The notes beneath the pieces are model-generated. The model saw only the letters and a list, made by a program, of their open reading frames with translations, was not told the DNA's origin and did not search any database. Below, in pieces: positions 1-64,000 of a stretch of 64,000 nt of DNA. The stretch comes from Novosphingobium barchaimii LL02. Lineage in GTDB: Bacteria; Pseudomonadota; Alphaproteobacteria; Sphingomonadales; Sphingomonadaceae. Both the position numbers and the translations under genes were made by a program. The stretch lies in NCBI RefSeq assembly GCF_001046635.1, contig NZ_KQ130458.1, positions 177,615 to 241,614 of the forward strand, written 5' to 3'. Position 1 is the stretch's first letter. Every line of letters starts with the position of its first letter.

Positions 1-854
1 TCAGAGGTAGGCTGTCGCTCTGCGCCGATCAGGCGGCTGCTGCGAAATGGTGGTTGAGCATGCCCATGGCCTCCGTCAGCGCCGAGGGCCCAATGCCAAA
101 AGCTCTCTCCACAAGGCGCACCTCGCCCCTGATGCCGGGCTGCAGGCACCAGGGGCGAGCCTGTCCTTTGCGCAGGGCTCGCATGACTTCGAATCCCTTG
201 ATCGTGGCATAGGCCGTGGGGATCGATTTGAAACCGCGCACCGGCTTGATCAGTATCTTGAGCTTTCCGTGATCGGCCTCGATCACGTTATTGAGATACT
301 TCACCTGCCGGTGGGCCGTCTCCCGGTCCAGCTTTCCTTCGCGCTTCAATTCGGTGATCGCTGCACCATAGCTCGGCGCTTTGTCGGTATTGAGCGTGGC
401 AGGCTTTTCCCAGTGCTTCAGGCCTCGCAGGGCCTTGCCCAGGAACCGCTTCGCTGCCTTGGCGCTGCGGGTCGGCGACAGGTAGAAATCGATCGTGTCG
501 CCCCGCTTGTCGACTGCCCGGTACAGGTAGGTCCACTTGCCCCGCACCTTGACGTAGGTTTCATCCAGGCGCCAGCTCGGATCAAAGCCACGCCGCCAGA
601 ACCAGCGCAGCCGCTTCTCCATCTCCGGGGCGTAGCACTGGACCCAGCGATAGATCGTCGTATGGTCGACCGAAATGCCGCGTTCCGCCAGCATTTCCTC
701 AAGGTCGCGATAGCTGATCGGATAGCGACAATACCAGCGCACCGCCCACAGGATCACATCACCCTGGAAATGGCGCCACTTGAAATCCGTCATCGTTCCG
801 TCCGTCCAATCTCCGCCAAGCATGCTCAAGCTTCACGATTTTTGCAACAGAGCC
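1..854 (-). mobile_element. IS6100 copy 1, cut by the window edge
   Basis: This is IS6100 (IS6 family) in minus orientation. The inner end reads ...TTTTTGCAACAGAGCC and stops at 854. By comparison with the complete 880-bp copies in the window, 26 bp of the other end lie outside. The right flank (CTGTTGCT) is the very start of a gene that the element has beheaded (855-865). IS6 elements move by replicative cointegrate formation or by conservative targeting of an existing copy, so truncated flanks without target duplication are expected from IS-mediated deletions. Confidence 0.95.
29..793 (-). CDS. tnpA: IS6100 transposase, copy 1
   Basis: DDE transposase of the IS6 family, 254 aa from the ATG that begins MTDFKWRHFQ. 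A longer 266-aa frame from an upstream start exists, but the shorter form is the one usually given for IS6100. An N-terminal helix-turn-helix (around RDLEEMLAERGISVDHTTIYRW) is followed by the catalytic core, with Asp in WRLDETYVKV, Asp in LNTDKAPSY and Glu in NNVIEADHGKLK. The protein is identical to the other four copies here, so the copies are recent. The long reading frame on the opposite strand is a shadow. Confidence 0.95.
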   Translation of the reverse strand: MTDFKWRHFQGDVILWAVRWYCRYPISYRDLEEMLAERGISVDHTTIYRWVQCYAPEMEKRLRWFWRRGFDPSWRLDETYVKVRGKWTYLYRAVDKRGDTIDFYLSPTRSAKAAKRFLGKALRGLKHWEKPATLNTDKAPSYGAAITELKREGKLDRETAHRQVKYLNNVIEADHGKLKILIKPVRGFKSIPTAYATIKGFEVMRALRKGQARPWCLQPGIRGEVRLVERAFGIGPSALTEAMGMLNHHFAAAA

Positions 855-865
855 CTGTTGCTCAT
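855..865 (-). pseudogene. Beheaded gene: start codon and three codons left
   Basis: On the minus strand a strong ribosome binding site (AGGAGG) lies eight bases before ATG AGC AAC AG, after which IS6100 begins. The rest of the gene lies beyond the IS or is lost. About 110 bp upstream (976-989) is a copy of the TetR-type dyad found before the other catabolic genes, so this was probably a member of the same regulon. Its product cannot be known from three codons. Confidence 0.5.
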
Positions 866-975
866 CCTGTGCCTCCTAAATAGCTTGAGCGCGCAATTCA
901 GACCCGCGTCGCTGAGGGTTCTTTTTTCCGATGCACAACAACTGGGCCGATCACCGGACCTTGATCCAAGCACAA

Positions 976-989
976 TTACCAGTTGGTAG
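976..989. promoter_or_regulatory. Putative TetR operator, site 1
   Basis: TTACCAGTTGGTAG fits the dyad TKACCANNTGGTMA shared with sites at 1998, 2211, 13778, 16258 and 17196. It lies between the 3' end of the SDR gene and the beheaded gene at 865, so it most likely served the latter. The intergenic stretch 866-1135 contains nothing else recognisable. Confidence 0.55.
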
Positions 990-1135
990 TCAAGCTGGAT
1001 TCTGAGGAACCGGACCGAAAAGTGAGACTAAATGTCCAAGTCCCCTGGCCCGCTAATGCTGCCCCTTTGCGCGCGGCACGCAGCCGCGCGCTTTCACTTT
1101 CTAATGCTGTGTTTTCACAAATAATATCAATGAGT

Positions 1136-1888
1136 TCAAACACCCACGGACCAGCCTCCGTCAATCGGCAGATCCACGCCAGTAATATATTTCGCCTCGT
1201 CAGAGGCCAGAAAAAGCGCGCCGTTGGCAATGTCGATCGGGTCACCGAGCTTTCCCATGGGGATCTGGCTTGTCTGCTGCTTCAGCACGTCAGGGGGGAC
1301 ATTCGCCGTGATCGGCGTGTTCATTACGCCGGGCACGATCGTATTCACCCGAACGCCGCGGTCCACAAACTCCAGCGCCGCCGCCTTGCTCATGATGCGC
1401 ACGGCCGCTTTGGTGGCACAGTAGCTGGCATTGCCGGCGGTGGGAAACATGCCGAGCAACGAACTGATGTTGATGATCGAGCCATTGCCCGACTTCACCA
1501 GCTCGGGGATTGCCGCCTTGATTCCGAGGAAGATAGCAGTCTGATTGACCGCCACCATCTTGTTCCAGCCTTCAATGCTCTCCTCCTCGAAGCCGCCAGG
1601 ATGAATGATACCGGCAGTGTTGGATAGAGTCGTAAGCCCGCCAAAAGCCTCGACGGCAGCGGCAATCGCATTATTCCAGCTCGCCGCATCGGTAACATCC
1701 AACCGAATGAAGAGCGCATCGCCACCAGCAGCCCTGATTTCGGCTACGACGCCCTTGGCCATCTCTTCATTGAGGTCGCCGATTACGACCTTGGCGCCTT
1801 CTTCCGCGAAACGCTTCGCCTGAGCGGCGCCGAGCCCGCTCGCTCCACCCGTGATGAGCGCAACCTTGCCTGCGAGTCTGTTAGCCAT
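1136..1888 (-). CDS. Short-chain dehydrogenase/reductase (SDR)
   Basis: NAD(P)-dependent classical SDR of 250 aa, the usual family length. The Rossmann cofactor motif TGGASGLG is near residue 14, the NTAG-type motif follows at about residue 90 (SNTAGI, a variant of NNAG), the catalytic Ser is in INISSLLG and the Tyr-Lys pair is in YCATK. The C-terminal GGWSVGV is typical. The substrate is probably a hydroxyacyl-CoA or alicyclic alcohol in the pathway encoded by neighbours (inference). It is divergent from the acyl-CoA dehydrogenase at 2256, and the 367-bp gap between them carries two copies of the putative TetR operator, one nearer each gene. Confidence 0.85.
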   Translation of the reverse strand: MANRLAGKVALITGGASGLGAAQAKRFAEEGAKVVIGDLNEEMAKGVVAEIRAAGGDALFIRLDVTDAASWNNAIAAAVEAFGGLTTLSNTAGIIHPGGFEEESIEGWNKMVAVNQTAIFLGIKAAIPELVKSGNGSIINISSLLGMFPTAGNASYCATKAAVRIMSKAAALEFVDRGVRVNTIVPGVMNTPITANVPPDVLKQQTSQIPMGKLGDPIDIANGALFLASDEAKYITGVDLPIDGGWSVGV

Positions 1889-1997
1889 TCTTCATCCTCC
1901 GAAAATGCTCAACTGCGCGAATTGACTTCGCTTCAGCCTTGACCACATCGCCAGTGGCCCCATGTGCCTGGCACCAGCCTGAAAGATCAGAGCATAC

Positions 1998-2011
1998 TTA
2001 CCACATGGTTA
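1998..2011. promoter_or_regulatory. Putative TetR operator, site 2 (before SDR)
   Basis: TTACCACATGGTTA lies 110 bp upstream of the SDR start and matches the six-site consensus with one arm mismatch. The inner ACCACATGGT agrees fully with ACCANNTGGT. Confidence 0.6.
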
Positions 2012-2210
2012 CAAGCCTGCTTTGCGAGAGGACGAAATGCCCTCTTGTCCAGCCGGGGCGAAAGGCGCTGGTTCATACTCTATGTTCTACAATGGCTTCC
2101 TTTACAGCGTTCGCGGCCTGCAATCTCCGACTCGAAGTGAAAAAGCCTACGCAGATGGCGCATGCCCTCCTTTTATCGAATCGCTTGGATCATGCAGGGG
2201 TTAATGATAA

Positions 2211-2224
2211 TTACCATGTGGTCA
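2211..2224. promoter_or_regulatory. Putative TetR operator, site 3 (before acyl-CoA dehydrogenase)
   Basis: TTACCATGTGGTCA lies 32 bp upstream of the acyl-CoA dehydrogenase ATG, a position suited to repression. Its spacer is the reverse complement of that in site 2. Between 1889 and 2255 nothing but these two sites and presumed divergent promoters was seen. Confidence 0.65.
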
Positions 2225-2255
2225 TCATGCCCATGGGCCAGATAAGGACTGCAAT

Positions 2256-3494
2256 ATGAATTTCACGATGTCGCCCGCGGAAACCATGTGGCGTGATCGG
2301 GTCCGTAATTTCATGAACGATGTGGTTCGGCCCCATGATGAGACCTATGCCGCGCAGCAGGCTAGTGGAGAGCGGTGGAAGACTCTGCCGATAATCGAGG
2401 AATTGAAGGAGCGCGCGAAAGCGGACGGCATATGGAATCTTTTCATGCCGCCGCTGGCCGGCCACAATCCCGTCGACAGCAGCTTCGAGTTCGTCGCTCC
2501 GGGCCTTACCAATCTGGAATATGCCTCCTGCGCGGAAGAGATGGGCCGCATCGAATGGGCGTCCGAGGTGTTCAACTGCTCCGCGCCCGATACCGGCAAC
2601 ATGGAGGTCCTGCACCGCTATGGAACTCGCGAGCATAAGGAGCGCTGGCTCCGGCCGCTGATGGAGGGGAAGATTCGCTCGGTCTTTCTGATGACCGAGC
2701 CGCGAGTCGCATCCTCTGACGCCACCAATATCGAAACCTCCATCGTTTGTGACGGCGACCATTATGTGATCAACGGCCGCAAATGGTGGTCTTCGGGCAT
2801 AGGCGATCCTCGATGCTCGGTCGGCATTCTCATGGGAAAGACCGATCCTGATGCCCCGCGCCATGCTCAGCAGAGCATGATCCTCCTGCCGCTCGACACG
2901 CCGGGGGTTAAGGTTCTGCGAATGCTTCCTGTGTTTGGCTATGACGATGCGCCTCATGGTCATGGCGAAGTCGAGCTGAAGGATGTTCGCGTTCCGGTCG
3001 AGAATATGCTGCTCGGCGAGGGGCGCGGCTTTGAAATTGCTCAGGGGCGATTGGGGCCAGGCCGAATCCATCACTGTATGCGCACGATTGGCTTGGCCGA
3101 GGAAATCTTGAAGAAAATGGTGGAGCGGCTCCTTTCGCGCACTGCCTTTGGGAAACGCCTAGCAGAGCATTCCATCTGGGAGCAGCGGATCGCCGAAGCA
3201 CGGACGTCACTTGAAATGACCCGCCTCCTATGCCTCAAGGCCGCCGACGTGATGGACAAGCTTGGGGCCAAGGCAGCACAAGCGGAAATCGCGATGATCA
3301 AGGTGGCGGGGCCGCATATGGCGTTGAAGATCGCCGACGATGCGATCCAGGCGCATGGCGGCGCGGGCGTCGCCGACGACTTCGGCCTTGCGCGCGCCTA
3401 TGCACATCTCCGCACAATGCGCCTGGTGGATGGGCCGGATGAGGTTCACAACCGCGCGATCGCTCGCCTCGAAATGCGCCGCTATCGTCAATAG
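2256..3494 (+). CDS. Acyl-CoA dehydrogenase family protein (ACAD10/11-like)
   Basis: FAD-dependent acyl-CoA dehydrogenase of 412 aa that introduces a 2,3-double bond into an acyl-CoA thioester. The N-terminal helical domain runs to about residue 130, the beta-domain FAD signature [15 protein letters not shown] is near 147-161, and the C-terminal helical domain carries [20 protein letters not shown] and the DGPDEVH motif. The Glu of DGPDEVH lies near the position of the catalytic base in ACAD10/11-type enzymes. It stands alone on the plus strand, convergent with the glutathione reductase operon, behind a TetR-type operator. The natural substrate is unknown; co-regulation with an acyl-CoA ligase suggests the product of that ligase. 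Confidence 0.88.
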
Positions 3495-3537
3495 TTGAAT
3501 TGCCGACCCTGTTATTCGGTCGCAATGACCAGCTAAC

Positions 3538-3571
3538 GGCCTGCCGGTCGCGTTCAGGCGAACGGCAGGCC
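3538..3571. terminator. Hairpin between convergent genes
   Basis: GGCCTGCCG and CGGCAGGCC form a perfect 9-bp stem around a 16-base loop, between the convergent ACAD and glutathione reductase genes. There is no T-tract, so it may act as a weak bidirectional terminator or an mRNA 3' stabiliser. Confidence 0.45.
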
Positions 3572-3628
3572 AAGCGCATGACCGACGCAGCGCCCAGGCG
3601 CATACGTCGGTAGCTGGCAACCCAAGCC

Positions 3629-4975
3629 CTACCGCATCAGCACCAGTTCCTCGGCCATAGAGGGATGCAGTGCTACGGTATCGTCGAACTGGGCCTTGGT
3701 GAGCCTCGCCTTCACCGCGATCGCGGCGGCCTGCAGGATTTCAGGCGCGTCGGGGCCGATCATGTGGATGCCGACCACCACGTCGGTCTCAGGATGGACG
3801 ACCAGCTTGTAGAGCGCGCGCTCGTGGCGGTCGGCGAGCACATTCTTCATCGCCCGGAAGTCGGAGGTGTAGACCTTGACCTCACCGAGCTTGTTGCGCG
3901 CCTCGGCCTCGGTCATGCCCACGCCCGCCATCGGCGGATGGCTGAATACGGCGGACGGGATGCAGCCATAATCGACCCGGCGGGGATTATTGCCGAACAC
4001 AGTGTCGGCAAAGGCCTGGCCCTCGCGGATCGCGACCGGCGTCAGCTGCACCCGGTTGGTGACGTCGCCCACCGCATAGATGCTGGCGCAGCTCGAGCGG
4101 TTGTCGTCGTCCACCTTGATCGCGCCCTTGGCGTCGAGTGCGACGTCGGCCGTCTCCAGCCCGAGATTTTCGGTATGCGGGCGTCGGCCGGTGGCGAATA
4201 GCAGCATGTCGGCCGGGATCGGCTCATGGCCGGTCATGTGCACCAGCAGCGAGCCGTCCGGTTGCTTGTCGACCTTCTCGAAGGCGACGTGGAATTTGAA
4301 CTCGATCCCCTTGGTCATCGAGATCTGGAGCAGCCGGTCGCGGATCTGCTCGTCATAGCCGCGCAGGATCACGTCGGTGCGGTTGACCAGCGTCACATGC
4401 GCACCAAACTGGTGGAAGATGCCGGCAAATTCATTGGCGATATAGCCCGCCCCTGCGATCACCACGCGCTTGGGGAAGGTATCGAGATGGAACACTTCAT
4501 TCGAGGTGATGCCATGCTCGGCCCCCGGAAAATGGGGTACGATCGGCCAAGCGCCGGTTGCGATCAGGATTTTGCCGGCGGTGATCGTCTGGCCCGAGCC
4601 GAGCAGCACCTCATGCGGCCCGGCGACGGTCGCCCGCTCGCGGATGATCTCGACCTTATTGTTGCCGAGCGTCTCGGTGTAGAGACCTTCGAGCCGCGAG
4701 ACCTCGGCGAGCACATTGTCGCGCAGCGCCGACCAGTCAAATTCGCAATCGGGCACCTTCCAGCCAAAGCGCCGTGCATCCTGCAGATCCTCGGCGAAAT
4801 GCGAGCCATAGACGAGCAGCTTCTTGGGCACGCAGCCCCGGATCACGCAGGTGCCGCCCACCCGATGCTCCTCGGCGACCGCCACCCGCGCGCCATAGGC
4901 TGCCGAAACCCGCGCCGCGCGCACTCCGCCCGAGCCCGCCCCAATGACGAACAGATCATAGTCGTAGGTCAACAT
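3629..4975 (-). CDS. gor: Glutathione-disulfide reductase
   Basis: Class I pyridine-nucleotide disulfide oxidoreductase of 448 aa that regenerates GSH from GSSG with NADPH. The FAD motif GAGSGGVRAAR is at the N-terminus, the redox-active disulfide is in GGTCVIRGCVPKK, the NAD(P) motif is GAGYIANEFAG, and the C-terminal active-site His is in LHPSMAEELV. The last gene of a minus-strand run XdhC, molybdopterin-binding protein, Gor, it starts 38 bp after its upstream neighbour. Glutathione may be used by a detoxifying or isomerising step of the pathway (inference). Related mycothione or trypanothione reductases are possible but less likely in this host. Confidence 0.85.
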   Translation of the reverse strand: MLTYDYDLFVIGAGSGGVRAARVSAAYGARVAVAEEHRVGGTCVIRGCVPKKLLVYGSHFAEDLQDARRFGWKVPDCEFDWSALRDNVLAEVSRLEGLYTETLGNNKVEIIRERATVAGPHEVLLGSGQTITAGKILIATGAWPIVPHFPGAEHGITSNEVFHLDTFPKRVVIAGAGYIANEFAGIFHQFGAHVTLVNRTDVILRGYDEQIRDRLLQISMTKGIEFKFHVAFEKVDKQPDGSLLVHMTGHEPIPADMLLFATGRRPHTENLGLETADVALDAKGAIKVDDDNRSSCASIYAVGDVTNRVQLTPVAIREGQAFADTVFGNNPRRVDYGCIPSAVFSHPPMAGVGMTEAEARNKLGEVKVYTSDFRAMKNVLADRHERALYKLVVHPETDVVVGIHMIGPDAPEILQAAAIAVKARLTKAQFDDTVALHPSMAEELVLMR

Positions 4976-5013
4976 CCAATAATCCCAACCAAGTAAGTGT
5001 TGTTTTTCTACAG

Positions 5014-6006
5014 CTAGAGGGCGCGCGCATCGAGTCGTCCGCCTCCATCCCCGAGCAGACCGCCGACTCCCATGCCGGCGATCACATCGCTATCCACGCC
5101 GAACCCAGCGAAGAGCCGCTCCAATATCAGATCAACTCCATTACGCAGGGGGCTACGTGCACAACCCGGCAACCCAATGACAGCCCGCCTGCGCAACCAA
5201 CCGAGGCACAGGAGATTGCCGGGATCGACCGGCATTCCCACCCGCTCCACGCGCCCGCCCGCTTGTCGAATGGCCGCGGGGACCACATCTTCGCGGTCGG
5301 CCGTCGCCGATGCCGCCATGATCAGCACAAGATCCGCCTCCGAAGAGTCCGCGAGCAAATTGGTTAGAGCCGCTTCATCATGATCGCAGATCCACACATG
5401 ATTCAAATGTCCGCCAAGCCTCTCGACTCGCTGCCTTATAACGGTTTCGGTCTTGGCGAGAAGCTTGAGGCTTACGCTGCCTAGACTGGTTTGCACGAGA
5501 TTGACCGAGAGGGGCCCGAATGCAGCTATACGGACCTTGCAACCATCCGCGACTTGCCCCGCTGAGACAAGTTCGGCTCGGGGCACCGCATAGGGAATTA
5601 TCTTGACGGTGCCTACCACGTCGCCCGCGCGCACCGGCGTCATCGGCGCGACGGCGGCGAATGTGATCGCCTCCGTTGCCCGATTGAGCTTGCCTATGCC
5701 GTCGGGTGCATAAACGAGAAGGCCGTTCGTCTCGGCGATCAGATCAGCCCGCCCATGGACGGGAGGTTCGGCGCGGACATGATCTCCGGCCAGCCTCTGC
5801 GCAATCGCCATCGCGACATCATTTTCACCAATATCGTCCGTATCGAGCCGAGCAACGGTGAGCGCTTCCAATCCCGCATGCCGGACCGCCGCCAGATCAT
5901 CGCAATCGAGCACGCGCCCTTTTGGCAAGCGGCGTCCCGGAATCGAGAGGCTATGGGCCAGGATCGCACCCTCGGCCTCTTCCAGCGATACCCGTCCAAA
6001 CCTCAC
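5014..6006 (-). CDS. Molybdopterin-binding protein (MoeA/CinA-type domain)
   Basis: A 330-aa protein with a start typical of the MoeA-like molybdopterin-binding proteins that travel with XdhC (FGRVSLEEAEGAILAHS, GRRLPKGRVLD). The C-terminal half has the MoCF-type fold signature (TETVIRQRVERLGG, LVLIMAASATADREDVVP, LPGCARSPLRNGVDLILER). Such proteins help load or insert the molybdenum cofactor into xanthine-dehydrogenase-type hydroxylases. It overlaps the XdhC gene by 4 bp (ATGA), so translation is coupled. No molybdenum hydroxylase is in the window, so its partner may have been on the part removed by IS6100. Confidence 0.75.
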   Translation of the reverse strand: MRFGRVSLEEAEGAILAHSLSIPGRRLPKGRVLDCDDLAAVRHAGLEALTVARLDTDDIGENDVAMAIAQRLAGDHVRAEPPVHGRADLIAETNGLLVYAPDGIGKLNRATEAITFAAVAPMTPVRAGDVVGTVKIIPYAVPRAELVSAGQVADGCKVRIAAFGPLSVNLVQTSLGSVSLKLLAKTETVIRQRVERLGGHLNHVWICDHDEAALTNLLADSSEADLVLIMAASATADREDVVPAAIRQAGGRVERVGMPVDPGNLLCLGWLRRRAVIGLPGCARSPLRNGVDLILERLFAGFGVDSDVIAGMGVGGLLGDGGGRLDARAL

Positions 6007-6944
6007 TTCGAGCTCCGCAAGACTGTCGTCATCTCGGCCAGGATGGAAACGGCGATCTCGGCTGGTCCCGCCGCACCGATTGGGAGCCCTGCCGGCCCAT
6101 GGATGCGGGCGAGCTCCTTATCCGTGAAGCCGGCGGCGCCGAGCCGCTCGAGCCGGGCAGCATGTGTTTTTCGTGATCCCAATGCGCCGATATAGAAGGC
6201 CGGCGAGTTCAGAGCGCGCGCCAGCGCCGGATCATCAAGCTTTGGATCATGCGTCAAACTGACTACCGCGGAGCCGCCGTCCGGGCGCCAACGATCAAGC
6301 GCTTCGTCGGGCCAATTCTCGTCTACAGGTTGATCAAATCGGGCAGCCGCCGCGAACATGCCGCGCGGATCGATAACGGTTGTCTCATAGCCCGCAAGGC
6401 GCGCCATCGGGACGAGCAGCTGGGCGATATGAACCGCCCCCACGATCGCGAGACGACGGCGCGGAGGATAGAGATTGAAGAACCATTCCTTCAGAGGGGC
6501 CGCATTCTCGCGGGTCGCACCGCTTGTCAGATCCGTCGCCAGACCCAGCGGCAAACCCTGCGCCCGTGCATCAACGATACGCTCGATCAGCGCAGGCGGA
6601 AAATGTGCCCCATCGACGGTCTGTAACAGGATGGAGATTCGGCCGCCGCAAGCAAGTCCCACCTCCCAGGCCTGCGCGTCAGCCACGCCATAATCCAGGC
6701 GACGAAAGCCGCCCCCTGCCGCAATCAATTCGAGAGCCTGAACGATGACGTCGCCTTCGACACAACCGCCGCTGACGGAGCCTTCGAAAATTCCGTCGTC
6801 GCGGATCACCAGATGGGATCCCGCCCGCCGAGGCGCCGACCCCCAGGTCTCGATCACTGTGGCAAGCGCGACATGACGGCCCGCCGCAAGCCATAGCGCC
6901 GCGGCATCTATCACGACATCCAGGTCATCCGCTGCCTCAGCCAT
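6003..6944 (-). CDS. XdhC family molybdenum-hydroxylase maturation protein
   Basis: XdhC/CoxI family, about 313 aa. The N-terminal XdhC_CoxI domain holds VIETWGSAPRRAGSHLVI and the hallmark GSVSGGCVEGDVI; the C-terminal Rossmann-like domain has RRRLAIVGAVHIAQLL, and AFYIGALGSRKTHAARLERL is the conserved C-terminal signature. XdhC proteins bind and sulfurate Mo cofactor before insertion into xanthine-dehydrogenase-like enzymes. An upstream TTG at 6962 is an alternative start; the ATG at 6944 is preferred. First gene of an operon with the molybdopterin-binding protein and Gor. Confidence 0.85.
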   Translation of the reverse strand: MAEAADDLDVVIDAAALWLAAGRHVALATVIETWGSAPRRAGSHLVIRDDGIFEGSVSGGCVEGDVIVQALELIAAGGGFRRLDYGVADAQAWEVGLACGGRISILLQTVDGAHFPPALIERIVDARAQGLPLGLATDLTSGATRENAAPLKEWFFNLYPPRRRLAIVGAVHIAQLLVPMARLAGYETTVIDPRGMFAAAARFDQPVDENWPDEALDRWRPDGGSAVVSLTHDPKLDDPALARALNSPAFYIGALGSRKTHAARLERLGAAGFTDKELARIHGPAGLPIGAAGPAEIAVSILAEMTTVLRSSK

Positions 6945-6984
6945 GATCCCATTCTGATCCAAAAAATGCTGAACTTAAAGGATT

Positions 6985-7022
6985 ACGGCCGGAGCGTCCG
7001 AAAAATCGGATGCTCCGGCCGT
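6985..7022. terminator. Long hairpin downstream of TonB receptor gene
   Basis: ACGGCCGGAGC pairs with GCTCCGGCCGT and an inner GTCCG/CGGAT extends the stem around an A/T loop. It lies 90 bp past the receptor stop codon and before the XdhC operon, and probably ends receptor transcription, although no T-run follows. Confidence 0.5.
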
Positions 7023-7114
7023 ATCCATTCAATGCACCACCGGCTTCATGCCGGCAGAGGAGGGGAGATCCCAGGCCAATCTCGACAGACCAACCCAAGA
7101 TCCTCCGATCAGCT

Positions 7115-9649
7115 TTAGAAACGGAAGCTGGTCTTTACTCCGTAGGTGCGTGGCATGGCCGCATACCGAACCGCCGTATCGTACAGGAACGCTACGTTGT
7201 TCCAGTAATATTCGTTGGTCAGATTCTTCACCCAGAACTGGACCTGCCATGCATTGTCCGCATCCTGAAGTGCAATGCGAGCATCAACGGTGGTAAACGG
7301 CTTGATGTAGGTTACCGCCTTCGTCACCGCATCATGACCGATCGCAGCCTGCGTGCTGCTGTTATAGGTCAGGCTGGCACCCAAATTCACTGCCAGGCTG
7401 GCGCCAAGCGGAACGGTATAGTCGGCGTTTGCACTCGCATTCCATTTCGGAGCGAATGGCACCCGGTCGCCGGCAAAGTCAGTAAATACCCCGTCGGAAT
7501 TCAGACCGGAGTATTTTTTGATCTTCGCGTCGACATAGGTCACCGCGCCACTGAGGTTGAGGCCATCGACCGGCCGCCATACGATGGCCAGCTCACCGCC
7601 CTTGACGGTGGACTTAGGCACGTTGTCGAGTGCGAACGCGATGCCGAAAGGCGGCTGATCGAAGAAGCCCATCAGCTGCTTGTTGCGGTAGTCATAGTAG
7701 AAGCCAGCACCGGTGAGCAGCACCGAGCGGTCGAACAGCTCCTGCTTGAAACCCGCTTCGTAGGCAATGACCGATTCCTGAACGACCGGACGATATTGAC
7801 TGACAGTCGCCGCCGAAATCGTTGGGAAGCTGCCTGCCTTATAGCCCTTGGTCACGTTCGCGTAAAATAGCGAACCAGCCACCGGCTTGAAGTCGACGCC
7901 AACCTTCCAGGACAGATTATCCTCATTGAGGTTGGTATCGCCGAGGATGCTCTCAAAGGCATCCGGCCGTTGCCCATTCTCTACACCGATAAGTGGATTG
8001 CCGTTGGCATCCGTCAGCGGGTCGATCGCACTGGTGCAGTCACCCGGCTGCAGGGGGGTCGATGCTCCCAGGCCCACCAGGGATCTGGCGAACGTGTGGA
8101 TAATGTCGAACAGCCTGCGCCGGGCGTCGTCGCCATGTATCGGGTCGAAATTATCATCAAAGGTGCAGCCGACGAAATGGCGCTTGCTGTTCGTATAGCG
8201 AAGGCCACCCTTCACCGTGATGGTGTCTGTCACATCGAAATCGACGTTTCCAAAGAACGCATAATTTTCGATCGTCTGCCGGCTGAAATCCGATCCTCTG
8301 GAAAATGGCACCGGCAGCAAAGTGCTCGTCCCGTCTATCTGAGAGAAATTCGAGACGATGCTATCTCCATTGGAAATCTTGCTTAGCTCATAGACTTTGC
8401 TGTGCTGATAATTAGCACCGACGGTGACCCGCATGCGCGATGCGGCGTCGTTCGACAGGCGCAATTCCTGGTTGAAGTCACGAATATATCCGTCGTTGGC
8501 GACATAATCATAGTCTTGCACCGCAGTGCCGTCATCCGCCGCCCGGCTATTACGCTTATAGTCCGAATAAGAAGTGATCGAGGTCAGGGTCAGATTATCG
8601 GTCACGTCATAGTCGGTACGCAGCGCGGCATTATACATTCTGTCGTCACGGAAAGGTTCAGCATCCGCGGACCAATCGGCGGCGCGCGCCTTGCGCGGCG
8701 CATATGGCGTCACCAATGTACCCGTTTCGAAATTATAAAGCTGAGGGCTCAAAAATTGCTCCTGCCCCGCCGTGGCAGGACGCAGGAAGATGTACTGCCC
8801 GATCTGCGGCTCGCTGCCGTCATGCCAACCACTCAGGCTGGCCATGAAACTGAGTCTATCGGTGGGCTTCCAGTCTAGAGTGATACGGCCAGCGAATTCC
8901 CGCCGCTTCCCGAACTCGTCACCTGGACGAGAGAAGTAATTTTTCTGCCACGATCCCGCATAAGTGCTGCGGCCAGCGAGCCGTATATTGAGCGTGTCGG
9001 TCACAGGTCCACTGATGAAAGCTTCGCCTTCAACCGTGCTAAATCGTCCATAGCCAAGGCTGAACCCGCTCGTCAGAGTGTCGGTCGGCTTGTTGGCGAT
9101 GTAGTTGATCGCGCCGCCGGTGGAATTCTGGCCGAACAGAATGCCCTGCGGACCTTTCAGTACCTCAACACGCTCCATGTCCAAACCGACCCCGATGCCG
9201 GGCAGCGCGGAGAAGCTGAGAGGCGCCTGGTCGACATAAACGCTAACCGCAGGCGATGCCGCCAGAGCGGTATCGAAATAGCCGACGCCACGCAGCGTGA
9301 ACACCGGGGTGCCGAATGCCGACCGCGCATAGGTCAGACCCGGGACGGCCTTGGTCAAATCCTGGACGCTGCTGATACCCTGCTTGACGAGCTGATCGCC
9401 ACTGACCGCCGCAATCGTGAGGCCGACCTTGTTGATCGATTCAGCGCGCTTGCTGGCGGTGACGATGATCTCGCCGGCACCCAGACTTTCACTCTGCGGC
9501 GCTTCGGCGGCTGCGGATTGGGCAGCAGGCTGCTCCGCCGGAGCCTCGCTCTGGGCGAATGCGGGCGAACAGAAGCAAAGAAGCGCGACGCCCGATGCGT
9601 ATAAGTTAATGCCGTGCCGTTTCGTTGTGCTTTCTGGTCTGACAATCAT
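7115..9649 (-). CDS. TonB-dependent outer-membrane receptor
   Basis: Outer-membrane active transporter of 844 aa energised by TonB-ExbBD. A signal peptide (LYASGVALLCFCSPAFAQS) precedes a TonB-box-like stretch (GEIIVTASKRAES). The plug domain follows, with VERVEVLKG-type MERVEVLKGPQGILFGQNSTGGAINYI near residue 175. The beta-barrel fills the rest and ends in an aromatic residue (KTSFRF). A GGAGGG ribosome site favours the second of two nearby ATGs (9649). It lies downstream of the acyl-CoA ligase/E1/lipoyl genes on the same strand and is a likely importer of the hydrophobic substrate (inference). A truncated homologue with the same plug motifs is at 28604. Confidence 0.9.
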   Translation of the reverse strand: MIVRPESTTKRHGINLYASGVALLCFCSPAFAQSEAPAEQPAAQSAAAEAPQSESLGAGEIIVTASKRAESINKVGLTIAAVSGDQLVKQGISSVQDLTKAVPGLTYARSAFGTPVFTLRGVGYFDTALAASPAVSVYVDQAPLSFSALPGIGVGLDMERVEVLKGPQGILFGQNSTGGAINYIANKPTDTLTSGFSLGYGRFSTVEGEAFISGPVTDTLNIRLAGRSTYAGSWQKNYFSRPGDEFGKRREFAGRITLDWKPTDRLSFMASLSGWHDGSEPQIGQYIFLRPATAGQEQFLSPQLYNFETGTLVTPYAPRKARAADWSADAEPFRDDRMYNAALRTDYDVTDNLTLTSITSYSDYKRNSRAADDGTAVQDYDYVANDGYIRDFNQELRLSNDAASRMRVTVGANYQHSKVYELSKISNGDSIVSNFSQIDGTSTLLPVPFSRGSDFSRQTIENYAFFGNVDFDVTDTITVKGGLRYTNSKRHFVGCTFDDNFDPIHGDDARRRLFDIIHTFARSLVGLGASTPLQPGDCTSAIDPLTDANGNPLIGVENGQRPDAFESILGDTNLNEDNLSWKVGVDFKPVAGSLFYANVTKGYKAGSFPTISAATVSQYRPVVQESVIAYEAGFKQELFDRSVLLTGAGFYYDYRNKQLMGFFDQPPFGIAFALDNVPKSTVKGGELAIVWRPVDGLNLSGAVTYVDAKIKKYSGLNSDGVFTDFAGDRVPFAPKWNASANADYTVPLGASLAVNLGASLTYNSSTQAAIGHDAVTKAVTYIKPFTTVDARIALQDADNAWQVQFWVKNLTNEYYWNNVAFLYDTAVRYAAMPRTYGVKTSFRF

Positions 9650-9766
9650 AACCATCCCTCCCTAGATATGACCGAAGTATCGTTTCGCGCTCTTAAACAT
9701 TTTTTCTTCGGTCGCGTTGAAAAACTATCCGTGTCTCCTGCCCACTTCACTCCGGTGTCAGGACAA

Positions 9767-10002
9767 TTATTTCGTTTCTATTCGGCAGACTGCCGCTCCA
9801 ACAGCAGCATCATCACCTTCAGAAACCAATATTTCAATGAGAGTTCCATCGCACGGGGCTTCCACCTCGGACGTCACCTTTTCGGTTTCCACCTCATAAA
9901 GGATGTCACCGAGAGCAAAGTCTGCGCCCAGCTGTACGTGCCAGCGATCGTGCCTTCTTCCATGTTCATGCCAAACATCGGCAACTTAAGCGACATCTTC
10001 AT
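9767..10002 (-). pseudogene. Frameshifted lipoyl-carrier (biotinyl/lipoyl domain) gene
   Basis: The ATG overlaps the E1-beta stop codon (ATGA), giving MKMSLKLPMFGMNMEEGTIA. In that frame the sequence then runs to an early stop. One frame over it continues as WHVQLGADFALGDILYEVE and on through the lipoyl-lysine motif ETEKVTSEVEAP to ICRIETK-like end and TAA at 9767. The total of 236 bp is one base short of a whole number of codons, so a single base is missing between the two halves (or four, giving the more usual TIARW). The intact protein would be a free-standing lipoyl domain of about 78 aa, the swinging-arm substrate of the adjacent E1. A sequencing error is the alternative to a real mutation. 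Confidence 0.75.
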
Positions 10003-10982
10003 GCAACGTCTCCATCGCGTACAGCCGCGCGGATCGCAGCCTCAACCATAGCCTCATCAGGGATCACCGCATTTTCGAGATGGGGCGCGAACGGGATCGC
10101 CACATCCTGCACGGTGACCCGGCGCACGGGACCACGCAACGAAGCAAAACCCTGTTCGGCGACGATAGCGGCAATTTCACTTGCGGCGCTGCATGTAGCA
10201 CGCGCCTCATCGAGGATTACTAGGCGCCCGGTCTTGCGAACCGAGGCCAGGATCAGCTCCTTATCGAGCGGGAAGAGCGTCATCGGATCGACAACTTCGA
10301 CCTCGATCCCCTCTTCGGACAATGTCGCCGCTGCGCGCATTGCATGACGCACCATCACACCGATCGCGACCACCGTGACATCGCGACCCTCGCGCTTCAC
10401 CGATCCCTTGCCGAGCGGCACGACATGATCGCCATCGGGCACTTCTCCTTGCTCGCCGCCGCGGCGGGTGGGCAGCAGGAAGAGGACCGGATTATCCTCA
10501 CGGATGCTGGCCTTCATCAAACCCTTGGCGTCGGCTGGCGTGCTGGGGATCACGACCTTGATGCCGCCAAGGTTCATAACGCCTGGATAGGGTGCATCGG
10601 AATGCTGGGCGCCAGATGAGCGGCCGGCACCTGTAGATGCCAGGTAAACGAGCGGCAGCTTGAGCTGGCCCGCCGTCATATAGCGAAGCTTGGCGGCCTG
10701 GTTCGCGATGGAGTCAAAGCCGGTATAAAGGAAGTTGCCATACATCATGTGGCAGATCGGGCGATAGCCGGCCGCTGCCATCCCAACCGCCATACCGGTC
10801 ATGACAACCTCGGAGATTGGCGTGTTGATCACCCGCTTGCCCCCGAACTTGTCGAAGAGGCCGCGTGTATCGCCGAACAAGCCGATCCTGACATCCTCGC
10901 CATAGAGGATCACACGATCGTCGCGCTCCATTTCTTCATGAAGCGCTTCGTTGACAGCATGGATGAGGCGCCGCTTAGCCAT
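9999..10982 (-). CDS. 2-oxoacid dehydrogenase E1 component, beta subunit
   Basis: Transketolase-like beta subunit of a pyruvate/acetoin/branched-chain dehydrogenase E1, 327 aa from the ATG beginning MAKRRLIHAVNEALHEEM. The frame is open further upstream, but that part overlaps E1-alpha too far. It shows the conserved LYGEDVRIGLFGDTRGL, NTPISEVVMTGMAVGMA and GRSSGAQHSDAPYPG segments of the pyrimidine-binding domain and the C-terminal transketolase domain (VVDPMTLFPLDKE). It overlaps E1-alpha by 8 bp and the lipoyl gene by 4 bp. In such systems E1 decarboxylates a 2-oxoacid with thiamine diphosphate and passes the acyl group to a lipoyl domain. Confidence 0.88.
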   Translation of the reverse strand: MAKRRLIHAVNEALHEEMERDDRVILYGEDVRIGLFGDTRGLFDKFGGKRVINTPISEVVMTGMAVGMAAAGYRPICHMMYGNFLYTGFDSIANQAAKLRYMTAGQLKLPLVYLASTGAGRSSGAQHSDAPYPGVMNLGGIKVVIPSTPADAKGLMKASIREDNPVLFLLPTRRGGEQGEVPDGDHVVPLGKGSVKREGRDVTVVAIGVMVRHAMRAAATLSEEGIEVEVVDPMTLFPLDKELILASVRKTGRLVILDEARATCSAASEIAAIVAEQGFASLRGPVRRVTVQDVAIPFAPHLENAVIPDEAMVEAAIRAAVRDGDVA

Positions 10983-11946
10983 TGGCGAACATATCCTCAA
11001 AAGCACGGGAGACAGGGGGAAGAGGATCATTCAAAGCATCGGTGATGGCGCTTTCGGTAACGCCCTCGACCCTGGCCCGGATAGCGGCCACGTCCTTTTC
11101 CAGATCCTCGGAGACGAGAAATTCTTCCAGCCGGCTAATCGGATCGCGCTGCTTCCAGCTCTCGACTTCTTCCTGGGTGCGATAAGGCGCTGCAAGGAAG
11201 CTTTCTTCGGATTCGACATGAGTCCGCCAGCGATAGGTACGAGCCTCGATGAGCGTGGCCCCTTCGCCTGAGCGCGCCCGCGCAACCGCCTCGCCAACGA
11301 CCCGCCATACGGCGTGGACGTCATTGCCGTCGACCAGCGCGCCGGGCATGCCAAACGGTTCGGCGCGGCGCCAGATATCGCCAGCGTTCACCGTCTCATA
11401 AGGGGAGAATTGAGAAAATCCGTTATTCTCGCAGACCAGCAACAGTGGAAGCTTCCACAGGGCGGCGATGTTCAGCGCCTCGGAAATGACGCCCTGGCTG
11501 GACGCACCGTCACCGAAAAACACCACGGCAACCCGGCCCTCGCCGTCAAGCTGCGCGCCGAGTGCCGCACCGACCGCGAGCCCTACGCCACCGCCGACAA
11601 TGCCGTTGGCGCCCAATATGCCCTTCGAGACGTCGGCAACATGCATCGAGCCGCCCTTGCCGTGGCAAATGCCGGTCTCTTTGCCCATGAGCTCCGCCGC
11701 CATAGCGCGCGGATCTCCGCCCTTCGCCAGGAAGTGACCGTGCCCGCGATGAGTGCTGGCAACCCAGTCGCTGTCGTCAAGATGTGCGCAGACGCCGGTG
11801 GCCACCGCTTCCTGGCCAATATAAAGATGCACATTGCCAGGAAGTTCGCCGGCTTTCCCGAGGTCACCAAGCCGCTCCTCCATCCTGCGGATAAGCAGCA
11901 TGCGCTCAAAAAGCCGTAATGACCGTTGAAGGTCCGGACCATTCAT
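10975..11946 (-). CDS. 2-oxoacid dehydrogenase E1 component, alpha subunit
   Basis: Thiamine-diphosphate-binding alpha subunit, 323 aa. The ThDP motif GDGASSQG...CENN is at about residues 142-172, and the phosphorylation-loop type segment (YRWRTHVESEE) lies further on. Resembles acetoin/pyruvate dehydrogenase E1-alpha. The start overlaps the acyl-CoA ligase stop by 4 bp (ATGA). The pairing with an acyl-CoA ligase and a separate lipoyl carrier rather than a full E2 is unusual; no E2 acyltransferase and no dedicated dihydrolipoamide dehydrogenase are seen nearby. Confidence 0.88.
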   Translation of the reverse strand: MNGPDLQRSLRLFERMLLIRRMEERLGDLGKAGELPGNVHLYIGQEAVATGVCAHLDDSDWVASTHRGHGHFLAKGGDPRAMAAELMGKETGICHGKGGSMHVADVSKGILGANGIVGGGVGLAVGAALGAQLDGEGRVAVVFFGDGASSQGVISEALNIAALWKLPLLLVCENNGFSQFSPYETVNAGDIWRRAEPFGMPGALVDGNDVHAVWRVVGEAVARARSGEGATLIEARTYRWRTHVESEESFLAAPYRTQEEVESWKQRDPISRLEEFLVSEDLEKDVAAIRARVEGVTESAITDALNDPLPPVSRAFEDMFANG

Positions 11947-13586
11947 AAGGACGCCTCCGTGGGCTGAGCCTGCGCAACCAGGCGATCACGCAGGATATTC
12001 TTCTGGACTTTGCCCGAAGCCGTGCGCGGAAACGCGTCGACCATCTCCACGCGCTCCGGCCATTTCTGTCGCGCTAGCCCTTGCTCCCCGAGGAAGCTGC
12101 CAATGTCGGCGACGGAAACGGGCGCATCCGCAATCACATAGGCGCAGACCCCTTCACCCAGCCTTCCATGCGGCATCGCCACCACTGCGACGTCGGTGAT
12201 TGCAGGATAGCGATGCAGCGCATCTTCGATTTCCTGAGGGCTGATATTCTCGCCCCCGCGCACGATAACATCCTTTTTACGGCCGCTCACCGCCAGGAAA
12301 TCGCCAAATTCGATCCGTCCGAGATCACCCGTGCGGAAGAAGCCGTCCTGATCGAACGCATCGTCCGTCAGCGCTTGATCGGTATAGCCCAGCATCACCT
12401 CCGGGCCGCGAACAAGGATCTCTCCTTCCGCCCCCTCGCCCAGCAACGCTCCCGTCGCTTCGTCGATGATCCGCACTTCATTGTTGACGATGCGCCCGTC
12501 CGTGGTCGCGCCAAGCTCAAGCTCTTCGACGCCCCGGACACCCAGCGTGACCGTTGGCGCCTCGCTGCTTCCGAAGGCGCGCGATATGGCGCACCCCGGG
12601 ATCGCCTGCGCCGCCCGGCGCACAAGTTCCGGCGCAACCGGCGCCCCGCCGCAGATAAACAAACGCATCGTGGGGAGCAGAGCCCCGGCCGACACGACCG
12701 TATCCGTAAGTTCCCTGAGGAAGGGAGTTGCGCCAACGCTCATCGTTACGCCGTGCCGCTTGATCAGCTCGACCGCCTCAGAGGCGTCCCATCGCTCCAT
12801 CAACACCGCGGCACAGCCGGTGACGAAACCCATTTCGAGCGCGTAAAGATAGCCGGTTATATGCGTAACCGGCGAGGGCATCAGCACCACATCGCTCGCA
12901 CCAAGGCCCCAATAGTCCCGAGCGGCAAGGAGCTCGGCCATTAAGCTATTGTGGCTGTGCAGAACGCCCTTGGGATGGCTTGTCGTGCCCGATGTATAGA
13001 GCAGCAGCTTGACGGCATTGGGATCGGGATGGCCGCTTGCCACGTCAGGCGCGTTTGAAGCGAGAAGCTCCTCATAACCAAGACAGCCCTCCGCCTCACC
13101 CCGGACGGTAACGATGGTGGCAAGATCGGGAAGGCCCGCCTGAAGCGCGCGCGCCATATTGACATAATCGAAGCCACGGAAGCTCGTCGGCACGAACAGA
13201 ATCTTAGCACGGCCGTCGCGCAGGATGTAGCCGACCTCCGCCTCGCGATAGATTGGGATGATGGGATTGCAGACAAAGCCGCCGATACAACAAGCCAGGT
13301 TGATTACCGCGGTTTCGAGCCAGTTGGGAAGCTGGAAGCTTACCACATCGCCCGGAACTAGGCCACGCGTGGCAAGTACCGCAGCAATCTTTCTTGCCTT
13401 GGTAACAAGATTACCCAGATAAAGCGAGCGATCGCCCTCAATAAATGCGAGCATGTCAGGCTTTTCGATCACCAGACGCGCAGCGATATCGGCGATCGAC
13501 TCATTCCGCCATGCGCCTGAAGCTGTGTAGTTGTCGATCATCGCGTCGTTCAGACGGGTGATCCAACCGCTCACGTCCTTTCGCAC
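11943..13586 (-). CDS. Acyl-CoA synthetase (AMP-binding, class I adenylate-forming)
   Basis: ATP-dependent acid-CoA ligase of about 547 aa. The P-loop LLYTSGTTSHPKG is around residue 190, the adenine motif and FRTGDLGRIEFGDFLAVSGR follow, then GRKKDVIVRGGENISPQEIE, and the C-terminal catalytic Lys is in RTASGKVQK. The domain order and length fit medium/long-chain or cyclohexanecarboxylate-type ligases. A GTG at 13586 preceded by GAGGGG is the best start; the frame is open to 13613. It leads the operon ligase, E1-alpha, E1-beta, lipoyl carrier, with 4-8 bp overlaps. A TetR-type operator lies about 190 bp upstream. The acid it activates is unknown. Confidence 0.86.
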   Translation of the reverse strand: MRKDVSGWITRLNDAMIDNYTASGAWRNESIADIAARLVIEKPDMLAFIEGDRSLYLGNLVTKARKIAAVLATRGLVPGDVVSFQLPNWLETAVINLACCIGGFVCNPIIPIYREAEVGYILRDGRAKILFVPTSFRGFDYVNMARALQAGLPDLATIVTVRGEAEGCLGYEELLASNAPDVASGHPDPNAVKLLLYTSGTTSHPKGVLHSHNSLMAELLAARDYWGLGASDVVLMPSPVTHITGYLYALEMGFVTGCAAVLMERWDASEAVELIKRHGVTMSVGATPFLRELTDTVVSAGALLPTMRLFICGGAPVAPELVRRAAQAIPGCAISRAFGSSEAPTVTLGVRGVEELELGATTDGRIVNNEVRIIDEATGALLGEGAEGEILVRGPEVMLGYTDQALTDDAFDQDGFFRTGDLGRIEFGDFLAVSGRKKDVIVRGGENISPQEIEDALHRYPAITDVAVVAMPHGRLGEGVCAYVIADAPVSVADIGSFLGEQGLARQKWPERVEMVDAFPRTASGKVQKNILRDRLVAQAQPTEASL

Positions 13587-13777
13587 GTCTATCCCCTCAC
13601 TCGCGAAACACACCGACCACGAGCTTTCCCGATTCGTCTTCCGTACATGGGAAACTAGCCTGCCAACCCGCTCACGCAGGCCCCTGGCAGCATCCGATCC
13701 ATCCGTTCAGCATTTCCGGCCGGATGGCCCCAACTTGCACGGCGCTTATCGTCTCTGCGTCTGTTTGAAACTTTAGG

Positions 13778-13791
13778 TCACCGTTTGGTCA
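13778..13791. promoter_or_regulatory. Putative TetR operator, site 4 (before acyl-CoA ligase operon)
   Basis: TCACCGTTTGGTCA, with core ACC-GTT-TGGT, matches the regulon dyad with one changed arm base. It lies in the 278-bp stretch between the ligase start and IS6100 copy 2, which otherwise contains no gene. Confidence 0.55.
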
Positions 13792-13846
13792 TTTGTCAAT
13801 AGCCCTATGCGCCACAAACATCGCCAAAAAGAAGCTACGTAACGAC

Positions 13847-13864
13847 CAATTCCCAACTCCTGCC
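13847..13864 (+). repeat. 18-bp inverted flank shared with IS6100 copy 3
   Basis: The 18 bp directly left of IS6100 copy 2 (CAATTCCCAACTCCTGCC) are the exact reverse complement of the 18 bp directly left of copy 3 (17330-17347). Such an inverted duplicated flank is what intramolecular replicative transposition leaves when it inverts the DNA between old and new IS copies, except that IS6-family duplications are normally 8 bp. Confidence 0.85.
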
Positions 13865-14744
13865 GGCTCTGTTGCAAAAATCGTGAAGCTTGAGCATGCT
13901 TGGCGGAGATTGGACGGACGGAACGATGACGGATTTCAAGTGGCGCCATTTCCAGGGTGATGTGATCCTGTGGGCGGTGCGCTGGTATTGTCGCTATCCG
14001 ATCAGCTATCGCGACCTTGAGGAAATGCTGGCGGAACGCGGCATTTCGGTCGACCATACGACGATCTATCGCTGGGTCCAGTGCTACGCCCCGGAGATGG
14101 AGAAGCGGCTGCGCTGGTTCTGGCGGCGTGGCTTTGATCCGAGCTGGCGCCTGGATGAAACCTACGTCAAGGTGCGGGGCAAGTGGACCTACCTGTACCG
14201 GGCAGTCGACAAGCGGGGCGACACGATCGATTTCTACCTGTCGCCGACCCGCAGCGCCAAGGCAGCGAAGCGGTTCCTGGGCAAGGCCCTGCGAGGCCTG
14301 AAGCACTGGGAAAAGCCTGCCACGCTCAATACCGACAAAGCGCCGAGCTATGGTGCAGCGATCACCGAATTGAAGCGCGAAGGAAAGCTGGACCGGGAGA
14401 CGGCCCACCGGCAGGTGAAGTATCTCAATAACGTGATCGAGGCCGATCACGGAAAGCTCAAGATACTGATCAAGCCGGTGCGCGGTTTCAAATCGATCCC
14501 CACGGCCTATGCCACGATCAAGGGATTCGAAGTCATGCGAGCCCTGCGCAAAGGACAGGCTCGCCCCTGGTGCCTGCAGCCCGGCATCAGGGGCGAGGTG
14601 CGCCTTGTGGAGAGAGCTTTTGGCATTGGGCCCTCGGCGCTGACGGAGGCCATGGGCATGCTCAACCACCATTTCGCAGCAGCCGCCTGATCGGCGCAGA
14701 GCGACAGCCTACCTCTGACTGCCGCCAATCTTTGCAACAGAGCC
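13865..14744 (+). mobile_element. IS6100 copy 2 (complete, 880 bp)
   Basis: Bounded by GGCTCTGTTGCAAA at 13865 and TTTGCAACAGAGCC at 14744. The left flank CTCCTGCC and right flank ATTGAGCT do not match, so there is no target duplication. The right end cuts into an SDR gene. The orientation is opposite to copies 1 and 3. Confidence 0.97.
13926..14690 (+). CDS. tnpA: IS6100 transposase, copy 2
   Basis: 254-aa IS6-family DDE transposase identical to the copy at 29-793. An in-frame upstream ATG at 13890 would add 12 residues. Confidence 0.95.
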   Translation: MTDFKWRHFQGDVILWAVRWYCRYPISYRDLEEMLAERGISVDHTTIYRWVQCYAPEMEKRLRWFWRRGFDPSWRLDETYVKVRGKWTYLYRAVDKRGDTIDFYLSPTRSAKAAKRFLGKALRGLKHWEKPATLNTDKAPSYGAAITELKREGKLDRETAHRQVKYLNNVIEADHGKLKILIKPVRGFKSIPTAYATIKGFEVMRALRKGQARPWCLQPGIRGEVRLVERAFGIGPSALTEAMGMLNHHFAAAA

Positions 14745-15181
14745 ATTGAGCTTATGTTGATAATGCTGCCTCGCCCAAGAGGGGCCATGCGGCGGGCAAC
14801 GGCCTGGCCGACGCGCCAGACGCCGGTCAGGTTGGTATCGAGAACCTGTGCCCAATCTTGTTCCGTCATATCGAGAAAAGGCGCGGTCGCCGCGACGCCG
14901 GCATTGTTGACAAGGATCTGGATCGGGCCGAGCTCGTCCTCGATCCGTGCGACGGCCGCATCAACGCTGGCCCGATCGGTAACATCGAGCGCTACGGCAA
15001 GTGCTTTGCCGCCTTGGTCGGTAATCGCCTTTGCCGTGTCCGCGACCCGGTCGATGCTGCGCGCCGCGAGGGCGACATGTGCGCCGTTCGCCGCGAGCAG
15101 CAGTCCGAAATGGCGCCCAAGACCGCTCGATGCGCCGGTCACCAATGCGATACGGTCCTGGAGAGGATATACTTCGGACAT
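14745..15181 (-). pseudogene. SDR family oxidoreductase, C-terminus removed by IS6100
   Basis: The N-terminal 145 or so residues of a classical SDR: ALVTGASSGLGRHFG cofactor motif, the NNAG motif in ILVNNAGVAAT, DTNLTGVWRVGQAVA, and the start of the Ser-containing strand GSIINISS. IS6100 copy 2 begins right there, so the catalytic Tyr-x-x-x-Lys and the C-terminus are missing and the enzyme is dead. The start used follows AGGA. It is preceded on the same strand by an alpha/beta hydrolase (72 bp upstream) and formed one transcription unit with it. Confidence 0.85.
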
Positions 15182-15253
15182 GATCACCGGTCCTGTTTTC
15201 CGCAGAGGATATCTCTTTGGCTACCCCGCAGGCGGCCGTGAAAAGCGTTCGCC

Positions 15254-16168
15254 TTAGCGGAGCGTCTCGTTGAGCCACCTCAGTCCCGCCTCGGCGGCCA
15301 TCATGCCTCTCGCCTTGTCGGAATAGAGCGTTATGTGGGTCGTGTGCGGCAACACCACAAGTTCCTTGCGGGGGCAAGGAATGGCATTGAACGTATCGAT
15401 TTCAAGATCCCATAGGGTAATATCGTCCCCTTCGGCAACCACCATCATGACAGGTGTGTTGATGACGCGACCAACAAAGCTGTTCACATTGTAATTTAGG
15501 AGCAATTCGACCGATTCGACAGTGCTCTTGTTCTGATAGAGCGGCGCGTCATTTTTCTTGATCTCGTTAAAGACAATTTCCGCTTCCGGCACCGGCCAGC
15601 AAGGAATGTCATTGACGTAATCAATGGTGGCGTGCGGCAAATAGAGTTGCTCACCGGGCTTTTCATAACGTAGCGCGCGATCATCGGCGATCAGCTTCAG
15701 AAGTTGGCGCCAGCCGTTTACGCCATGGATACGACGCATATTCTCATATCCGTCGATAACGGGAACATGGCTGATGACCGTTTTCACCCGCTCGTCGATC
15801 GCTGCAAGGATGATGACATGGCCGCCGGAATAGGAAATGCCCCAGGCCCCGATCTTGTCGGGGTCGACCGCAGGGTGGCGCTCGAGGAAGCTGATGGCGT
15901 TCTGATAATCCCGGATCTGCGCCCAGGGATCCAGATGCTGGCGATTGTCGCCGCCACTGACCCCGAGGTTGCGATAGTCGATGATGAGCGCGTTAAAGCC
16001 ATTTTCAGCGAACTTCTGCGCATAGGTCGGCATCGTGACCTCACGCACATAGCACCAGCCGCCAGCGAGCACGACAGTGGGCCGACGCCCGCCTTCGTCG
16101 GGTGTGTAGAGCCAACCCCGAACAGTATCACCTTCGGACTGGAACTCTACGTCGAGCCTCTGCACCAT
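15254..16168 (-). CDS. Alpha/beta hydrolase (dienelactone-hydrolase/peptidase S15-like)
   Basis: 304-aa cytoplasmic hydrolase without a signal peptide. The oxyanion-strand region TVVLAGGWCYV, the nucleophile elbow GISYSGG (Ser near residue 130), the acid Asp in VAEGDDITLWD and the His in LPHTTHITLYSD make a full triad. A good ribosome site (GGAGGGCAAGGG) precedes the ATG. It may hydrolyse an ester, lactone or a C-C bond of a pathway intermediate; the family does not reveal which. A TetR-type operator lies 90 bp upstream, and TetR itself lies farther upstream on the same strand. Confidence 0.82.
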   Translation of the reverse strand: MVQRLDVEFQSEGDTVRGWLYTPDEGGRRPTVVLAGGWCYVREVTMPTYAQKFAENGFNALIIDYRNLGVSGGDNRQHLDPWAQIRDYQNAISFLERHPAVDPDKIGAWGISYSGGHVIILAAIDERVKTVISHVPVIDGYENMRRIHGVNGWRQLLKLIADDRALRYEKPGEQLYLPHATIDYVNDIPCWPVPEAEIVFNEIKKNDAPLYQNKSTVESVELLLNYNVNSFVGRVINTPVMMVVAEGDDITLWDLEIDTFNAIPCPRKELVVLPHTTHITLYSDKARGMMAAEAGLRWLNETLR

Positions 16169-16257
16169 TACCCTTGCCCTCCCTCGCTTAATTAGAGCCG
16201 CGGCCGGACGGTCGCGCCGTGGCGCCCATCCTCATCGCTATCATTGCCCTAACTAAG

Positions 16258-16271
16258 TGACCAACTGGTAA
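16258..16271. promoter_or_regulatory. Putative TetR operator, site 5 (before hydrolase)
   Basis: TGACCAACTGGTAA fits TKACCANNTGGTMA at every position and lies in the 221-bp gap between hydrolase and TetR genes. Confidence 0.65.
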
Positions 16272-16389
16272 CGTGTCAAGATAGCTTCTCTGCGCCTCCA
16301 GAGCTTGGCACCCGATATGCATGGGCCTCGGCCCAATGGGGCCGAGGCCGTGCCGTTAACTTATTTGAAAGCAGGAAGTTTTGCCGGGT

Positions 16390-17148
16390 TCAGCCTATCG
16401 ACGCTACATCAAGGGGAGAAGGCCTTTTTTTGGTGGCCCTGGCCAGTCGTGGCTTGCGGACGCGGCGCTGGGGAGGAGCCACCAGCCCGGGATAAATGTT
16501 GACGACCCCATCCAGAAACAGAATAATTTCCATCTCTACCCAGGCATCGACGTTTTCAGGCGTGTCGACCCCATATATGAATTTCCGGACGCCGAGATAA
16601 AAGATGCGCGAATTGACGCCAAGCACGAGTTCGGATTCGTTCTGTGTGAGAGGCATCTCTTCAATCGTAGGCAGGCCAAGATCGTGACGAAATTCGGCGC
16701 AAACCGGCCTGACGAGATGTTCTTGCATGAAAGAATACCAGCGACCGTTTATGTCGGATCCCTTAAGACCTGCGAACATGAATAGGCGGACCCAGTCATA
16801 ATTAAGCACTGTCTGGGCGAGCGCCTGGTATACATTTACCAGCCGCTCTCGCAACGGAACATTGCGGTTGCTGATTACAATTTCCCAGTATGGATTCCAC
16901 CGGCCGATGAATACTTCCTGATACACGCGTTCAATCAGTGCGTTCTTGCTGGCAAAATAGCGAAATAACAAAGGGTGCGTGATGTTCAGCCGCTTCGCTA
17001 GCTCGCGTGTGTCACCACCAAACCCTACTTCCGCGAAGAATTGCACGGCGCCTTCCACGATAAGCCGCTCGCGTTCGGCGCGCGGCAACCGCGGAGTGTC
17101 GGTCTGCGTTTTCTTACGCGGGGTCGTCACCTCATTCCCTTCTTTCAT
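16390..17148 (-). CDS. TetR/AcrR family transcriptional regulator
   Basis: About 252-aa repressor. The N-terminal helix-turn-helix is in ERLIVEGAVQFFAEVGF and TRELAKRLNITHPLLFRYF, about residues 35-75; a ligand-binding all-helical C-terminal domain and a basic tail (PQRRVRKPRLARATKKR) follow. The start is uncertain: TTG at 17175, ATG at 17148 (used here) or GTG at 17130, the last with the best ribosome site. A perfect copy of the shared dyad lies just upstream at 17196-17209, suggesting autoregulation. It is the natural candidate to bind all six sites. It lies in a segment apparently inverted by IS6100. Confidence 0.85.
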   Translation of the reverse strand: MKEGNEVTTPRKKTQTDTPRLPRAERERLIVEGAVQFFAEVGFGGDTRELAKRLNITHPLLFRYFASKNALIERVYQEVFIGRWNPYWEIVISNRNVPLRERLVNVYQALAQTVLNYDWVRLFMFAGLKGSDINGRWYSFMQEHLVRPVCAEFRHDLGLPTIEEMPLTQNESELVLGVNSRIFYLGVRKFIYGVDTPENVDAWVEMEIILFLDGVVNIYPGLVAPPQRRVRKPRLARATKKRPSPLDVASIG

Positions 17149-17195
17149 AACCAAGCGCCTTGGCGCCGATGCCAATGGTCGTGAATGCTAAAAAA

Positions 17196-17209
17196 TGACC
17201 GGCTGGTCA
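17196..17209. promoter_or_regulatory. Putative TetR operator, site 6 (before tetR gene itself)
   Basis: TGACCGGCTGGTCA: perfect 5-bp arms TGACC/GGTCA around a 4-bp centre, 48 bp before the chosen TetR start. It is the most symmetric of the six sites. Confidence 0.65.
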
Positions 17210-17329
17210 AGTGCATAGGCGGATGCTTCGCTCCAGCTGACGGCGGTGCGCGCTGAATACGCGCCGCCGCTGGAAGAGGTCCTTACTCTGTGAGTTGTTG
17301 CATGTGCGCTTGCAGCATTGTGGCCGGCG

Positions 17330-17347
17330 GGCAGGAGTTGGGAATTG
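17330..17347 (-). repeat. 18-bp inverted flank, partner of 13847-13864
   Basis: GGCAGGAGTTGGGAATTG abuts the left end of IS6100 copy 3 and is the reverse complement of the left flank of copy 2. Joining the two flanks at this repeat restores a continuous region with the TetR gene divergent from the acyl-CoA ligase operon. Confidence 0.85.
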
Positions 17348-18227
17348 GGCTCTGTTGCAAAGATTGGCGGCAGTCAGAGGTAGGCTGTCGCTCTGCGCCG
17401 ATCAGGCGGCTGCTGCGAAATGGTGGTTGAGCATGCCCATGGCCTCCGTCAGCGCCGAGGGCCCAATGCCAAAAGCTCTCTCCACAAGGCGCACCTCGCC
17501 CCTGATGCCGGGCTGCAGGCACCAGGGGCGAGCCTGTCCTTTGCGCAGGGCTCGCATGACTTCGAATCCCTTGATCGTGGCATAGGCCGTGGGGATCGAT
17601 TTGAAACCGCGCACCGGCTTGATCAGTATCTTGAGCTTTCCGTGATCGGCCTCGATCACGTTATTGAGATACTTCACCTGCCGGTGGGCCGTCTCCCGGT
17701 CCAGCTTTCCTTCGCGCTTCAATTCGGTGATCGCTGCACCATAGCTCGGCGCTTTGTCGGTATTGAGCGTGGCAGGCTTTTCCCAGTGCTTCAGGCCTCG
17801 CAGGGCCTTGCCCAGGAACCGCTTCGCTGCCTTGGCGCTGCGGGTCGGCGACAGGTAGAAATCGATCGTGTCGCCCCGCTTGTCGACTGCCCGGTACAGG
17901 TAGGTCCACTTGCCCCGCACCTTGACGTAGGTTTCATCCAGGCGCCAGCTCGGATCAAAGCCACGCCGCCAGAACCAGCGCAGCCGCTTCTCCATCTCCG
18001 GGGCGTAGCACTGGACCCAGCGATAGATCGTCGTATGGTCGACCGAAATGCCGCGTTCCGCCAGCATTTCCTCAAGGTCGCGATAGCTGATCGGATAGCG
18101 ACAATACCAGCGCACCGCCCACAGGATCACATCACCCTGGAAATGGCGCCACTTGAAATCCGTCATCGTTCCGTCCGTCCAATCTCCGCCAAGCATGCTC
18201 AAGCTTCACGATTTTTGCAACAGAGCC
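17348..18227 (-). mobile_element. IS6100 copy 3 (complete, 880 bp)
   Basis: Both 14-bp terminal repeats are present. The left flank GGGAATTG and right flank GGAAAGCG differ. The right end cuts into a Tn3-family transposase gene. Minus orientation, opposed to copy 2. Confidence 0.97.
17402..18166 (-). CDS. tnpA: IS6100 transposase, copy 3
   Basis: 254-aa transposase identical to the other copies in the window. Confidence 0.95.
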   Translation of the reverse strand: MTDFKWRHFQGDVILWAVRWYCRYPISYRDLEEMLAERGISVDHTTIYRWVQCYAPEMEKRLRWFWRRGFDPSWRLDETYVKVRGKWTYLYRAVDKRGDTIDFYLSPTRSAKAAKRFLGKALRGLKHWEKPATLNTDKAPSYGAAITELKREGKLDRETAHRQVKYLNNVIEADHGKLKILIKPVRGFKSIPTAYATIKGFEVMRALRKGQARPWCLQPGIRGEVRLVERAFGIGPSALTEAMGMLNHHFAAAA

Positions 18228-18797
18228 GGAAAGCGCATCCGGTCCGACATCATCGCTGAGCAATGGGACGACGTGCTGCGCCTCGTAGGGTCGATCAAGG
18301 CCGGACACGTGGCGCCGTCGGTCATGCTGCGAAAGCTCGCCGCCTATGAGCGGCAGAACCAGCTCGACGTCGCGCTACAGGAAATCGGCAAAATCGAGCG
18401 GACGCTGTTCATGCTGGATTGGCTGGAAAATCCCGATCTACGCCGGCGATGCCATGCCGGCCTCAACAACAGCGAGCAGCGCCATGCCCTGACGCAGGCG
18501 ATCTACACATTCCGCCAGGGTCGGATCATCGACCGCAGTCATGAGGCACAGAAATATCGCGCATCCGGCCTCAACCTGGTCATCGCCGCGATCGTCTATT
18601 GGAACACGATCTACATGGATGCCGCTGCCCAACATCTCCGGTCAACATCGGTCGCGGTGCCTGATGATCTGCTTGCCCATACCTCCCCTGTTGGCTGGGA
18701 GCATATTGCTTTCTCCGGCGATTTCCTCTGGGATAGAGCCGCTGCTTCCAATGGCCGCAAGGCCCTCAATCTGCCGCCGGATAGCCGCGTCGCCTAA
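18228..18797 (+). pseudogene. tnpA: Tn3-family transposase, C-terminal fragment
   Basis: About the last 190 residues of a Tn3-type TnpA, starting right at the IS6100 end. APSVMLRKLAAYERQNQLDVAL, ERTLFMLDWLENPDLRRRCHAGLNN and the RSHEAQKYRASGLNLVIAA block (with the catalytic Glu) are diagnostic, and the C-terminus is intact. Where it overlaps the other fragment (20218-22800) the two are clearly related but not identical, so they come from two different transposons. The N-terminal 80% is missing. Confidence 0.9.
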
Positions 18798-18827
18798 GCG
18801 TTCCCTGACTGTTCGTCCTTAGCGTTG

Positions 18828-19086
18828 CGTGTGGATGGCTCCCGCGTTGCGGTGCGATTTTCTGACGTTCTGACATGCCATATCGAGTGCAGTCGCGTGT
18901 CCGGCCTTTATGTGCAGCCTTTATACGGCTGCTGGCCTTGAAGGATTCCGCCAGCCCTGGCCTCCTCATCGTTTACGCGGACTCGAAGTCCTGTACGCTA
19001 AGCAGGTTTGCCGAAGCTCGGTGGATCGAATGGCTTGCCTTCAGTCGGTCTTCACACCTCAACCTTGTTTTGCCATCGCCTGCCAA
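18828..19086 (-). ncRNA. Candidate bridge RNA region of IS110-family copy A
   Basis: IS110-family recombinases use a non-coding bridge RNA from the element's long untranslated end. This element's 3' end is about 259 bp without a gene. It contains ACGCTAAG (18995-19002, plus strand), whose complement CTTAGCGT occurs in the flank beginning two bases outside the element (18819-18826). A guide-target match of that kind is expected, but an 8-base match could be chance. Confidence 0.4.
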
Positions 19087-20121
19087 TCAGGCTGCGATCG
19101 CCAATTCCTTTCTTTCATACTCGACGCCGCGCGTCATCACCACCCATGCAATACGCGCCATCTTGTTGGCCAGAGCAACGGCCACGACCTTGGGCGGACG
19201 GCGATCAAGCAAGGCTTTGGCCCATTCAAAGCCTTTGACGCTGCCCGCCCGGACATGCCGCAGCACTGAAGTCGCACCGACGACCAGCAATTGTCGCAGG
19301 TAGCGATTGCCGCCCTTGGTAATCTTGCCCAGGCGGGTCTTGCCACCTGACGAGTTTTGCCGGGGCACGAGTCCAAGCCAGGCGGCGAAATGGCGGGCCG
19401 ACCTGAAGCTCTGCGCGTTGGTCACCATCGACGCGAGCGCCGAGGCGGTGATCACACCAACGCCGGGGATGGTTTCAAGGATGTTGCTGACGTCGTTGCG
19501 ATAATGCCAGCGGGTCAACTGCTTATCGATCCCGGTGAGCTTGTCCTGCAGTTCTTGAATGTGGCGCGCTAAGACGCCGAGTGTCTCGCGCGCCAGTTCC
19601 GGAAGATCGAGTTCGTCCCCTTTCGCAAGCCGATCGACCATGCGCACCACCTGCGCCACGCCGGTACCCGTCACAAGACCGAATTCGGCCAGATGGCTGC
19701 GCACGGCATTGAACATCATCGTCCGCTGCTTGATCAGCAGTGCCCGCGTTTTGTGCAGCACGCCGCCAGCCTGCTGGTCAACTGACTTGATTTCGACGAA
19801 CCGCATTGTCGGCCGCGTCACCGCCTCGCAAATCGCTTCGGCATCGGCGGCATCGTTCTTCTGCCGCTTGACGTAAGGTTTCACGTAGATCGGCGGGATG
19901 AGTTTTACGTCGTGGCCCAGGTTCTGGAGCTGCCGACCCCAGTGATGCGCCGTTCCGCAGGCTTCGATCCCGATCAGAACCGGAGGCAATGCCGCGAAAA
20001 ACTTCAACATCTGTCCGCGCTTCAATTGCCGGGTCACAACCACCTGACCCGCAGCGTCTACACCATGGACCTGGAACACCGACTTCGCGATATCCAGCCC
20101 AATCGTGACAATCTCACTCAT
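19087..20121 (-). CDS. IS110-family transposase, copy A
   Basis: 344-aa DEDD recombinase. The N-terminal RuvC-like domain has GLDIAKSVF, GIEACGTAHHW and the NDAADAEAI acidic cluster; the C-terminal Tnp2 domain has ETIPGVGVITASAL and AAWLGLVPRQNSSGGKTRLG with its nucleophilic Ser. Full length and apparently intact. Distinct from copy B at 24065, which shares only the family motifs. Confidence 0.9.
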   Translation of the reverse strand: MSEIVTIGLDIAKSVFQVHGVDAAGQVVVTRQLKRGQMLKFFAALPPVLIGIEACGTAHHWGRQLQNLGHDVKLIPPIYVKPYVKRQKNDAADAEAICEAVTRPTMRFVEIKSVDQQAGGVLHKTRALLIKQRTMMFNAVRSHLAEFGLVTGTGVAQVVRMVDRLAKGDELDLPELARETLGVLARHIQELQDKLTGIDKQLTRWHYRNDVSNILETIPGVGVITASALASMVTNAQSFRSARHFAAWLGLVPRQNSSGGKTRLGKITKGGNRYLRQLLVVGATSVLRHVRAGSVKGFEWAKALLDRRPPKVVAVALANKMARIAWVVMTRGVEYERKELAIAA

Positions 20122-20217
20122 CGTCCGTCTCCTCGCTCTTCAGCCGAGGCAGTCTGCCTCAGCCGGTGAGCGGGAGCCATCCACTCCATCGTCTGGCGTA
20201 CTTTCCACGCTACGCCC

Positions 20218-22800
20218 TCAATCGAGCGTGAACAAAGTGCGCTCGATACGGCCCAGTTCAGCCAATGCAAAATCCAGCCTGTTCTGGCGTTTGTAGGCGG
20301 CAAGTTTTCGCAAGATTACTGACGGCGCCACCGTGCCATCCTTGATTGAGGCGACAATCCTGACGATGTCATCCCAATCGGCCTCGATCGCTGCCGTTTT
20401 GATGGTGCGGCCCATCAGATTTTCGATGCCCTTGTATGTCGATGGCGCAGCGATCGAACCCAGCTTGCGGTCGCCAATATCGCGCAGCCGGGGCGCGAAG
20501 CGGAACCCGAGTAGGTGGCAGAGTGCGAAAACATGATCGGTGGCGCCGCCGGTATCGGTATAGTGCTCATGCAACGGAAGGTTGCCGGCGCCCAGGACAA
20601 GCCCGTCGAGCACGTAAGGCGCTTCACCTGCCGTCGCGGACATGATCCGTGATCCGAATGATGCGAAGTGATCGGAAAGGTGAGAATAGATTTTCACGCC
20701 AGGTTCGGCGCCATATTTGGCATTGACGTCCGCCGCCCCTGAACGGCTCCGCCCCGACCGGAAGAACTGGCCATCGGACGACGAACTGGTGCCAGCGCCC
20801 CAATGCCGCGCGAAGGGTAATTCGTGATGGGCTGAGATGATCATGGCCAGCGCGGCCTGATAGTTCTCGGGTGAAAGATACCAGTTGTGGGTCCATGCGA
20901 GTTGGGCATAGCTGACGCCTTCGCTGGCATTGGCCATCCGCTCCAGCCCGAGGTTGGTGCCATCAGCCAGAATTGCGGCGAGTACCGTGCTGGGGTTGTC
21001 GTGCTCCTTGCCTGAGCGCAGGTCACGGAATGCGTTCAAAAAACCAGTGCGTTCGGCGACTTCAAGCAGCAGCTCGGTGATGCGCACGCGGGGAAGCAGG
21101 GTATCGAGCTTGCGATCGAGGGCTTCAGCTTCCGGTGGGGTGACAGGCGGCATTTGCTGAAGCTTGAGCCGGTCTCGTTCGAGCGACACTCCCTCAAGCT
21201 TGTTTGTTTTCAACTGCTTGGCAAATCGGCGCAGCCGCCAGTCAAGATTTCGTGCCCGGTCAGCGAGGTAGGATGCAGCATTTGAATCGAACGGAAGCAC
21301 ATCCGCCACTTTGGCGGCGTCGCGCCGACCCAGCAAATAGGCATCGAAGCGCTGATAGTTGCGGGTTCCCTCGATCCATACATCACCGGCGCGCAAACGA
21401 TCACGCAAGGTTGCCATGATCGCAATTTCATAACGTCGGCGGTCGATACGGCCGCTTTCGGTGATGAGACGCTTCCACTGCCGATTGGGGAATGGCAGTG
21501 GAACGCCATCGGGAAGGTCGCGCGACTTTCGTGTGTTCGCATCGCGAATGACATCGATGGCTTTGATCAGTGCCGTCCCTGTTCCAGACGCCTTGAAGGT
21601 GAAGGCGTCCAGAAATGCCGGGCTGAAACGCCGTAGCGTGGCGTAACGCTCGGTTGCCGTTACCAGTGCGTCCTCGCCGGCAAGATCAGCAAGGGCATCT
21701 ACTTGGGCCTTTGCCGCAACAAGCCGGTGCCAGCCCACCGCTTCGTCAATCAATTCGAGCGGATCGCCGCCATTCTGGACAGCCTCATCAAGTGCTGTAA
21801 TCGTGGCGCCAAACAGCCGCATGAGTTGCCCCACCGACTGAATACTATCTTGGTAGCGACGCTCGCGCCCACGCCGCGCGCGCGTGAACATGCCGCCGAT
21901 AAGTCGGTCAAACATTTGGATCGCGGCATCGGCAAGTCTGGCCTCAAGGTCGATCACTGCGGCCGTCAACGTCGCCCGCCTGCGATTGACGCTGTAATCC
22001 GAAAGCAGGAATGCCGGTGCCACGCCGCCCTCGCGGACAAATTGGGCAAAGCGGAATTCCGGAATGGCGCCCCCAACTACCGGGTGGATACCTATGCCGC
22101 GAACATAGCGCAGGCGCTCAAGCAAGCCATTGATATTGGCCGCAGTCGGGGCTTCTTCGAAATTACGCAACCACGCCAGCGGTGTCATGCCGAAATCCGG
22201 GTTGTTGATTACGAGTTCGTCTAGCCGTGTCAGTTCAGCAGAGCTGAGGCCTTCGACGATTGCGGCTGCGGCAGCTTTGCGTGCGCGTGCCCGGCCAGCA
22301 AGACCGGCGCGTTCCAGTGTGTCGCCTGACGGAAGAATGAACCGCTCACCCTTCAGGCCAACCATGAGGGCGCGAACAATCGGTTCACCTCTGTCTGTAT
22401 ACTCGGCGGCTTGCGCGGCAAGATTCAGGGCAAGTGCCAGGTCGCCGCGTCGAAACGGGCGTATGCCAAGATAACGCGCCACGAGATCGGCATGATCGGT
22501 ACGGGTTTGCGCGCGCTGACCATATGCAGAGAAGGAGGAAGGATCGACGAATAACTGTGCCGCGAGGTACTGAAGAATGACGTCGGGAAGCCCGATCTCG
22601 GGTTGCAGACCAAAGCCGGGATGTCGCATCAAAGCGATTTGTGCAGCCAGACCGAGGCGATTTGCTGGACCATAGCGGCGCCCAACCAATTCAACATCTT
22701 CCGCAGAAAGGGTATAATGCCCAATGATCGCGGTTTCTTGGACAGGAGGATCGAACAGGCGCCGGCGCTCGTCTCCGGTCAGAAGTCGGCGTCGTGCCAT
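20218..22800 (-). pseudogene. tnpA: Tn3-family transposase lacking its C-terminus
   Basis: 860 aa from ATG 22800 (ribosome site GGGAGA), beginning MARRRLLTGDERRRLF; full-length relatives have roughly 970-1000 residues. The N-terminal DUF4158-like domain and the catalytic core with the first Asp (SYAQLAWTHNWYL region) and second Asp (YTDTGGATDHVFALCHLLGFRFAPR) are present. The reading frame ends at RIERTLFTLD followed by a stop, before the block carrying the catalytic Glu. It is therefore inactive. It belongs with the mer genes and tnpR as one Tn3-type mercury transposon. Confidence 0.85.
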
Positions 22801-24064
22801 TTTGCTCTCCCGCTGAGGCGAATAACAAAATTGACACCAAAGCGGCTTGCACTGGAGGGAGGCCATTCGTTGCCGGTTGATCCCCGAGCAATCACCCGGC
22901 GCAGCAAGACAGTTTGGCGACATCCTTATCAAACGTTTGGGCCGCCAGTTTGAGGCCTTCCACAGTGGTCAGGTAAGGAAATATCGTTGCACCCAATTCC
23001 AGGGTGGTCATGCCGTGTTTGATCGCCAGCACCAGTGTCTGGATCGAATCCGCGCCTTCGGGTGCCATGATCTGGCCGCCCAGCAAACGGTCGTTCGCCT
23101 TGTCGGCAATCAGTTTGATGAGACCCCGCGTATCGCGTGCTGCCAGTGCCCTTGGCACAGCATCGAGCGGGAGCAGCGAAACCTTGATGTCCAGGCCTTG
23201 CGCCCGTGCTGTCGTTTCAGTGAGGCCGGCGCTGGCGACTTGCGGGTCGGTGAAGACGACGGATGGCATGGAGGAATTGTCGTAGCGGTATTGGTTGCCC
23301 GTCACCGCGTTGCGCGCGGCCAGTTTTGCGCCATAGGCGGCCATGTAGACGAACTGGTCCCGTCCCGTTACATCGCCCGCCGCGTAAATGCCTGGAACCG
23401 ACGTTTCGAGGTGGTCATCGACGACGATTCCACCATTACGGGCAAGCACTATGCCGCGCTCCTCCAGCCCAAGCCCGTCGCTATTGGGTCGGCGTCCGGT
23501 GGCGATGAGCACCTGTTCCGCCGCGACGGTGTCACAATGCCCCTCGCAGGTCAATTCGACCCCGCTCTGTGTTTGGGCGATACGCTGATAGCCGACACCT
23601 GCGCAAACCCGCACGCCCTCGGCTTCCAAATAGTTTTTCAGCGCGGCACTCACTTCCGGGTCCATTTCGGGGAGCAGGCGGCTTCGGCAGCAGATGGTGA
23701 CATCAACGCCCAGACGCGAAAACATCTGTCCCAGTTCTACCCCGATCACCCCGCCACCGATCACCAGCAGCGATTTGGGCAAGCGATCCAGCGCCAGCGC
23801 CGATGTGCTGGTTAGGTAGGGCACGCTGTCCATCCCCGGAATCGGCGGCACGGCGGCGTGCGCACCCATCGCCAATATGACCTTGCCGACCTTCATGGGC
23901 GCATCGCCGACAATCAGCGCACCATCGGCAAAGCGTGCCTTGCCCTCGATATAGCTCACACCGTCATAGGCGGGCAGCAGATCGACATATTTTATGGAAT
24001 GGCCCGCCCCAACTCTCCCGACATCGGTTACAATGCCGGTGCTTGAATAGAGGAGGAACGAGCC

Positions 24065-25093
24065 ATGACTATTGTGATGATCGGAATCGATTTAGGCAAG
24101 AACAGCTGCAGCCTTGCCGGACTGGATGAGAGCGGCGCGGTGGTTTTGCGGCGTCGGATGCAGCCGGCGACGATTGTAAGTTTTGCGGCAAAGCAACCCC
24201 ATTGTACGATCGCGATGGAGGCATGCTGCGGAGCGCACTATCTCGGCCGGCTGCTGTCGTCTCAGGGCCACACGGTCAAGCTGATGGCGCCGGAGTATGT
24301 GCGCCCCTACGTGAAAGCGCAGAAAAATGACGATCGAGACGCTGAAGCGATAGCGGAAGCGGCGACGCGTCCGACGATGCGCTTTGTCGACCTCAAGACG
24401 CAGGAGCAGCTTGATATTCAATCGCTGCACCGGGTGCGCTCCCGTCTCGTGGGCGCTCGCACAAGCCTGATCAACCAGCTCCGGGCTGTGCTGCTCGAAC
24501 GGGGCATGACTGCGCCTCAAGGGCGACGCAAGTTCGAACAGGCTATTGAAGGGCTGCTCAACGATCCTGAGCGTTTGCCCGAAGGACGTGTGCGGCAGCT
24601 CGTGGTCGACATGCGCGAAGAATGGTTAGGTCTGGACGCCCGGATAGGCAATCTCGACACAGAGTTTGTTGCACTTGCTCGTGCCGACGAAACTGCGCGA
24701 CGACTGACCTCGATCCCGGGGATTGGCGCGCTTAACGCGACGGCGCTACTGGCCGCGGCCGGAAACGCCGAAGGCTTCGACCACGCGAGAGATTTTGGCG
24801 CCTGGCTAGGTCTGGTGCCCAGGCAGCACACCACCGGTGGCAGACCCAGGTTGCTTGGTATCAGCAAGCGTGGGAACACGTATTTGCGGACGCTATTGAT
24901 CCACGGCGCGAGAGCCGCGCTGCCCACTCTGGAGAAAACCGACTCAGCATTGGGGCAATGGTTACGTGATCTGCTCGCAAGGCGACATCGCAACGCGGTC
25001 GTTGTGGCGCTGGCCAACAAAATGGCTCGGATCGTCTGGGCGCTGATCAGGCACAAGGCCGTGTTTTCTCTTAAACCGGCGATAGTCGCTTGA
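24065..25093 (+). CDS. IS110-family transposase, copy B
   Basis: 342-aa DEDD recombinase: GIDLGKNSCSLAG, MEACCGAHYLGR and NDDRDAEAIAEA in the RuvC-like domain; SIPGIGALNATALLAAAG and GAWLGLVPRQHTTGGRPRLLG in the C-terminal domain. Ribosome site AGGAGGAACGAGCC before the ATG. Intact. Confidence 0.92.
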   Translation: MTIVMIGIDLGKNSCSLAGLDESGAVVLRRRMQPATIVSFAAKQPHCTIAMEACCGAHYLGRLLSSQGHTVKLMAPEYVRPYVKAQKNDDRDAEAIAEAATRPTMRFVDLKTQEQLDIQSLHRVRSRLVGARTSLINQLRAVLLERGMTAPQGRRKFEQAIEGLLNDPERLPEGRVRQLVVDMREEWLGLDARIGNLDTEFVALARADETARRLTSIPGIGALNATALLAAAGNAEGFDHARDFGAWLGLVPRQHTTGGRPRLLGISKRGNTYLRTLLIHGARAALPTLEKTDSALGQWLRDLLARRHRNAVVVALANKMARIVWALIRHKAVFSLKPAIVA

Positions 25094-25351
25094 TGCAATC
25101 GATCACCGGCAGACGACCTGTTTGGTGATCCACGGAATGTCTGCGGGAGGAATTTTGAAGATGGCCTGACGGTTCACCGACGTCCCAACAGCCTGACCAA
25201 AAAAATGGCACTTGATGCCGTGACTTTTATGAGGCCAGGGACGTGCGGCTCTCCATCTTGGCAACGGCCCAGCCGTTATGCCGTATACGTTGATGCAGAC
25301 CAGTCAGTTGCCAGTCGAATAAAAACTCTTGCGGACGGGGCGGGCCATACG
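25094..25351 (+). ncRNA. Candidate bridge RNA region of IS110-family copy B
   Basis: The long 3' non-coding end of an IS1111-type element. It contains CCAAAAAAAT (25197-25206), which is complementary, apart from one base in the homopolymer, to the merA target strand at the insertion point (eight T's then GG). This agrees with a guide-target relation but the match is of low complexity. Confidence 0.4.
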
Positions 25352-25707
25352 TTTTTTGGCGCAGCGTCGTGACAAGATCGTCCTTCGACGCCGCCAATAC
25401 GGACCAGTCATCCATCTGGACAGCGCCCCCAAGGCCGGGAAAGCGCGCGGCGGCAAGCCCACCATGCACCGCTTCGGCGGCGCGGATCAGCGTCTTGGAA
25501 GGAACGCAGCCAACATTGACACAGGTGCCGCCAATCGTGCCGTGACCGACGAGCGCCACTTTCGCGCCCAGATCGGCAGCGGCGATCGCGGCGGAGAACC
25601 CGGCAGAACCCGCGCCGATGACGGCCACGTCAAATCCTTCCTGCCCGGGGCGGTTGCAACAGTCGTTCATTGCTTATCACTTTCTTGAGGCGCTGGCGGC
25701 GCCCCGC

Positions 25708-26037
25708 TCAGTTTTGAATAGCGCGCGCCGGATAACCCGCGTTGGTTGATGCAGCGGCAATCGCAGCAGCATTGGTGCGGCGCGGGTTATAGGTTGCGCG
25801 CGCGGTCTTGGCTGCGAAATCGACCGTGACCGCCGTTACCCCGGCGACGCCTTCCATCGCCTTCTTCACGGTGATCGGGCAGGTGGCGCAGGTCATGTTC
25901 TCTATGGCAAAGGTGGTTTGCTTCTGAGCGGTTGCGGTAGCCGCGGGGCGATCTTGCGCCGTGCCACTAACTGCATAGGCGACCCCGCCGCCAGCCATAG
26001 CCAGCACGGCCATAGCGATACATACTGTCTTTTTCAT
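25708..26037 (-). CDS. merP: Periplasmic mercury-binding protein
   Basis: 109 aa with a signal peptide (CIAMAVLAMAGGGVAYA) and one heavy-metal-associated domain with the metal site ENMTCATCPITVKKAM (a TC-x-x-C site, Cys pair near residues 51-54). MerP takes Hg(II) in the periplasm and hands it to MerT. It lies 12 bp after merT and before the split merA in a minus-strand operon. Confidence 0.93.
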   Translation of the reverse strand: MKKTVCIAMAVLAMAGGGVAYAVSGTAQDRPAATATAQKQTTFAIENMTCATCPITVKKAMEGVAGVTAVTVDFAAKTARATYNPRRTNAAAIAAASTNAGYPARAIQN

Positions 26038-26049
26038 GGGTATTTCCTT

Positions 26050-26445
26050 TCAATAGAACCAGGGTGCCCACCAGTCGATGGTGAGCGCCAGGATGGCGAC
26101 GGCAAGGCCCAGCCACAGCACCGCCTTGGTGGTCCAAGCCGATTGTGGACGAGCGCAGTAGGAACCGTCTTCACAGGGCGGTTTCGGCTTGAAATAGACA
26201 TGCCAGAAGCCGTAGCCGAGCAGCGCGAGCGTTACGCCTGCGACATAGGGCTTGTAAGGTTCGAGCGCCGTCAGGTTGGCGATCCACGCGCCGGAAATTC
26301 CGAGCATAACCAACAGTAGCGGGACGACGCAGCAAGCCGAGGCGAGCCCCGCGCCGATCAATGCGCCCGCCGCAACCCAGTTTGCCTGCTTCGGCTCGTG
26401 GTTTTCGGTGAGGGCTGGCTGTCCCGCTTCCGGCGTTGAGACCAT
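26050..26445 (-). CDS. merT: Mercuric ion transporter
   Basis: 131-aa inner-membrane protein with three predicted membrane segments. The first carries the vicinal Cys pair in GAGLASACCVVPLLLVMLG, and the cytoplasmic loop carries a second Cys pair in PPCEDGSYCARP. It moves Hg(II) from MerP to MerA. The ATG at 26445 follows AAGGGA; longer upstream starts would run into the mer promoter. With merA broken, continued uptake could make cells more sensitive rather than resistant (inference). Confidence 0.93.
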   Translation of the reverse strand: MVSTPEAGQPALTENHEPKQANWVAAGALIGAGLASACCVVPLLLVMLGISGAWIANLTALEPYKPYVAGVTLALLGYGFWHVYFKPKPPCEDGSYCARPQSAWTTKAVLWLGLAVAILALTIDWWAPWFY

Positions 26446-26479
26446 GGCTTGAATCCCTTGTTCCAACTGAGTGATTCGC

Positions 26480-26510
26480 AGTGTAGGCTCTGTAGCCACT
26501 ACAGACTCAA
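26480..26510 (-). promoter_or_regulatory. mer operator-promoter with 19-bp spacer
   Basis: On the minus strand TTGAGT (-35) and TACACT (-10) are separated by 19 bp. The spacer contains the perfect dyad CTGTAG-TGG-CTACAG (26490-26504). An over-long spacer with a dyad inside is the hallmark of promoters that MerR untwists on binding mercury. It lies between merT and the divergent merR. Confidence 0.88.
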
Positions 26511-26521
26511 GAGGTATTTTC

Positions 26522-26944
26522 ATGGAGCAACAGGTCGGCATCTTGCGTGCCCAGCTTGCCCGGAAAACAGGCTGCAATCTCGAAACCATCCGCTATTACG
26601 AGAAGGTGGGATTGCTGCCGGGGCCGCCTCGCAGTTCCAACGGCTACCGCGTCTATTCGCCGGAACTGGTGCAAAGGTTGCAGTTCATCCTGCGCGCGCG
26701 CGACCTTGGCTATGCAATGGATGAGATACGGTCATTGTTGTCGCTCACCGATACCGGTGCACAAACCTGCGCGGAGGTTATGGCGAGAACCGAACTCCAC
26801 CTTGAAGATGTCCGCCGCCGCATTGCAGATTTGCAGAAGATAGAGGTGACGCTGGCGACCACGTTAGCCAGATGCACTGGAGATGACGTTGCCGAATGTC
26901 CCATCCTGGAAGCACTCCAGTTTTTACCCCATCAAGGCAATTGA
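26522..26944 (+). CDS. merR: Mercury-responsive regulator
   Basis: 140-aa MerR protein. Winged helix-turn-helix at about 10-45 (TGCNLETIRYYEKVGLLP), long dimerisation helix, and mercury-ligand cysteines in QTCAEVM and the later ARCTGDDVAECPI segment. Divergent from merT, repressing and activating through the 19-bp-spacer promoter. The internal ATG at 26522 is chosen because the upstream frame runs through the operator. Confidence 0.93.
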   Translation: MEQQVGILRAQLARKTGCNLETIRYYEKVGLLPGPPRSSNGYRVYSPELVQRLQFILRARDLGYAMDEIRSLLSLTDTGAQTCAEVMARTELHLEDVRRRIADLQKIEVTLATTLARCTGDDVAECPILEALQFLPHQGN

Positions 26945-27111
26945 CGCCATCTTTGAGGGATTTGATTTTGTGATGTCAGCTTGGAGTATAGCCTAACCGG
27001 ACGTCAGGATGCAGCGGCGGTTTCTGTCAGGATAGGGTTATGGCAAGCATTTATTGACGCATGTTCCGCCGTGTCATAGAATTCAACCTGACATTTTGAC
27101 CGGAGGCGGCG
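26945..27111 (+). promoter_or_regulatory. Presumed res site of the Tn3-family mer transposon
   Basis: The 167-bp gap before tnpR is where Tn3-type transposons carry the res recombination site and the tnpR promoter. A dyad TGTCA-TAGAATTCAACC-TGACA is visible near 27073-27094. Other subsites were not resolved by eye. Confidence 0.45.
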
Positions 27112-27672
27112 ATGAAAGGCCAGAGGATCGGTTACGTCCGGGTGAGCACATTCGATCAGAATGTCGATCGCCAGTTGGACGGGCAGTCGCTCGACCGGAT
27201 TTTCACCGACAAGGCATCGGGCAAGGACATCAACCGCCCCGAACTCGATGCCATGCTCGCCTTCGCCCGCGAGGGTGACACCGTCGTGGTCCACAGCATG
27301 GATCGATTGGCGCGTAATCTCGACGATCTGCGCAAACTGGTTCAGTCCCTCACCAAAAGAGGCGTCCGGATCGAGTTCGTGAAGGAAAGCCTGGCCTTCT
27401 CGGGCGAGGATTCCCCGATGGCCAACCTGATGCTCTCGGTCATGGGTGCGTTCGCCGAATTCGAGCGCGCCCTGATCCGGGAGCGGCAGCGCGAAGGCAT
27501 TGCGGTCGCCAGACAACGCGGTGCTTATCGCGGGCGGAAACGTTCCCTCTCCGACGAAATGGTCGCCGAGCTGCACCGCCGTGTTGATGACGGCGAGCGC
27601 AAGGCCGTCATCGCCCGTGACCTGGGGATCAGTCGCGAAACCCTCTACCAGTATCTCCGCGCTGCCACCTGA
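27112..27672 (+). CDS. tnpR: Serine resolvase of Tn3-family transposon
   Basis: 186-aa small serine recombinase. Catalytic Ser in IGYVRVSTFDQN (residue 13), the MDRLARNLDDL helix with conserved Arg, long E helix, and a C-terminal helix-turn-helix (RKAVIARDLGISRETLYQYL). It resolves cointegrates at res. Intact, unlike its partner tnpA. IS6100 copy 4 starts 51 bp after the stop. Confidence 0.92.
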   Translation: MKGQRIGYVRVSTFDQNVDRQLDGQSLDRIFTDKASGKDINRPELDAMLAFAREGDTVVVHSMDRLARNLDDLRKLVQSLTKRGVRIEFVKESLAFSGEDSPMANLMLSVMGAFAEFERALIRERQREGIAVARQRGAYRGRKRSLSDEMVAELHRRVDDGERKAVIARDLGISRETLYQYLRAAT

Positions 27673-27723
27673 GCCGGTTTCACCCAGCCTCGCTCACCCT
27701 TAGGCTTGTCTGATTGATACGAC

Positions 27724-28603
27724 GGCTCTGTTGCAAAAATCGTGAAGCTTGAGCATGCTTGGCGGAGATTGGACGGACGGAACGATGACGGATTTCAAGT
27801 GGCGCCATTTCCAGGGTGATGTGATCCTGTGGGCGGTGCGCTGGTATTGTCGCTATCCGATCAGCTATCGCGACCTTGAGGAAATGCTGGCGGAACGCGG
27901 CATTTCGGTCGACCATACGACGATCTATCGCTGGGTCCAGTGCTACGCCCCGGAGATGGAGAAGCGGCTGCGCTGGTTCTGGCGGCGTGGCTTTGATCCG
28001 AGCTGGCGCCTGGATGAAACCTACGTCAAGGTGCGGGGCAAGTGGACCTACCTGTACCGGGCAGTCGACAAGCGGGGCGACACGATCGATTTCTACCTGT
28101 CGCCGACCCGCAGCGCCAAGGCAGCGAAGCGGTTCCTGGGCAAGGCCCTGCGAGGCCTGAAGCACTGGGAAAAGCCTGCCACGCTCAATACCGACAAAGC
28201 GCCGAGCTATGGTGCAGCGATCACCGAATTGAAGCGCGAAGGAAAGCTGGACCGGGAGACGGCCCACCGGCAGGTGAAGTATCTCAATAACGTGATCGAG
28301 GCCGATCACGGAAAGCTCAAGATACTGATCAAGCCGGTGCGCGGTTTCAAATCGATCCCCACGGCCTATGCCACGATCAAGGGATTCGAAGTCATGCGAG
28401 CCCTGCGCAAAGGACAGGCTCGCCCCTGGTGCCTGCAGCCCGGCATCAGGGGCGAGGTGCGCCTTGTGGAGAGAGCTTTTGGCATTGGGCCCTCGGCGCT
28501 GACGGAGGCCATGGGCATGCTCAACCACCATTTCGCAGCAGCCGCCTGATCGGCGCAGAGCGACAGCCTACCTCTGACTGCCGCCAATCTTTGCAACAGA
28601 GCC
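27724..28603 (+). mobile_element. IS6100 copy 4 (complete, 880 bp)
   Basis: Terminal repeats at 27724 and 28603. Flanks GATACGAC and CATAGCCC do not match. The right end truncates a TonB receptor gene. In the same orientation as copy 5, so the two could release the intervening 15.3 kb as a circle. Confidence 0.97.
27785..28549 (+). CDS. tnpA: IS6100 transposase, copy 4
   Basis: 254-aa transposase identical to the other copies. Confidence 0.95.
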   Translation: MTDFKWRHFQGDVILWAVRWYCRYPISYRDLEEMLAERGISVDHTTIYRWVQCYAPEMEKRLRWFWRRGFDPSWRLDETYVKVRGKWTYLYRAVDKRGDTIDFYLSPTRSAKAAKRFLGKALRGLKHWEKPATLNTDKAPSYGAAITELKREGKLDRETAHRQVKYLNNVIEADHGKLKILIKPVRGFKSIPTAYATIKGFEVMRALRKGQARPWCLQPGIRGEVRLVERAFGIGPSALTEAMGMLNHHFAAAA

Positions 28604-29171
28604 CATAGCCCTGCGCGTCCAGCGTGTTGAAGCGCGCGAAACTCGCCGTCACGCCCGCGCCCAGCTCATCCCTGGGCTTCGCGGCGATATAGTTGATCGC
28701 GCCGCCCGTGGCGTTCTGGCCGAACAGGGTTCCCTGCGGCCCCTTGAGCACTTCGACCCGCTCCAGGTCGAAGGCGGCGCCGGTCGTCATCACGGAAAAG
28801 GGCAAGGGCGCCTCGTCGACATAGACGCTGACGGTCGGGCGCGCACCCACCGCCGTGTCGTAGAAGCCCACGCCGCGCAGCGAATAGACCGGCACGCCGC
28901 TGCCGCTCTGCACGAAATTGAGGCCGGGCGTGACCTTCGCCAGATCCTGGACATCGTTGATCCCCCGCGCCGCAAGCTGCTCCCCGGTCAGCGCCGTCAC
29001 CGACATCGGCACGGTGCTGAGGCTCTGGGCGCGCTTCTGCGCCGTCACGACGATGTCGCTGACGCTGTTCAGGCCATTGCCCTGGTCGGCGGGGGCCGCC
29101 TGGCCATGGGCGGCATGGGGCAGAATAGCCGCCCCAGCCAAATAAAGCGCCGTCTTGAGCATTTTCATCAT
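28604..29171 (-). pseudogene. TonB-dependent receptor, only the N-terminal 190 residues left
   Basis: Signal peptide (KTALYLAGAAILPHAAHGQ), TonB-box region SDIVVTAQKRAQS and complete plug motifs (LERVEVLKGPQGTLFGQN, ATGGAINYIAAKP) are intact. IS6100 copy 4 then replaces the entire beta-barrel. Good ribosome site AGGAGGGGG before the first ATG. The plug is closely similar in layout to the receptor at 7115-9649 (shared SVYVD-APL, RGVGFYDTA-like), so the two catabolic blocks carried related importers. Confidence 0.9.
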
Positions 29172-29355
29172 CAATCCCCCTCCTGGGCCCATTCGACCGA
29201 TGGGTTGCCTTGAAATCACAGGCTTGAACGGCACGGCCCGTCGACCGCCGCCGGGCGACACGGCCCGGCAGGGAGCGACGGGGTTCCCGCTGACTGCCTT
29301 TCACGAAGCGACGCAACCGGACTCGATCCACTCCGGCATCCCGACTCGTTGCGTT

Positions 29356-29371
29356 ATGTGTATATACACAT
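29356..29371. promoter_or_regulatory. 16-bp perfect palindrome upstream of truncated receptor
   Basis: ATGTGTATATACACAT is fully self-complementary and lies 185 bp upstream of the receptor start in the divergent gap 29172-29612. It is likely an operator; no loop or T-run suggests a terminator. The binding protein is unknown. Confidence 0.5.
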
Positions 29372-29567
29372 TCTGCAATGTCAATCATGTTCCGCCGCGC
29401 TCCTGCCAAGGCGCGGAAAAGCCCTGGGCAGGCCGAATCGGCGATGCGCAGCGGGGCGGCGACCAGAACCGTCCCGCCGCCGCCCGACATATCGATTCCT
29501 CGCAAGGCACTGTTTTCAGGCAATTTTAAAATCCTGCCGTCCGCGCTTGAACAACGATGTTTTCATT

Positions 29568-29582
29568 GGTAACACTGTTACC
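29568..29582. promoter_or_regulatory. 15-bp perfect dyad before nitronate-monooxygenase-like gene
   Basis: GGTAACA-C-TGTTACC is perfectly symmetric, 30 bp before the start codon of the plus-strand operon that includes a TetR gene. Such spacing suits autorepression by that TetR protein. Confidence 0.55.
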
Positions 29583-29612
29583 GGATTGGGCAGACGACGA
29601 AGGAGCTTAGGA

Positions 29613-30617
29613 ATGCGCACGCGGATCACGGAACTGTTCGGGATCGAACATCCGATCATACAGGGCGGGATGCACTATGTCGGCTTCGCCTCCCTCGCCG
29701 CCGCGGTTTCCAATGCGGGCGGCCTGGGCCTGATCACCGGCCTGACCCAGCGCACCCCTGAACTGCTGGGGCAGGAAATCGCGAAGGCACGGGATCTGAC
29801 CGACAAGCCGTTCGGCGTGAACCTGACCTTCCTGCCGACCTTCAACGCGCCGCCCTATGCCGAATATATCCAGGTCATCGCCGAAAACGGCATCCGGATC
29901 GTGGAAACGGCGGGGCGCAGCCCGGAAGAATATATGCCGCTGTTCAAGCAGGCCGGCATCAAGGTCATCCACAAATGCACCTCCGTGCGCCACGCCCTGA
30001 AGGCCGAACGGATCGGCTGCGACGCGGTCAGCGTCGACGGCTTCGAATGCGGCGGGCATCCGGGCGAAGACGACATTCCCAACATGATCCTGCTGCCATT
30101 GGCGGCGGAGGCGCTTTCCGTGCCGTTCGTCGCGTCGGGCGGCATGGCCGACGGCCGCAGCCTGGTGGCGGCGCTGGCGCTGGGCGCCGACGGCGTCAAC
30201 ATGGGAACCCGTTTCGTCGCGACCCAGGACGCGCCGGTCCATGAAAATGTGAAACGGGCGCTTGTCGAGGCGACGGAACTCGATACGCGGCTGGTGATGC
30301 GGCCGCTGCGCAATACCGAACGCGTGCTCAACAATCCCGGCGTGGAGAAGATCCGCCAGATCGAACGGGAAAAGGGCGACGCGATCAAGATCGACGATAT
30401 TTTCGAGCAGGTCGCGGGCGTCTATCCCAAGGTAATGGTTGAAGGCGAGGTCGATGTCGGTGCATGGAGTTGCGGGCTGGTCGTCGGATTGATCCGGGAC
30501 GTGCCGACCGTGAAGGAACTTGTCGACCGCATCATGAACGAAGCCGAGCAGATCATCACCGACCGGCTGGGCCGCTCCCTGGGCGCAACGGTCCAGAACG
30601 CGCTCGAAACGGCATAG
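29613..30617 (+). CDS. Nitronate monooxygenase-like flavin oxidoreductase
   Basis: 334-aa FMN-dependent TIM-barrel protein of the 2-nitropropane dioxygenase/NMO superfamily. HPIIQGGMHYVGFASLAAAVSNAGGLG is near residue 14; VDGFECGGHPGEDD and VASGGMADGRSLVAALALGADGVNMGTRF form the FMN phosphate site. Members include nitronate monooxygenases, enoyl-ACP reductase FabK-like enzymes and NADH:quinone reductases, so the reaction is uncertain; in catabolic clusters they often reduce or oxidise enone-type intermediates. The ATG is preceded by AGGAGC. A TetR gene follows after 5 bp in the same operon. Confidence 0.82.
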   Translation: MRTRITELFGIEHPIIQGGMHYVGFASLAAAVSNAGGLGLITGLTQRTPELLGQEIAKARDLTDKPFGVNLTFLPTFNAPPYAEYIQVIAENGIRIVETAGRSPEEYMPLFKQAGIKVIHKCTSVRHALKAERIGCDAVSVDGFECGGHPGEDDIPNMILLPLAAEALSVPFVASGGMADGRSLVAALALGADGVNMGTRFVATQDAPVHENVKRALVEATELDTRLVMRPLRNTERVLNNPGVEKIRQIEREKGDAIKIDDIFEQVAGVYPKVMVEGEVDVGAWSCGLVVGLIRDVPTVKELVDRIMNEAEQIITDRLGRSLGATVQNALETA

Positions 30618-30622
30618 GCGGC

Positions 30623-31258
30623 ATGCCGTCCGGCACGGCCCGATGGGAAGGTGGCGTCGACCTGCAACAGGTCCGCGCCACCTATCGGGACGAGACGCGG
30701 TCCGCCATCCTCGCCGCCGCCGCGCGCATTTTGAGCGAGGAAGGGCCAGCCGCGCTGACGGTCCGGCGCGTCGCGGAGGTCGTCAACGCTTCGACGAAGA
30801 TGATCTATACCTGCTTTTCGGGCAAGGCGGGGCTGCTGGACGCGCTGTATATCCACAGTTTCGACGGCTTGGGCCGCGAATTCGGAAAATGCCTGGCAGA
30901 ACCTGCGCCGGTCGCCCGATTGCGGGCGATATGCAAGGCCTATCGCGCCTATGCGCTGGCGGAACCGGCATTCTACAATGTCATGTTCGGCGACCTCGGC
31001 CGGGCCTATGAAGCGCCGCTGGAAAGCCGGCGGCGCGCCTGGTCGACATTCCGCGCCATGCGGGAGGCGGTCGCGGCCTGCCTTCCGGAAGATCGGCGGG
31101 ACGAAGCCCGGCAACTCTCCCAGATGCTCTGGGCGACGCTGCACGGCGTCGTCAGTCTGGAACTGAGGGGCCTGCTCGGCGAAAAGACGGATGCCGGCGA
31201 TCTGTATGACAGGACGAGCGAACTCTTCCTCCAGGGAAGCGGCCTGATCCCCTCCTGA
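30623..31258 (+). CDS. TetR/AcrR family regulator
   Basis: 211 aa. HTH in ILAAAARILSEEGPAALTVRRVAEVVNASTKMIYTCFSGK, about residues 28-68, followed by a WHG-type C-terminal domain (LRAICKAYRAYALAEPAFYNVMFGD and ATLHGVVSLELRGL). The start begins 5 bp after the upstream gene. Probably represses its own operon through the dyad at 29568. Confidence 0.85.
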   Translation: MPSGTARWEGGVDLQQVRATYRDETRSAILAAAARILSEEGPAALTVRRVAEVVNASTKMIYTCFSGKAGLLDALYIHSFDGLGREFGKCLAEPAPVARLRAICKAYRAYALAEPAFYNVMFGDLGRAYEAPLESRRRAWSTFRAMREAVAACLPEDRRDEARQLSQMLWATLHGVVSLELRGLLGEKTDAGDLYDRTSELFLQGSGLIPS

Positions 31259-31276
31259 CCGGCGTCAGCAACCGCG

Positions 31277-31741
31277 TCAGGCGGCTGCCTTGTCGTCCAT
31301 GCGCGAGGCCACGAAGTCGCGCGGCCCCAGGACCCGCCCGTCTCTGGCCTTCAGCTCGATCCTGGCCAGCGGTTCGCCATTCTGGCGGTCGACCATCGCA
31401 TATCGGGCCTCGTCCGGCTTGAAGCATGTGCTTTCGCCCCACTGCCACAGCGCCATGAGAACGACGTACAACCCCTCTCCCTTTGCGGTGAGGACATAGC
31501 GGTGGCCGACGCCGTTGTCCGCGTCCGGCTCTATCCGGAAGATGTCATGTTCGACCAGCTTCTTCAGCCGCGCGGACAATATGTTCTTGGCCAGCCCGAT
31601 AGCCTTCTGGAATTCGCCGAAGCGCTCCCTTCCCTTGAAGGCTTCGCGCACGATCAGCAACGACCACCAGTCGCCGACCACTTCAAGGGAACGGGCAATG
31701 CCGCAATCGGCGTTGCCGAGATTGGTCCGCTTTCCCTTCAT
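31277..31741 (-). CDS. HxlR family winged-helix regulator
   Basis: 154-aa MarR-like/HxlR protein. CGIARSLEVVGDWWSLLIVREAFKGRERFGEFQKAIGLAKN is a very typical HxlR N-terminus; the wing follows at LSARLKKLVEHDIF, then a C-terminal extension with a second small domain. Start ATG 31741 is chosen by GGAG six bases upstream. A 17-bp dyad related to repeats at 33802-33856 lies 24 bp upstream, suggesting self-regulation and control of the operon to the right. Confidence 0.88.
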   Translation of the reverse strand: MKGKRTNLGNADCGIARSLEVVGDWWSLLIVREAFKGRERFGEFQKAIGLAKNILSARLKKLVEHDIFRIEPDADNGVGHRYVLTAKGEGLYVVLMALWQWGESTCFKPDEARYAMVDRQNGEPLARIELKARDGRVLGPRDFVASRMDDKAAA

Positions 31742-31764
31742 CGCCATCTCCAACATCACAGGAA

Positions 31765-31781
31765 GGTTTTGAAGTTAAACC
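31765..31781. promoter_or_regulatory. Putative HxlR operator before its own gene
   Basis: GGTTTTGAAGTTAAACC; its reverse complement GGTTTAACTTCAAAACC matches the 17-bp repeat GGTTTAACTTTGCAACC at 33802 and 33840 in 14 of 17 positions. The ends GGTT/AACC are symmetric. Confidence 0.55.
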
Positions 31782-31884
31782 AACTCCGCCGATTTGTCGA
31801 GCGTTCCTCCCCGCGACGCCGCCGGGAGCCATTGGCGGGGAAGGCCCTGGTCGTCGCCGCCTTCCCGAACCGCAGGGGACGGCG

Positions 31885-32895
31885 TCAGTCGATCTTCACG
31901 ACGAGCTTGCCGAAATTCCGTCCCTCCAACAGGCCCATGAACGCCGCCGGAGCGTTGTCCAGTCCTTCGACAATGTCTTCGCGGAACCGGATCTTCCCTT
32001 CGGAAATCCACTGGCTGACCTCGTCCAGGAACTTCGGCCGCTGGTCCCAGAATTCGCCGACGATGAAACCCCGCATCATGATGCTGCGCGACAGGATGAT
32101 CCGCATCGCGGCGGGCAGATGATCGACCTGTTCGCCGGACGATCCGTTATACTGGGCGATCAGGCCGCAGACGGGCACCCTGGCGAAATTGTTGAGCAGC
32201 GGCAGCACGGCCTGCCAGACGGCGCCGCCGACCAGTTCGAAATTGATGTCGATGCCGTCCGGGCACGCCGCGGCCAGATCGTCGGCGAAGGTCGGGGACC
32301 GATGGTCGACCACCGCATCGAAGCCCAGTTCCTGCTTCGCATAGGCGCATTTTTCCGCGCCGCCCGCGATTCCGACGGCCCTGGCGCCATAGAGCCTGGC
32401 GATCTGGCCGACCAGCGATCCGACCGGGCCGGTCGCCGCCGCGACGACGACCGTTTCGCCGGGCTGGGGTTTGCCCAGGGTCAGCAGCCCCGAATAAGCG
32501 GTGAGGCCGGGCATGCCGAGCACGCCCACGGCGGTGGTGATCGGCTTGAAGCGGTCGTCCAGCTTCACAAGGCCAGTGCCGTCCGAAATGGCGTGCGTCT
32601 GCCATCCCAGCCGTCCGGCCACGCGTTCCCCGACCGAAAAGCCCGGATGGCGGGATTCCAGCACGGTCCCGATGATCTCGCCTTCCATCACCCCGCCGAC
32701 CGGCGTCGGCGCGGCATAGGATTTCCGGTCATCCATGCGGCCGCGCATATAGGGGTCGAGCGACAGATAATTCGCCCCGACCAGGAACTGTCCATCCCCG
32801 ATGGGCGGCAGGGCCGCGTCCTCTGCCCTGAAATTGGCGGGCGTCACCGCGCCCTGCGGACGTTCGGCAAGGACGATCCGGTGGGTGGTCACCAT
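31885..32895 (-). CDS. NADP-dependent MDR oxidoreductase (alkenal/2-enone reductase type)
   Basis: 336-aa medium-chain dehydrogenase/reductase of the zinc-free leukotriene B4 12-hydroxydehydrogenase/CurA-like group. YLSLDPYMRGRMDD is near residue 48 and VVVAAATGPVGSLVGQIARLYGARAVGIAGG is the Rossmann motif with AxxGxxG. GEFWDQRPKFLDEVSQWI and the C-terminal GRNFGKLVVKI are characteristic. Reduces C=C bonds of enones. Start ATG 32895 follows AAAAGGAA. It forms a minus-strand run with the unknown protein upstream. Confidence 0.85.
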   Translation of the reverse strand: MVTTHRIVLAERPQGAVTPANFRAEDAALPPIGDGQFLVGANYLSLDPYMRGRMDDRKSYAAPTPVGGVMEGEIIGTVLESRHPGFSVGERVAGRLGWQTHAISDGTGLVKLDDRFKPITTAVGVLGMPGLTAYSGLLTLGKPQPGETVVVAAATGPVGSLVGQIARLYGARAVGIAGGAEKCAYAKQELGFDAVVDHRSPTFADDLAAACPDGIDINFELVGGAVWQAVLPLLNNFARVPVCGLIAQYNGSSGEQVDHLPAAMRIILSRSIMMRGFIVGEFWDQRPKFLDEVSQWISEGKIRFREDIVEGLDNAPAAFMGLLEGRNFGKLVVKID

Positions 32896-33045
32896 GGCAT
32901 ATTTCCTTTTTCTTCTGTTCGGTCCGCGCGCCGTTGCGAATGGATGGGCGTTCCGAACGGGATTGCGTGGCGGCATGGGGCCTGCGCTGCGCTCGACCCG
33001 GTTCCGCTCTGCCGGCCGCGAGGACGCGGCCGGTTCGAATGCGGG

Positions 33046-33765
33046 TCAGGCCGCCTGGACGTCCCATAAGTCGATGGCGATGGCGATCCGGTCGAGGATC
33101 GGGCGGTTGTCCGCGCCGGCGGCATAGACGCGCCGCTTCGTCGGGAAGATGAGGCCGTCGAACGCCTTGTGATCGGTCGCATAGTTGGCGCTGGTCGTGC
33201 CGCCCATGATCTCCACGCTGTAGTCGTGGCGCCGCAGCAGGCCCGATTGATCGAAATAGAAGGTCTGCTGGGTGGAATGGCTGGGCACGCCTTCGGGGAA
33301 TGTCACCTTCAGCCGACGCCAGGTTTCGCCATTCTCGTCCCAGGGTTCGACCTCTTCCGACGTGAAGCCGGGCAGCCTGAACAGGAACGGCGTGGTCAGA
33401 TAGGTCCACATCGCATAGCCGGTGAAATAGACGAGATGCTGTTCGTCCCACGGCGTCGGAATGCTGTGCCCTTCGAAGAAGGAGCGCGGATTTTCCCGCT
33501 TATCGATCAGTTCGCCGCTGTCGGCGACGATGGCGGTGCTGTCCGGCTCCCAGACGCAATGCTGCCCCTCCTTGAGGAAGGGCGTGAATTCGGTGTGCGG
33601 CTTCCGCGTGGAGATCGAGCAATGCATGTCCGCATAGGCGCCGGGCCACTGCTTCACATGCCAGACCGTGCCCTCCGCATGGAAATGGGCTTTCAGTTCA
33701 TTGATCTGCTCCCAGCGGTCCCAACCGCCATGCGCCGCGATCGCCAGGTCCAACAATTCGCTCAC
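33046..33765 (-). CDS. Conserved protein of unknown function (about 239 aa)
   Basis: Soluble 239-aa protein with no signal peptide or membrane segment. It is rich in aromatics and shows repeated beta-strand character: HFHAEGTVWHVKQWPG, TQQTFYFDQSGLLRRHDYSVEIMGG, AFDGLIFPTKRRVY. This pattern resembles the lipoprotein-carrier-type half-barrel (LolA/YceI-like proteins), which is only an impression. GTG start at 33765 with GGAG seven bases before. It sits directly downstream of two 17-bp direct repeats and upstream of the MDR oxidoreductase, so it is likely part of the HxlR-controlled unit. Confidence 0.6.
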   Translation of the reverse strand: MSELLDLAIAAHGGWDRWEQINELKAHFHAEGTVWHVKQWPGAYADMHCSISTRKPHTEFTPFLKEGQHCVWEPDSTAIVADSGELIDKRENPRSFFEGHSIPTPWDEQHLVYFTGYAMWTYLTTPFLFRLPGFTSEEVEPWDENGETWRRLKVTFPEGVPSHSTQQTFYFDQSGLLRRHDYSVEIMGGTTSANYATDHKAFDGLIFPTKRRVYAAGADNRPILDRIAIAIDLWDVQAA

Positions 33766-33801
33766 ACCTATTCTCCATCGCTCCCCGGCCAATGCCGGAT
33801 A

Positions 33802-33856
33802 GGTTTAACTTTGCAACCATGCAGCCCATAGGCCCTTATGGTTTAACTTTGCAACC
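33802..33856. repeat. Two 17-bp direct repeats, likely HxlR operators
   Basis: GGTTTAACTTTGCAACC occurs exactly at 33802-33818 and 33840-33856, 38 bp apart, upstream of the minus-strand operon starting at 33765. A diverged copy lies before the HxlR gene. The rest of the 33857-34132 gap holds only a hairpin. Confidence 0.65.
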
Positions 33857-34021
33857 TAAATTCGCGCGATGGATTCCCGGAGAGGTCGCCGGCAGGGCGT
33901 TCGCTAAGGGGATGGGAGCGTCGGCGGGCGCGGAAAAGCGCGGCGCGACAGGATGCGGCGCGGTGGGGCGGCCGGCGCAGGGCGACCAAGGCCGCGCCTT
34001 CAGATCATCCATTACCGAGCC

Positions 34022-34046
34022 GCGGCCGGCGGGTTTCGCCGGCCGC
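34022..34046. terminator. Hairpin downstream of thiolase gene
   Basis: GCGGCCGGCG-GGTTT-CGCCGGCCGC: perfect 10-bp GC stem, about 90 bp past the thiolase stop. Probable terminator without a strong T-tract. Confidence 0.5.
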
Positions 34047-34132
34047 GTCGGTTCACAGCCTGGGGCATCGCGCGGAAAGGCCTGTCCCGCGCCTGTCGAA
34101 GGGGCGGGAGCCAGCCTGCCGCTTGAAACCGC

Positions 34133-35344
34133 TTAGGACCGCTCGAAGATGGCGGCGAGACCCTGGCCGCCGCCGATGCACATGGTCTCCAGACCGTAGC
34201 GCGCATCGCGGCGGCGCATCTCGTTCAGCATCGTCGCGGCGATTCGCGCCCCGGTGACGCCGATCGGGTGGCCCAGGGAAATGCCCGAGCCGTTGACGTT
34301 GAGCTTGTCCAGGCGGCTGTCGTCCTCACCCCATTCCCACGCCTTGAGCAGCGCGAGCACCTGGGCCGCGAAAGCCTCGTTGATTTCGATAAGGTCCATG
34401 TCGTCCCAGCCCAGGCCCGTGCGCGCGAACAGCCGCTGGACGGCGCCCACGGGGCCGATGCCCATGCGGGAGGGATCGCAACCCGCCGCCGCCCAGCCGA
34501 CGAACCAGCCGCTCGGTTCCAGGCCGAGCTTCGCGAGCTGGTCTTCGGCAACGACCAGGCAGGCCGCGGCGGCGTCATTCTGCTGGCTGGCGTTGCCGGC
34601 GGTCACCACGCCGCCCTCGATCGGCTTCAACCCGCCGAGCGTCTCCAGCGAGGCATCCTCGCGGAACCCCTCGTCCCGATCGAAGATCACGGGTTCGCCG
34701 CGCTTCTGCGGCACGGCGACGGGCACGATCTCGTCAGCGAACTTGCCCTCGCGCCAGGCGGCGGCGGCGCGCTGGTGCGATCGGACGGCATAGGCGTCCG
34801 ACTGCTCCCGCGTGATGCCATAGTCGCGGGCGAGATTTTCGGCGGTCTCGATCATGCCCGTGATCACGCCATAGCGTTCGATCGGCTGCGACATCAGGCG
34901 GGCGCGGGTCAGCCGGTCGTGCAGTTCGAGGCTGCCCATGCGCGCGCCCTTGCGCAGCGCGGTCGAATAATGTTCGACATTGGACATGCTTTCCGCGCCG
35001 CCCGCGACCACGACGTCGGCGGCGCCGGTCTGAACCATCATGGCCGCTTCGATGATCGCCTGAAGGCCGGAGCCGCAGCGGCGGTCGAGCTGGAAGCCCG
35101 GCACATTCTGGGGCATTCCGGCGGCCAGCCAGGACCAGCGGCCGATGCTGGGCGCCTCCCCGCTGGGATAGCCATGTCCGAAGACGACGTCGTCGACGCG
35201 TTCGGGATCGATCCCGCTGCGTTCGACCAGCGCCTTGATGATCGTGGCGCCCAATTGCCCGGCCGTCAGCGCGGAAAGGCCGCCGCCGAATTTCCCGACG
35301 GCGGTCCGAAGAGGCGAAACGATGGCGGCTCGACGCAATGTCAT
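34133..35344 (-). CDS. Thiolase (acetyl-CoA acyltransferase, 3-oxoadipyl-CoA thiolase-like)
   Basis: 403-aa thiolase with all active-site features: nucleophile Cys in LDRRCGSGLQAI (near residue 90), NEAFAAQ, LGHPIGVTGAR, and the second Cys in CIGGGQGLAAIFE. It cleaves a 3-oxoacyl-CoA with CoA to acetyl-CoA and a shortened acyl-CoA. AGGAG eight bases before the ATG. It is next to an IclR regulator and a CoA-transferase pair on the far side, the set used for the last two beta-ketoadipate steps (PcaF, PcaIJ), although other 3-oxoacids are possible. Confidence 0.87.
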   Translation of the reverse strand: MTLRRAAIVSPLRTAVGKFGGGLSALTAGQLGATIIKALVERSGIDPERVDDVVFGHGYPSGEAPSIGRWSWLAAGMPQNVPGFQLDRRCGSGLQAIIEAAMMVQTGAADVVVAGGAESMSNVEHYSTALRKGARMGSLELHDRLTRARLMSQPIERYGVITGMIETAENLARDYGITREQSDAYAVRSHQRAAAAWREGKFADEIVPVAVPQKRGEPVIFDRDEGFREDASLETLGGLKPIEGGVVTAGNASQQNDAAAACLVVAEDQLAKLGLEPSGWFVGWAAAGCDPSRMGIGPVGAVQRLFARTGLGWDDMDLIEINEAFAAQVLALLKAWEWGEDDSRLDKLNVNGSGISLGHPIGVTGARIAATMLNEMRRRDARYGLETMCIGGGQGLAAIFERS

Positions 35345-35379
35345 GATGTCAACTCCTGTAGATTCAACGGATTGCGGGT

Positions 35380-36177
35380 TTATGGATTGGGGCGATGGCT
35401 CTGGATGGCGCGCTCAAGCTGACCGGCGGCCGCCCTCAGGTCGGGAAGATAGCGCTCGATCAGATCCTCGCGGCTGTGGGCGTCGGAAAAGGTGGCGACA
35501 TTGAGCGCCGCCAGGACCTGCCCCTCGCGGTCGCGGACGGGAACGGCCAGGGATCGCAGCCCGACCTCCAGTTCCTCCTCGACCAGGCTCCAGCGCCGCT
35601 CGCCCACGGCGACCAGTTCGGTGCGGAGCACATCGGGGGAAACGATGGTGCGTTCGGTCCTCGGCTCCAGGGCGGCGCGCGCCAGCCACCGTTCGGTCTC
35701 GCACGGCGCGAGCGAGGCGAGGAGGACGCGCCCCATCGACGTGCAATGGCTGGGCAAGGTGCTGCCGACCATCAGCGGCGCGGCGATCACCTGGTTCCGC
35801 TCGGCGCGGGCGATGTAGATGATGCGGCCCGGGTCCGACGGATCGAGCGCGCCGACCGACACCGTTTCCTGAAGGCTGTCGCGCAAGGCGTTGGCGACCG
35901 CCTGGCTGGCGCTGGCCAGGGGGGTGGACGTCAGGAACCCGGCGGCCAGCGGCAGCAATTTGGGCGTGAGCGAATAGCGCCCGTCCCGCTCGCGAACATA
36001 GCCAAGGCATGTCAGCGTGTGCAGGCAGCGGCCGGCGCTGGGCCGGTTCAGCCCGCTCAGCCGCGCCGCTTCCGTGATGCTGAGCGAGGACTGCCCCTCG
36101 AAAGCGCGCAGCACGCCAAGGCCCCGCGCCAGCGAAAGCATGAAGTTGGGATCGGCGGTTTGGCTGTCGTCAGCCAT
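35380..36177 (-). CDS. IclR family transcriptional regulator (PcaR/PobR-like)
   Basis: 265 aa. N-terminal winged HTH (LGVLRAFEGQSSLSITEAARLSGLNRPSAGRCLHTL, about 15-55) and C-terminal GAF-like effector domain (SHCTSMGRVLLASL, GLRSLAVPVRDREGQVLAALNVATFS). ATG 36177 gives better spacing to AAAGG than the ATG at 36183. Divergent from the CoA-transferase genes across a 70-bp gap that contains an IclR-type dyad. Confidence 0.88.
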   Translation of the reverse strand: MADDSQTADPNFMLSLARGLGVLRAFEGQSSLSITEAARLSGLNRPSAGRCLHTLTCLGYVRERDGRYSLTPKLLPLAAGFLTSTPLASASQAVANALRDSLQETVSVGALDPSDPGRIIYIARAERNQVIAAPLMVGSTLPSHCTSMGRVLLASLAPCETERWLARAALEPRTERTIVSPDVLRTELVAVGERRWSLVEEELEVGLRSLAVPVRDREGQVLAALNVATFSDAHSREDLIERYLPDLRAAAGQLERAIQSHRPNP

Positions 36178-36219
36178 GGGCATTGACCTTTTGCGCTTAA
36201 ACGAATATTGGCGTTTTTA

Positions 36220-36232
36220 TCCGATAATCGGA
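36220..36232. promoter_or_regulatory. IclR-type operator between regulator and CoA-transferase
   Basis: TCCGAT-A-ATCGGA is a perfect 13-bp dyad. It resembles the GTTCGATNATCGNAC-type sites bound by PcaU/PobR/PcaR regulators. It is placed to control both divergent transcripts. Confidence 0.65.
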
Positions 36233-36247
36233 CAAATAGGGATTATT

Positions 36248-36967
36248 ATGGCAAAGCGCAAGATATTTCCCGACGCTGATGCAGCGCTTGAGGGCGTTCT
36301 CTTCGACGGGATGACCATCATGTCCGGTGGGTTCGGGCTTTCGGGCAATCCGGAACATCTGATCGCCGGCCTGCTGCGGAACGGCGTCAAGGAACTCACC
36401 GTCATCTCCAACAATTGCGGCGCGGACGGCTTCGGCCTCTGGACGCTGCTCAACAACGGCCAGATCCGCAAGATGGTCTCCTCCTATATCGGGGAGAACA
36501 AGCTGTTCGCGGAACTCTATCTGTCGGGCCAGCTCGAACTGGAGCTCAATCCGCAGGGCACGCTGGCGGAACGCATACGCGCGGGCGGCGCGGGCATTCC
36601 GGCCTTCTACACGAAGACCGGCGTGGGAACCGTCGTCGCGGAGGGCAAGCCCGTCGAGGAATTCGAAGGGTCGCTCTATGTGCGCGAAACGTGGCTGCGG
36701 GCCGACGTTTCCATCGTGAAGGCCTGGAAAGCCGATCCGGAGGGCAATCTCGTCTATCGCAAGACGGCGCGGAACTTCAATCCGAACATGGCGACCGCCG
36801 GCAAGATCACCATCGCCGAGGTGGAGGAGATCGTCCCGGCCGGCGCGCTCGACCCCGACCAGGTCCACACGCCGGGCATCTATGTCGATCGCGTGATCCA
36901 GGGACCGTCCTATGAGAAGCGAATCGAATTCCGGACCACGCGTCCCCGCACGGAGGAGAAGGCCTGA
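36248..36967 (+). CDS. 3-oxoacid (3-oxoadipate-type) CoA-transferase subunit A
   Basis: 239-aa alpha subunit of a class I CoA-transferase. DGMTIMSGGFGLSGNPEHLI contains the CoA-binding glycine motif near residue 20-39, and ELTVISNNCGADGFGLW, GGAGIPAFYTKTGVGT and YRKTARNFNP are conserved. With subunit B it moves CoA from succinyl-CoA to a 3-oxoacid. The downstream gene overlaps by one base (TGATG). Controlled probably by the divergent IclR protein. The acid could be 3-oxoadipate (PcaIJ) or acetoacetate-like. Confidence 0.87.
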   Translation: MAKRKIFPDADAALEGVLFDGMTIMSGGFGLSGNPEHLIAGLLRNGVKELTVISNNCGADGFGLWTLLNNGQIRKMVSSYIGENKLFAELYLSGQLELELNPQGTLAERIRAGGAGIPAFYTKTGVGTVVAEGKPVEEFEGSLYVRETWLRADVSIVKAWKADPEGNLVYRKTARNFNPNMATAGKITIAEVEEIVPAGALDPDQVHTPGIYVDRVIQGPSYEKRIEFRTTRPRTEEKA

Positions 36968-37605
36968 TGCCCTGGACACGTGAGGAAATGGCGGCCCGCG
37001 CCGCCGGCGAGCTGCAGGACGGCTTTTATGTGAACCTGGGCATCGGCATTCCGACGCTGGTCGCCAATTATGTGCCCGCCGACATAGAGGTCGTCCTCCA
37101 GTCGGAGAACGGCCTGCTGGGCATCGGTCCCTTTCCCTATGAGGATGAAGTCGACCCGGACCTCATCAACGCGGGCAAGCAGACGGTGACCACTTTGCCC
37201 ACGTCGAGCTTCTTCAGCTCGGCCGACAGCTTCGCCATGATCCGCGGCGGGCATATCGACCTTGCCATATTGGGCGCCATGGAGGTTGCCGGCAATGGCG
37301 ACCTGGCCAACTGGACCGTGCCGGGCAAGATGATCAAGGGCATGGGCGGCGCGATGGACCTGGTCGCGGGCGTGAAGCGCGTCGTCGTGGTGATGAGCCA
37401 CAGCGACAAGGCGGGCAATTCCAAGATCGTCGAACGCTGCACCCTGCCGCTCACCGGCACGGGCGTCGTCGACGCCATCATTTCCGACTTCGGCCGGTTC
37501 GTGCTGGATCGGGACCGCGGCGAATTGATCGTGCAGGAACTGGCGTCTGATCTCGACATCGATTTCGTTCGCGCCCGGACGGGAATCCCGATCCGGTCGG
37601 CCTGA
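36967..37605 (+). CDS. 3-oxoacid CoA-transferase subunit B
   Basis: 212-aa beta subunit. The catalytic Glu is in the SENGLLG motif near residue 52, with GIGIPTLVANY before it and GGHIDLAILGAMEV, KGMGGAMDLVAGVK after it. It overlaps subunit A by one base. A strong terminator follows. Confidence 0.88.
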   Translation: MPWTREEMAARAAGELQDGFYVNLGIGIPTLVANYVPADIEVVLQSENGLLGIGPFPYEDEVDPDLINAGKQTVTTLPTSSFFSSADSFAMIRGGHIDLAILGAMEVAGNGDLANWTVPGKMIKGMGGAMDLVAGVKRVVVVMSHSDKAGNSKIVERCTLPLTGTGVVDAIISDFGRFVLDRDRGELIVQELASDLDIDFVRARTGIPIRSA

Positions 37606-37640
37606 TCCGAAATCAGACAGGCGCCGCCAAACAGCGGGGG

Positions 37641-37682
37641 GAGAGCGTTTTCGCAGGAAGCGGAGACGCTCTCTTTTCTTTT
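37641..37682 (+). terminator. Rho-independent terminator after CoA-transferase
   Basis: GAGAGCG and CGCTCTC pair around a 19-base loop and are followed by TTTTCTTTT. Confidence 0.8.
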
Positions 37683-37720
37683 GCCTCTGCCCCGTCCGCG
37701 CCGAAGAGGAAAAGGCCCGT

Positions 37721-38917
37721 TCAGGCCTGGACGGGCGTCGGCGGCTGCCTGTGCGGCGCGGCGAGGATGTTGAACAGGATGGGGGCGAGCGCCGCGCTGA
37801 TGATCGCGACCAGCACCATGGCCGCGTTGGTCGCGGTGTCGAGCACGCCGATCCGGGTCGCGATGTCGGACGCCGCGACGATCAGGCTGATGCGCGCGCT
37901 CAGCAATATGCCGGCGGCCATCGCCTTCCTGCGGCCGTGGATCGGGACCAGCAGCAGCGACGGGATGATCTTGTTGGCGAAGGCGACCGCCACGAAGCCC
38001 GGCACCAGCCACAGGGTCTTGGGCGATCCCAGCAGCGCGGGAATATCGAATTTCAGGCCGACATTGATGAAGAAGAAGGGCACGATGAAGCCATAGCCGA
38101 TGACCTCCAGCCGCTCGCGCCGGTGGCTGCCGCGCGGAACGATCTGCCCCAGCAGCAATCCCGCGAGGAACGCCGCCAGCACCAGTTGCGAATTCAGCAT
38201 CTCCGCCAGCCAGGCCGTCAGGAACAGCAGCGCCAGGCTGAGCCTGACGAAAGGCAGGCTGGTCCGGTTGTCCAGCCGCGCCGCGGGCACCCGCGCCAGC
38301 AGCCTGGGCAGCAGCCGGATCGCCGGGACGGCGATGGCGACAAGCGCCAGGCTGCCCAAGGCGCCCTGCGCGCTGCCGCTGACGACGATCCCGGCCAGGG
38401 CGGAAATGGCGATCATCGCGAAGAAGTCGACGAGCAGCGCGGCCGAGAGGATCGTCTGCCCGTATATGTCGCTGGCGATGCCCTTTTCCTGTATCATCGG
38501 CACGACGATGCCGACCGAGCTGGTCGAAAGGATCGCGGCATAGATCGCCAGGTGCACCAGGGGCGTCCCCGGGTCGAGCAGCAGCCAGGCGCCAAGGCCG
38601 GCCATGGCAAGGGTCAGCAGCGATATGAGGATGGCCAGGATGAGCGGCCTCGCCCGCTGCGCCCCCTGCGGCCGGGCCAGCAACGCGCCGAAATCGACCT
38701 CCAGCCCCGCGATCACCATGGGTATGGCAAGCCCGATCTGGGCGAACAGCTCCATCGAGGGACCGGGCGACAGGAATCCCAGGCCATGCGGGCCGACCAG
38801 GATCCCGAACGCGATTTCCAGCACCAGCGCGGGCAAGAGGGCCTTGGGCATCCATTGGGCGACGACGGCGGCCAGTGCGCTGCCGGCACAAGCCAGGGCC
38901 AATATGGAAACTATCAC
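37721..38917 (-). CDS. Cation:proton antiporter (CPA2/Kef family membrane protein)
   Basis: 398-aa inner-membrane protein with about 11-12 hydrophobic segments. EIAFGILVGPHGLGFL, GLAIPMVIAGLEVDFGAL and AFANKIIPSLLLVPIHGRRKAMAAGILLSARISLIVAA are typical Na+/H+ exchanger (KefB-like) blocks. It lacks TrkA-N domains, so it is a short form. GTG start at 38917 with GAGGG upstream; the frame extends to 39052 but that part is not hydrophobic or conserved-looking. Possibly extrudes protons or potassium to offset acid metabolites (inference). Confidence 0.82.
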   Translation of the reverse strand: MIVSILALACAGSALAAVVAQWMPKALLPALVLEIAFGILVGPHGLGFLSPGPSMELFAQIGLAIPMVIAGLEVDFGALLARPQGAQRARPLILAILISLLTLAMAGLGAWLLLDPGTPLVHLAIYAAILSTSSVGIVVPMIQEKGIASDIYGQTILSAALLVDFFAMIAISALAGIVVSGSAQGALGSLALVAIAVPAIRLLPRLLARVPAARLDNRTSLPFVRLSLALLFLTAWLAEMLNSQLVLAAFLAGLLLGQIVPRGSHRRERLEVIGYGFIVPFFFINVGLKFDIPALLGSPKTLWLVPGFVAVAFANKIIPSLLLVPIHGRRKAMAAGILLSARISLIVAASDIATRIGVLDTATNAAMVLVAIISAALAPILFNILAAPHRQPPTPVQA

Positions 38918-39124
38918 TTGTCCCTCTATGTCCTCATCGTGGCGCGGCGGCGGATGCCCGCTTCCTGATTGCCGACCTTCTCTCCGGCGGCGCCTGAGGG
39001 TCGATCCGTTGGTGCGCGGACGGCAAGCCCTTATCCCATGAACGACCGGCACTCAACCGTTGGTTCCGGACGGATGGGACGAGTTGCGGGGAAGCCCACC
39101 CCGATGTCCGCCGGACCCGCCGCG

Positions 39125-40522
39125 TCAGCCGCCGAACGCCCGCCATCCGGCAACCGTCGCGCGCGCGGCGTCTCCCTGCGCCAGCGCAAGCGCGTCGGCC
39201 GCCTGGAGAACACGGCGCTGCGCCTCGACCAGTTCGGCCAGCGAAACATGGCCCGCCCGATAGGCGCGATCCAGCGCGTCGCAGGCGGCGGTCGCGGCCC
39301 GGACCTCTTCGGCATGGACGGCTTCGCGCTCTCTGGCGGTCCGCCAGGCAACGACGGCGCGTTCGACATCCTCGGCGGCGCGCAGCGCGGCATTACGGAA
39401 CTGGGCGATGGCCTCCCGCTCCGCGCCCTTCGCCCGTGCGACCTCCGCATCGACCCGGCCGAAGTCGAAAAGCCGCCAGCGCAGGCCCAACCCGCCCTGC
39501 ACCACGCTCGCCGGGCCGGAAATGAGCCTGCCCGCGTCATTGCCCTGAAAACCCAGCAGGCCCGACAGGGTGAATTTGGGATAATATTCGGCAAGGGCGA
39601 CGCCCAGCCGCGCATGGCCGGCAGCAACGCGCCGTTCGGCAGCGACCAGATCCGGCCTGCGCCGCATCAGATCGGCGGGCAGCCCCATGGCCGCGAAACC
39701 GGCGACCGGCACCGGCTCCGGCCTCTCCAGCGCCTGGACAACCGAATCCGGCAGGCCGCCGGCCAGCACCGCCAGCCGCGCCAACTGCGCCTGCGCCGCC
39801 TGGTCGAACTCGGCGATCCCGGCGCTGATCGCGGCGGTGGAGGCGCGGGACTGGTCCAGTTCGAAACGGGCAGCCGCGCCATGGACGAAGCGGGCGCGGA
39901 CGATATTTTCCAGCTTCTGCGCCGCCGCCGCCTGATCGACGGCGATGGAGCGCCTGCGCTGCGCGGAACGAAGGAGGATATAGGCATCGCCAATCTCCGC
40001 CGCCACGGTGAGGCGGACGGCCTGGCTGTCGGCGACGGCCGCCTCCAGTTCCGCGACGGCCGCTTCCCGCCCGCGCTTCAGCCCGCCGGCAAGGTCCAGT
40101 TCCCAGCTTGCCCCGCCGACCAGTTCGAAACTGTCCTGCGTCCGGTCGAAATCCGGGACATAATCGGCGATCTGCCCCAGCCCGGCCCTCAGCGACTGGC
40201 GCGTCCGGACCGCGGAACCGTCCAGCGATCCCGACGGCATCCGCGCCGCCCGCGCCGACCCGGCGGCCGCCCTTGCCTGGTCGACCCGCGCCATCGCCGC
40301 CTCCACGTCGAAGCCGCCCTTGAGGCCGCGCGCGACCAGATCGTCCAGCATGGGGTCGGCGAAATCCCGCCACCACGGCCTGCCGCCCGGCTCCACGATC
40401 AGGGGAGCATTGTGAAAGGCGGCCGGCAGCGGCAAGGCCGGCCGTCGATACTCCGTGCCCGCGGCGCAGCCGCCCAGCAGGGCAAGGCCGATCAGGGCGG
40501 CCAGCGACCGATTCGTCGTCAC
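39125..40522 (-). CDS. RND efflux outer-membrane factor (NodT family lipoprotein)
   Basis: 465-aa TolC-like channel. Lipoprotein signal LIGLALLGGCAAG, then two OEP repeats with long helices; WELDLAGGLKRGREAAVAELEAA and LRWRLFDFGRVDAEVARAKG are the family signatures. The GTG start overlaps the permease stop (GTGA) and follows GGAG. Third gene of the operon adaptor, permease, outer-membrane factor. Confidence 0.88.
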   Translation of the reverse strand: MTTNRSLAALIGLALLGGCAAGTEYRRPALPLPAAFHNAPLIVEPGGRPWWRDFADPMLDDLVARGLKGGFDVEAAMARVDQARAAAGSARAARMPSGSLDGSAVRTRQSLRAGLGQIADYVPDFDRTQDSFELVGGASWELDLAGGLKRGREAAVAELEAAVADSQAVRLTVAAEIGDAYILLRSAQRRRSIAVDQAAAAQKLENIVRARFVHGAAARFELDQSRASTAAISAGIAEFDQAAQAQLARLAVLAGGLPDSVVQALERPEPVPVAGFAAMGLPADLMRRRPDLVAAERRVAAGHARLGVALAEYYPKFTLSGLLGFQGNDAGRLISGPASVVQGGLGLRWRLFDFGRVDAEVARAKGAEREAIAQFRNAALRAAEDVERAVVAWRTAREREAVHAEEVRAATAACDALDRAYRAGHVSLAELVEAQRRVLQAADALALAQGDAARATVAGWRAFGG

Positions 40523-43500
40523 GACGCTTCTCCCGTCCGGGCGAGCAGGAGATAGACGACCGGCGTCGCCACCCGCGACAGCAGGGTGGAGGCGATCAGG
40601 CCGCCGATGATCGCGACCGCCATCGGGCCGTACAGCCCCGATCCGCCCATGGCCAGCGGCAGCAGCCCGCCGATCGCCGTGACGGAGGTGAGCAGCACGG
40701 GCAGGAAGCGCATCTCGCCCGCCTGCTCGATCGCTTCGCGCATGGCGATCCCCTGCCCCCGCAACTGTTCGGTGAAATCGACGAGAAGGATCGAATTCTT
40801 TATCTCTATGCCGATCAGCGCGATCAGGCCGATCATCGCCGTGAAGCTCAGCGAATTGCCCGTCAGCCACAGCGCCAGGACGGCGCCGAGCAGGCCGAGC
40901 GGTATGATGCTGGCCACCACAGCGACGAGCCTGAAGCGCCCGAATTCCATGACCAGCACGGCCAATATGCCGAGGCAGGCGACGATCGCCGCCGCCGTCA
41001 TCCCCGCATTGCCGCTTTCCTGCTCCTCCGCTTCGCCGCCAAGCGCGATGGTGTAGCCCGCCGGCAGGCGCACGGCCCCGCGCACCCGGTCGAGCGCGGC
41101 TTGCGTCACCGCGCCCGTCAGATGGCCTGCCCCGACATAGGCCGTCAGGGTGACGGATCGTTCGCGATCATGGCGTTCGATGCGCGCCGGTCCCGTTTCC
41201 ATGCCGGGATCGGCAAGGGCGCGAAGCGGCACCGCCCGGCCGTCGACGGACGGAACATGGATCCGGTCGAGCGCCTCGACCCTGTTGCGCTGCGCCATGG
41301 GCAGCCTGACGCGGACGGGATAGTCGTCCCCTTCCGCATCGCGAAGGCGGCCGGAAAATTCGCCGTCCAGCGCCAGCCGGGCGGCCTGTCGGGCGGCGCC
41401 CGCCGGGACGCCCAGCGCAGCCGCCTTCGCCTCGTCGATCCCCAGCGCCAGGTCGGCGCGGTCCTGGCGGACCGGATTGTCGACGTCGCGGATGCCCGGC
41501 GTGCCGGCCATGGCCGCCTCCGCCCGCCGGGCAAGGGCGCTCAGGGTAGCGAGATCCTCGCCGGCGATGCGGATTTCTATGGGGGCGGCGATCGGCGGAC
41601 CCTGAACGAAGCCCAGGACGGTGATGCGCGCCCCTGGAAAGGCGGCGAACTCCCGCCGCAGGTCCGAAAGAAGCCGGGCGGAATGGGCGGGCCGGCCGTC
41701 GCGCAAAGACACCGCGACCTCCGCGAAGGCAGGGTCGGGATCATGCTGGCGGACATTATAATATATCTGGGGATTGCCCCGGCCCAGATTGGCGGCGAAC
41801 CATTCCACCTCCGGCGCCCGCGCGAGCCTCCGTTCGACCTGGCGCAGGACCGCGTCGGTCGCGGGCAGCGAAGCCCCCTGCGGCAGTTCGATGCGGACCA
41901 GGAATTGCGGCGTGTCGGCCGGCGGGAAAAGGCTGGTCCCGATGGCCGCGATCAGCGGCGCGATGAACAGGCAGAGCCCGCCCAGCAGCGCCAGCGCCAG
42001 CCCGGGCCGGTCGAGCGCGCGATGCAGCACGGGCGCGTAGAAGCGATGGACGCCCCGCTCGATCATCGCCAGCATGCGATTGCCCTTCTCATCCTCGCGT
42101 GCGGGCAGCACCCGGCTGGCGACGAAGGGAATGATCGTGAGCGCGATGACGAAGGATGCGGAAACCGTGGCGATCACGCTGACGGGAAGGGAGCGGATGA
42201 ACGCGCCCGACCCTTCCGGCAGCGCCAGCAGCGGCAGGAAGGCGAGCAGCAGGCAGGCCGTGCACCCCGCGACCGCCAGCAATATCTGCCGCGAACCCTC
42301 CATGGCGGCGGTGACGCGGTCCTCGCCGGATCGCTGGCGGCGCGTGATGTTCTCGACCACCACGACGCTGTCGTCGACGAGCAGCCCCAGCGAAAGCACG
42401 AAACCGCTGATCGAAAGCTGGTTCAGCCCGAACCCCAGCGCCTGCAGGATGGCAAGGCCGGCAAGCAGCGACAGCGGGATGGCGAACATCACCACCCCGG
42501 CGGCGCGCAGCCCCAGCGGAAGCAGCGTGATGGAGACGATGGCCAGCGCCAGCAGGAAATCCCGGTAGAGGCCGTTCAGCCGCCGCTCCACATTGCTGGC
42601 CTGGAAGAAGCCATATTCGAGCTTGACGCCGCCGGGGACCATCCGCTCGAAACAGGCCAGTTCCGTCCGGATCGCCTGGGTCAGGACGCCGATGTCCACG
42701 CCCTCCTTGGCCGTGGCGGTAAGCAGCAGGGCGCGCCGGCCGTTGAAGCGGACGACATGCTCCGGCTCCCCGCTCGCCCATTCGACCCGCGCCAGGTCGC
42801 CTATGCGCGCCACCGCCCCCTCGCGGGAAAGGACCGGAACCCGCCGCACATCGTCGAGCGAGCGAAAGGCGCCGCCGGTCCGGACGATCAGGCGGCGCTG
42901 CCCCGCATTGACCGATCCGACGGGCGCCTCGTCGCTGGCCCGCTTCAGCGCGTCGACGACCAGCGAGGCGGGCAGGCGCAGTTCGGCGAGGCGGCCCGGA
43001 TCGATCGCGACGCGCACCTCCATCGGCGGCGCGCCCCAATATTCCGCCCGGCGCACGCCGGGGATGCGGGCAATATCCTCCACCATGTCGTCGGCGAATT
43101 TCTCCAGCCGCCGCATCGGCAGCCGGTCGCTGACCAGGGCGGCCTGGAAGATCGCCGTCTCGCTGGTCCGGTTGCGGACGACGTCCAGCCGCGTGACGCC
43201 GTCGGGCAGCGTCGGCCGCAGGGCCGTGACCTCGCGGACGACCTCCTCATATTTGCGCTCGGCGCTGCTGGACCAGTCGAATTCGGCCTGGATCGTCGCC
43301 GCGCCGTCGGTCGCGCTGGCCTGCACGTCCTTCAGGTCGTCAATGCCGTAGAGGGCATTTTCGACCGGCTTGATCACCAGCTGCTCCAGATCGGCGGGCG
43401 TGGCCCCCGGCATCGCGATGCGGATGCTCATGCCCGGAACCGGGAATTGGGGGTCTTCGGACCGCGCGACGCTGATCCAGGAGGCAATCCCGACCGCCAG

Positions 43501-43569
43501 CGCCAGGCCTGTCAGGACCAGGGTCAGGCGGCTGCGCCGGATGAGGAAGGCGGCGGGGTTGAAGCCCAT
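40519..43569 (-). CDS. RND efflux permease (AcrB/MexF-like, HAE family)
   Basis: 1016-aa inner-membrane proton-driven exporter, family length. TM1 near residue 15-32, first large periplasmic loop, then SISGFVLSLGLLVDDSVVVVENI (TM4, proton-relay acidic residues), second periplasmic loop, and the C-terminal TM block MIGLIALIGIEIKNSILLVDFTEQLR. Starts MGFNPAAFLIRRSR. It follows the truncated adaptor by 3 bp. Long open frames on the opposite strand here are shadows. Substrate unknown. Confidence 0.9.
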   Translation of the reverse strand: MGFNPAAFLIRRSRLTLVLTGLALAVGIASWISVARSEDPQFPVPGMSIRIAMPGATPADLEQLVIKPVENALYGIDDLKDVQASATDGAATIQAEFDWSSSAERKYEEVVREVTALRPTLPDGVTRLDVVRNRTSETAIFQAALVSDRLPMRRLEKFADDMVEDIARIPGVRRAEYWGAPPMEVRVAIDPGRLAELRLPASLVVDALKRASDEAPVGSVNAGQRRLIVRTGGAFRSLDDVRRVPVLSREGAVARIGDLARVEWASGEPEHVVRFNGRRALLLTATAKEGVDIGVLTQAIRTELACFERMVPGGVKLEYGFFQASNVERRLNGLYRDFLLALAIVSITLLPLGLRAAGVVMFAIPLSLLAGLAILQALGFGLNQLSISGFVLSLGLLVDDSVVVVENITRRQRSGEDRVTAAMEGSRQILLAVAGCTACLLLAFLPLLALPEGSGAFIRSLPVSVIATVSASFVIALTIIPFVASRVLPAREDEKGNRMLAMIERGVHRFYAPVLHRALDRPGLALALLGGLCLFIAPLIAAIGTSLFPPADTPQFLVRIELPQGASLPATDAVLRQVERRLARAPEVEWFAANLGRGNPQIYYNVRQHDPDPAFAEVAVSLRDGRPAHSARLLSDLRREFAAFPGARITVLGFVQGPPIAAPIEIRIAGEDLATLSALARRAEAAMAGTPGIRDVDNPVRQDRADLALGIDEAKAAALGVPAGAARQAARLALDGEFSGRLRDAEGDDYPVRVRLPMAQRNRVEALDRIHVPSVDGRAVPLRALADPGMETGPARIERHDRERSVTLTAYVGAGHLTGAVTQAALDRVRGAVRLPAGYTIALGGEAEEQESGNAGMTAAAIVACLGILAVLVMEFGRFRLVAVVASIIPLGLLGAVLALWLTGNSLSFTAMIGLIALIGIEIKNSILLVDFTEQLRGQGIAMREAIEQAGEMRFLPVLLTSVTAIGGLLPLAMGGSGLYGPMAVAIIGGLIASTLLSRVATPVVYLLLARTGEAS

Positions 43570-43572
43570 CTC

Positions 43573-43948
43573 TCAGTTCCCGCCCGCCACAAGGACAGGA
43601 TCGCCGTCTTTCAGATAGCCCGCTCCCGCCGTGACGACGCGCGTGCCGGGGGACAGGCCGGCCACGACCGCATCGTCGGCCTCGAACCGGACCAGCCGCA
43701 GGCGGACGAACCTGGCCCGGCCGTTCGCGCCGACGGTGAAGACGCCCCCCTCCCGGCCCGATCGGGGGACGAAGGCTTCGGCGGGGACGGCCGCCAGCGA
43801 AGGTTGCGCGGGGGCGGCGGAGGACGGGAACCGGACGGAGGCGATGGCGCCGCTTTGCCCATGGCCGCCCGGCGGCAACCGGACCTCGACCATGCGCGTG
43901 CCCGTCGCGCCGTCGACCAGCGGCTGGCTTTTCGCGACCCGTCCGGGC
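43573..43948 (-). pseudogene. RND periplasmic adaptor (HlyD/MFP), C-terminal fragment
   Basis: The last 125 residues of a membrane-fusion protein: VAKSQPLVDGATGTRMVEVRLPPG (beta-barrel domain) and VVAGLSPGTRVVTAGAGYLKDGDPV (membrane-proximal domain). The start, signal, coiled coil and lipoyl parts have been removed by IS6100 copy 5 together with the promoter. Permease and outer-membrane factor remain, so the pump is probably dead or depends on another adaptor and on read-through from the IS. Confidence 0.87.
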
Positions 43949-44828
43949 GGCTCTGTTGCAAAAATCGTGAAGCTTGAGCATGCTTGGCGGAGATTGGACG
44001 GACGGAACGATGACGGATTTCAAGTGGCGCCATTTCCAGGGTGATGTGATCCTGTGGGCGGTGCGCTGGTATTGTCGCTATCCGATCAGCTATCGCGACC
44101 TTGAGGAAATGCTGGCGGAACGCGGCATTTCGGTCGACCATACGACGATCTATCGCTGGGTCCAGTGCTACGCCCCGGAGATGGAGAAGCGGCTGCGCTG
44201 GTTCTGGCGGCGTGGCTTTGATCCGAGCTGGCGCCTGGATGAAACCTACGTCAAGGTGCGGGGCAAGTGGACCTACCTGTACCGGGCAGTCGACAAGCGG
44301 GGCGACACGATCGATTTCTACCTGTCGCCGACCCGCAGCGCCAAGGCAGCGAAGCGGTTCCTGGGCAAGGCCCTGCGAGGCCTGAAGCACTGGGAAAAGC
44401 CTGCCACGCTCAATACCGACAAAGCGCCGAGCTATGGTGCAGCGATCACCGAATTGAAGCGCGAAGGAAAGCTGGACCGGGAGACGGCCCACCGGCAGGT
44501 GAAGTATCTCAATAACGTGATCGAGGCCGATCACGGAAAGCTCAAGATACTGATCAAGCCGGTGCGCGGTTTCAAATCGATCCCCACGGCCTATGCCACG
44601 ATCAAGGGATTCGAAGTCATGCGAGCCCTGCGCAAAGGACAGGCTCGCCCCTGGTGCCTGCAGCCCGGCATCAGGGGCGAGGTGCGCCTTGTGGAGAGAG
44701 CTTTTGGCATTGGGCCCTCGGCGCTGACGGAGGCCATGGGCATGCTCAACCACCATTTCGCAGCAGCCGCCTGATCGGCGCAGAGCGACAGCCTACCTCT
44801 GACTGCCGCCAATCTTTGCAACAGAGCC
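43949..44828 (+). mobile_element. IS6100 copy 5 (complete, 880 bp)
   Basis: Ends at GGCTCTG (43949) and CAGAGCC (44828). Flanks GTCCGGGC and CAACGGAG do not match. Both sides are broken genes: an efflux adaptor to the left, a tyrosine recombinase to the right. Confidence 0.97.
44010..44774 (+). CDS. tnpA: IS6100 transposase, copy 5
   Basis: 254-aa transposase identical to the other copies. Confidence 0.95.
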   Translation: MTDFKWRHFQGDVILWAVRWYCRYPISYRDLEEMLAERGISVDHTTIYRWVQCYAPEMEKRLRWFWRRGFDPSWRLDETYVKVRGKWTYLYRAVDKRGDTIDFYLSPTRSAKAAKRFLGKALRGLKHWEKPATLNTDKAPSYGAAITELKREGKLDRETAHRQVKYLNNVIEADHGKLKILIKPVRGFKSIPTAYATIKGFEVMRALRKGQARPWCLQPGIRGEVRLVERAFGIGPSALTEAMGMLNHHFAAAA

Positions 44829-45186
44829 CAACGGAGCGAAGGACCCCGGCACCTTTTTTGTCAAAACGGTCAAGACGACCAGTCGGGACGCATCATATAA
44901 CCAGACCACATTCTACGAGGCGTGGAGGCTCGTGATCCAGCGTTACGGTGTCTTCAATCCTTACACCGGTCGAGGTGCGATCAAGGGATTGCTGCCGCAC
45001 GGGCCGCACAATGTGCGGGATGTTCTAGCCACCCACATCCTTAAGCATACCGGCTCCTACGAGCAGGCAAGCTATGCCATCCAGGATACACCCGACATGG
45101 TTGCCAAGCATTATGGGCGGTTCCTTCCGCAGGATAAAGCGGCGATGGCCGCGCAAATTCTAAACCGGGTCTGGGAGGCTGCTTGA
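44829..45186 (+). pseudogene. Tyrosine recombinase/integrase, C-terminal fragment
   Basis: An open frame enters from IS6100 and runs NGAKDPGTFFVKTVKTTSR to a stop at 45186, about 118 residues. The catalytic domain end is visible: H-x-x-R in PHGPHNVRDVLATHIL and the nucleophile Tyr in AKHYGRFLP. The N-terminal DNA-binding half and the first catalytic Arg are lost. It marks the edge of an older integrated element. Confidence 0.82.
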
Positions 45187-45196
45187 TGTGAAAAAG

Positions 45197-45219
45197 TGGG
45201 GCCGGCTTAGCCGGCCCCA
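45197..45219 (+). terminator. Hairpin after integrase fragment
   Basis: TGGGGCCGGC-TTA-GCCGGCCCCA: 10-bp perfect stem with a 3-base loop directly after the stop. No T-run follows. Confidence 0.6.
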
Positions 45220-45478
45220 GTAGAAGAACTTGGATAAGCCAAGCCTTCGGGTCGCAGACTGAGACTGCTCGGAACCCGACCGATTCGGATAGGAAGGACT
45301 CGCCATTCATCTGGGGAACTGTTGATGCTGCAACTCGGCGCAGGAGAATGGCGCCCGCTTCTCGCGTTTGTCCGGGTTCTTGACCCGCACATCGCAGCTT
45401 GTCGGCCGGAGACCCGCGTTCTGATTTGCTGGCGGCTTGGGGATGGAAACGGCCGCCGCATAATTCAGTGCCTGCGCT

Positions 45479-45883
45479 TCATATTCGCCGGCCCAATGGG
45501 TCACGCAGTACATCACGGAAGCCCACGTGATTTGGAGGTCCTACAACATTGTGCTTTTCCAATTCTTCAATCAATTGAGTTGCGGTCCGATAACTCACCC
45601 GAAGACGTCTGTGTAACCAAGCGATAGACGCGTTTTGATGAGCGCAAACGAGCTCAAAAGCTTGTTCGTACAATGCGCCGTCAATTTTTTCGGGAGCGTC
45701 TGTCCCATCGGCGCTCGCCATTTTGTCACACAGAGAGAGGATCGTTTTGAGGGATTCGACTTTCCGCTTCCATGCCTTCTTTTCTGAAACGGCGTTCTTG
45801 AGTAGCCGCTTGGCTATACTCTTGAGGGCCAGCCACTCTTCCTCTGCTGACCTTGAACAACAATGCGTGCCCTTCTCACTCAC
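45479..45883 (-). CDS. Small protein with FtsK-gamma-like winged helix
   Basis: 134 aa. The N-terminal half is charged and helical. The C-terminal half (ALYEQAFELVCAHQNASIAWLHRRLRVSYRTATQLIEELEKHNVVGPPN, about residues 70-120) matches the pattern of the gamma domain of FtsK, the winged helix that reads KOPS sequences and touches XerD. No motor domain is present. Next to a Xer-like integrase remnant it may be an accessory factor for site-specific recombination (inference). The gap 45884-46070 shows nothing. Confidence 0.6.
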   Translation of the reverse strand: MSEKGTHCCSRSAEEEWLALKSIAKRLLKNAVSEKKAWKRKVESLKTILSLCDKMASADGTDAPEKIDGALYEQAFELVCAHQNASIAWLHRRLRVSYRTATQLIEELEKHNVVGPPNHVGFRDVLRDPLGRRI

Positions 45884-46070
45884 TCTAGATATTCCCCAAT
45901 GATCTTTCTGAGATCATAGAAACATTCCGATACGACAGAATGGGTCGCAAAAGAGTCTCAGAGCTACGAAGAGAGGCAGTTGTTATTGCTCCGAGCCATT
46001 AGTTCATGGTATGTTCTTGTTGGGCTTCCATTACGAGATTCACGCACAGTAGGCGATGCCACGGATCATT

Positions 46071-46769
46071 TTATTTCGGAATGAAAGCCTTCTTTTCGTA
46101 AATGTCGGTAATGCTCTTGCCGTCCCATCGGTAAGTGAGATGGGTTTTCTCGCGACAGTTGGAGAGGCAGATCGGCCGGAGGACAGCAACGCAGGTGCCG
46201 CTGGCAGCGCGAACGCTGGGATAGATGATCCCCATGGAACGCTTTGTCCGTAGGGCGCGCGCGAGTGCTTGGCTGGCGCCGTAGTCGGTTGGGTGGAAAA
46301 ACTCGGGATGGTCGTCATGCCAAGGGCGTAGGTCATGAAGATCCGCGCGGAGCCGGGCGACATAGCAGCGCATATCGATATCGATCGGCCCCTCCTTCGT
46401 GCGGCGGAGGAAGGCTTCTCGGTGGTGCTTCGTTTCTTCAATCGCGGTCGCAATTTCAAAGCCCGCGTAATAGGCGCCGAAGCTGGCGTCGGAGAAGCGG
46501 GCGCCGTCACGATTGAGATGTGTGAAGGCCGCCATGATGGGGGAGGAGCCGGGTCCGACAACGCGATCTTCAAGGGGGACCAACGAGATGTCGCCGGCCT
46601 CCTGACGAAGGCGCTCGTTTGTCATGGCCTCAAGGGCGTAGATATCATCCAGATCCTCAGGTTCGGTCACCTGTTCGAAGAGAAGGATGGTCGGATAAAT
46701 CGAGGCGATCAGGCGATACACGCGTTGATCCGTGGCCGCGAGAGGCGGCATCACAGCACCGTTGGTCAT
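46071..46769 (-). CDS. RES-domain toxin (NAD+-degrading family)
   Basis: 232 aa. VYRLIASIYP, GARFSDASFGAYYAGFEIATAIEETKHHR and MGIIYPSVRAASGTCVAVL supply the Arg, Glu and Ser of RES proteins, which in characterised cases (MbcT, RES-Xre) consume NAD+. It starts 2 bp after the upstream antitoxin gene, the usual order. Confidence 0.85.
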   Translation of the reverse strand: MTNGAVMPPLAATDQRVYRLIASIYPTILLFEQVTEPEDLDDIYALEAMTNERLRQEAGDISLVPLEDRVVGPGSSPIMAAFTHLNRDGARFSDASFGAYYAGFEIATAIEETKHHREAFLRRTKEGPIDIDMRCYVARLRADLHDLRPWHDDHPEFFHPTDYGASQALARALRTKRSMGIIYPSVRAASGTCVAVLRPICLSNCREKTHLTYRWDGKSITDIYEKKAFIPK

Positions 46770-46771
46770 GC

Positions 46772-47179
46772 CTAGCCCCGTTCTGCGTCGAGATACTGGC
46801 GGACAATGAAGAGGTCCGACACATTGCCGGACGTCAGCCGATCGAGTGCGCTTTTGCCGCCGAAGATGGGAGCGTCGTTGGGCGCGTGCATCCAGCGGTC
46901 AGCCCGCTCGGCGATCGGCAGAAGAATATTGATAGCCTTGTAGATGCCCAGAACGTAGCTGATCCGCTCAAGCGTATCGCGGCCGAGCTTGATCTGTTGG
47001 CGCGCTTTCGCCTTCGACTTCCAACTGTGAAGGGTGGAGCGGCTTTCAACGCCGAGAATCTTCATCTGCTGTTGTTCGCTTAGCGACCAGCGCTCGGCGA
47101 TGTTCGAGAATGTCCGGAGGCCAGAGCCGGAGAGATCCGGCCTCCTTGCAGGAGCGGTCTTAGCCAAGGCTTGCGCCAC
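46772..47179 (-). CDS. Xre/MbcA/ParS-type antitoxin (DUF2384)
   Basis: 135 aa. N-terminal helical DNA-binding part (FSNIAERWSLSEQQQMKILGVESRSTLHSWKSK) and C-terminal MbcA/ParS toxin-binding domain (DTLERISYVLGIYKAINILLP, RWMHAPNDAPIFGGKSALDRLTSGN). Neutralises the RES toxin encoded directly downstream and probably autoregulates. The gap to 47372 should hold the promoter; a GGAC/GTCC inverted repeat is near 47200-47216. Confidence 0.87.
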   Translation of the reverse strand: MAQALAKTAPARRPDLSGSGLRTFSNIAERWSLSEQQQMKILGVESRSTLHSWKSKAKARQQIKLGRDTLERISYVLGIYKAINILLPIAERADRWMHAPNDAPIFGGKSALDRLTSGNVSDLFIVRQYLDAERG

Positions 47180-47372
47180 TGTGATCTCCTTTCTTCCTCC
47201 GGACTATCCGATGTCCGAAATATAAGCTGATTTCTGAAAATGTCTATAAGATGTGCTTTGTGATCCTGTCAGGAGATTGCACGAGGCTTGGTGAGCCCTG
47301 AGCAATGGGGAAGTCGGAGCAAGCGCCATCCCAGCTGCCAAGGACCAGCGCGTTGTAGGGCTGCTGTAAGCC

Positions 47373-47816
47373 TCAGGCGACGTTCGATTCGATCTGATCC
47401 CATTCGATCCCGGCAGCCTTCAATCTCGCAAAGGGGTCCGCATTCTCGTCGTCAAAAGACCAACCTTTGGGCATGCTCACCTTAAGTCCAAGATCGAAGT
47501 CGAGCCGCAGGCGTTCAGCCCTGGAGATCATCACTATTTTTAGATGCCGTTCCAACAATTTCGCGACGGCAGCTACATTCGCTCCAAGAGAAAACATCTT
47601 TTCGCACTGGTCTCGAATAAGTGCTAATGGCACAACATGTTCACGATGTTCTGCTGCTGCCCGTGAGCGACCGACCATTATGATGTGATTGGGGATTAAT
47701 GGTTCATCCAACAGGCGTGAATGCCGCCAGTTTTCTTCCCATGACTGATGCATAACCCAAGCGGCTCGAGCAAAAACGCGTTGGGCAATTTCCTTATTGG
47801 TGAATTGGGGTCGCAT
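47373..47816 (-). CDS. Protein of unknown function, HNH-like motif (147 aa)
   Basis: Small basic protein. EHREHVVPLALIRDQCEKM resembles the first His-containing strand of HNH-type nucleases, with later conserved-looking LERHLKIVMISRAERLRLDFDLGLKVSMPKGW. No cysteines for zinc binding are evident. It starts close to and divergent from the next gene. Function not assigned. Confidence 0.5.
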   Translation of the reverse strand: MRPQFTNKEIAQRVFARAAWVMHQSWEENWRHSRLLDEPLIPNHIIMVGRSRAAAEHREHVVPLALIRDQCEKMFSLGANVAAVAKLLERHLKIVMISRAERLRLDFDLGLKVSMPKGWSFDDENADPFARLKAAGIEWDQIESNVA

Positions 47817-47952
47817 AGCATCCGGTTGACTTGAGGAGTGTGTGCTATTGCGAGGTTACGTTATATTGCGCAAGCTGCCTCATTTGATCGATCTGGGTCT
47901 TGCGACCGAAAATGTCGGTCTAGACTGGCAGTTAAATTGCAAAGGGGGTTTT

Positions 47953-48603
47953 ATGAAAAAGCCAGTTACTGTCGCGAGCCTGAGCGAGTTCGGGAGGGAG
48001 AGGCTGTCAAAGTCGTTTTTCATGCGCGACTTTCTTTTCTCGGACATCGCATCGATCCATGGATTTGCGAATATTCCAGATGATCCCGAGCTCGCGATAG
48101 CGGCAGGCAGCCGTTTGTGTCAGGATCTGCTGGAGCCGCTGCAGGATCATTTTGGCCGGATCGCTATTCGGTCAGCTTTCCGGTCGGCCGAGGTGAATGG
48201 GTTTGGTGCCGAAATGCAAGCGGCTGGCAAAGCCGGCTACAGCTGTGCTTCGAATGAGAGCAATTACGCCAGCCATATCTGGGATCGTAGGCGTGATGGC
48301 ATGATGGGGGCGACTGCCTGTATCGTCGTTCCGTCTTTCTGGGATGCCTTTCAGGAGGAGGGGGATTGGCAAAAGCTTGCATGGTGGATCCATGATCATC
48401 TGCCCTATTCCAGTCTCTATTTTTTCCCCAAATACTGGGCTTTCAATATATCCTGGTTCGAACAGCCGACCAGAACCATCCACAGTTACAGGAGTCCGAA
48501 AGGATGTTTGACGAAGCCTGGAATGGAAAATCATGGCGGCACACATGAGCAGGAGTGGGCCGGAATAGAAAAGGCCATGTGCGCCGTGACCACCCGTGGA
48601 TGA
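47953..48603 (+). CDS. Protein of unknown function (216 aa, possible M15-like fold)
   Basis: Start ATG 47953 with AAAGGGGG upstream. RIAIRSAFRSAEVNGFG and NYASHIWDRRRDG (His-x6-Asp) recall the zinc-site spacing of D-Ala-D-Ala carboxypeptidase-type M15 proteins, and WWIHDHLPYSSLYFFPKYWAFNISW follows. The usual final His-x-Asp/His cannot be placed with certainty. No signal peptide. The base composition is less GC-rich than neighbours, suggesting separate acquisition. Only a weak assignment is possible. Confidence 0.5.
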   Translation: MKKPVTVASLSEFGRERLSKSFFMRDFLFSDIASIHGFANIPDDPELAIAAGSRLCQDLLEPLQDHFGRIAIRSAFRSAEVNGFGAEMQAAGKAGYSCASNESNYASHIWDRRRDGMMGATACIVVPSFWDAFQEEGDWQKLAWWIHDHLPYSSLYFFPKYWAFNISWFEQPTRTIHSYRSPKGCLTKPGMENHGGTHEQEWAGIEKAMCAVTTRG

Positions 48604-48645
48604 CAATCCGAGATCTGGCCCCCTGCTCTAACGTGCATCCCGATG

Positions 48646-50301
48646 CTTAACCTCTCTTATTCACGACGCTCGGTTTCGGGTCCGCTCTGGGCATTTGCTG
48701 CGGCTGGCTGTATTGCGCGGACGACCGGCATCGCTGGCGTTTGTTTCACCGCATTCGGATTGATGGGCTTTTCGGGTTGAAGGGCTGGGCTCGGAGTTCT
48801 GCGGCGCTGCCGCATGGGCTACGTCGGCGCAGGCTTCAGCCGGAGAACGAGGGCGCGGAACAGGTCGGCATCCGGACAGGCGGAAGCGAAGGCAATGCGG
48901 ATGCGGCTAGCACTTTCTACGACGCGCGCAGCGACCTTGAGCAGCCGCAGGCGCAAGGTGGTAAACTCCGCGCTTGCCAGAGCAGCGGTCCTGGGCATCG
49001 CCTGCTGGATGCGCCATAGCAGCCAGTATGCGGCAGTGTGCAGTATCAGGCGCATCTGATTGGCATTGGCCGAGCGGCACGAGGTTCGGTCGCTGGCGAG
49101 CTGGGACTTGTGGCGCTTGATCAGGTTCTCGGCCTGACCACGCGCGCAGTAGAGCGTGTCGTAGATGTGCTCGGCCGATCCTGTTGCCAACGAGGTGACG
49201 ACATAGCGGATGTCCATGCCCAGCGTGCTGGCCTCGATCCGTGCAACGACGCGACGCTGGCACTTCCAGGTCTTTGCCCCATAGCGGGTCTCGGCATAGT
49301 TGCGCAGGACGGGACACTGACGCTGGGCGCGCTTGACCGCGCAGGCATCGGCGACCGCAACAATGGCGGGATCGGCGCGCAGCGCTGAATTGGTGGGCAG
49401 GCCGAACACGTAATCGACGCGGGCCGCATCGCAGTAGGCCATGACCTCGGGTCGACCATAGTGCCCGTCGCCGCGGATAGTGATGTGGGTATCGGGCCAA
49501 TTACGGCGCAGGTGACGCACCAGGCGTCGGATGTGCCCCGCCGCCTCCTTTCCAGAAGGCGTCTTGCCTGTGCGCAGCAGCATGGCCACCGGCCTGCCGG
49601 TCGCGGTGTCGTAGATATGGATCGGTAGGAAGCAGCGCTCCCCATGATGCCCGTTCCAGAACGAGAGCTGTTGATAGCCATGCACGACGTCGCACGTGTC
49701 GTCGATATCCAGCGTGACCGCTGTCGGAGGGGCGGGATAGCTGGCGCAGTAGATGTCGATCATCGCGGCCATCATGCTGGCCAGTTCGCGCGTAGTCGGT
49801 GCATTTTCCCACCGGCTCATCGTCGGTTGGCTGGCCAGCCCCGCGCCCGATTCCGGCAGCTTGCCGAGCGCCAGGCGGAAGCCTGGATCGTCGCGCAGAG
49901 CATCGAGATCATCGGCATCCTCATAGCCGCACGCAATCGCGAACACACGGGCACGCAGAATGTCATCCAGGCGATGGATCACCCGCGCTGGATCGCGCGG
50001 ATCGGCAATACAAGCCGCCAGGCGCTGGCAAATCCCCATCGCGCGCTCGGCCTGTGCAAGCAGTAGAACACCGCCATCCGAGGTAAGCCGGCCACCGTCG
50101 AACGCAGCTGTGATTTTCTTGCGGCCGACTGCTGGGAATCCAAATGAGCTTGCGATATCATCGTTCATGGCGGGTGTGGCCCGTGGCATTTTCTGCCCTG
50201 CGGCAGGTTCGGCTTAGACACCCAGTTCCTAATTCAGATCAGAGGCTTACGCCACTCCCGCCAACCCTTCAGGACACTTTTGGTGAATAAGGCGGGTTAA
50301 G
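48646..50301 (-). mobile_element. IS1380-family insertion sequence
   Basis: About 1656 bp with imperfect ends: CTTAACCTCTCTTATTCAC at 48646 and, reversed from 50301, CTTAACCCGCCTTATTCAC (16 of 19 match). Family size is about 1.7 kb. Flanking bases GATG and GCGC do not form a clear duplication. Confidence 0.75.
48819..50189 (-). CDS. IS1380-family transposase
   Basis: 456-aa DDE transposase. LTSDGGVLLLAQAERAMGICQRLAACI at the N-terminus, first Asp in TLDIDDTCDVVHG, second Asp in ITIRGDGHYGRPEV, and Glu in YCARGQAENLIKRHKSQL are typical of the family. Intact. Confidence 0.9.
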   Translation of the reverse strand: MPRATPAMNDDIASSFGFPAVGRKKITAAFDGGRLTSDGGVLLLAQAERAMGICQRLAACIADPRDPARVIHRLDDILRARVFAIACGYEDADDLDALRDDPGFRLALGKLPESGAGLASQPTMSRWENAPTTRELASMMAAMIDIYCASYPAPPTAVTLDIDDTCDVVHGYQQLSFWNGHHGERCFLPIHIYDTATGRPVAMLLRTGKTPSGKEAAGHIRRLVRHLRRNWPDTHITIRGDGHYGRPEVMAYCDAARVDYVFGLPTNSALRADPAIVAVADACAVKRAQRQCPVLRNYAETRYGAKTWKCQRRVVARIEASTLGMDIRYVVTSLATGSAEHIYDTLYCARGQAENLIKRHKSQLASDRTSCRSANANQMRLILHTAAYWLLWRIQQAMPRTAALASAEFTTLRLRLLKVAARVVESASRIRIAFASACPDADLFRALVLRLKPAPT

Positions 50302-50327
50302 GCGCCGCGTCGATCGCTTTCAGCCGA

Positions 50328-50799
50328 TCATGCGTCATCGTCGACCATCCCGATGATCGGGAAAATTTGCTTGATCTTGTTGTGTGGGATCGATGACGTC
50401 ACGCGGTCGCGATATTGCATCAGCTCAATGAGGCTGCGGTTCCGTGCACTCAACCGACCGATGGTCCAGAGTGAGCGACCTGAATCCTCTCGCAGCTGAA
50501 CCACGACGTCCGCATTGATCGACGCGGGTTTGATGCGATCAAGAATTACCCGTTCGCCAGCGCGGAAACGTGGTTCCATGGCTTCGCCAGGGATATAGAT
50601 TGCGAAGTAGCGCTCGGCGTCGCCCAAGCCGAACGGTGCTGCCATATAGGCAGCGGGGCGCGAAAGATCTCCTTCCCAGAATTCAAGCTCATCGGCAAAG
50701 GCCGTGTCGCCTTCCTCGGGGAAGTGCAGGCTGACGGCGTAGATGGAAATGAGTTTCTTCGGCAGTCCGGCGATGATGGGATCGTCCTTAGCAGCGCGG
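50328..50799 (-). pseudogene. S24/LexA-type repressor, C-terminal part
   Basis: The peptidase/dimerisation half of a phage-type repressor: DLSRPAAYMAAPFGLGDAERYFAIYIPGEAMEPRFRAGERVILDR is the region around the usual Ser active site, but the Ser of the common GxSM motif is replaced (PGEAMEP), so self-cleavage is doubtful. Then ADVVVQLREDSGRSLWTIGRL, and the lysine-bearing strand is not obvious. The N-terminal half is at 52241-52517, separated by an IS. Confidence 0.7.
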
Positions 50800-52240
50800 T
50801 GACGAAGTCGGTTTTCAGCCGGGTCTGTCAGCGCCTTCAGGGGTAAAAACGATGAGGAGCATGGCCCTTTCTCCGTCGAACTCGGCGACGAGGGCGATGA
50901 CGAGCGCAACATCGGTCTGAACTACGAACAAGAATGCCTTGGATGCGCCCCTGGCGCCCCTCGGAGTGCCGCAACCGAACAGGGCGCGCATGAGAATGCC
51001 AAGATTGAACCCGGCGACGTGGATCAAATAACGCTTGTGAACATTCTCGCGCCCGCGCAGCCACGCGCGGCGCATGCCGCCGCGATCCAGGACGTGGGCA
51101 AAGCTACGCTCGACCATCTCACCACGCTTGCGCATCGCCTTGCGTCCGACGGCGGATTTCAGGCGAGACCGATTGGCGTAGACGGCCTTCTGGGCAGCCT
51201 CGTCGCCGTGCCAGCGCAGATATCCATTCGGCGGTGCCGGCTCGGCGATGCGCGTCTTCCAGATGTCGCCGTCGAGACCCTTGAGGAGCTCGCGCGAATG
51301 ATAGCCTTTATCGGTCACAAGATCGCAGGGATCCCCGGACGTCGGCGCCAGGCCAATGTCGGCGAGGTTGCGTGCTGCCGTCTCCAGCGTGGCGTCGAGC
51401 GTTGTCGTGTCGCCCTTGTCGGCCGGGTGGATCGGCGCTGCCACGATAACACCCGTGTCGAGATCGACCGCGTGTTCGGGCTTGTAGGCCAGACGCGTCG
51501 AGCCGTTCTTCATCCGCGCGACCTTCGCGTCGGGATCGGTCTTGCTCGCCCAGTCCGCATTCGACAGCTTCTTGCCCTTGCGTTTGCGATCGAGCCGGAC
51601 AAGGTCGTCGATCGTCGGCGTGTCGATGCCGCTCTCTTGCGCCATGCGCACCAGCATCTCGCGGTAGGTCTCGCCATTGTCACGCCGCACGATGGTACGC
51701 AGCGCGGCGTTCGCCTCCATGGTCGAGCCATCGACGCCGATCCGCTCGCCTTTCACCAGATCGTGCCCGGCGACGAGGGCCAGTACCCAGCCGAAGATCT
51801 GGTCATGTACCTCGTGCGGCAGGCGGCTCCGCGTCTTCGACAACCAGCTATGATCAGGGACCTTGTCGCGGCTCGACAGTCGCAGGAACTCCCGCAGCGA
51901 CAGCGAATCCGAACAGCGCCAGACAATCCCGCGTTCGCTGTCGATGCCCTCGAAATAGCCGATCAGCAGCATGCGGAAATAGCGGCCCGGCGGCAGCGAC
52001 GGGGCTCCCATCCGCGGCGCATAATAGGGCTTGCACGTCTTCTCGACAAAGCCATCGAAGCCCGCCTCGGCCAGCAGCTTCTGGAGCTTGTCGTAGAAAA
52101 CATGCCCCGGTGAACGCGGTATCTCCGCCCACGTCACGATCAAATCGGACTGGACCTCGCTATCACGCCCCATCGCCATCGCCGCTAACCCGCCAGACAA
52201 TCCCACTGCCGCACTGAATCAGCCACCGCCGACTTCGTCA
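50800..52240 (-). mobile_element. IS1182-like insertion sequence in repressor gene
   Basis: About 1441 bp with terminal TGACGAAGTCGG at 50800 and its inverse CCGACTTCGTCA ending at 52240. It separates the two halves of a repressor gene. The exact host junction and any duplication could not be fixed because frame restoration is ambiguous. Confidence 0.72.
50815..52173 (-). CDS. IS1182/IS5-like DDE transposase
   Basis: About 452 aa beginning MGRDSEVQSDLIVTW; starts at 52179 or 52206 are alternatives. N-terminal DUF772-like domain (YYAPRMGAPSLPPGRYFRMLLIGYFEGID), first Asp in KGERIGVDGSTMEANAA, second in DPCDLVTDKGYHSRELL, Glu in KRGEMVERSFAHVLDRGGMRR. The stop lies just inside the left end of the element. 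Confidence 0.85.
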   Translation of the reverse strand: MGRDSEVQSDLIVTWAEIPRSPGHVFYDKLQKLLAEAGFDGFVEKTCKPYYAPRMGAPSLPPGRYFRMLLIGYFEGIDSERGIVWRCSDSLSLREFLRLSSRDKVPDHSWLSKTRSRLPHEVHDQIFGWVLALVAGHDLVKGERIGVDGSTMEANAALRTIVRRDNGETYREMLVRMAQESGIDTPTIDDLVRLDRKRKGKKLSNADWASKTDPDAKVARMKNGSTRLAYKPEHAVDLDTGVIVAAPIHPADKGDTTTLDATLETAARNLADIGLAPTSGDPCDLVTDKGYHSRELLKGLDGDIWKTRIAEPAPPNGYLRWHGDEAAQKAVYANRSRLKSAVGRKAMRKRGEMVERSFAHVLDRGGMRRAWLRGRENVHKRYLIHVAGFNLGILMRALFGCGTPRGARGASKAFLFVVQTDVALVIALVAEFDGERAMLLIVFTPEGADRPG

Positions 52241-52517
52241 ACGGCCTGTTAGCGGTTATCTCGGACGCTGGAGACGGCAGCGGCAACGCTCCAGTTTCAC
52301 AGGTGGAAAATGCGTCTGGGAATGTGGCCTTGAGCTTGGCGACACTTCTATCTGATAGCGAGTAGCCGACCGTAGGATTAGGATAGATCCGGGTTAGGGT
52401 GGAGGGCGCCAGGCCAGAACGGCGTGCAATCTGGCTTGCTGAAAACCCGGTTTCTTTGACCAGGCAGCCAACCAAGTGGCGGGCTCTATCCTGATTCCAA
52501 TCATCGACAAAAGACAT
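52241..52517 (-). pseudogene. S24/LexA-type repressor, N-terminal DNA-binding part
   Basis: Begins MSFVDDWNQDRARHLVGCL. HTH in SASQIARRSGLAPSTLTRIYPN, then SLSDRSVAKLKATFPDAF, cut at the IS end after about 90 residues. Joined to 50328-50799 it would be a repressor of roughly 250 aa. It is divergent from the autotransporter, with palindromic operators between them. Confidence 0.72.
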
Positions 52518-52617
52518 GTGTTTGCGCCCGCATTTTTTAGCACGACATTCGACGGCGGCCGGATGATCCGGGCGCCCTCCCGCCGCACCTGCATCATTAT
52601 GCGCTTCCGGCGCATCG

Positions 52618-52660
52618 GCGCAAATAATAATAGCGCAAATAAGCAAGTGCTTATTTGCGC
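52618..52660. promoter_or_regulatory. Large palindromic operator with GCGCAAATAA boxes
   Basis: A perfect dyad at 52633-52660 has 13-bp arms GCGCAAATAAGCA / TGCTTATTTGCGC around a 2-bp centre, and a third GCGCAAATAA half-site is at 52618-52627. It lies upstream of the split repressor gene and is a likely binding site of that repressor. Confidence 0.7.
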
Positions 52661-52790
52661 AAATTTTCAAAAAACGACACGCTTCCGCAACGGGTCGAGC
52701 GAGAAAGCGACCGATTATGTCGTTTAATGAGCCATTGCGCCGCAAAAAAGATTTGCGCGGTTTGCTTTCAGTGAATAGGTGTTTGCGAAT

Positions 52791-52810
52791 GTTGCGCACA
52801 TTTGCGCAAC
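52791..52810. promoter_or_regulatory. Second palindrome with TTGCGC arms before autotransporter
   Basis: GTTGCGCA-CATT-TGCGCAAC is a perfect 20-bp dyad 120 bp before the autotransporter start, sharing the TTTGCGC core with the site at 52633. Further TTTGCGC half-sites are at about 52752. The 52518-52929 gap contains no gene. Confidence 0.65.
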
Positions 52811-52929
52811 TGTGGGGTTTGGGGGGCGTTCCCAACAGCATCAGTGCTCGGCCGCTTGCGTCCGATCAGTGCTGCTGCGCGGCGTTCACCACCGGGCCTC
52901 CTCAGAATCGCAGGCAATAGGGGTTTTGA

Positions 52930-55900
52930 ATGAATAAGAATTCCAGGTTCAACCGGATGCTGCTGTTGTCAGCTTCCATACCGGCGGCGGCACTGCTCGC
53001 AAACGCCGGTGGCGCGTTGGCGGCCCCCGCCACTGTGAACGTACCGAGCGGTGCAGGGACCGGCGCGGCCGTTAACGCCGACATTGCCACGGCCATTACG
53101 ACGCCCGCCAATCCCGATCTGACGGTAACGATCGCGAGCGGCGCGGACATCAGTGGCGCGAATATCGGTTTTGATTTCGTCGCGGGCGGGTTCGCCGCTG
53201 GCGAAGGCGATGGCGCGGTCATCGTCAACAATGCTGGCAATGTGACCGGCCTGAGCTTCGGCGGCGTCGGCGCGGCCAGTGCGTCCAACAGCTTCACGGC
53301 GACCAACAACGGCGAAGTGGCGGGCGGCATCAGCGCCTCCAACTTCGGCGGCGCAGTTTCCGTCACCAACAACAATCTGGTTGGCGGCAGCATCAACGGC
53401 TCCGCGTTCGGCAGCGTTACGCTCGCCAACGGCGTCGCGGGCCAGGTCGACAGCCTGAACGGCCAGGGTCTCGGCGCGGGCACGGTACAGATCACCAATG
53501 ATGGTGCAGTCGACGATGATGTGTTCGGCTCGGCCTCGACCGGCACCGTCGGTATCGTTAACAACGGCGATATTGCGGGCGATGTTGATGCCGTCACGAC
53601 GGAAGGCGCGATCTCCATCGCGAACGCGAGCACCGGCCGCATCAGCGGCGATGTCTTTGCCGGTTCGGATCAGGGCGCGATCACCATCGCCAACAACGGT
53701 CAGGTGCTCGGTCAGACCAATGCGGTAAGCCAGGACACGGTGTTCACTTCGACGGGCCCGACCACCACGGTTTCCGGCACGACCACGACGACCCAGTCGA
53801 GCTTCTCTCAGCAGACGGTCGGCGGTGATATCGACGGGACCTATGCCGGCATCAACGGCTCACTGAACTTCGGAACGGGCAATGACGGCAGCGTTAGCCA
53901 GTTCACCGGGGGGAACAGCACGGCCACGGTGAGCGGAGCGGTCTATGGCGATCTCTCTTCGACCGCCCAGGGCTTCTCGACCACTGGCGAAAACGTCTCG
54001 GTCGTCACCGACTCGCGCGATGCCGCAGGCACCGGGTCCGTCATCAGCAGCAGCTCCAACACTCAGCAGACGGCCGCCACCGGCGGCACGAGCACGGTGA
54101 ACATCAGCGGCACGGTGGCTCCTGGCGATTCCGGCCGCAACGGTAATGTCACCTCCTTCGGTAATGCTGGCAGCAGCGTTGCTCTGAACGGTGGCAAGGT
54201 CTCGGGGAACGTTTCCTCGACCAGCCAGGGCCTTACAAGCGGTTTCGAGTTCAGCTCGGAGACGACCGATAATTATGATGCTGGCGTGTTCCAGGGTTCC
54301 AGCTCGAACAGCGGCTTTGAGTTCACGCAGAGCCAGGCTGGTGGCGACGCCTCCGTCACGCTTCAGGGAACGAGCCTCGTCGGCGGGAATGTGAGCGTCA
54401 ACGGTGTGACGTCCGCCACCGCGACGATCGGTTCGGCGGCAACCGTTGAACAGAATGTTTTCGTCAACAGCTTCGTGTCGGGCGACCAGTCCTTCGCCTC
54501 TTCCAACTCCAGCACCACGGACGCTGCGGGTGACGGCACGGCTGTCAGCTCCACTCTCTCCAGCTCGACAGCCGCTGCCAATGCAGGCAACGCGGCGCTC
54601 ACCAATGCCGGACGGGTGGATGGCGATGCCACGGTTGGTGCGAGCTTCGGCAATGCGGCCGCCACCATCACGGGCACCGTAGGCGGTTCGGTAAACGCTT
54701 TCGCCGGCACCACCATCGGTAGCACCGAAAACGTTTCTGAGTTCACGCTCGATGGTGGCATCGGCACTCAGACCACTGCAACCTTCCGCGAGAATTCGGA
54801 AGATGTGGGTGGTACGGCCAGCGTTGTTGTCGACACGGCTGCCGCGCTGCAAGGCAAGGGCGTGCCGAGCGTCGCAGGCGATGTGAACGCTTCGGGCATC
54901 AGCGGCGCCTCGATCGCCATTGGTGCAGGCAGCGTTGTCGGCAATGCCGATCTCAGCAGCGGTGGCAATCTGTTCGCCAGCAGCCTAGGCGAAAGCATCT
55001 CGGAAGAGACCGTCACCACTTTTGCGGCTAATGGCTTCACGCCCGCCAGCCAGGTCTCCACGACCAGCTTCGGCTCCGTGGGTGGCGCGGCTTCGGTCAC
55101 CAACGATGGTACTGCCATTGGCGACGTGGAAGTTGAGGGGCTGACCTCTGCCTCGCTCGTCAACAACGGCATGCTGGGTTCGGGCGGAAACCTGTTCAGT
55201 GTTTCGGCTCTGGACTCCGAAGCGAGCATCACGATCACCGACACGAACCCGACGGACGCCGGGTCGCGCACGATCGTCGCTACGGTCAATGCTTCGCCGG
55301 TCGGTGGCAATGCCAGCTTCACCAACAGCGGTGTGGCCCTGGGTAATGTCGAAATCGCCGGCCTCACCGGCGCGGTCACCAACAATGGCGTTCTCGCCGG
55401 TACGACCACGCTTGGTGAAGCGCAGTTCAGTGGCGCGGCAACGGTCAACGCGACGATCAACACCACCGACGTCAGCGTCGATCCGGTGCTGGCCAGCCAG
55501 ACCTATACGGTCGACCAGAATGGCGTGTCGCGCGGCTTCGTCGTGACGGGTGCCACCATCTCGCAGGATGAGGTCACCTCGGCTCTCGCCTCGCAGCTGT
55601 CACCGCTGGTGCCGCTCGACGCTTCGCTGGTCGATCCGGCGGCGTTCAACCTGACGGTGAACGGCCAGGCTGCGGTGAAGACGGCTGACATCAACGCGAC
55701 CGTCAACCTCAACAACGGCTCGATCACGCTTGGCGACATTGACGCCCAGCGCGACGACAGCGGCGCTTACCTGACCAACACCACCGTCAACCTGAACGGC
55801 AGCGGCTTCCTGGGCGCGAGCGAGTTCAAGCCGACGGCTCCGGCTCTTGCGAACTACAGCCCCGTGGCCGAACTGCCGGAAGAAGCTGAAGGGCTGTTCG

Positions 55901-57789
55901 CCCCGACCGGCGTCCGCGTGCTGGGCGTCAGCGAACTGAACAAGACGGGCGCCGGCACCTTCGTCGTTACCGGGTCGGAATATGTCCCGGCGGACGGCGC
56001 AACCCCAGCGGCCTGGACGATCGACGCCAACAACTTCAACGTGAAGTCGGGCGAAGTTCAGCTCGACGTGGTGGGTTCGGACGATGCCGTCTTCGGCATC
56101 AAGGGCAACATCAACAATGATGCCACTCTGGTGCTGGGCCGCCGCGCGCCGACTTTCATCCAGTCGGTCGGCAACAGCATCGTCACGCCGGGTCCGGAAG
56201 CGATCAAGGGCATCGAAGTCTATCAGCAGGGCAACTACACCCAGAGCGCCAGCGGCACGACGGTTGTGGGCATCAATCCTTCGCTGGTTCGTTTCGGCAA
56301 CCTGTCGGTCAACAATGCCGGTTCCTCGCCTGAGGTGTTGGGCCCCATCACCGGTGGTGTGAACGTCCCTTACTTCACCACTCCGACCAATGCCGGCGTC
56401 TTCTCGACTCCGTCTTCGGTCTCGGTGGACGGCAACCTGAACCTGGCTGGCAAGGTCGCGGTGACGGTGTCGAAGGACAGCCTCTATTCGACGGGTGACG
56501 GCTATACGCTCTTCACCTACACCGGCACCGGGGATGTCACGGCGACGGCCGCTTCATCGCTCGCTTCGCCCTTCGTCACCTTCGGCCTGAAGCATGACGC
56601 GACGGCCAAGACGGTATCGATCGAGGCGACTCGCAAGAGCTACGCCACCGGCGCGACCAATGCCAATGCGGCGTCGGCTGCGGTGGGGCTGGACAGCGCG
56701 CTGGCAGATGTCATCGCCCGGGTGAAGACCGACGCCGCTGGCGGCAACGGCTTTGCGACGGTGACGGAGATCGCCAATGCTCAGGACATCGCCAACATCG
56801 CTGCGGGGCTTGATTGGCGCCTGAACAACGCACAGGCGGCGCAGGTCTTCAACGAGCTTTCCTCGGCTGAGATCTACGGTTCGCTTGCCGCTGTCGATCA
56901 GAACGCGGTCTTCAACACCACCGTCAATCGCCTGGCTGCTCGCCGCGGCTATGGCGAGGCGTTGGGTACGCAGATCTGGTTCAACCCCTCGGCGAACTTT
57001 GCCAAGACGGGCGGCACCAAGTCGGGCGCGTCGAAGATCAAGACCAACAGCTATGGCGGTGCCTTCGGTATCGACGTTGCCTATCAGGACAATGGCGCCT
57101 TCGGCATCGGCTTTGGCTACGGCCAGCATGATGTGACCGCTCAGGGTTCGCCGGAAGAAGCGCAGGTTCGCACCTACACCATCGGTGCCTATGCGACCCA
57201 GGGCTTCGGCCCCTTCTACGGCAGCTTCCAGTTCGCCTACGGCTTCTCGAAGTTCGAAGTCGAACGTGACCTGACCCTGCTGGCTCGCACCATCAAGGGC
57301 GACTTCAAGGGCAAGCAGGTGGATGCGAGCATCGAGCTGGGCTATGACTTCGCTGCCGGCGGCAGCCTGGTTGTGACGCCTTACGGCAAGCTCGCGCTGC
57401 GTCGCTGGTCGATGAACGGCTTCACCGAAGAAGGCGGCGCGGGCATTGGCCTGCGTGTCGACGATGCGTCGAAGACGGTCTTCTCGCCGGTGCTGGGTGT
57501 CAAGGCGGGAGCCCTGCTGGGTGACGCCGATGGCATCGCCTACCGTCCCTATGCCAAGGTGCAGTACAGCTTCCAGGGCAACATCGGCAGCGACCGCACG
57601 GTCCAGTATCTGGGCGGCGGCGATGCGTTCCGCCTGAAGGGTGTTGATCCGGACGGTAACGGCCTGATCGAACTGGGCGTTGATGCTTCGGTCAACAAGC
57701 GCGTCAACCTGTTCCTCTCTGGTGGTTATGGCTTCGGTGGCCACAACACGCTCGGCCAGGTTCGGGGTGGCATTAGCTTCGGCTTCTGA
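52930..57789 (+). CDS. Giant autotransporter (type Va) outer-membrane protein
   Basis: 1619 aa. Signal peptide RMLLLSASIPAAALLANAGGALA, then a passenger of about 1300 residues made of low-complexity beta-helix repeats rich in Gly, Asn, Ser and Thr (recurring NNG and VGG-x-N units, no Cys). The C-terminal autotransporter beta-barrel spans about residues 1340-1619, with alternating aromatic strands, and ends with Phe (GGISFGF), the signal read by the BAM complex. The passenger is presumably surface-exposed and adhesive (inference). A hairpin terminator follows. The upstream gap holds large palindromes facing a repressor gene that has been split by an IS, so expression may be constitutive. Confidence 0.9.
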   Translation: MNKNSRFNRMLLLSASIPAAALLANAGGALAAPATVNVPSGAGTGAAVNADIATAITTPANPDLTVTIASGADISGANIGFDFVAGGFAAGEGDGAVIVNNAGNVTGLSFGGVGAASASNSFTATNNGEVAGGISASNFGGAVSVTNNNLVGGSINGSAFGSVTLANGVAGQVDSLNGQGLGAGTVQITNDGAVDDDVFGSASTGTVGIVNNGDIAGDVDAVTTEGAISIANASTGRISGDVFAGSDQGAITIANNGQVLGQTNAVSQDTVFTSTGPTTTVSGTTTTTQSSFSQQTVGGDIDGTYAGINGSLNFGTGNDGSVSQFTGGNSTATVSGAVYGDLSSTAQGFSTTGENVSVVTDSRDAAGTGSVISSSSNTQQTAATGGTSTVNISGTVAPGDSGRNGNVTSFGNAGSSVALNGGKVSGNVSSTSQGLTSGFEFSSETTDNYDAGVFQGSSSNSGFEFTQSQAGGDASVTLQGTSLVGGNVSVNGVTSATATIGSAATVEQNVFVNSFVSGDQSFASSNSSTTDAAGDGTAVSSTLSSSTAAANAGNAALTNAGRVDGDATVGASFGNAAATITGTVGGSVNAFAGTTIGSTENVSEFTLDGGIGTQTTATFRENSEDVGGTASVVVDTAAALQGKGVPSVAGDVNASGISGASIAIGAGSVVGNADLSSGGNLFASSLGESISEETVTTFAANGFTPASQVSTTSFGSVGGAASVTNDGTAIGDVEVEGLTSASLVNNGMLGSGGNLFSVSALDSEASITITDTNPTDAGSRTIVATVNASPVGGNASFTNSGVALGNVEIAGLTGAVTNNGVLAGTTTLGEAQFSGAATVNATINTTDVSVDPVLASQTYTVDQNGVSRGFVVTGATISQDEVTSALASQLSPLVPLDASLVDPAAFNLTVNGQAAVKTADINATVNLNNGSITLGDIDAQRDDSGAYLTNTTVNLNGSGFLGASEFKPTAPALANYSPVAELPEEAEGLFAPTGVRVLGVSELNKTGAGTFVVTGSEYVPADGATPAAWTIDANNFNVKSGEVQLDVVGSDDAVFGIKGNINNDATLVLGRRAPTFIQSVGNSIVTPGPEAIKGIEVYQQGNYTQSASGTTVVGINPSLVRFGNLSVNNAGSSPEVLGPITGGVNVPYFTTPTNAGVFSTPSSVSVDGNLNLAGKVAVTVSKDSLYSTGDGYTLFTYTGTGDVTATAASSLASPFVTFGLKHDATAKTVSIEATRKSYATGATNANAASAAVGLDSALADVIARVKTDAAGGNGFATVTEIANAQDIANIAAGLDWRLNNAQAAQVFNELSSAEIYGSLAAVDQNAVFNTTVNRLAARRGYGEALGTQIWFNPSANFAKTGGTKSGASKIKTNSYGGAFGIDVAYQDNGAFGIGFGYGQHDVTAQGSPEEAQVRTYTIGAYATQGFGPFYGSFQFAYGFSKFEVERDLTLLARTIKGDFKGKQVDASIELGYDFAAGGSLVVTPYGKLALRRWSMNGFTEEGGAGIGLRVDDASKTVFSPVLGVKAGALLGDADGIAYRPYAKVQYSFQGNIGSDRTVQYLGGGDAFRLKGVDPDGNGLIELGVDASVNKRVNLFLSGGYGFGGHNTLGQVRGGISFGF

Positions 57790-57808
57790 CACAACGCACT
57801 AGCAAAGG

Positions 57809-57836
57809 AAGGGCGCGGCGGTTTCGGCGCGCCCTT
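57809..57836 (+). terminator. Rho-independent terminator after autotransporter
   Basis: AAGGGCGCG pairs with CGCGCCCTT around a 10-base loop, followed by TCGTTT. Confidence 0.75.
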
Positions 57837-57872
57837 TCGTTTGCATGTCCGCTTTGCTCTCGCGCGTGTGTC

Positions 57873-58268
57873 ATGGGAATGTCGAGCACAGGTCAGCGGC
57901 TTGGAAGAATTCTGCTGCGTCCAAAATTGTCGCGCCGCCTATTCAGATCCACCGGAGAAGATATTGGTGCAGAATCAACGAGTAAACAGAACGTGAACAA
58001 CTTTGGACAAAGCGCGGAAACGCTCAAGACGCTTGCTCGTCTCCTTATGGAAAGGCTCGCACATTATGGTGTGCAGATTTTGACTAACGAGAGTGGTGCG
58101 ATATGTTTTTTCGTACCTTCTCCCGGTCACATCGGTCGTCCTTGGGCAGACGGTGAATATGCGCATGGGCTAGAAGATGGTGCGATACGTGAACTGCAGC
58201 AGCTTGTCAGATCTTCGCCCCTGCTCACCCAGGCCATTTTGGAGGAGGTAACGATTACCGGGCAGTGA
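57873..58268 (+). CDS. Hypothetical protein (131 aa), unrecognised
   Basis: Open frame with a basic N-terminus and a more conserved-looking second half (TLARLLMERLAHYGVQILTNESG, DGAIRELQQLVRSSPLLTQAIL). No known motif. No clear ribosome site, so the true start may lie further in. Coding status is uncertain. Confidence 0.35.
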   Translation: MGMSSTGQRLGRILLRPKLSRRLFRSTGEDIGAESTSKQNVNNFGQSAETLKTLARLLMERLAHYGVQILTNESGAICFFVPSPGHIGRPWADGEYAHGLEDGAIRELQQLVRSSPLLTQAILEEVTITGQ

Positions 58269-58332
58269 TCGGCTTCTGCATGAACAGCGTTCTTAGGCCG
58301 CACCACGAAACGATTGAACAAGGGCCAGCATA

Positions 58333-59265
58333 CTAGTCTGCTTTGCTTGAGCCCACATTTTCAACCTCCACTTCTGTGAATTCCGCATCCTCAATTTCGT
58401 CGTTTGAATCCGACTGCATGACAGATTGAGGCGAGCTTTCTTTCTGTCGACGCTCTTTGTCTTTGATAAATCGCTCTCTATAATAATAATAGGCCGCGTC
58501 ACAGACCTTCGCCGTGAAATAAGCATTAAAGCTCCCGCCCACCCCTGCTCCCACGAGGGGAATGCTTTGCGCAAGCTTCCCTTTGGTTAGTTTAATTCCG
58601 ATCTTGGTGGCTATTGCCTCGACTATTTTTACCAAGGCACTTTGGTTGAGCTTTTCCCAAGTCTTTTTCGATGCTGCCTGCTTTGTGACTTTTGCAATCT
58701 CAGCCATCAGCAGTCCCTTTGACGCATCTTTCGGGGAGGCCGCGTAATGCAAGATCGCAAGGGCGAAGATTCTCTCCTCTTGTCGCCCGATCTCGAACCC
58801 GTAGTATGTCGCAAACTCGCCAATCGCCCGAAAATTGATACTCAGCAGCGCGGGGACATCAATCGCGATCCCAGGCGCACCCATGAGGCCTGTGCCTGCT
58901 CCCTCTGCTGCTGCTAGGGCCTTATACTTTGCAGAGAGCCATCCAACCATGGTGTCCACGTCTTCAAGATCGAGGCTCCGAATATCCTGTAGGGTGGAAA
59001 CCTGATGACCTGCCGCACTAAACTCCGCAATGATGGCCCTAGACCGAACTGTGTATTGCGCAGTGTCGTTCGCAACTGAAAGTACCCCCTTCACAGATTT
59101 CTGAAAAGCATCGCCTAACCAAGGTGTTTTGAGAACTAAGTCGCCGACAAAATCCAAAGGAATATCAACATAGTTCATGGCGCGACTGAAAAAACTGTGC
59201 TCAGGACTTTTCCATTCCTCTATAGCAATCAACGCTTTTCGCTCATACGGCGATAATGCAATCAT
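58333..59265 (-). CDS. EcsC family protein
   Basis: 310 aa. Matches the EcsC pattern: SPYERKALIAIEEWKSPEHSF at the start, hydrophobic GLMGAPGIAIDVPALLSINFRAIGEFATYYGFEIG in the middle and SIPLVGAGVGGSFNAYFTAKVCDAAYYYYRERF near the end, followed by an acidic tail. EcsC-type proteins are of unknown biochemical function and often membrane-associated. Lower GC than neighbours and no partner gene beside it suggest separate acquisition. Confidence 0.85.
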   Translation of the reverse strand: MIALSPYERKALIAIEEWKSPEHSFFSRAMNYVDIPLDFVGDLVLKTPWLGDAFQKSVKGVLSVANDTAQYTVRSRAIIAEFSAAGHQVSTLQDIRSLDLEDVDTMVGWLSAKYKALAAAEGAGTGLMGAPGIAIDVPALLSINFRAIGEFATYYGFEIGRQEERIFALAILHYAASPKDASKGLLMAEIAKVTKQAASKKTWEKLNQSALVKIVEAIATKIGIKLTKGKLAQSIPLVGAGVGGSFNAYFTAKVCDAAYYYYRERFIKDKERRQKESSPQSVMQSDSNDEIEDAEFTEVEVENVGSSKAD

Positions 59266-59669
59266 CTAATTTCCTCTTAGCAGTGCATTCTATGCCGCTG
59301 GGGAAACCGTAGTCGCCTTGCTGGCCCGGTCAACTGGTCCTGCTCGGCCGCCGTGTCTGCTGCGCTCAACAAGTCCGTCTGCTCGTTGATCGCACCAAAT
59401 GCCGGATGCGCCTCGACGTCCGCTTCCGCAAGAAGCCCAGCTTCGCCGCTAAGCCTGCGAACGACGGCGGCGTCCCAAACTTTGCTGTTCGGGACGCATC
59501 GATCATGATGTCACGAGATTCAATATCTGAGATTTTATGCGATCGCTGGAAAGGCGACGCTACCTGATTCCATGAGGCCTCAGCCCTTCGCCAGAGGATG
59601 CGCATGCTTGGGCCATCGCGCTGGCGGCCGCAACCCGGGGCCAATCCGGCCGTGTTGGCGCTTACGCGC
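59266..59669. other. Gap with possible remnant coding segment
   Basis: No complete gene. On the minus strand, about 59285-59510, one frame reads KVWDAAVVRRLSGEAGLL and on through AHPAFGAINEQTDLLSAADT to a stop. It looks protein-like but has no start or ribosome site and may be a gene remnant. Confidence 0.3.
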
Positions 59670-59704
59670 CTGCCCGCACCACCCGGCATTGTCCCGGGTT
59701 TCCC
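59670..59704 (+). promoter_or_regulatory. Leader motif shared with ssb, copy 1
   Basis: CTGCCCGCACCACCC, then a hairpin CCCGG-CATTGTC-CCGGG, then TTTCCC, 105 bp before the DUF2493 gene. The same arrangement precedes ssb at 61798, with the stem bases changed together (CCCC/GGGG), which points to a conserved RNA structure. Confidence 0.5.
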
Positions 59705-59808
59705 TTGGGCGTTGCCCGGCGGTGCTGCCGCCGCTTCCTTCGATGGCCCGGAGGCTGCGCATCCGGCGGATGGGCCGCCGGCCCCAAGTGGAACGAAAGG
59801 CAAAGCTC

Positions 59809-60750
59809 ATGACCAGCACTCTCTCGGCGTTACTCTCCGCCCTCGAACTCGGTCATCTTGATCACACTGGCGACCTGCGCACCCTAGAGGCGCCGCCCCC
59901 CGCCGAAGCCATGGAACAAACTGTCAGCGCTGTCTGGAGCGATCTTTTCGCGCTTTTTCCCTTTAGTGCGCTCGAGCGCGACATCGAAGATCTGGGCTGG
60001 GGCCTGGTCAATCTCTTCCACCGCGCCGCCGCCAAGAAGCACCAGATGATCGACCGGCTGACGGACGAGATTCGGCTTCTGCTCGCCGAGCAGGATGGCT
60101 CGGAAGTCGCGACCGCCGACCTTGAGGACAAGATCGATCTCGCCCGCAAGATCGAGCAGTCCGCCGAGGCCTATGAGACCATGCGCGACACGGCGGCCCG
60201 CCATTATCTCCACGAGACGGGCCGTTCCTGGGTGCCGGCGTCGGGCAACCGCATTTCGCTCGGCACGACCGCGGCGATCGTCGATGGCCGGTCCTATCTC
60301 CAGGCGCGGCGAGAACGGGTGCGCGATGCCAATATGGTCCATGGCACGCCCGTGATCTTCGCCGGCGGGCGGCTGCGTTTCGCCAGCGACGACGACGCCA
60401 AGCAGTTCGCGGATAACCTGCTGCGAACGCTCAATGCCGTCCGCGAGCGGGTGGGCGACATGTATCTCGTCCATGGCGGTGACATGAAAGGCATTGAGCG
60501 CCTGGCCGCGTCTTGGGCCGAGCAGAACGGTATCCAGCAGCTGCGGTTCGGGCTCGATCGCAAGCTCGGCGATCGCGCCGGGTTCCGCCGCAATGAGCAG
60601 ATGCTATCGGTCAAGCCGCGCTACGTCATCGCCTTTCAAGGCAATGGTGTCACCGAAAGGTTGGTGATCGAGGCCAAGGCGCGCGGCATCCACGTAGTCG
60701 ATCGCCGCGGACCGCTTGGCACACCGCCAGCGTCGCGACCCTGCGGCTGA
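59809..60750 (+). CDS. DUF2493 (SLOG-superfamily) domain protein
   Basis: 313 aa. The N-terminal helical region contains a coiled-coil stretch (LTDEIRLLLAEQDGSEVATADLEDKIDLARKIEQ). The C-terminal DUF2493/YspA domain at about 185-300 has VIFAGGRLRFASDDDAKQF, YLVHGGDMKGIERLAASWAEQNG and KPRYVIAFQGNGVTERLVIEAKARGI. SLOG proteins of this type are predicted nucleotide-ligand binders and are common on alphaproteobacterial plasmids and integrative elements. A terminator follows. Confidence 0.82.
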   Translation: MTSTLSALLSALELGHLDHTGDLRTLEAPPPAEAMEQTVSAVWSDLFALFPFSALERDIEDLGWGLVNLFHRAAAKKHQMIDRLTDEIRLLLAEQDGSEVATADLEDKIDLARKIEQSAEAYETMRDTAARHYLHETGRSWVPASGNRISLGTTAAIVDGRSYLQARRERVRDANMVHGTPVIFAGGRLRFASDDDAKQFADNLLRTLNAVRERVGDMYLVHGGDMKGIERLAASWAEQNGIQQLRFGLDRKLGDRAGFRRNEQMLSVKPRYVIAFQGNGVTERLVIEAKARGIHVVDRRGPLGTPPASRPCG

Positions 60751-60758
60751 TCCGCCGC

Positions 60759-60780
60759 GCCGGCCGCTTCGGCGGCCGGC
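60759..60780 (+). terminator. Terminator with TTCG loop after DUF2493 gene
   Basis: GCCGGCCGC-TTCG-GCGGCCGGC, a 9-bp stem with a stable tetraloop, followed by TTTCCCC. Confidence 0.75.
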
Positions 60781-60860
60781 TTTCCCCGTTTCGAAATGCT
60801 GCGAATTCCGGAGGGGAGGAGGGCAGGGCGGGTGCGTCCCGTTTCCCGGAGGTTTGCATC

Positions 60861-61496
60861 ATGTTCATGCCCGATCACCCCACGGCGCGCGCGCTCCTTG
60901 CCTTTCGCTCGGCGCATGGCCGCCGCTGGAAAGCGAAGCTGCTATTCTTGTGGTCGACCGGCCGCGACGTCGAAGAGGCCGATGGCGCGTGCCTGCGCCA
61001 GTTGCGCAACCAGGCCGGCCCAGCATGGCTTCGCCGGCTATCGCCACGCCGCTGGCGCGCGATCGAGAGATTGGCGGAGCCCGGCGATCGGCAAACGGCC
61101 TCGATCTTCCTTGATCGCGCGCGCGAGTTTCACGAAGGAGCACGCTTTGGAGCTACCGTTGCCCTTGCCCCGGCGCTGCACCTGCTGGCGATATCCTGCG
61201 AGCTGGGGCTCAAAGCCTATCTTATGAGCCGGGGCTGGTCGCACGATGAGGTCGCGCGTGATATTCGTCACGACCTCATCGCCGCCTTCGACGAAGCGCG
61301 GCGGCTTGGCCTCCCGTCCCCGGGCTGTGTTCTCGTCGATTTGCTTGCAAGCCTCGGTGCCGCCTATGCTGCGCATCGCATCGACGCGCTGGTGGCGGAT
61401 GGATATGTTTGCGATTTCGCGGCCGTGCTGCGCGCGATGGGCTCGCTCCTCGATGCCGTGGCGGCCGGACTGAGCCTGCCGATGCCGACGCCGTAA
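60861..61496 (+). CDS. Two-part hypothetical protein with HEPN-like C-terminal half
   Basis: 211 aa. Residues 1-65 (PTARALLAFRSAHGRRWKAKLLFLWSTGRD, LRQLRNQAGPAWL) look like a small protein common on sphingomonad mobile elements (from memory of the family). Residues 80-200 (FLDRAREFHEGARFGATVALAPALHLLAISCELGLKAYLMSRG, IRHDLIAAFDEARRLGL) look like a HEPN-type all-helical domain. The two halves are probably a fusion. RBS GGAGG about 8 bases before the ATG. Function unknown. Confidence 0.55.
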   Translation: MFMPDHPTARALLAFRSAHGRRWKAKLLFLWSTGRDVEEADGACLRQLRNQAGPAWLRRLSPRRWRAIERLAEPGDRQTASIFLDRAREFHEGARFGATVALAPALHLLAISCELGLKAYLMSRGWSHDEVARDIRHDLIAAFDEARRLGLPSPGCVLVDLLASLGAAYAAHRIDALVADGYVCDFAAVLRAMGSLLDAVAAGLSLPMPTP

Positions 61497-61797
61497 CTGC
61501 GCCTTCTTGCCCGTCCCCTAGCATGAGCATGCCATGGTTTGGGTTCCGCCGGACGGCGGCGCGGGACATGGTCCGTTTCGCCGCGCGGCTTGGGCGACAG
61601 GCGGGGCAAAGTCGAGCTTGAGGTTCGCCAAGGCATTGGACCGGCGTGGCCCTATAGGTCGAGGATACCTGTGATTACCATGAGGGGTTCCTGGCACGCC
61701 CAAGCGACGAGCCGTCCTTCTCCTCATCTGACCCCTAAGTCGGCCGTCCGGCCCATCCAACCCGCGATCCTTCGGGCCGAGTTGCCGTGTACCACGG
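61497..61797. other. Gap upstream of ssb
   Basis: About 300 bp without a convincing gene. Short open frames exist but lack ribosome sites. It leads into the shared leader motif before ssb. Confidence 0.4.
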
Positions 61798-61830
61798 CTG
61801 CCCGCACCACCCCTTGTCTCGGGGTTTCCC
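61798..61830 (+). promoter_or_regulatory. Leader motif shared with DUF2493 gene, copy 2
   Basis: CTGCCCGCACCACCCC, TTGTCTC, GGGGTTTCCC: same order as at 59670, with hairpin CCCC/GGGG replacing CCCGG/CCGGG. A GGCG-TGC...CGGTG block follows both copies. It is 99 bp before the ssb start. Confidence 0.5.
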
Positions 61831-61928
61831 GGCGCTGCGCCTGCCGGTGGATGATCCGTCCTGTCCGCCTTGGCCGGGGATCAGTCGAAGGGACGGTCCC
61901 TTGGACCCAGTTCGAAGGAACTCCAGCC

Positions 61929-62336
61929 ATGCAGAATCTCGTCATCCTCGCCGGCAATGTCGGCGCCACGCCCGAAGCCCGCACCACCCAGGGCGGCACC
62001 CGCATCACGCATTTCAGCCTCGCCACCTCGCGTCCGAAGCGCGATAGCAACGGCAAGATCCTCCGCGACGACAACAACCGCCGGCTCGAGGATACCGAAT
62101 GGCACCGGATCACCTGCTTCAACGGGGTCGGCAAGACGGTCGAGCAGTATGTCGACAAAGGCATGAAGGTCATGGTCCGTGGCCGCATTCACTACACCCG
62201 CTGGACCGACAACGAGAATATCGAGCGCTACGGCGTCGAGATCATCGCCGATGAGGTGACCTTCCTCACCCGCGCCAAGGCGAACGACAATGCTGGCGGC
62301 GGCCACGAGCCCGAGGATGATGAAATCCCATTCTGA
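61929..62336 (+). CDS. ssb: Single-stranded DNA-binding protein
   Basis: 135 aa. OB-fold with QNLVILAGNVGATPEARTTQGGTRITHFSLATS and WHRITCFNGVGKTVEQYVDKGMKVMVRGRIHYTRW, then a short linker and the canonical acidic tip DDEIPF that recruits repair and replication proteins. Shorter than chromosomal SSB (linker reduced), as usual for plasmid/ICE copies. Hairpin terminator follows. Confidence 0.95.
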   Translation: MQNLVILAGNVGATPEARTTQGGTRITHFSLATSRPKRDSNGKILRDDNNRRLEDTEWHRITCFNGVGKTVEQYVDKGMKVMVRGRIHYTRWTDNENIERYGVEIIADEVTFLTRAKANDNAGGGHEPEDDEIPF

Positions 62337-62349
62337 AATCGGTCCCATT

Positions 62350-62376
62350 AGGCCCGGCGGCATCGCCGCCGGGCCT
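62350..62376 (+). terminator. Terminator after ssb
   Basis: AGGCCCGGCGGC-ATC-GCCGCCGGGCCT: perfect 12-bp stem with 3-base loop. No T-run. Confidence 0.65.
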
Positions 62377-62411
62377 CCATTCCTGCTCAGGCCGGAAAGG
62401 AGGCAGGCGGA

Positions 62412-62882
62412 TCAGCGGGATCGGCATCGCCCGTGGGCATAGCGGTCCCAGCGCAGCACGGTGCCTGTGCGGATCATGGCGCAGCTCAGATCGCCGAAAG
62501 AGGGCGCCGCGCACCAGGCGCCGGTCCTGTTGCCACGCGCATTGCCAGTTGAAAGGCAGCGCATGGTGGGGCCATCGACCAGAATGTGGCCCGTGCTGGT
62601 GCGCCCCTGAGCGCCGCCGAGCAGATTAACAAGAGCGTCACGGGCGGCCAGAGCGCTCGCCTCGGGGCAGGGCTGACCTGGCCGGCAACTCCCGTCCATC
62701 TCGCGGGCCGCAATTCCGGCGAGACGGACATGCATGCCTTCACGGCACCAGATCGGTCCATCTCCATCCCAGACGCGCGTCGGTGTGCAGGCGAAAACCT
62801 GACCATCGGGAATGACGGTGGCGGCAAGCAGGAGTGCGAACAGCATCGCGGCGACGCTAGCCCAGCGGCGCGCGCTTGTCAT
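62412..62882 (-). CDS. Secreted thermonuclease-family protein
   Basis: 156 aa from MTSARRWASVAAML. Signal peptide (VAAMLFALLLAATVIPDGQVFA), then a staphylococcal-nuclease-like core with RVWDGDGPIWCREGMHVRLAGIAARE, holding the Asp-Gly-Asp and Arg of the active site. Six cysteines suggest periplasmic disulfides. Common beside DUF2493/ssb in alphaproteobacterial elements. The usual second Arg is not clearly placed. Confidence 0.8.
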   Translation of the reverse strand: MTSARRWASVAAMLFALLLAATVIPDGQVFACTPTRVWDGDGPIWCREGMHVRLAGIAAREMDGSCRPGQPCPEASALAARDALVNLLGGAQGRTSTGHILVDGPTMRCLSTGNARGNRTGAWCAAPSFGDLSCAMIRTGTVLRWDRYAHGRCRSR

Positions 62883-63152
62883 GGGTATGCCATCGTCGGA
62901 CCGGCGGGGCGGGCGTGACCGCCTGGGCAAAAGTCGGCGGGATCATGGGGGCCTGGCCGGCGGGGCCACCCGCTCTTAATCAGGCGCAATCCTTGGTCCG
63001 ACCAGCGGCCTATTGCGATCAACCCGCAAGGGGTCCGGTCGCTGCGCTACGGCTTTTTGGGCTGCGCCAAAAAAATGATCGTGGCCGCCGGCCGGACACA
63101 TCGGGCGCCAGTCGAGCGGGACGGACCCGCCGGCGCGCAAAGGAGCCCCGAC

Positions 63153-63317
63153 ATGTTCACCGACATCGCAACCGCTCGTCGTCACGCCTTCAGCCTCTCG
63201 CGCAGCCTCATGGTGGTCACCTTCGTCATCGCGATAGGGCAGCAATATGGGGTCATCACCGCGGAGGATGCGGACGGCAGCGTTGCCTTGGTGGCCGAAT
63301 ATGATCCATTCGCCTGA
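63153..63317 (+). CDS. Small conserved-type protein (54 aa)
   Basis: AAGGAG seven bases before the ATG. MFTDIATARRHAFSLSRSLM, then a hydrophobic stretch and acidic tail (ITAEDADGSVALVAEYDPF). A terminator hairpin follows. It looks like the short proteins found beside element backbone genes; no function known. Upstream, 63054-63073, is a stem TTTTTGG/CCAAAAA. Confidence 0.55.
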   Translation: MFTDIATARRHAFSLSRSLMVVTFVIAIGQQYGVITAEDADGSVALVAEYDPFA

Positions 63318-63325
63318 TGGCTCCT

Positions 63326-63346
63326 CCGGGAGCCTACGGCTCCCGG
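63326..63346 (+). terminator. Terminator after 54-aa gene
   Basis: CCGGGAGCC-TAC-GGCTCCCGG, 9-bp stem with 3-base loop, then CTTTG. Confidence 0.65.
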
Positions 63347-63410
63347 CTTTGCCATGGAGGGCGTGTCATTGATTCAACGAAAATAAAGGCAGCAGCGCTA
63401 GGCATTTGGC

Positions 63411-63932
63411 ATGGATGAAGGTGCGCCAATCGAAATTGCCAACGATGATCCCTTGTGGAACCAGGCGATCCAAGATGTGAACGCGTGGCGCGGCGCGTGT
63501 TTGCAGCATTTCTCGGCGGCTGAAGCGGCCGTCACCGAAACGCTGCTCCTTCTCAAGGCGATTCCGGGTCGAGGGGAGGCAGTACGGCTGCGGCATTTGA
63601 TCGGTCAGCGGTTCGATGACCTCAGCAAACTTATCGAGGCAGAAGGCGCTTTCGCTCAAGAAGGCAAGGCGGCCGCCAAGGCCCTTTCGGATCTCCGCAC
63701 ACTCGAGGGCCTACGGTCGTTTCTTGCCCATGGTCAGGCCAAGATCGCGCTCGAGCGAACCGGAAAATGGATCGTGATCTTGCGACATGTCTCGATCCGC
63801 GGGCAGCAGGCTGAACGCCTGGTGCTGCTTTTCGAACAAGCCGAGGCGGAAGAACGTCTCACCGATCTGAAACGGAAAAGTCAGAAGCTTTGCTCTGTTC
63901 TCGGCAATTTCCGGCGAACCGTGAAGAGCTGA
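63411..63932 (+). CDS. Hypothetical helical protein, possible HEPN-like (173 aa)
   Basis: All-helical by composition. HFSAAEAAVTETLLLLKAI near the start and LEGLRSFLAHGQAKIAL around residue 105-120 contain an Arg-x4-His spacing (RSFLAH) like the active motif of HEPN RNases. No antitoxin-like partner is seen before the window end. Start ATG 63411 lacks a strong ribosome site. Confidence 0.45.
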   Translation: MDEGAPIEIANDDPLWNQAIQDVNAWRGACLQHFSAAEAAVTETLLLLKAIPGRGEAVRLRHLIGQRFDDLSKLIEAEGAFAQEGKAAAKALSDLRTLEGLRSFLAHGQAKIALERTGKWIVILRHVSIRGQQAERLVLLFEQAEAEERLTDLKRKSQKLCSVLGNFRRTVKS

Positions 63933-64000
63933 ACGGGCGGCTCCGGCGATGCCGGACCGGGCTCTAGGCTTCGCCCTGAGCCTTGGATTTCCAAGTCTCA

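Follow-up and report, generated by a model that had tools for sequence, protein, structure and literature searches.

A predicted TetR operator recurring before the transcription units of a rearranged linA island in Novosphingobium barchaimii LL02

The stretch of DNA analysed here (the window, 64 kb) represents, in rearranged form, the linA island known from hexachlorocyclohexane (HCH) degraders, at about 99.8-100% identity, and linX and its flanking genes are nearly identical to their counterparts in that island (Table 1). This identity had escaped the initial annotation, in which the SDR at 1136-1888 was not recognized as linX. The linA islands of Sphingobium sp. MI1205 pMI2, S. indicum B90A, TKS and Sphingomonas sp. 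MM-1 share the genes and the IS6100 borders of the window. Compared with pMI2, the tetR block of the window is inverted, and compared with the other linA islands the window is without SDR-linA-flavoprotein, in whose place IS6100 stands, and differs by a frameshift in the lipoyl gene and by two linX changes of its own (G188V and I145L); linA itself has no match within the 64-kb window. The first IS6100 meets the island DNA at about 855. At the inverted tetR block the two junctions overlap by about 18 bp, a length that does not fit an IS6100 target duplication, which is given as 8 bp (PMC4478539).

Table 1. Genes, IS6100 copies and dyads located in the window
Feature	Position	Strand	Remarks
IS6100 transposase ORF	29..829	-	254-aa match at 32-793; 100% identity to annotated IS6100
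Dyad, orphan SDR-linA promoter (reverse complement CTACCAACTGGTAA)	976..989	-	left edge overlapped by TTGACT
linX, 2,5-DDOL dehydrogenase gene (SDR)	1136..1888	-	annotation of relatives; 99.2% identity
Dyad, linX	1998..2011	-	110 nt before linX
Dyad, acyl-CoA dehydrogenase	2211..2224	+	about 32 nt before gene start
Acyl-CoA dehydrogenase	2256..3494	+	Pfam PF00441, PF02770
gorA-like disulphide reductase	3629..4975	-	last gene downstream of ligase
MoCF-domain (molybdopterin-binding) protein	5014..6006	-	
XdhC family protein	6003..6962	-	
TonB-dependent receptor	7115..9649	-	amino-acid changes between copies concentrate here
Lipoyl-domain protein gene	9767..10002	-	frameshifted by a 4-base deletion at about 9942-9946, this copy only
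2-oxoacid dehydrogenase E1 beta	9999..10982	-	start per pMI2 annotation
2-oxoacid dehydrogenase E1 alpha	10975..11946	-	
Acyl-CoA ligase	11943..13586	-	first gene of presumed operon; start per pMI2 annotation
Dyad, ligase	13778..13791	-	inside promoter spacer: TTGACA-2-dyad-2-TAAAGT
IS6100 copy	13865..14744	+	separates ligase operon from inverted tetR block
Second SDR gene, truncated	14745..15187	-	
Alpha/beta hydrolase	15254..16168	-	
Dyad, hydrolase	16258..16271	-	inside promoter spacer: TTGACA-2-dyad-2-TAGTTA (weak -10)
tetR gene, 252 aa, TetR_N	16390..17148	-	recognition helix from about His58
Dyad, tetR	17196..17209	-	48 nt before tetR; overlaps TTGACC
IS6100 copy	17348..18227	-	closes inverted tetR block

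All six dyads of the initial annotation (976, 1998, 2211, 13778, 16258 and 17196) were confirmed; they are intergenic and each reads ACC-NNN-TGGT. The consensus as first written, TKACCANNTGGTMA, proved slightly off, being exact in 2 of the 6 sites, with one mismatch in 3 and two at 13778. The sites exceed chance: with at most one mismatch, the refined TKACCRNNYGGTMA gave seven matches in the window, the six dyads and a site at 62916, where 0.98 would be expected and none of 100 shuffles gave more than 4. The motif had also been described as not occurring elsewhere, which is borne out within the window but not genome-wide at the looser TNACCNNNTGGTNA. In G001, the nearest genome compared (4.6 Mb), this pattern occurs at 19 distinct places. 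Five lie within 15.7 kb of the linA island, where 0.05 would be expected from the other 14 (Poisson P ~2e-9, a descriptive value because the pattern was derived from the same sites). Counted as strand matches across G001, TNACCNNNTGGTNA shows a modest excess over the backward control (27 vs 18). Placing the dyads relative to ORFs says little, since chance ORFs of at least 100 aa cover most places, including 4 of the 6 sites. Among the intergenic substitutions located between island copies, 2 of 4 are at the ligase dyad.

The fullest copy of the island that was found has a dyad in front of each of seven transcription units, seven in all: hydrolase, tetR, the ligase operon, acyl-CoA dehydrogenase, linX, SDR-linA and flavoprotein. 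That of the flavoprotein gene, the seventh, is present in relatives and lost from the window. The dyad at 976, first described as preceding a beheaded gene, belongs to the unit that is SDR-linA in relatives; what is left of it is the promoter and some three initial codons, IS6100 having replaced the rest. The seemingly scattered layout of the genes is in part an artefact of IS6100 having rearranged the island.

At 3 of the 7 promoters the dyad stands in one register after TTGACA, within the -35/-10 spacer. The overlap is clear at two, flavoprotein and ligase (10 of 12 hexamer letters), and the hydrolase dyad shares their register with a weak -10, its pair scoring 8/12 (9 with a 16-bp spacer). 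At three more units the dyad overlaps a -35-like hexamer, with pair scores of 8 for SDR-linA, 8 for linX and 7 for tetR (of 12) and weak -10 hexamers, while the promoter-hexamer check of the seven dyads found no good pair around that of the acyl-CoA dehydrogenase. TetR-family activators do exist, and FasR, named an activator, is also a structural neighbour of our TetR model; however, at 6 of the 7 units (three weak) the dyads lie within or over promoter-like hexamers and not upstream of them, and we consider it improbable that TetR acts as an activator or that a second regulator shares the dyads. The seven dyads have flanks that, promoter hexamers aside, do not resemble one another, which argues against similar sites that are copied promoter DNA or chance matches rather than operators. 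The island is rich in IS elements and TNACCNNNTGGTNA is found at the 14 other places in G001, as such an origin would have it, but the dyad also recurs at tetR genes of other genomes and changes there with the recognition helix, so that copying or chance appears very improbable to us.

The product of the tetR gene carries an N-terminal TetR HTH domain (PF00440, E 6.1e-10), and its AlphaFold2 model (mean pLDDT 80.5) is helical throughout, including the C-terminal ligand/dimer domain, with residue 58 at the start of the recognition helix. TetR-family structures rank on top among its structural neighbours at modest TM-scores; Thermus FadR (TM-score about 0.45) and the others are distant ones. At the homologues, the 300 nt before the tetR start and the 60 nt after it were scanned for the dyad with position 4/11 left free. 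Sites were found in 12 of a first set of 22, on which the pattern was partly based, and in 14 of the 34 homologues held out (simulated mean 0.45, largest 4 of 1000). On 21 of the first 22, two narrower dyad forms were found 11 and 10 times, against simulated means of 0.07 and 0.04 and a largest value of 2 in 2000 simulations. No dyad was found at 30 of the 56 homologues, including L029 (49% identity) and L066, which offered only 137 nt for the scan. In a motif-blind count of inverted repeats over 55 upstream regions, three frames of the same dyad came first by excess (9 vs 0.1-0.3 expected), although a raw count of 9 lies within what the most frequent GC-rich repeat of any kind attains in shuffles (mean 8.3, largest 12). 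Moreover, the base at dyad position 4 follows residue 58: it is C or G and never T in the His58 proteins with sites (n=6), and T in 21 of 21 Gln58 proteins with sites. The hold-out covers the Gln half of this covariation only, its sole His protein (L075) being without a site, and 4 of its 16 sites have T in one half only, the other half reading G. This pairing of His58 with C/G and of Gln58 with T at position 4 would, as a helix-operator rule, predict operators across a TetR subfamily.

Four Burkholderiales genomes likewise combine tetR, hydrolase and ligase with a dyad-like site before tetR, and three of them have the E1 genes as well, the fourth being a 10-kb contig. Two MAG clusters among the Burkholderiales, L027 and L028, have the gene content TetR-ABC transporter-hydrolase-ligase-E1-lipoyl, with identities to the island of 60-62% (TetR), 57-60% (ligase), 66-74% (E1), 65-68% (lipoyl) and 48% (hydrolase). 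The half-sites of their dyad-like sites before tetR, TNACCA and TGAGCA, differ from the island dyad, their 20-kb loci contain no LinA and no close LinX, and a 64% identical acyl-CoA dehydrogenase lies elsewhere in the genome. At the Burkholderiales acyl-CoA dehydrogenase loci L062 and L063 the family-form dyad was found in neither, and the lin-form with one mismatch occurs once in L062 and four times in L063, none shared.

The binder of the dyads would be TetR, since a dyad lies upstream of about half the tetR homologues scanned, residue 58 tracks position 4 and the dyads fall inside the spacer at three promoters. We put at roughly 0.8 the probability that the TetR-family protein encoded at 16390-17148 has the 14-bp dyad TNACCRNNYGGTNA as its operator and, through it, would repress the units and its own gene. 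The TetR regulon of the initial annotation is supported by the dyad at every unit of the fullest copy together with the homologue sites, the helix covariation and the overlap with promoter-like hexamers, and a putative palindromic operator before tetR and its target units is read from sequence alone. A TetR dimer probably binds each copy and, by covering the -35/-10 region, would shut the promoter, that of tetR included through the dyad at 17196..17209; an intermediate of the pathway, perhaps an acyl-CoA, would release the dimer. Control by TetR would extend to seven units in the fullest island copy, SDR-linA and linX among them, all of which may serve one pathway; the window would be a derivative of that arrangement. 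Repression by TetR with operators over promoters is an ordinary mechanism. EdcR, from the estrogen cluster of Caenibius tardaugens, is likewise described as a TetR repressor of a sphingomonad catabolic cluster, with a palindrome covering the -10 of several promoters; its proposed operator TnnCnnTACnAnTnGTAnnGnnA is a different motif from TNACCRNNYGGTNA (PMC8700777). In the open-licence literature, no report of this TetR regulon was found. In one source a linA contig is listed with a TonB receptor and a TetR regulator, and the passage concerned draws no link between the two (PMC5351058).

Expression of linA has been reported as constitutive, citing Suar 2004 (PMC4478539), which disfavours its tight repression. 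Perhaps, then, the regulon is real and linA stands outside it, transcribed from a constitutive promoter of its own and merely downstream of the TetR-controlled SDR gene, a reading that we consider less likely than not. In line with it, pTK4, pISP1 and the B90A chromosome have a shortened SDR reading frame, in RL-3 and G224 the SDR coding sequence is broken up over different frames, the SDR-linA dyad is one consensus base short, and G224 (a draft of about 180 contigs) has linA with no tetR found there. However, SDR and linA are on the same strand with a gap of only about 60 bp, in which a promoter scan found nothing (though it detects few promoters here), linA is followed by a strong hairpin with T-rich sequence behind it, and linA (GC 0.535, GC3 0.60) resembles tetR (0.538, 0.61) in composition.

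The interest of the predicted regulon lies in its link to the origin of linA, the gate of lindane degradation. We know of no settled source or natural role for this gene. Each lin gene has been argued to have one origin, the source not being named in that passage (PMC4478539). Natural LinA homologues have an acyl-CoA dehydrogenase and a LinX-like SDR as neighbours in all 6 sphingomonad genomes in which they were found, and linA therefore plausibly belongs to a natural pathway. Dyads were absent from the natural LinA loci L116, L118, L119, L120 and L122, and a single stray match was found in each of L117 and L123; these operons thus seem to be outside the control of this TetR. A LinA search in the genomes of L027-L030, with G703 and G563 outside its scope, gave a match in 1 of 4 (E 0.05), too weak for use. 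A cyclohexanecarboxylate-type aromatisation pathway was rejected and no substrate is claimed, because linX, SDR and flavoprotein match ChcB/ChcC-type models far below the curated cut-offs. We see even odds that LinA came from a natural sphingomonad pathway in which a LinA-like SnoaL enzyme acts together with a LinX-like SDR and an acyl-CoA dehydrogenase, and that the island was the regulon of this pathway under TetR repression, until IS6100 loosened it or cut it up and expression of linA turned constitutive. On this reading the TonB receptor, which changes fastest between copies, would be evolving in response to phage or to a new substrate. With a predicted regulon around linA and LinX-acyl-CoA dehydrogenase-LinA relatives in six other sphingomonad genomes, the origin of linA becomes testable, and the six dyads offer a lead of this kind on the source and former control of linA.

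The six copies of the 14-bp dyad regarded by the initial annotation as operators of the TetR protein were all recovered at their positions when the sequence was re-read. With the refined consensus TKACCRNNYGGTMA, allowing at most one mismatch, 7 matches were found in the window against 0.98 expected, a number reached in 0 of 100 shuffles; one of them lies beyond the known six. In the nearest genome compared (G001, 4.6 Mb), the looser pattern TNACCNNNTGGTNA occurs at 19 distinct places, 5 of which lie inside 15.7 kb of the linA island of hexachlorocyclohexane (HCH) degraders, with 27 strand matches vs 18 for its backward control.

Coordinates of the features discussed (in the window unless indicated)
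Feature	Position
IS6100	1-857
Stretch shared with lin plasmids	857-13860
Dyads	976, 1998, 2211, 13778, 16258, 17196
Additional consensus match	62916
linX (SDR)	1136-1888
Acyl-CoA dehydrogenase (ACAD)	2256-3494
TonB receptor gene	7115-9649
E1 beta, silent changes	10500-10728
Substitutions in ligase dyad	13779, 13789
Junctions of inverted tetR block	13865, 17348
tetR	16390-17148
Efflux/antiporter stretch	28604-43180
Tandem repeat at SDR start (pMI2, locus L020)	about 17978-18010

The dyad was also sought, as TNANCRNNYGNTNA (position 4/11 left free), within the 300 nt preceding tetR homologues. A first set of 22 unique homologues (35-62% identity; 4 loci from one search, six records picked from 59, and the loci of a further search) had it in 12 cases; this set helped to form the pattern. 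When L060, one of the homologues lacking a site, was left out, two narrower dyad forms were found at 11 and 10 of the other 21, against simulated means of 0.07 and 0.04. In the hold-out of 34 homologues (the loci of one search, less one duplicate, and 14 records picked from 56), the dyad is present in 14, against 0.45 expected and a maximum of 4 in 1000 simulations. Pooled, a site is found in 26 of 56 homologues and none in 30. When all inverted repeats having 4-base arms were tallied blind to the motif in 55 upstream regions, three frames of TTATCANNTGATAA rank first by excess (9 regions each, 0.1-0.3 expected); raw counts of GC-rich repeats in shuffles were as high as its own.

The protein and its site appear to vary together. 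Residue 58 opens the recognition helix in the predicted model of the island's TetR, which is of moderate quality and has structural matches to generic TetR proteins only. Six proteins with sites carry His58 (the island's TetR and those of loci L027, its close relative L028, L050, L051 and L035), and their position 4 is C or G, never T; among the Gln58 proteins with sites (7 from the first set, 14 from the second) it is T in 21 of 21. The other half reads G in 4 of 16 second-set sites. By hand calculation, relatedness ignored, the 6 vs 21 protein split has a chance of 1 in 296,010. The single His protein of the hold-out has no site, and therefore the hold-out tests the Gln side only. L035 is telling: its His sits within an otherwise Gln-like helix and its predicted operator is of the ACCA form.

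Three units (flavoprotein, ligase and hydrolase) have the dyad inside the promoter spacer, two bases from each hexamer; TTGACA precedes it in all three, and TATCCT, TAAAGT and a weak -10, TAGTTA, follow respectively. At SDR-linA, linX and tetR, a -35-like hexamer overlaps the left edge of the dyad and the -10s are weak; around the ACAD dyad no convincing promoter was found. Promoter scanning, which covered the linA side alone, recovered the promoter of the flavoprotein unit, but with 2 found vs 1.7 expected the class as a whole shows no excess. The placement of the dyads, as read from the sequence, is consistent with repression by occlusion, and most likely a TetR dimer would repress every unit until a pathway intermediate releases it. 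This kind of system, a TetR repressor with its regulon, is already known. The closest characterised sphingomonad parallel found is EdcR, whose operator, according to PMC8700777, differs from the island dyad; a literature search of open-licence papers found no publication describing a TetR system around linA.

Plasmids pMI2 (Sphingobium sp. MI1205) and pSRL1 (S. indicum B90A) share window 857-13860 with 99.8% identity, and pTK3/pTK4 and pISP1 match it in parts. By annotation of these relatives, the SDR of the window is linX, which linA adjoins in pMI2, pSRL1, pTK4 and pISP1, with a further SDR annotated between them in the first two. Both pMI2 and pSRL1 carry this further SDR as an open frame; its copies in pTK4, pISP1 and the B90A chromosome are shortened. 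In pMI2 its start holds a 20-base tandem repeat. The fullest copy found is chromosomal (G412, which we infer to be B90A), is flanked by two IS6100 and reads SDR2' (a truncated second SDR), hydrolase, tetR, ligase-E1a-E1b-lipoyl-TonB-XdhC-Mob-gorA, ACAD, linX, SDR-linA, flavoprotein, with frameshifts in the SDR and TonB receptor genes. Seven dyads, one ahead of every unit, and no further ones were found in the 39.5 kb read; the ligase, linX and SDR-linA dyads are each one base off consensus. Among 94 genomes belonging to the genus, tetR was found in 4, by inference HCH-degrading strains; a sample of 396 genomes across the order gave 1.

The cluster in the window is broken, as had been proposed, since IS6100 has taken the position of SDR-linA-flavoprotein (leaving a promoter, dyad and about three codons of the SDR unit), the SDR2'-hydrolase-tetR block is inverted relative to pMI2 between two IS6100, and a 4-base deletion in the lipoyl gene and two substitutions in linX are absent from the other copies compared. 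The junctions of the inverted block have about 18 bp of target in common, not 8. Further along, a 14.6-kb stretch with RND efflux and antiporter genes is shared at full identity with MI1205 plasmid NZ_CP005190 and, over part of its length, with pISP0 of MM-1; the replicon thus mixes pieces of different lin-strain plasmids.

Among eight island copies, some partial, 31 of 50 substitutions fall in the TonB receptor gene; counted site by site, 28 are amino-acid changing and 3 silent. Its four intact copies have 18 variable codons, 16 of them amino-acid changing and 4 with at least three amino acids. This suggests recent diversifying selection, with substrate or phage as driver. The ligase dyad holds 2 of the 4 intergenic substitutions (TCACCGTTTGGTCA vs TTACCGTTTGGGCA), and seven silent changes in E1 beta, confined in this comparison to pSRL1 and RL-3, perhaps arose by recombination.

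As for linA, it lies about 60 bp from the SDR on the same strand, is followed 3′ by a hairpin (-20.3 kcal/mol, z -3.9; absent from the terminator scan's list) and resembles tetR in base composition. Its constitutive expression, as reported in PMC4478539, counts against control by TetR, and draft genome G224, where linA is present and tetR was not found, counts against its membership. A search of 397 genomes from the family at E 1e-12 gave a LinA match in 8: linA itself in two, and in six a homologue 38-41% identical (that of G1312 appears split across two ends of one contig). D25, H73 and R129, essential according to PMC6771000, are retained in 9 of 9 aligned homologues; B90A plasmid LinA has Leu at 129. 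When linA of L020/L021 was compared with L045 and L116-L120, B90A plasmid LinA agreed with all or most natural homologues at positions 23, 96, 113 and 133, and with one of six at position 71; at these five positions MI1205 LinA matched none of them. Positions 115 and 129 show the opposite pattern.

Two stray matches apart, no dyads were found at the natural LinA loci scanned. TonB receptor and ligase have weak matches nearby (24-39%), and Pfam, applied to some genes of three loci only, identified an alpha/beta hydrolase and an Oxidored_FMN enzyme (L117), a luciferase-like enzyme (L118), and MaoC, TetR, FAD_binding_2 and AMP-binding proteins (L123). On pISP0, a LinA-like gene (42%), preceded by an apparent SDR end, lies ahead of a truncated LinX-like SDR (58%). 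In all six homologue loci a LinX-like SDR (56-60%) and an acyl-CoA dehydrogenase (32-37%) adjoin the LinA homologue; therefore the LinX-ACAD-LinA set recurs outside the HCH island, and this recurrence, while not proof, supports linA as belonging to the natural pathway of the regulon.
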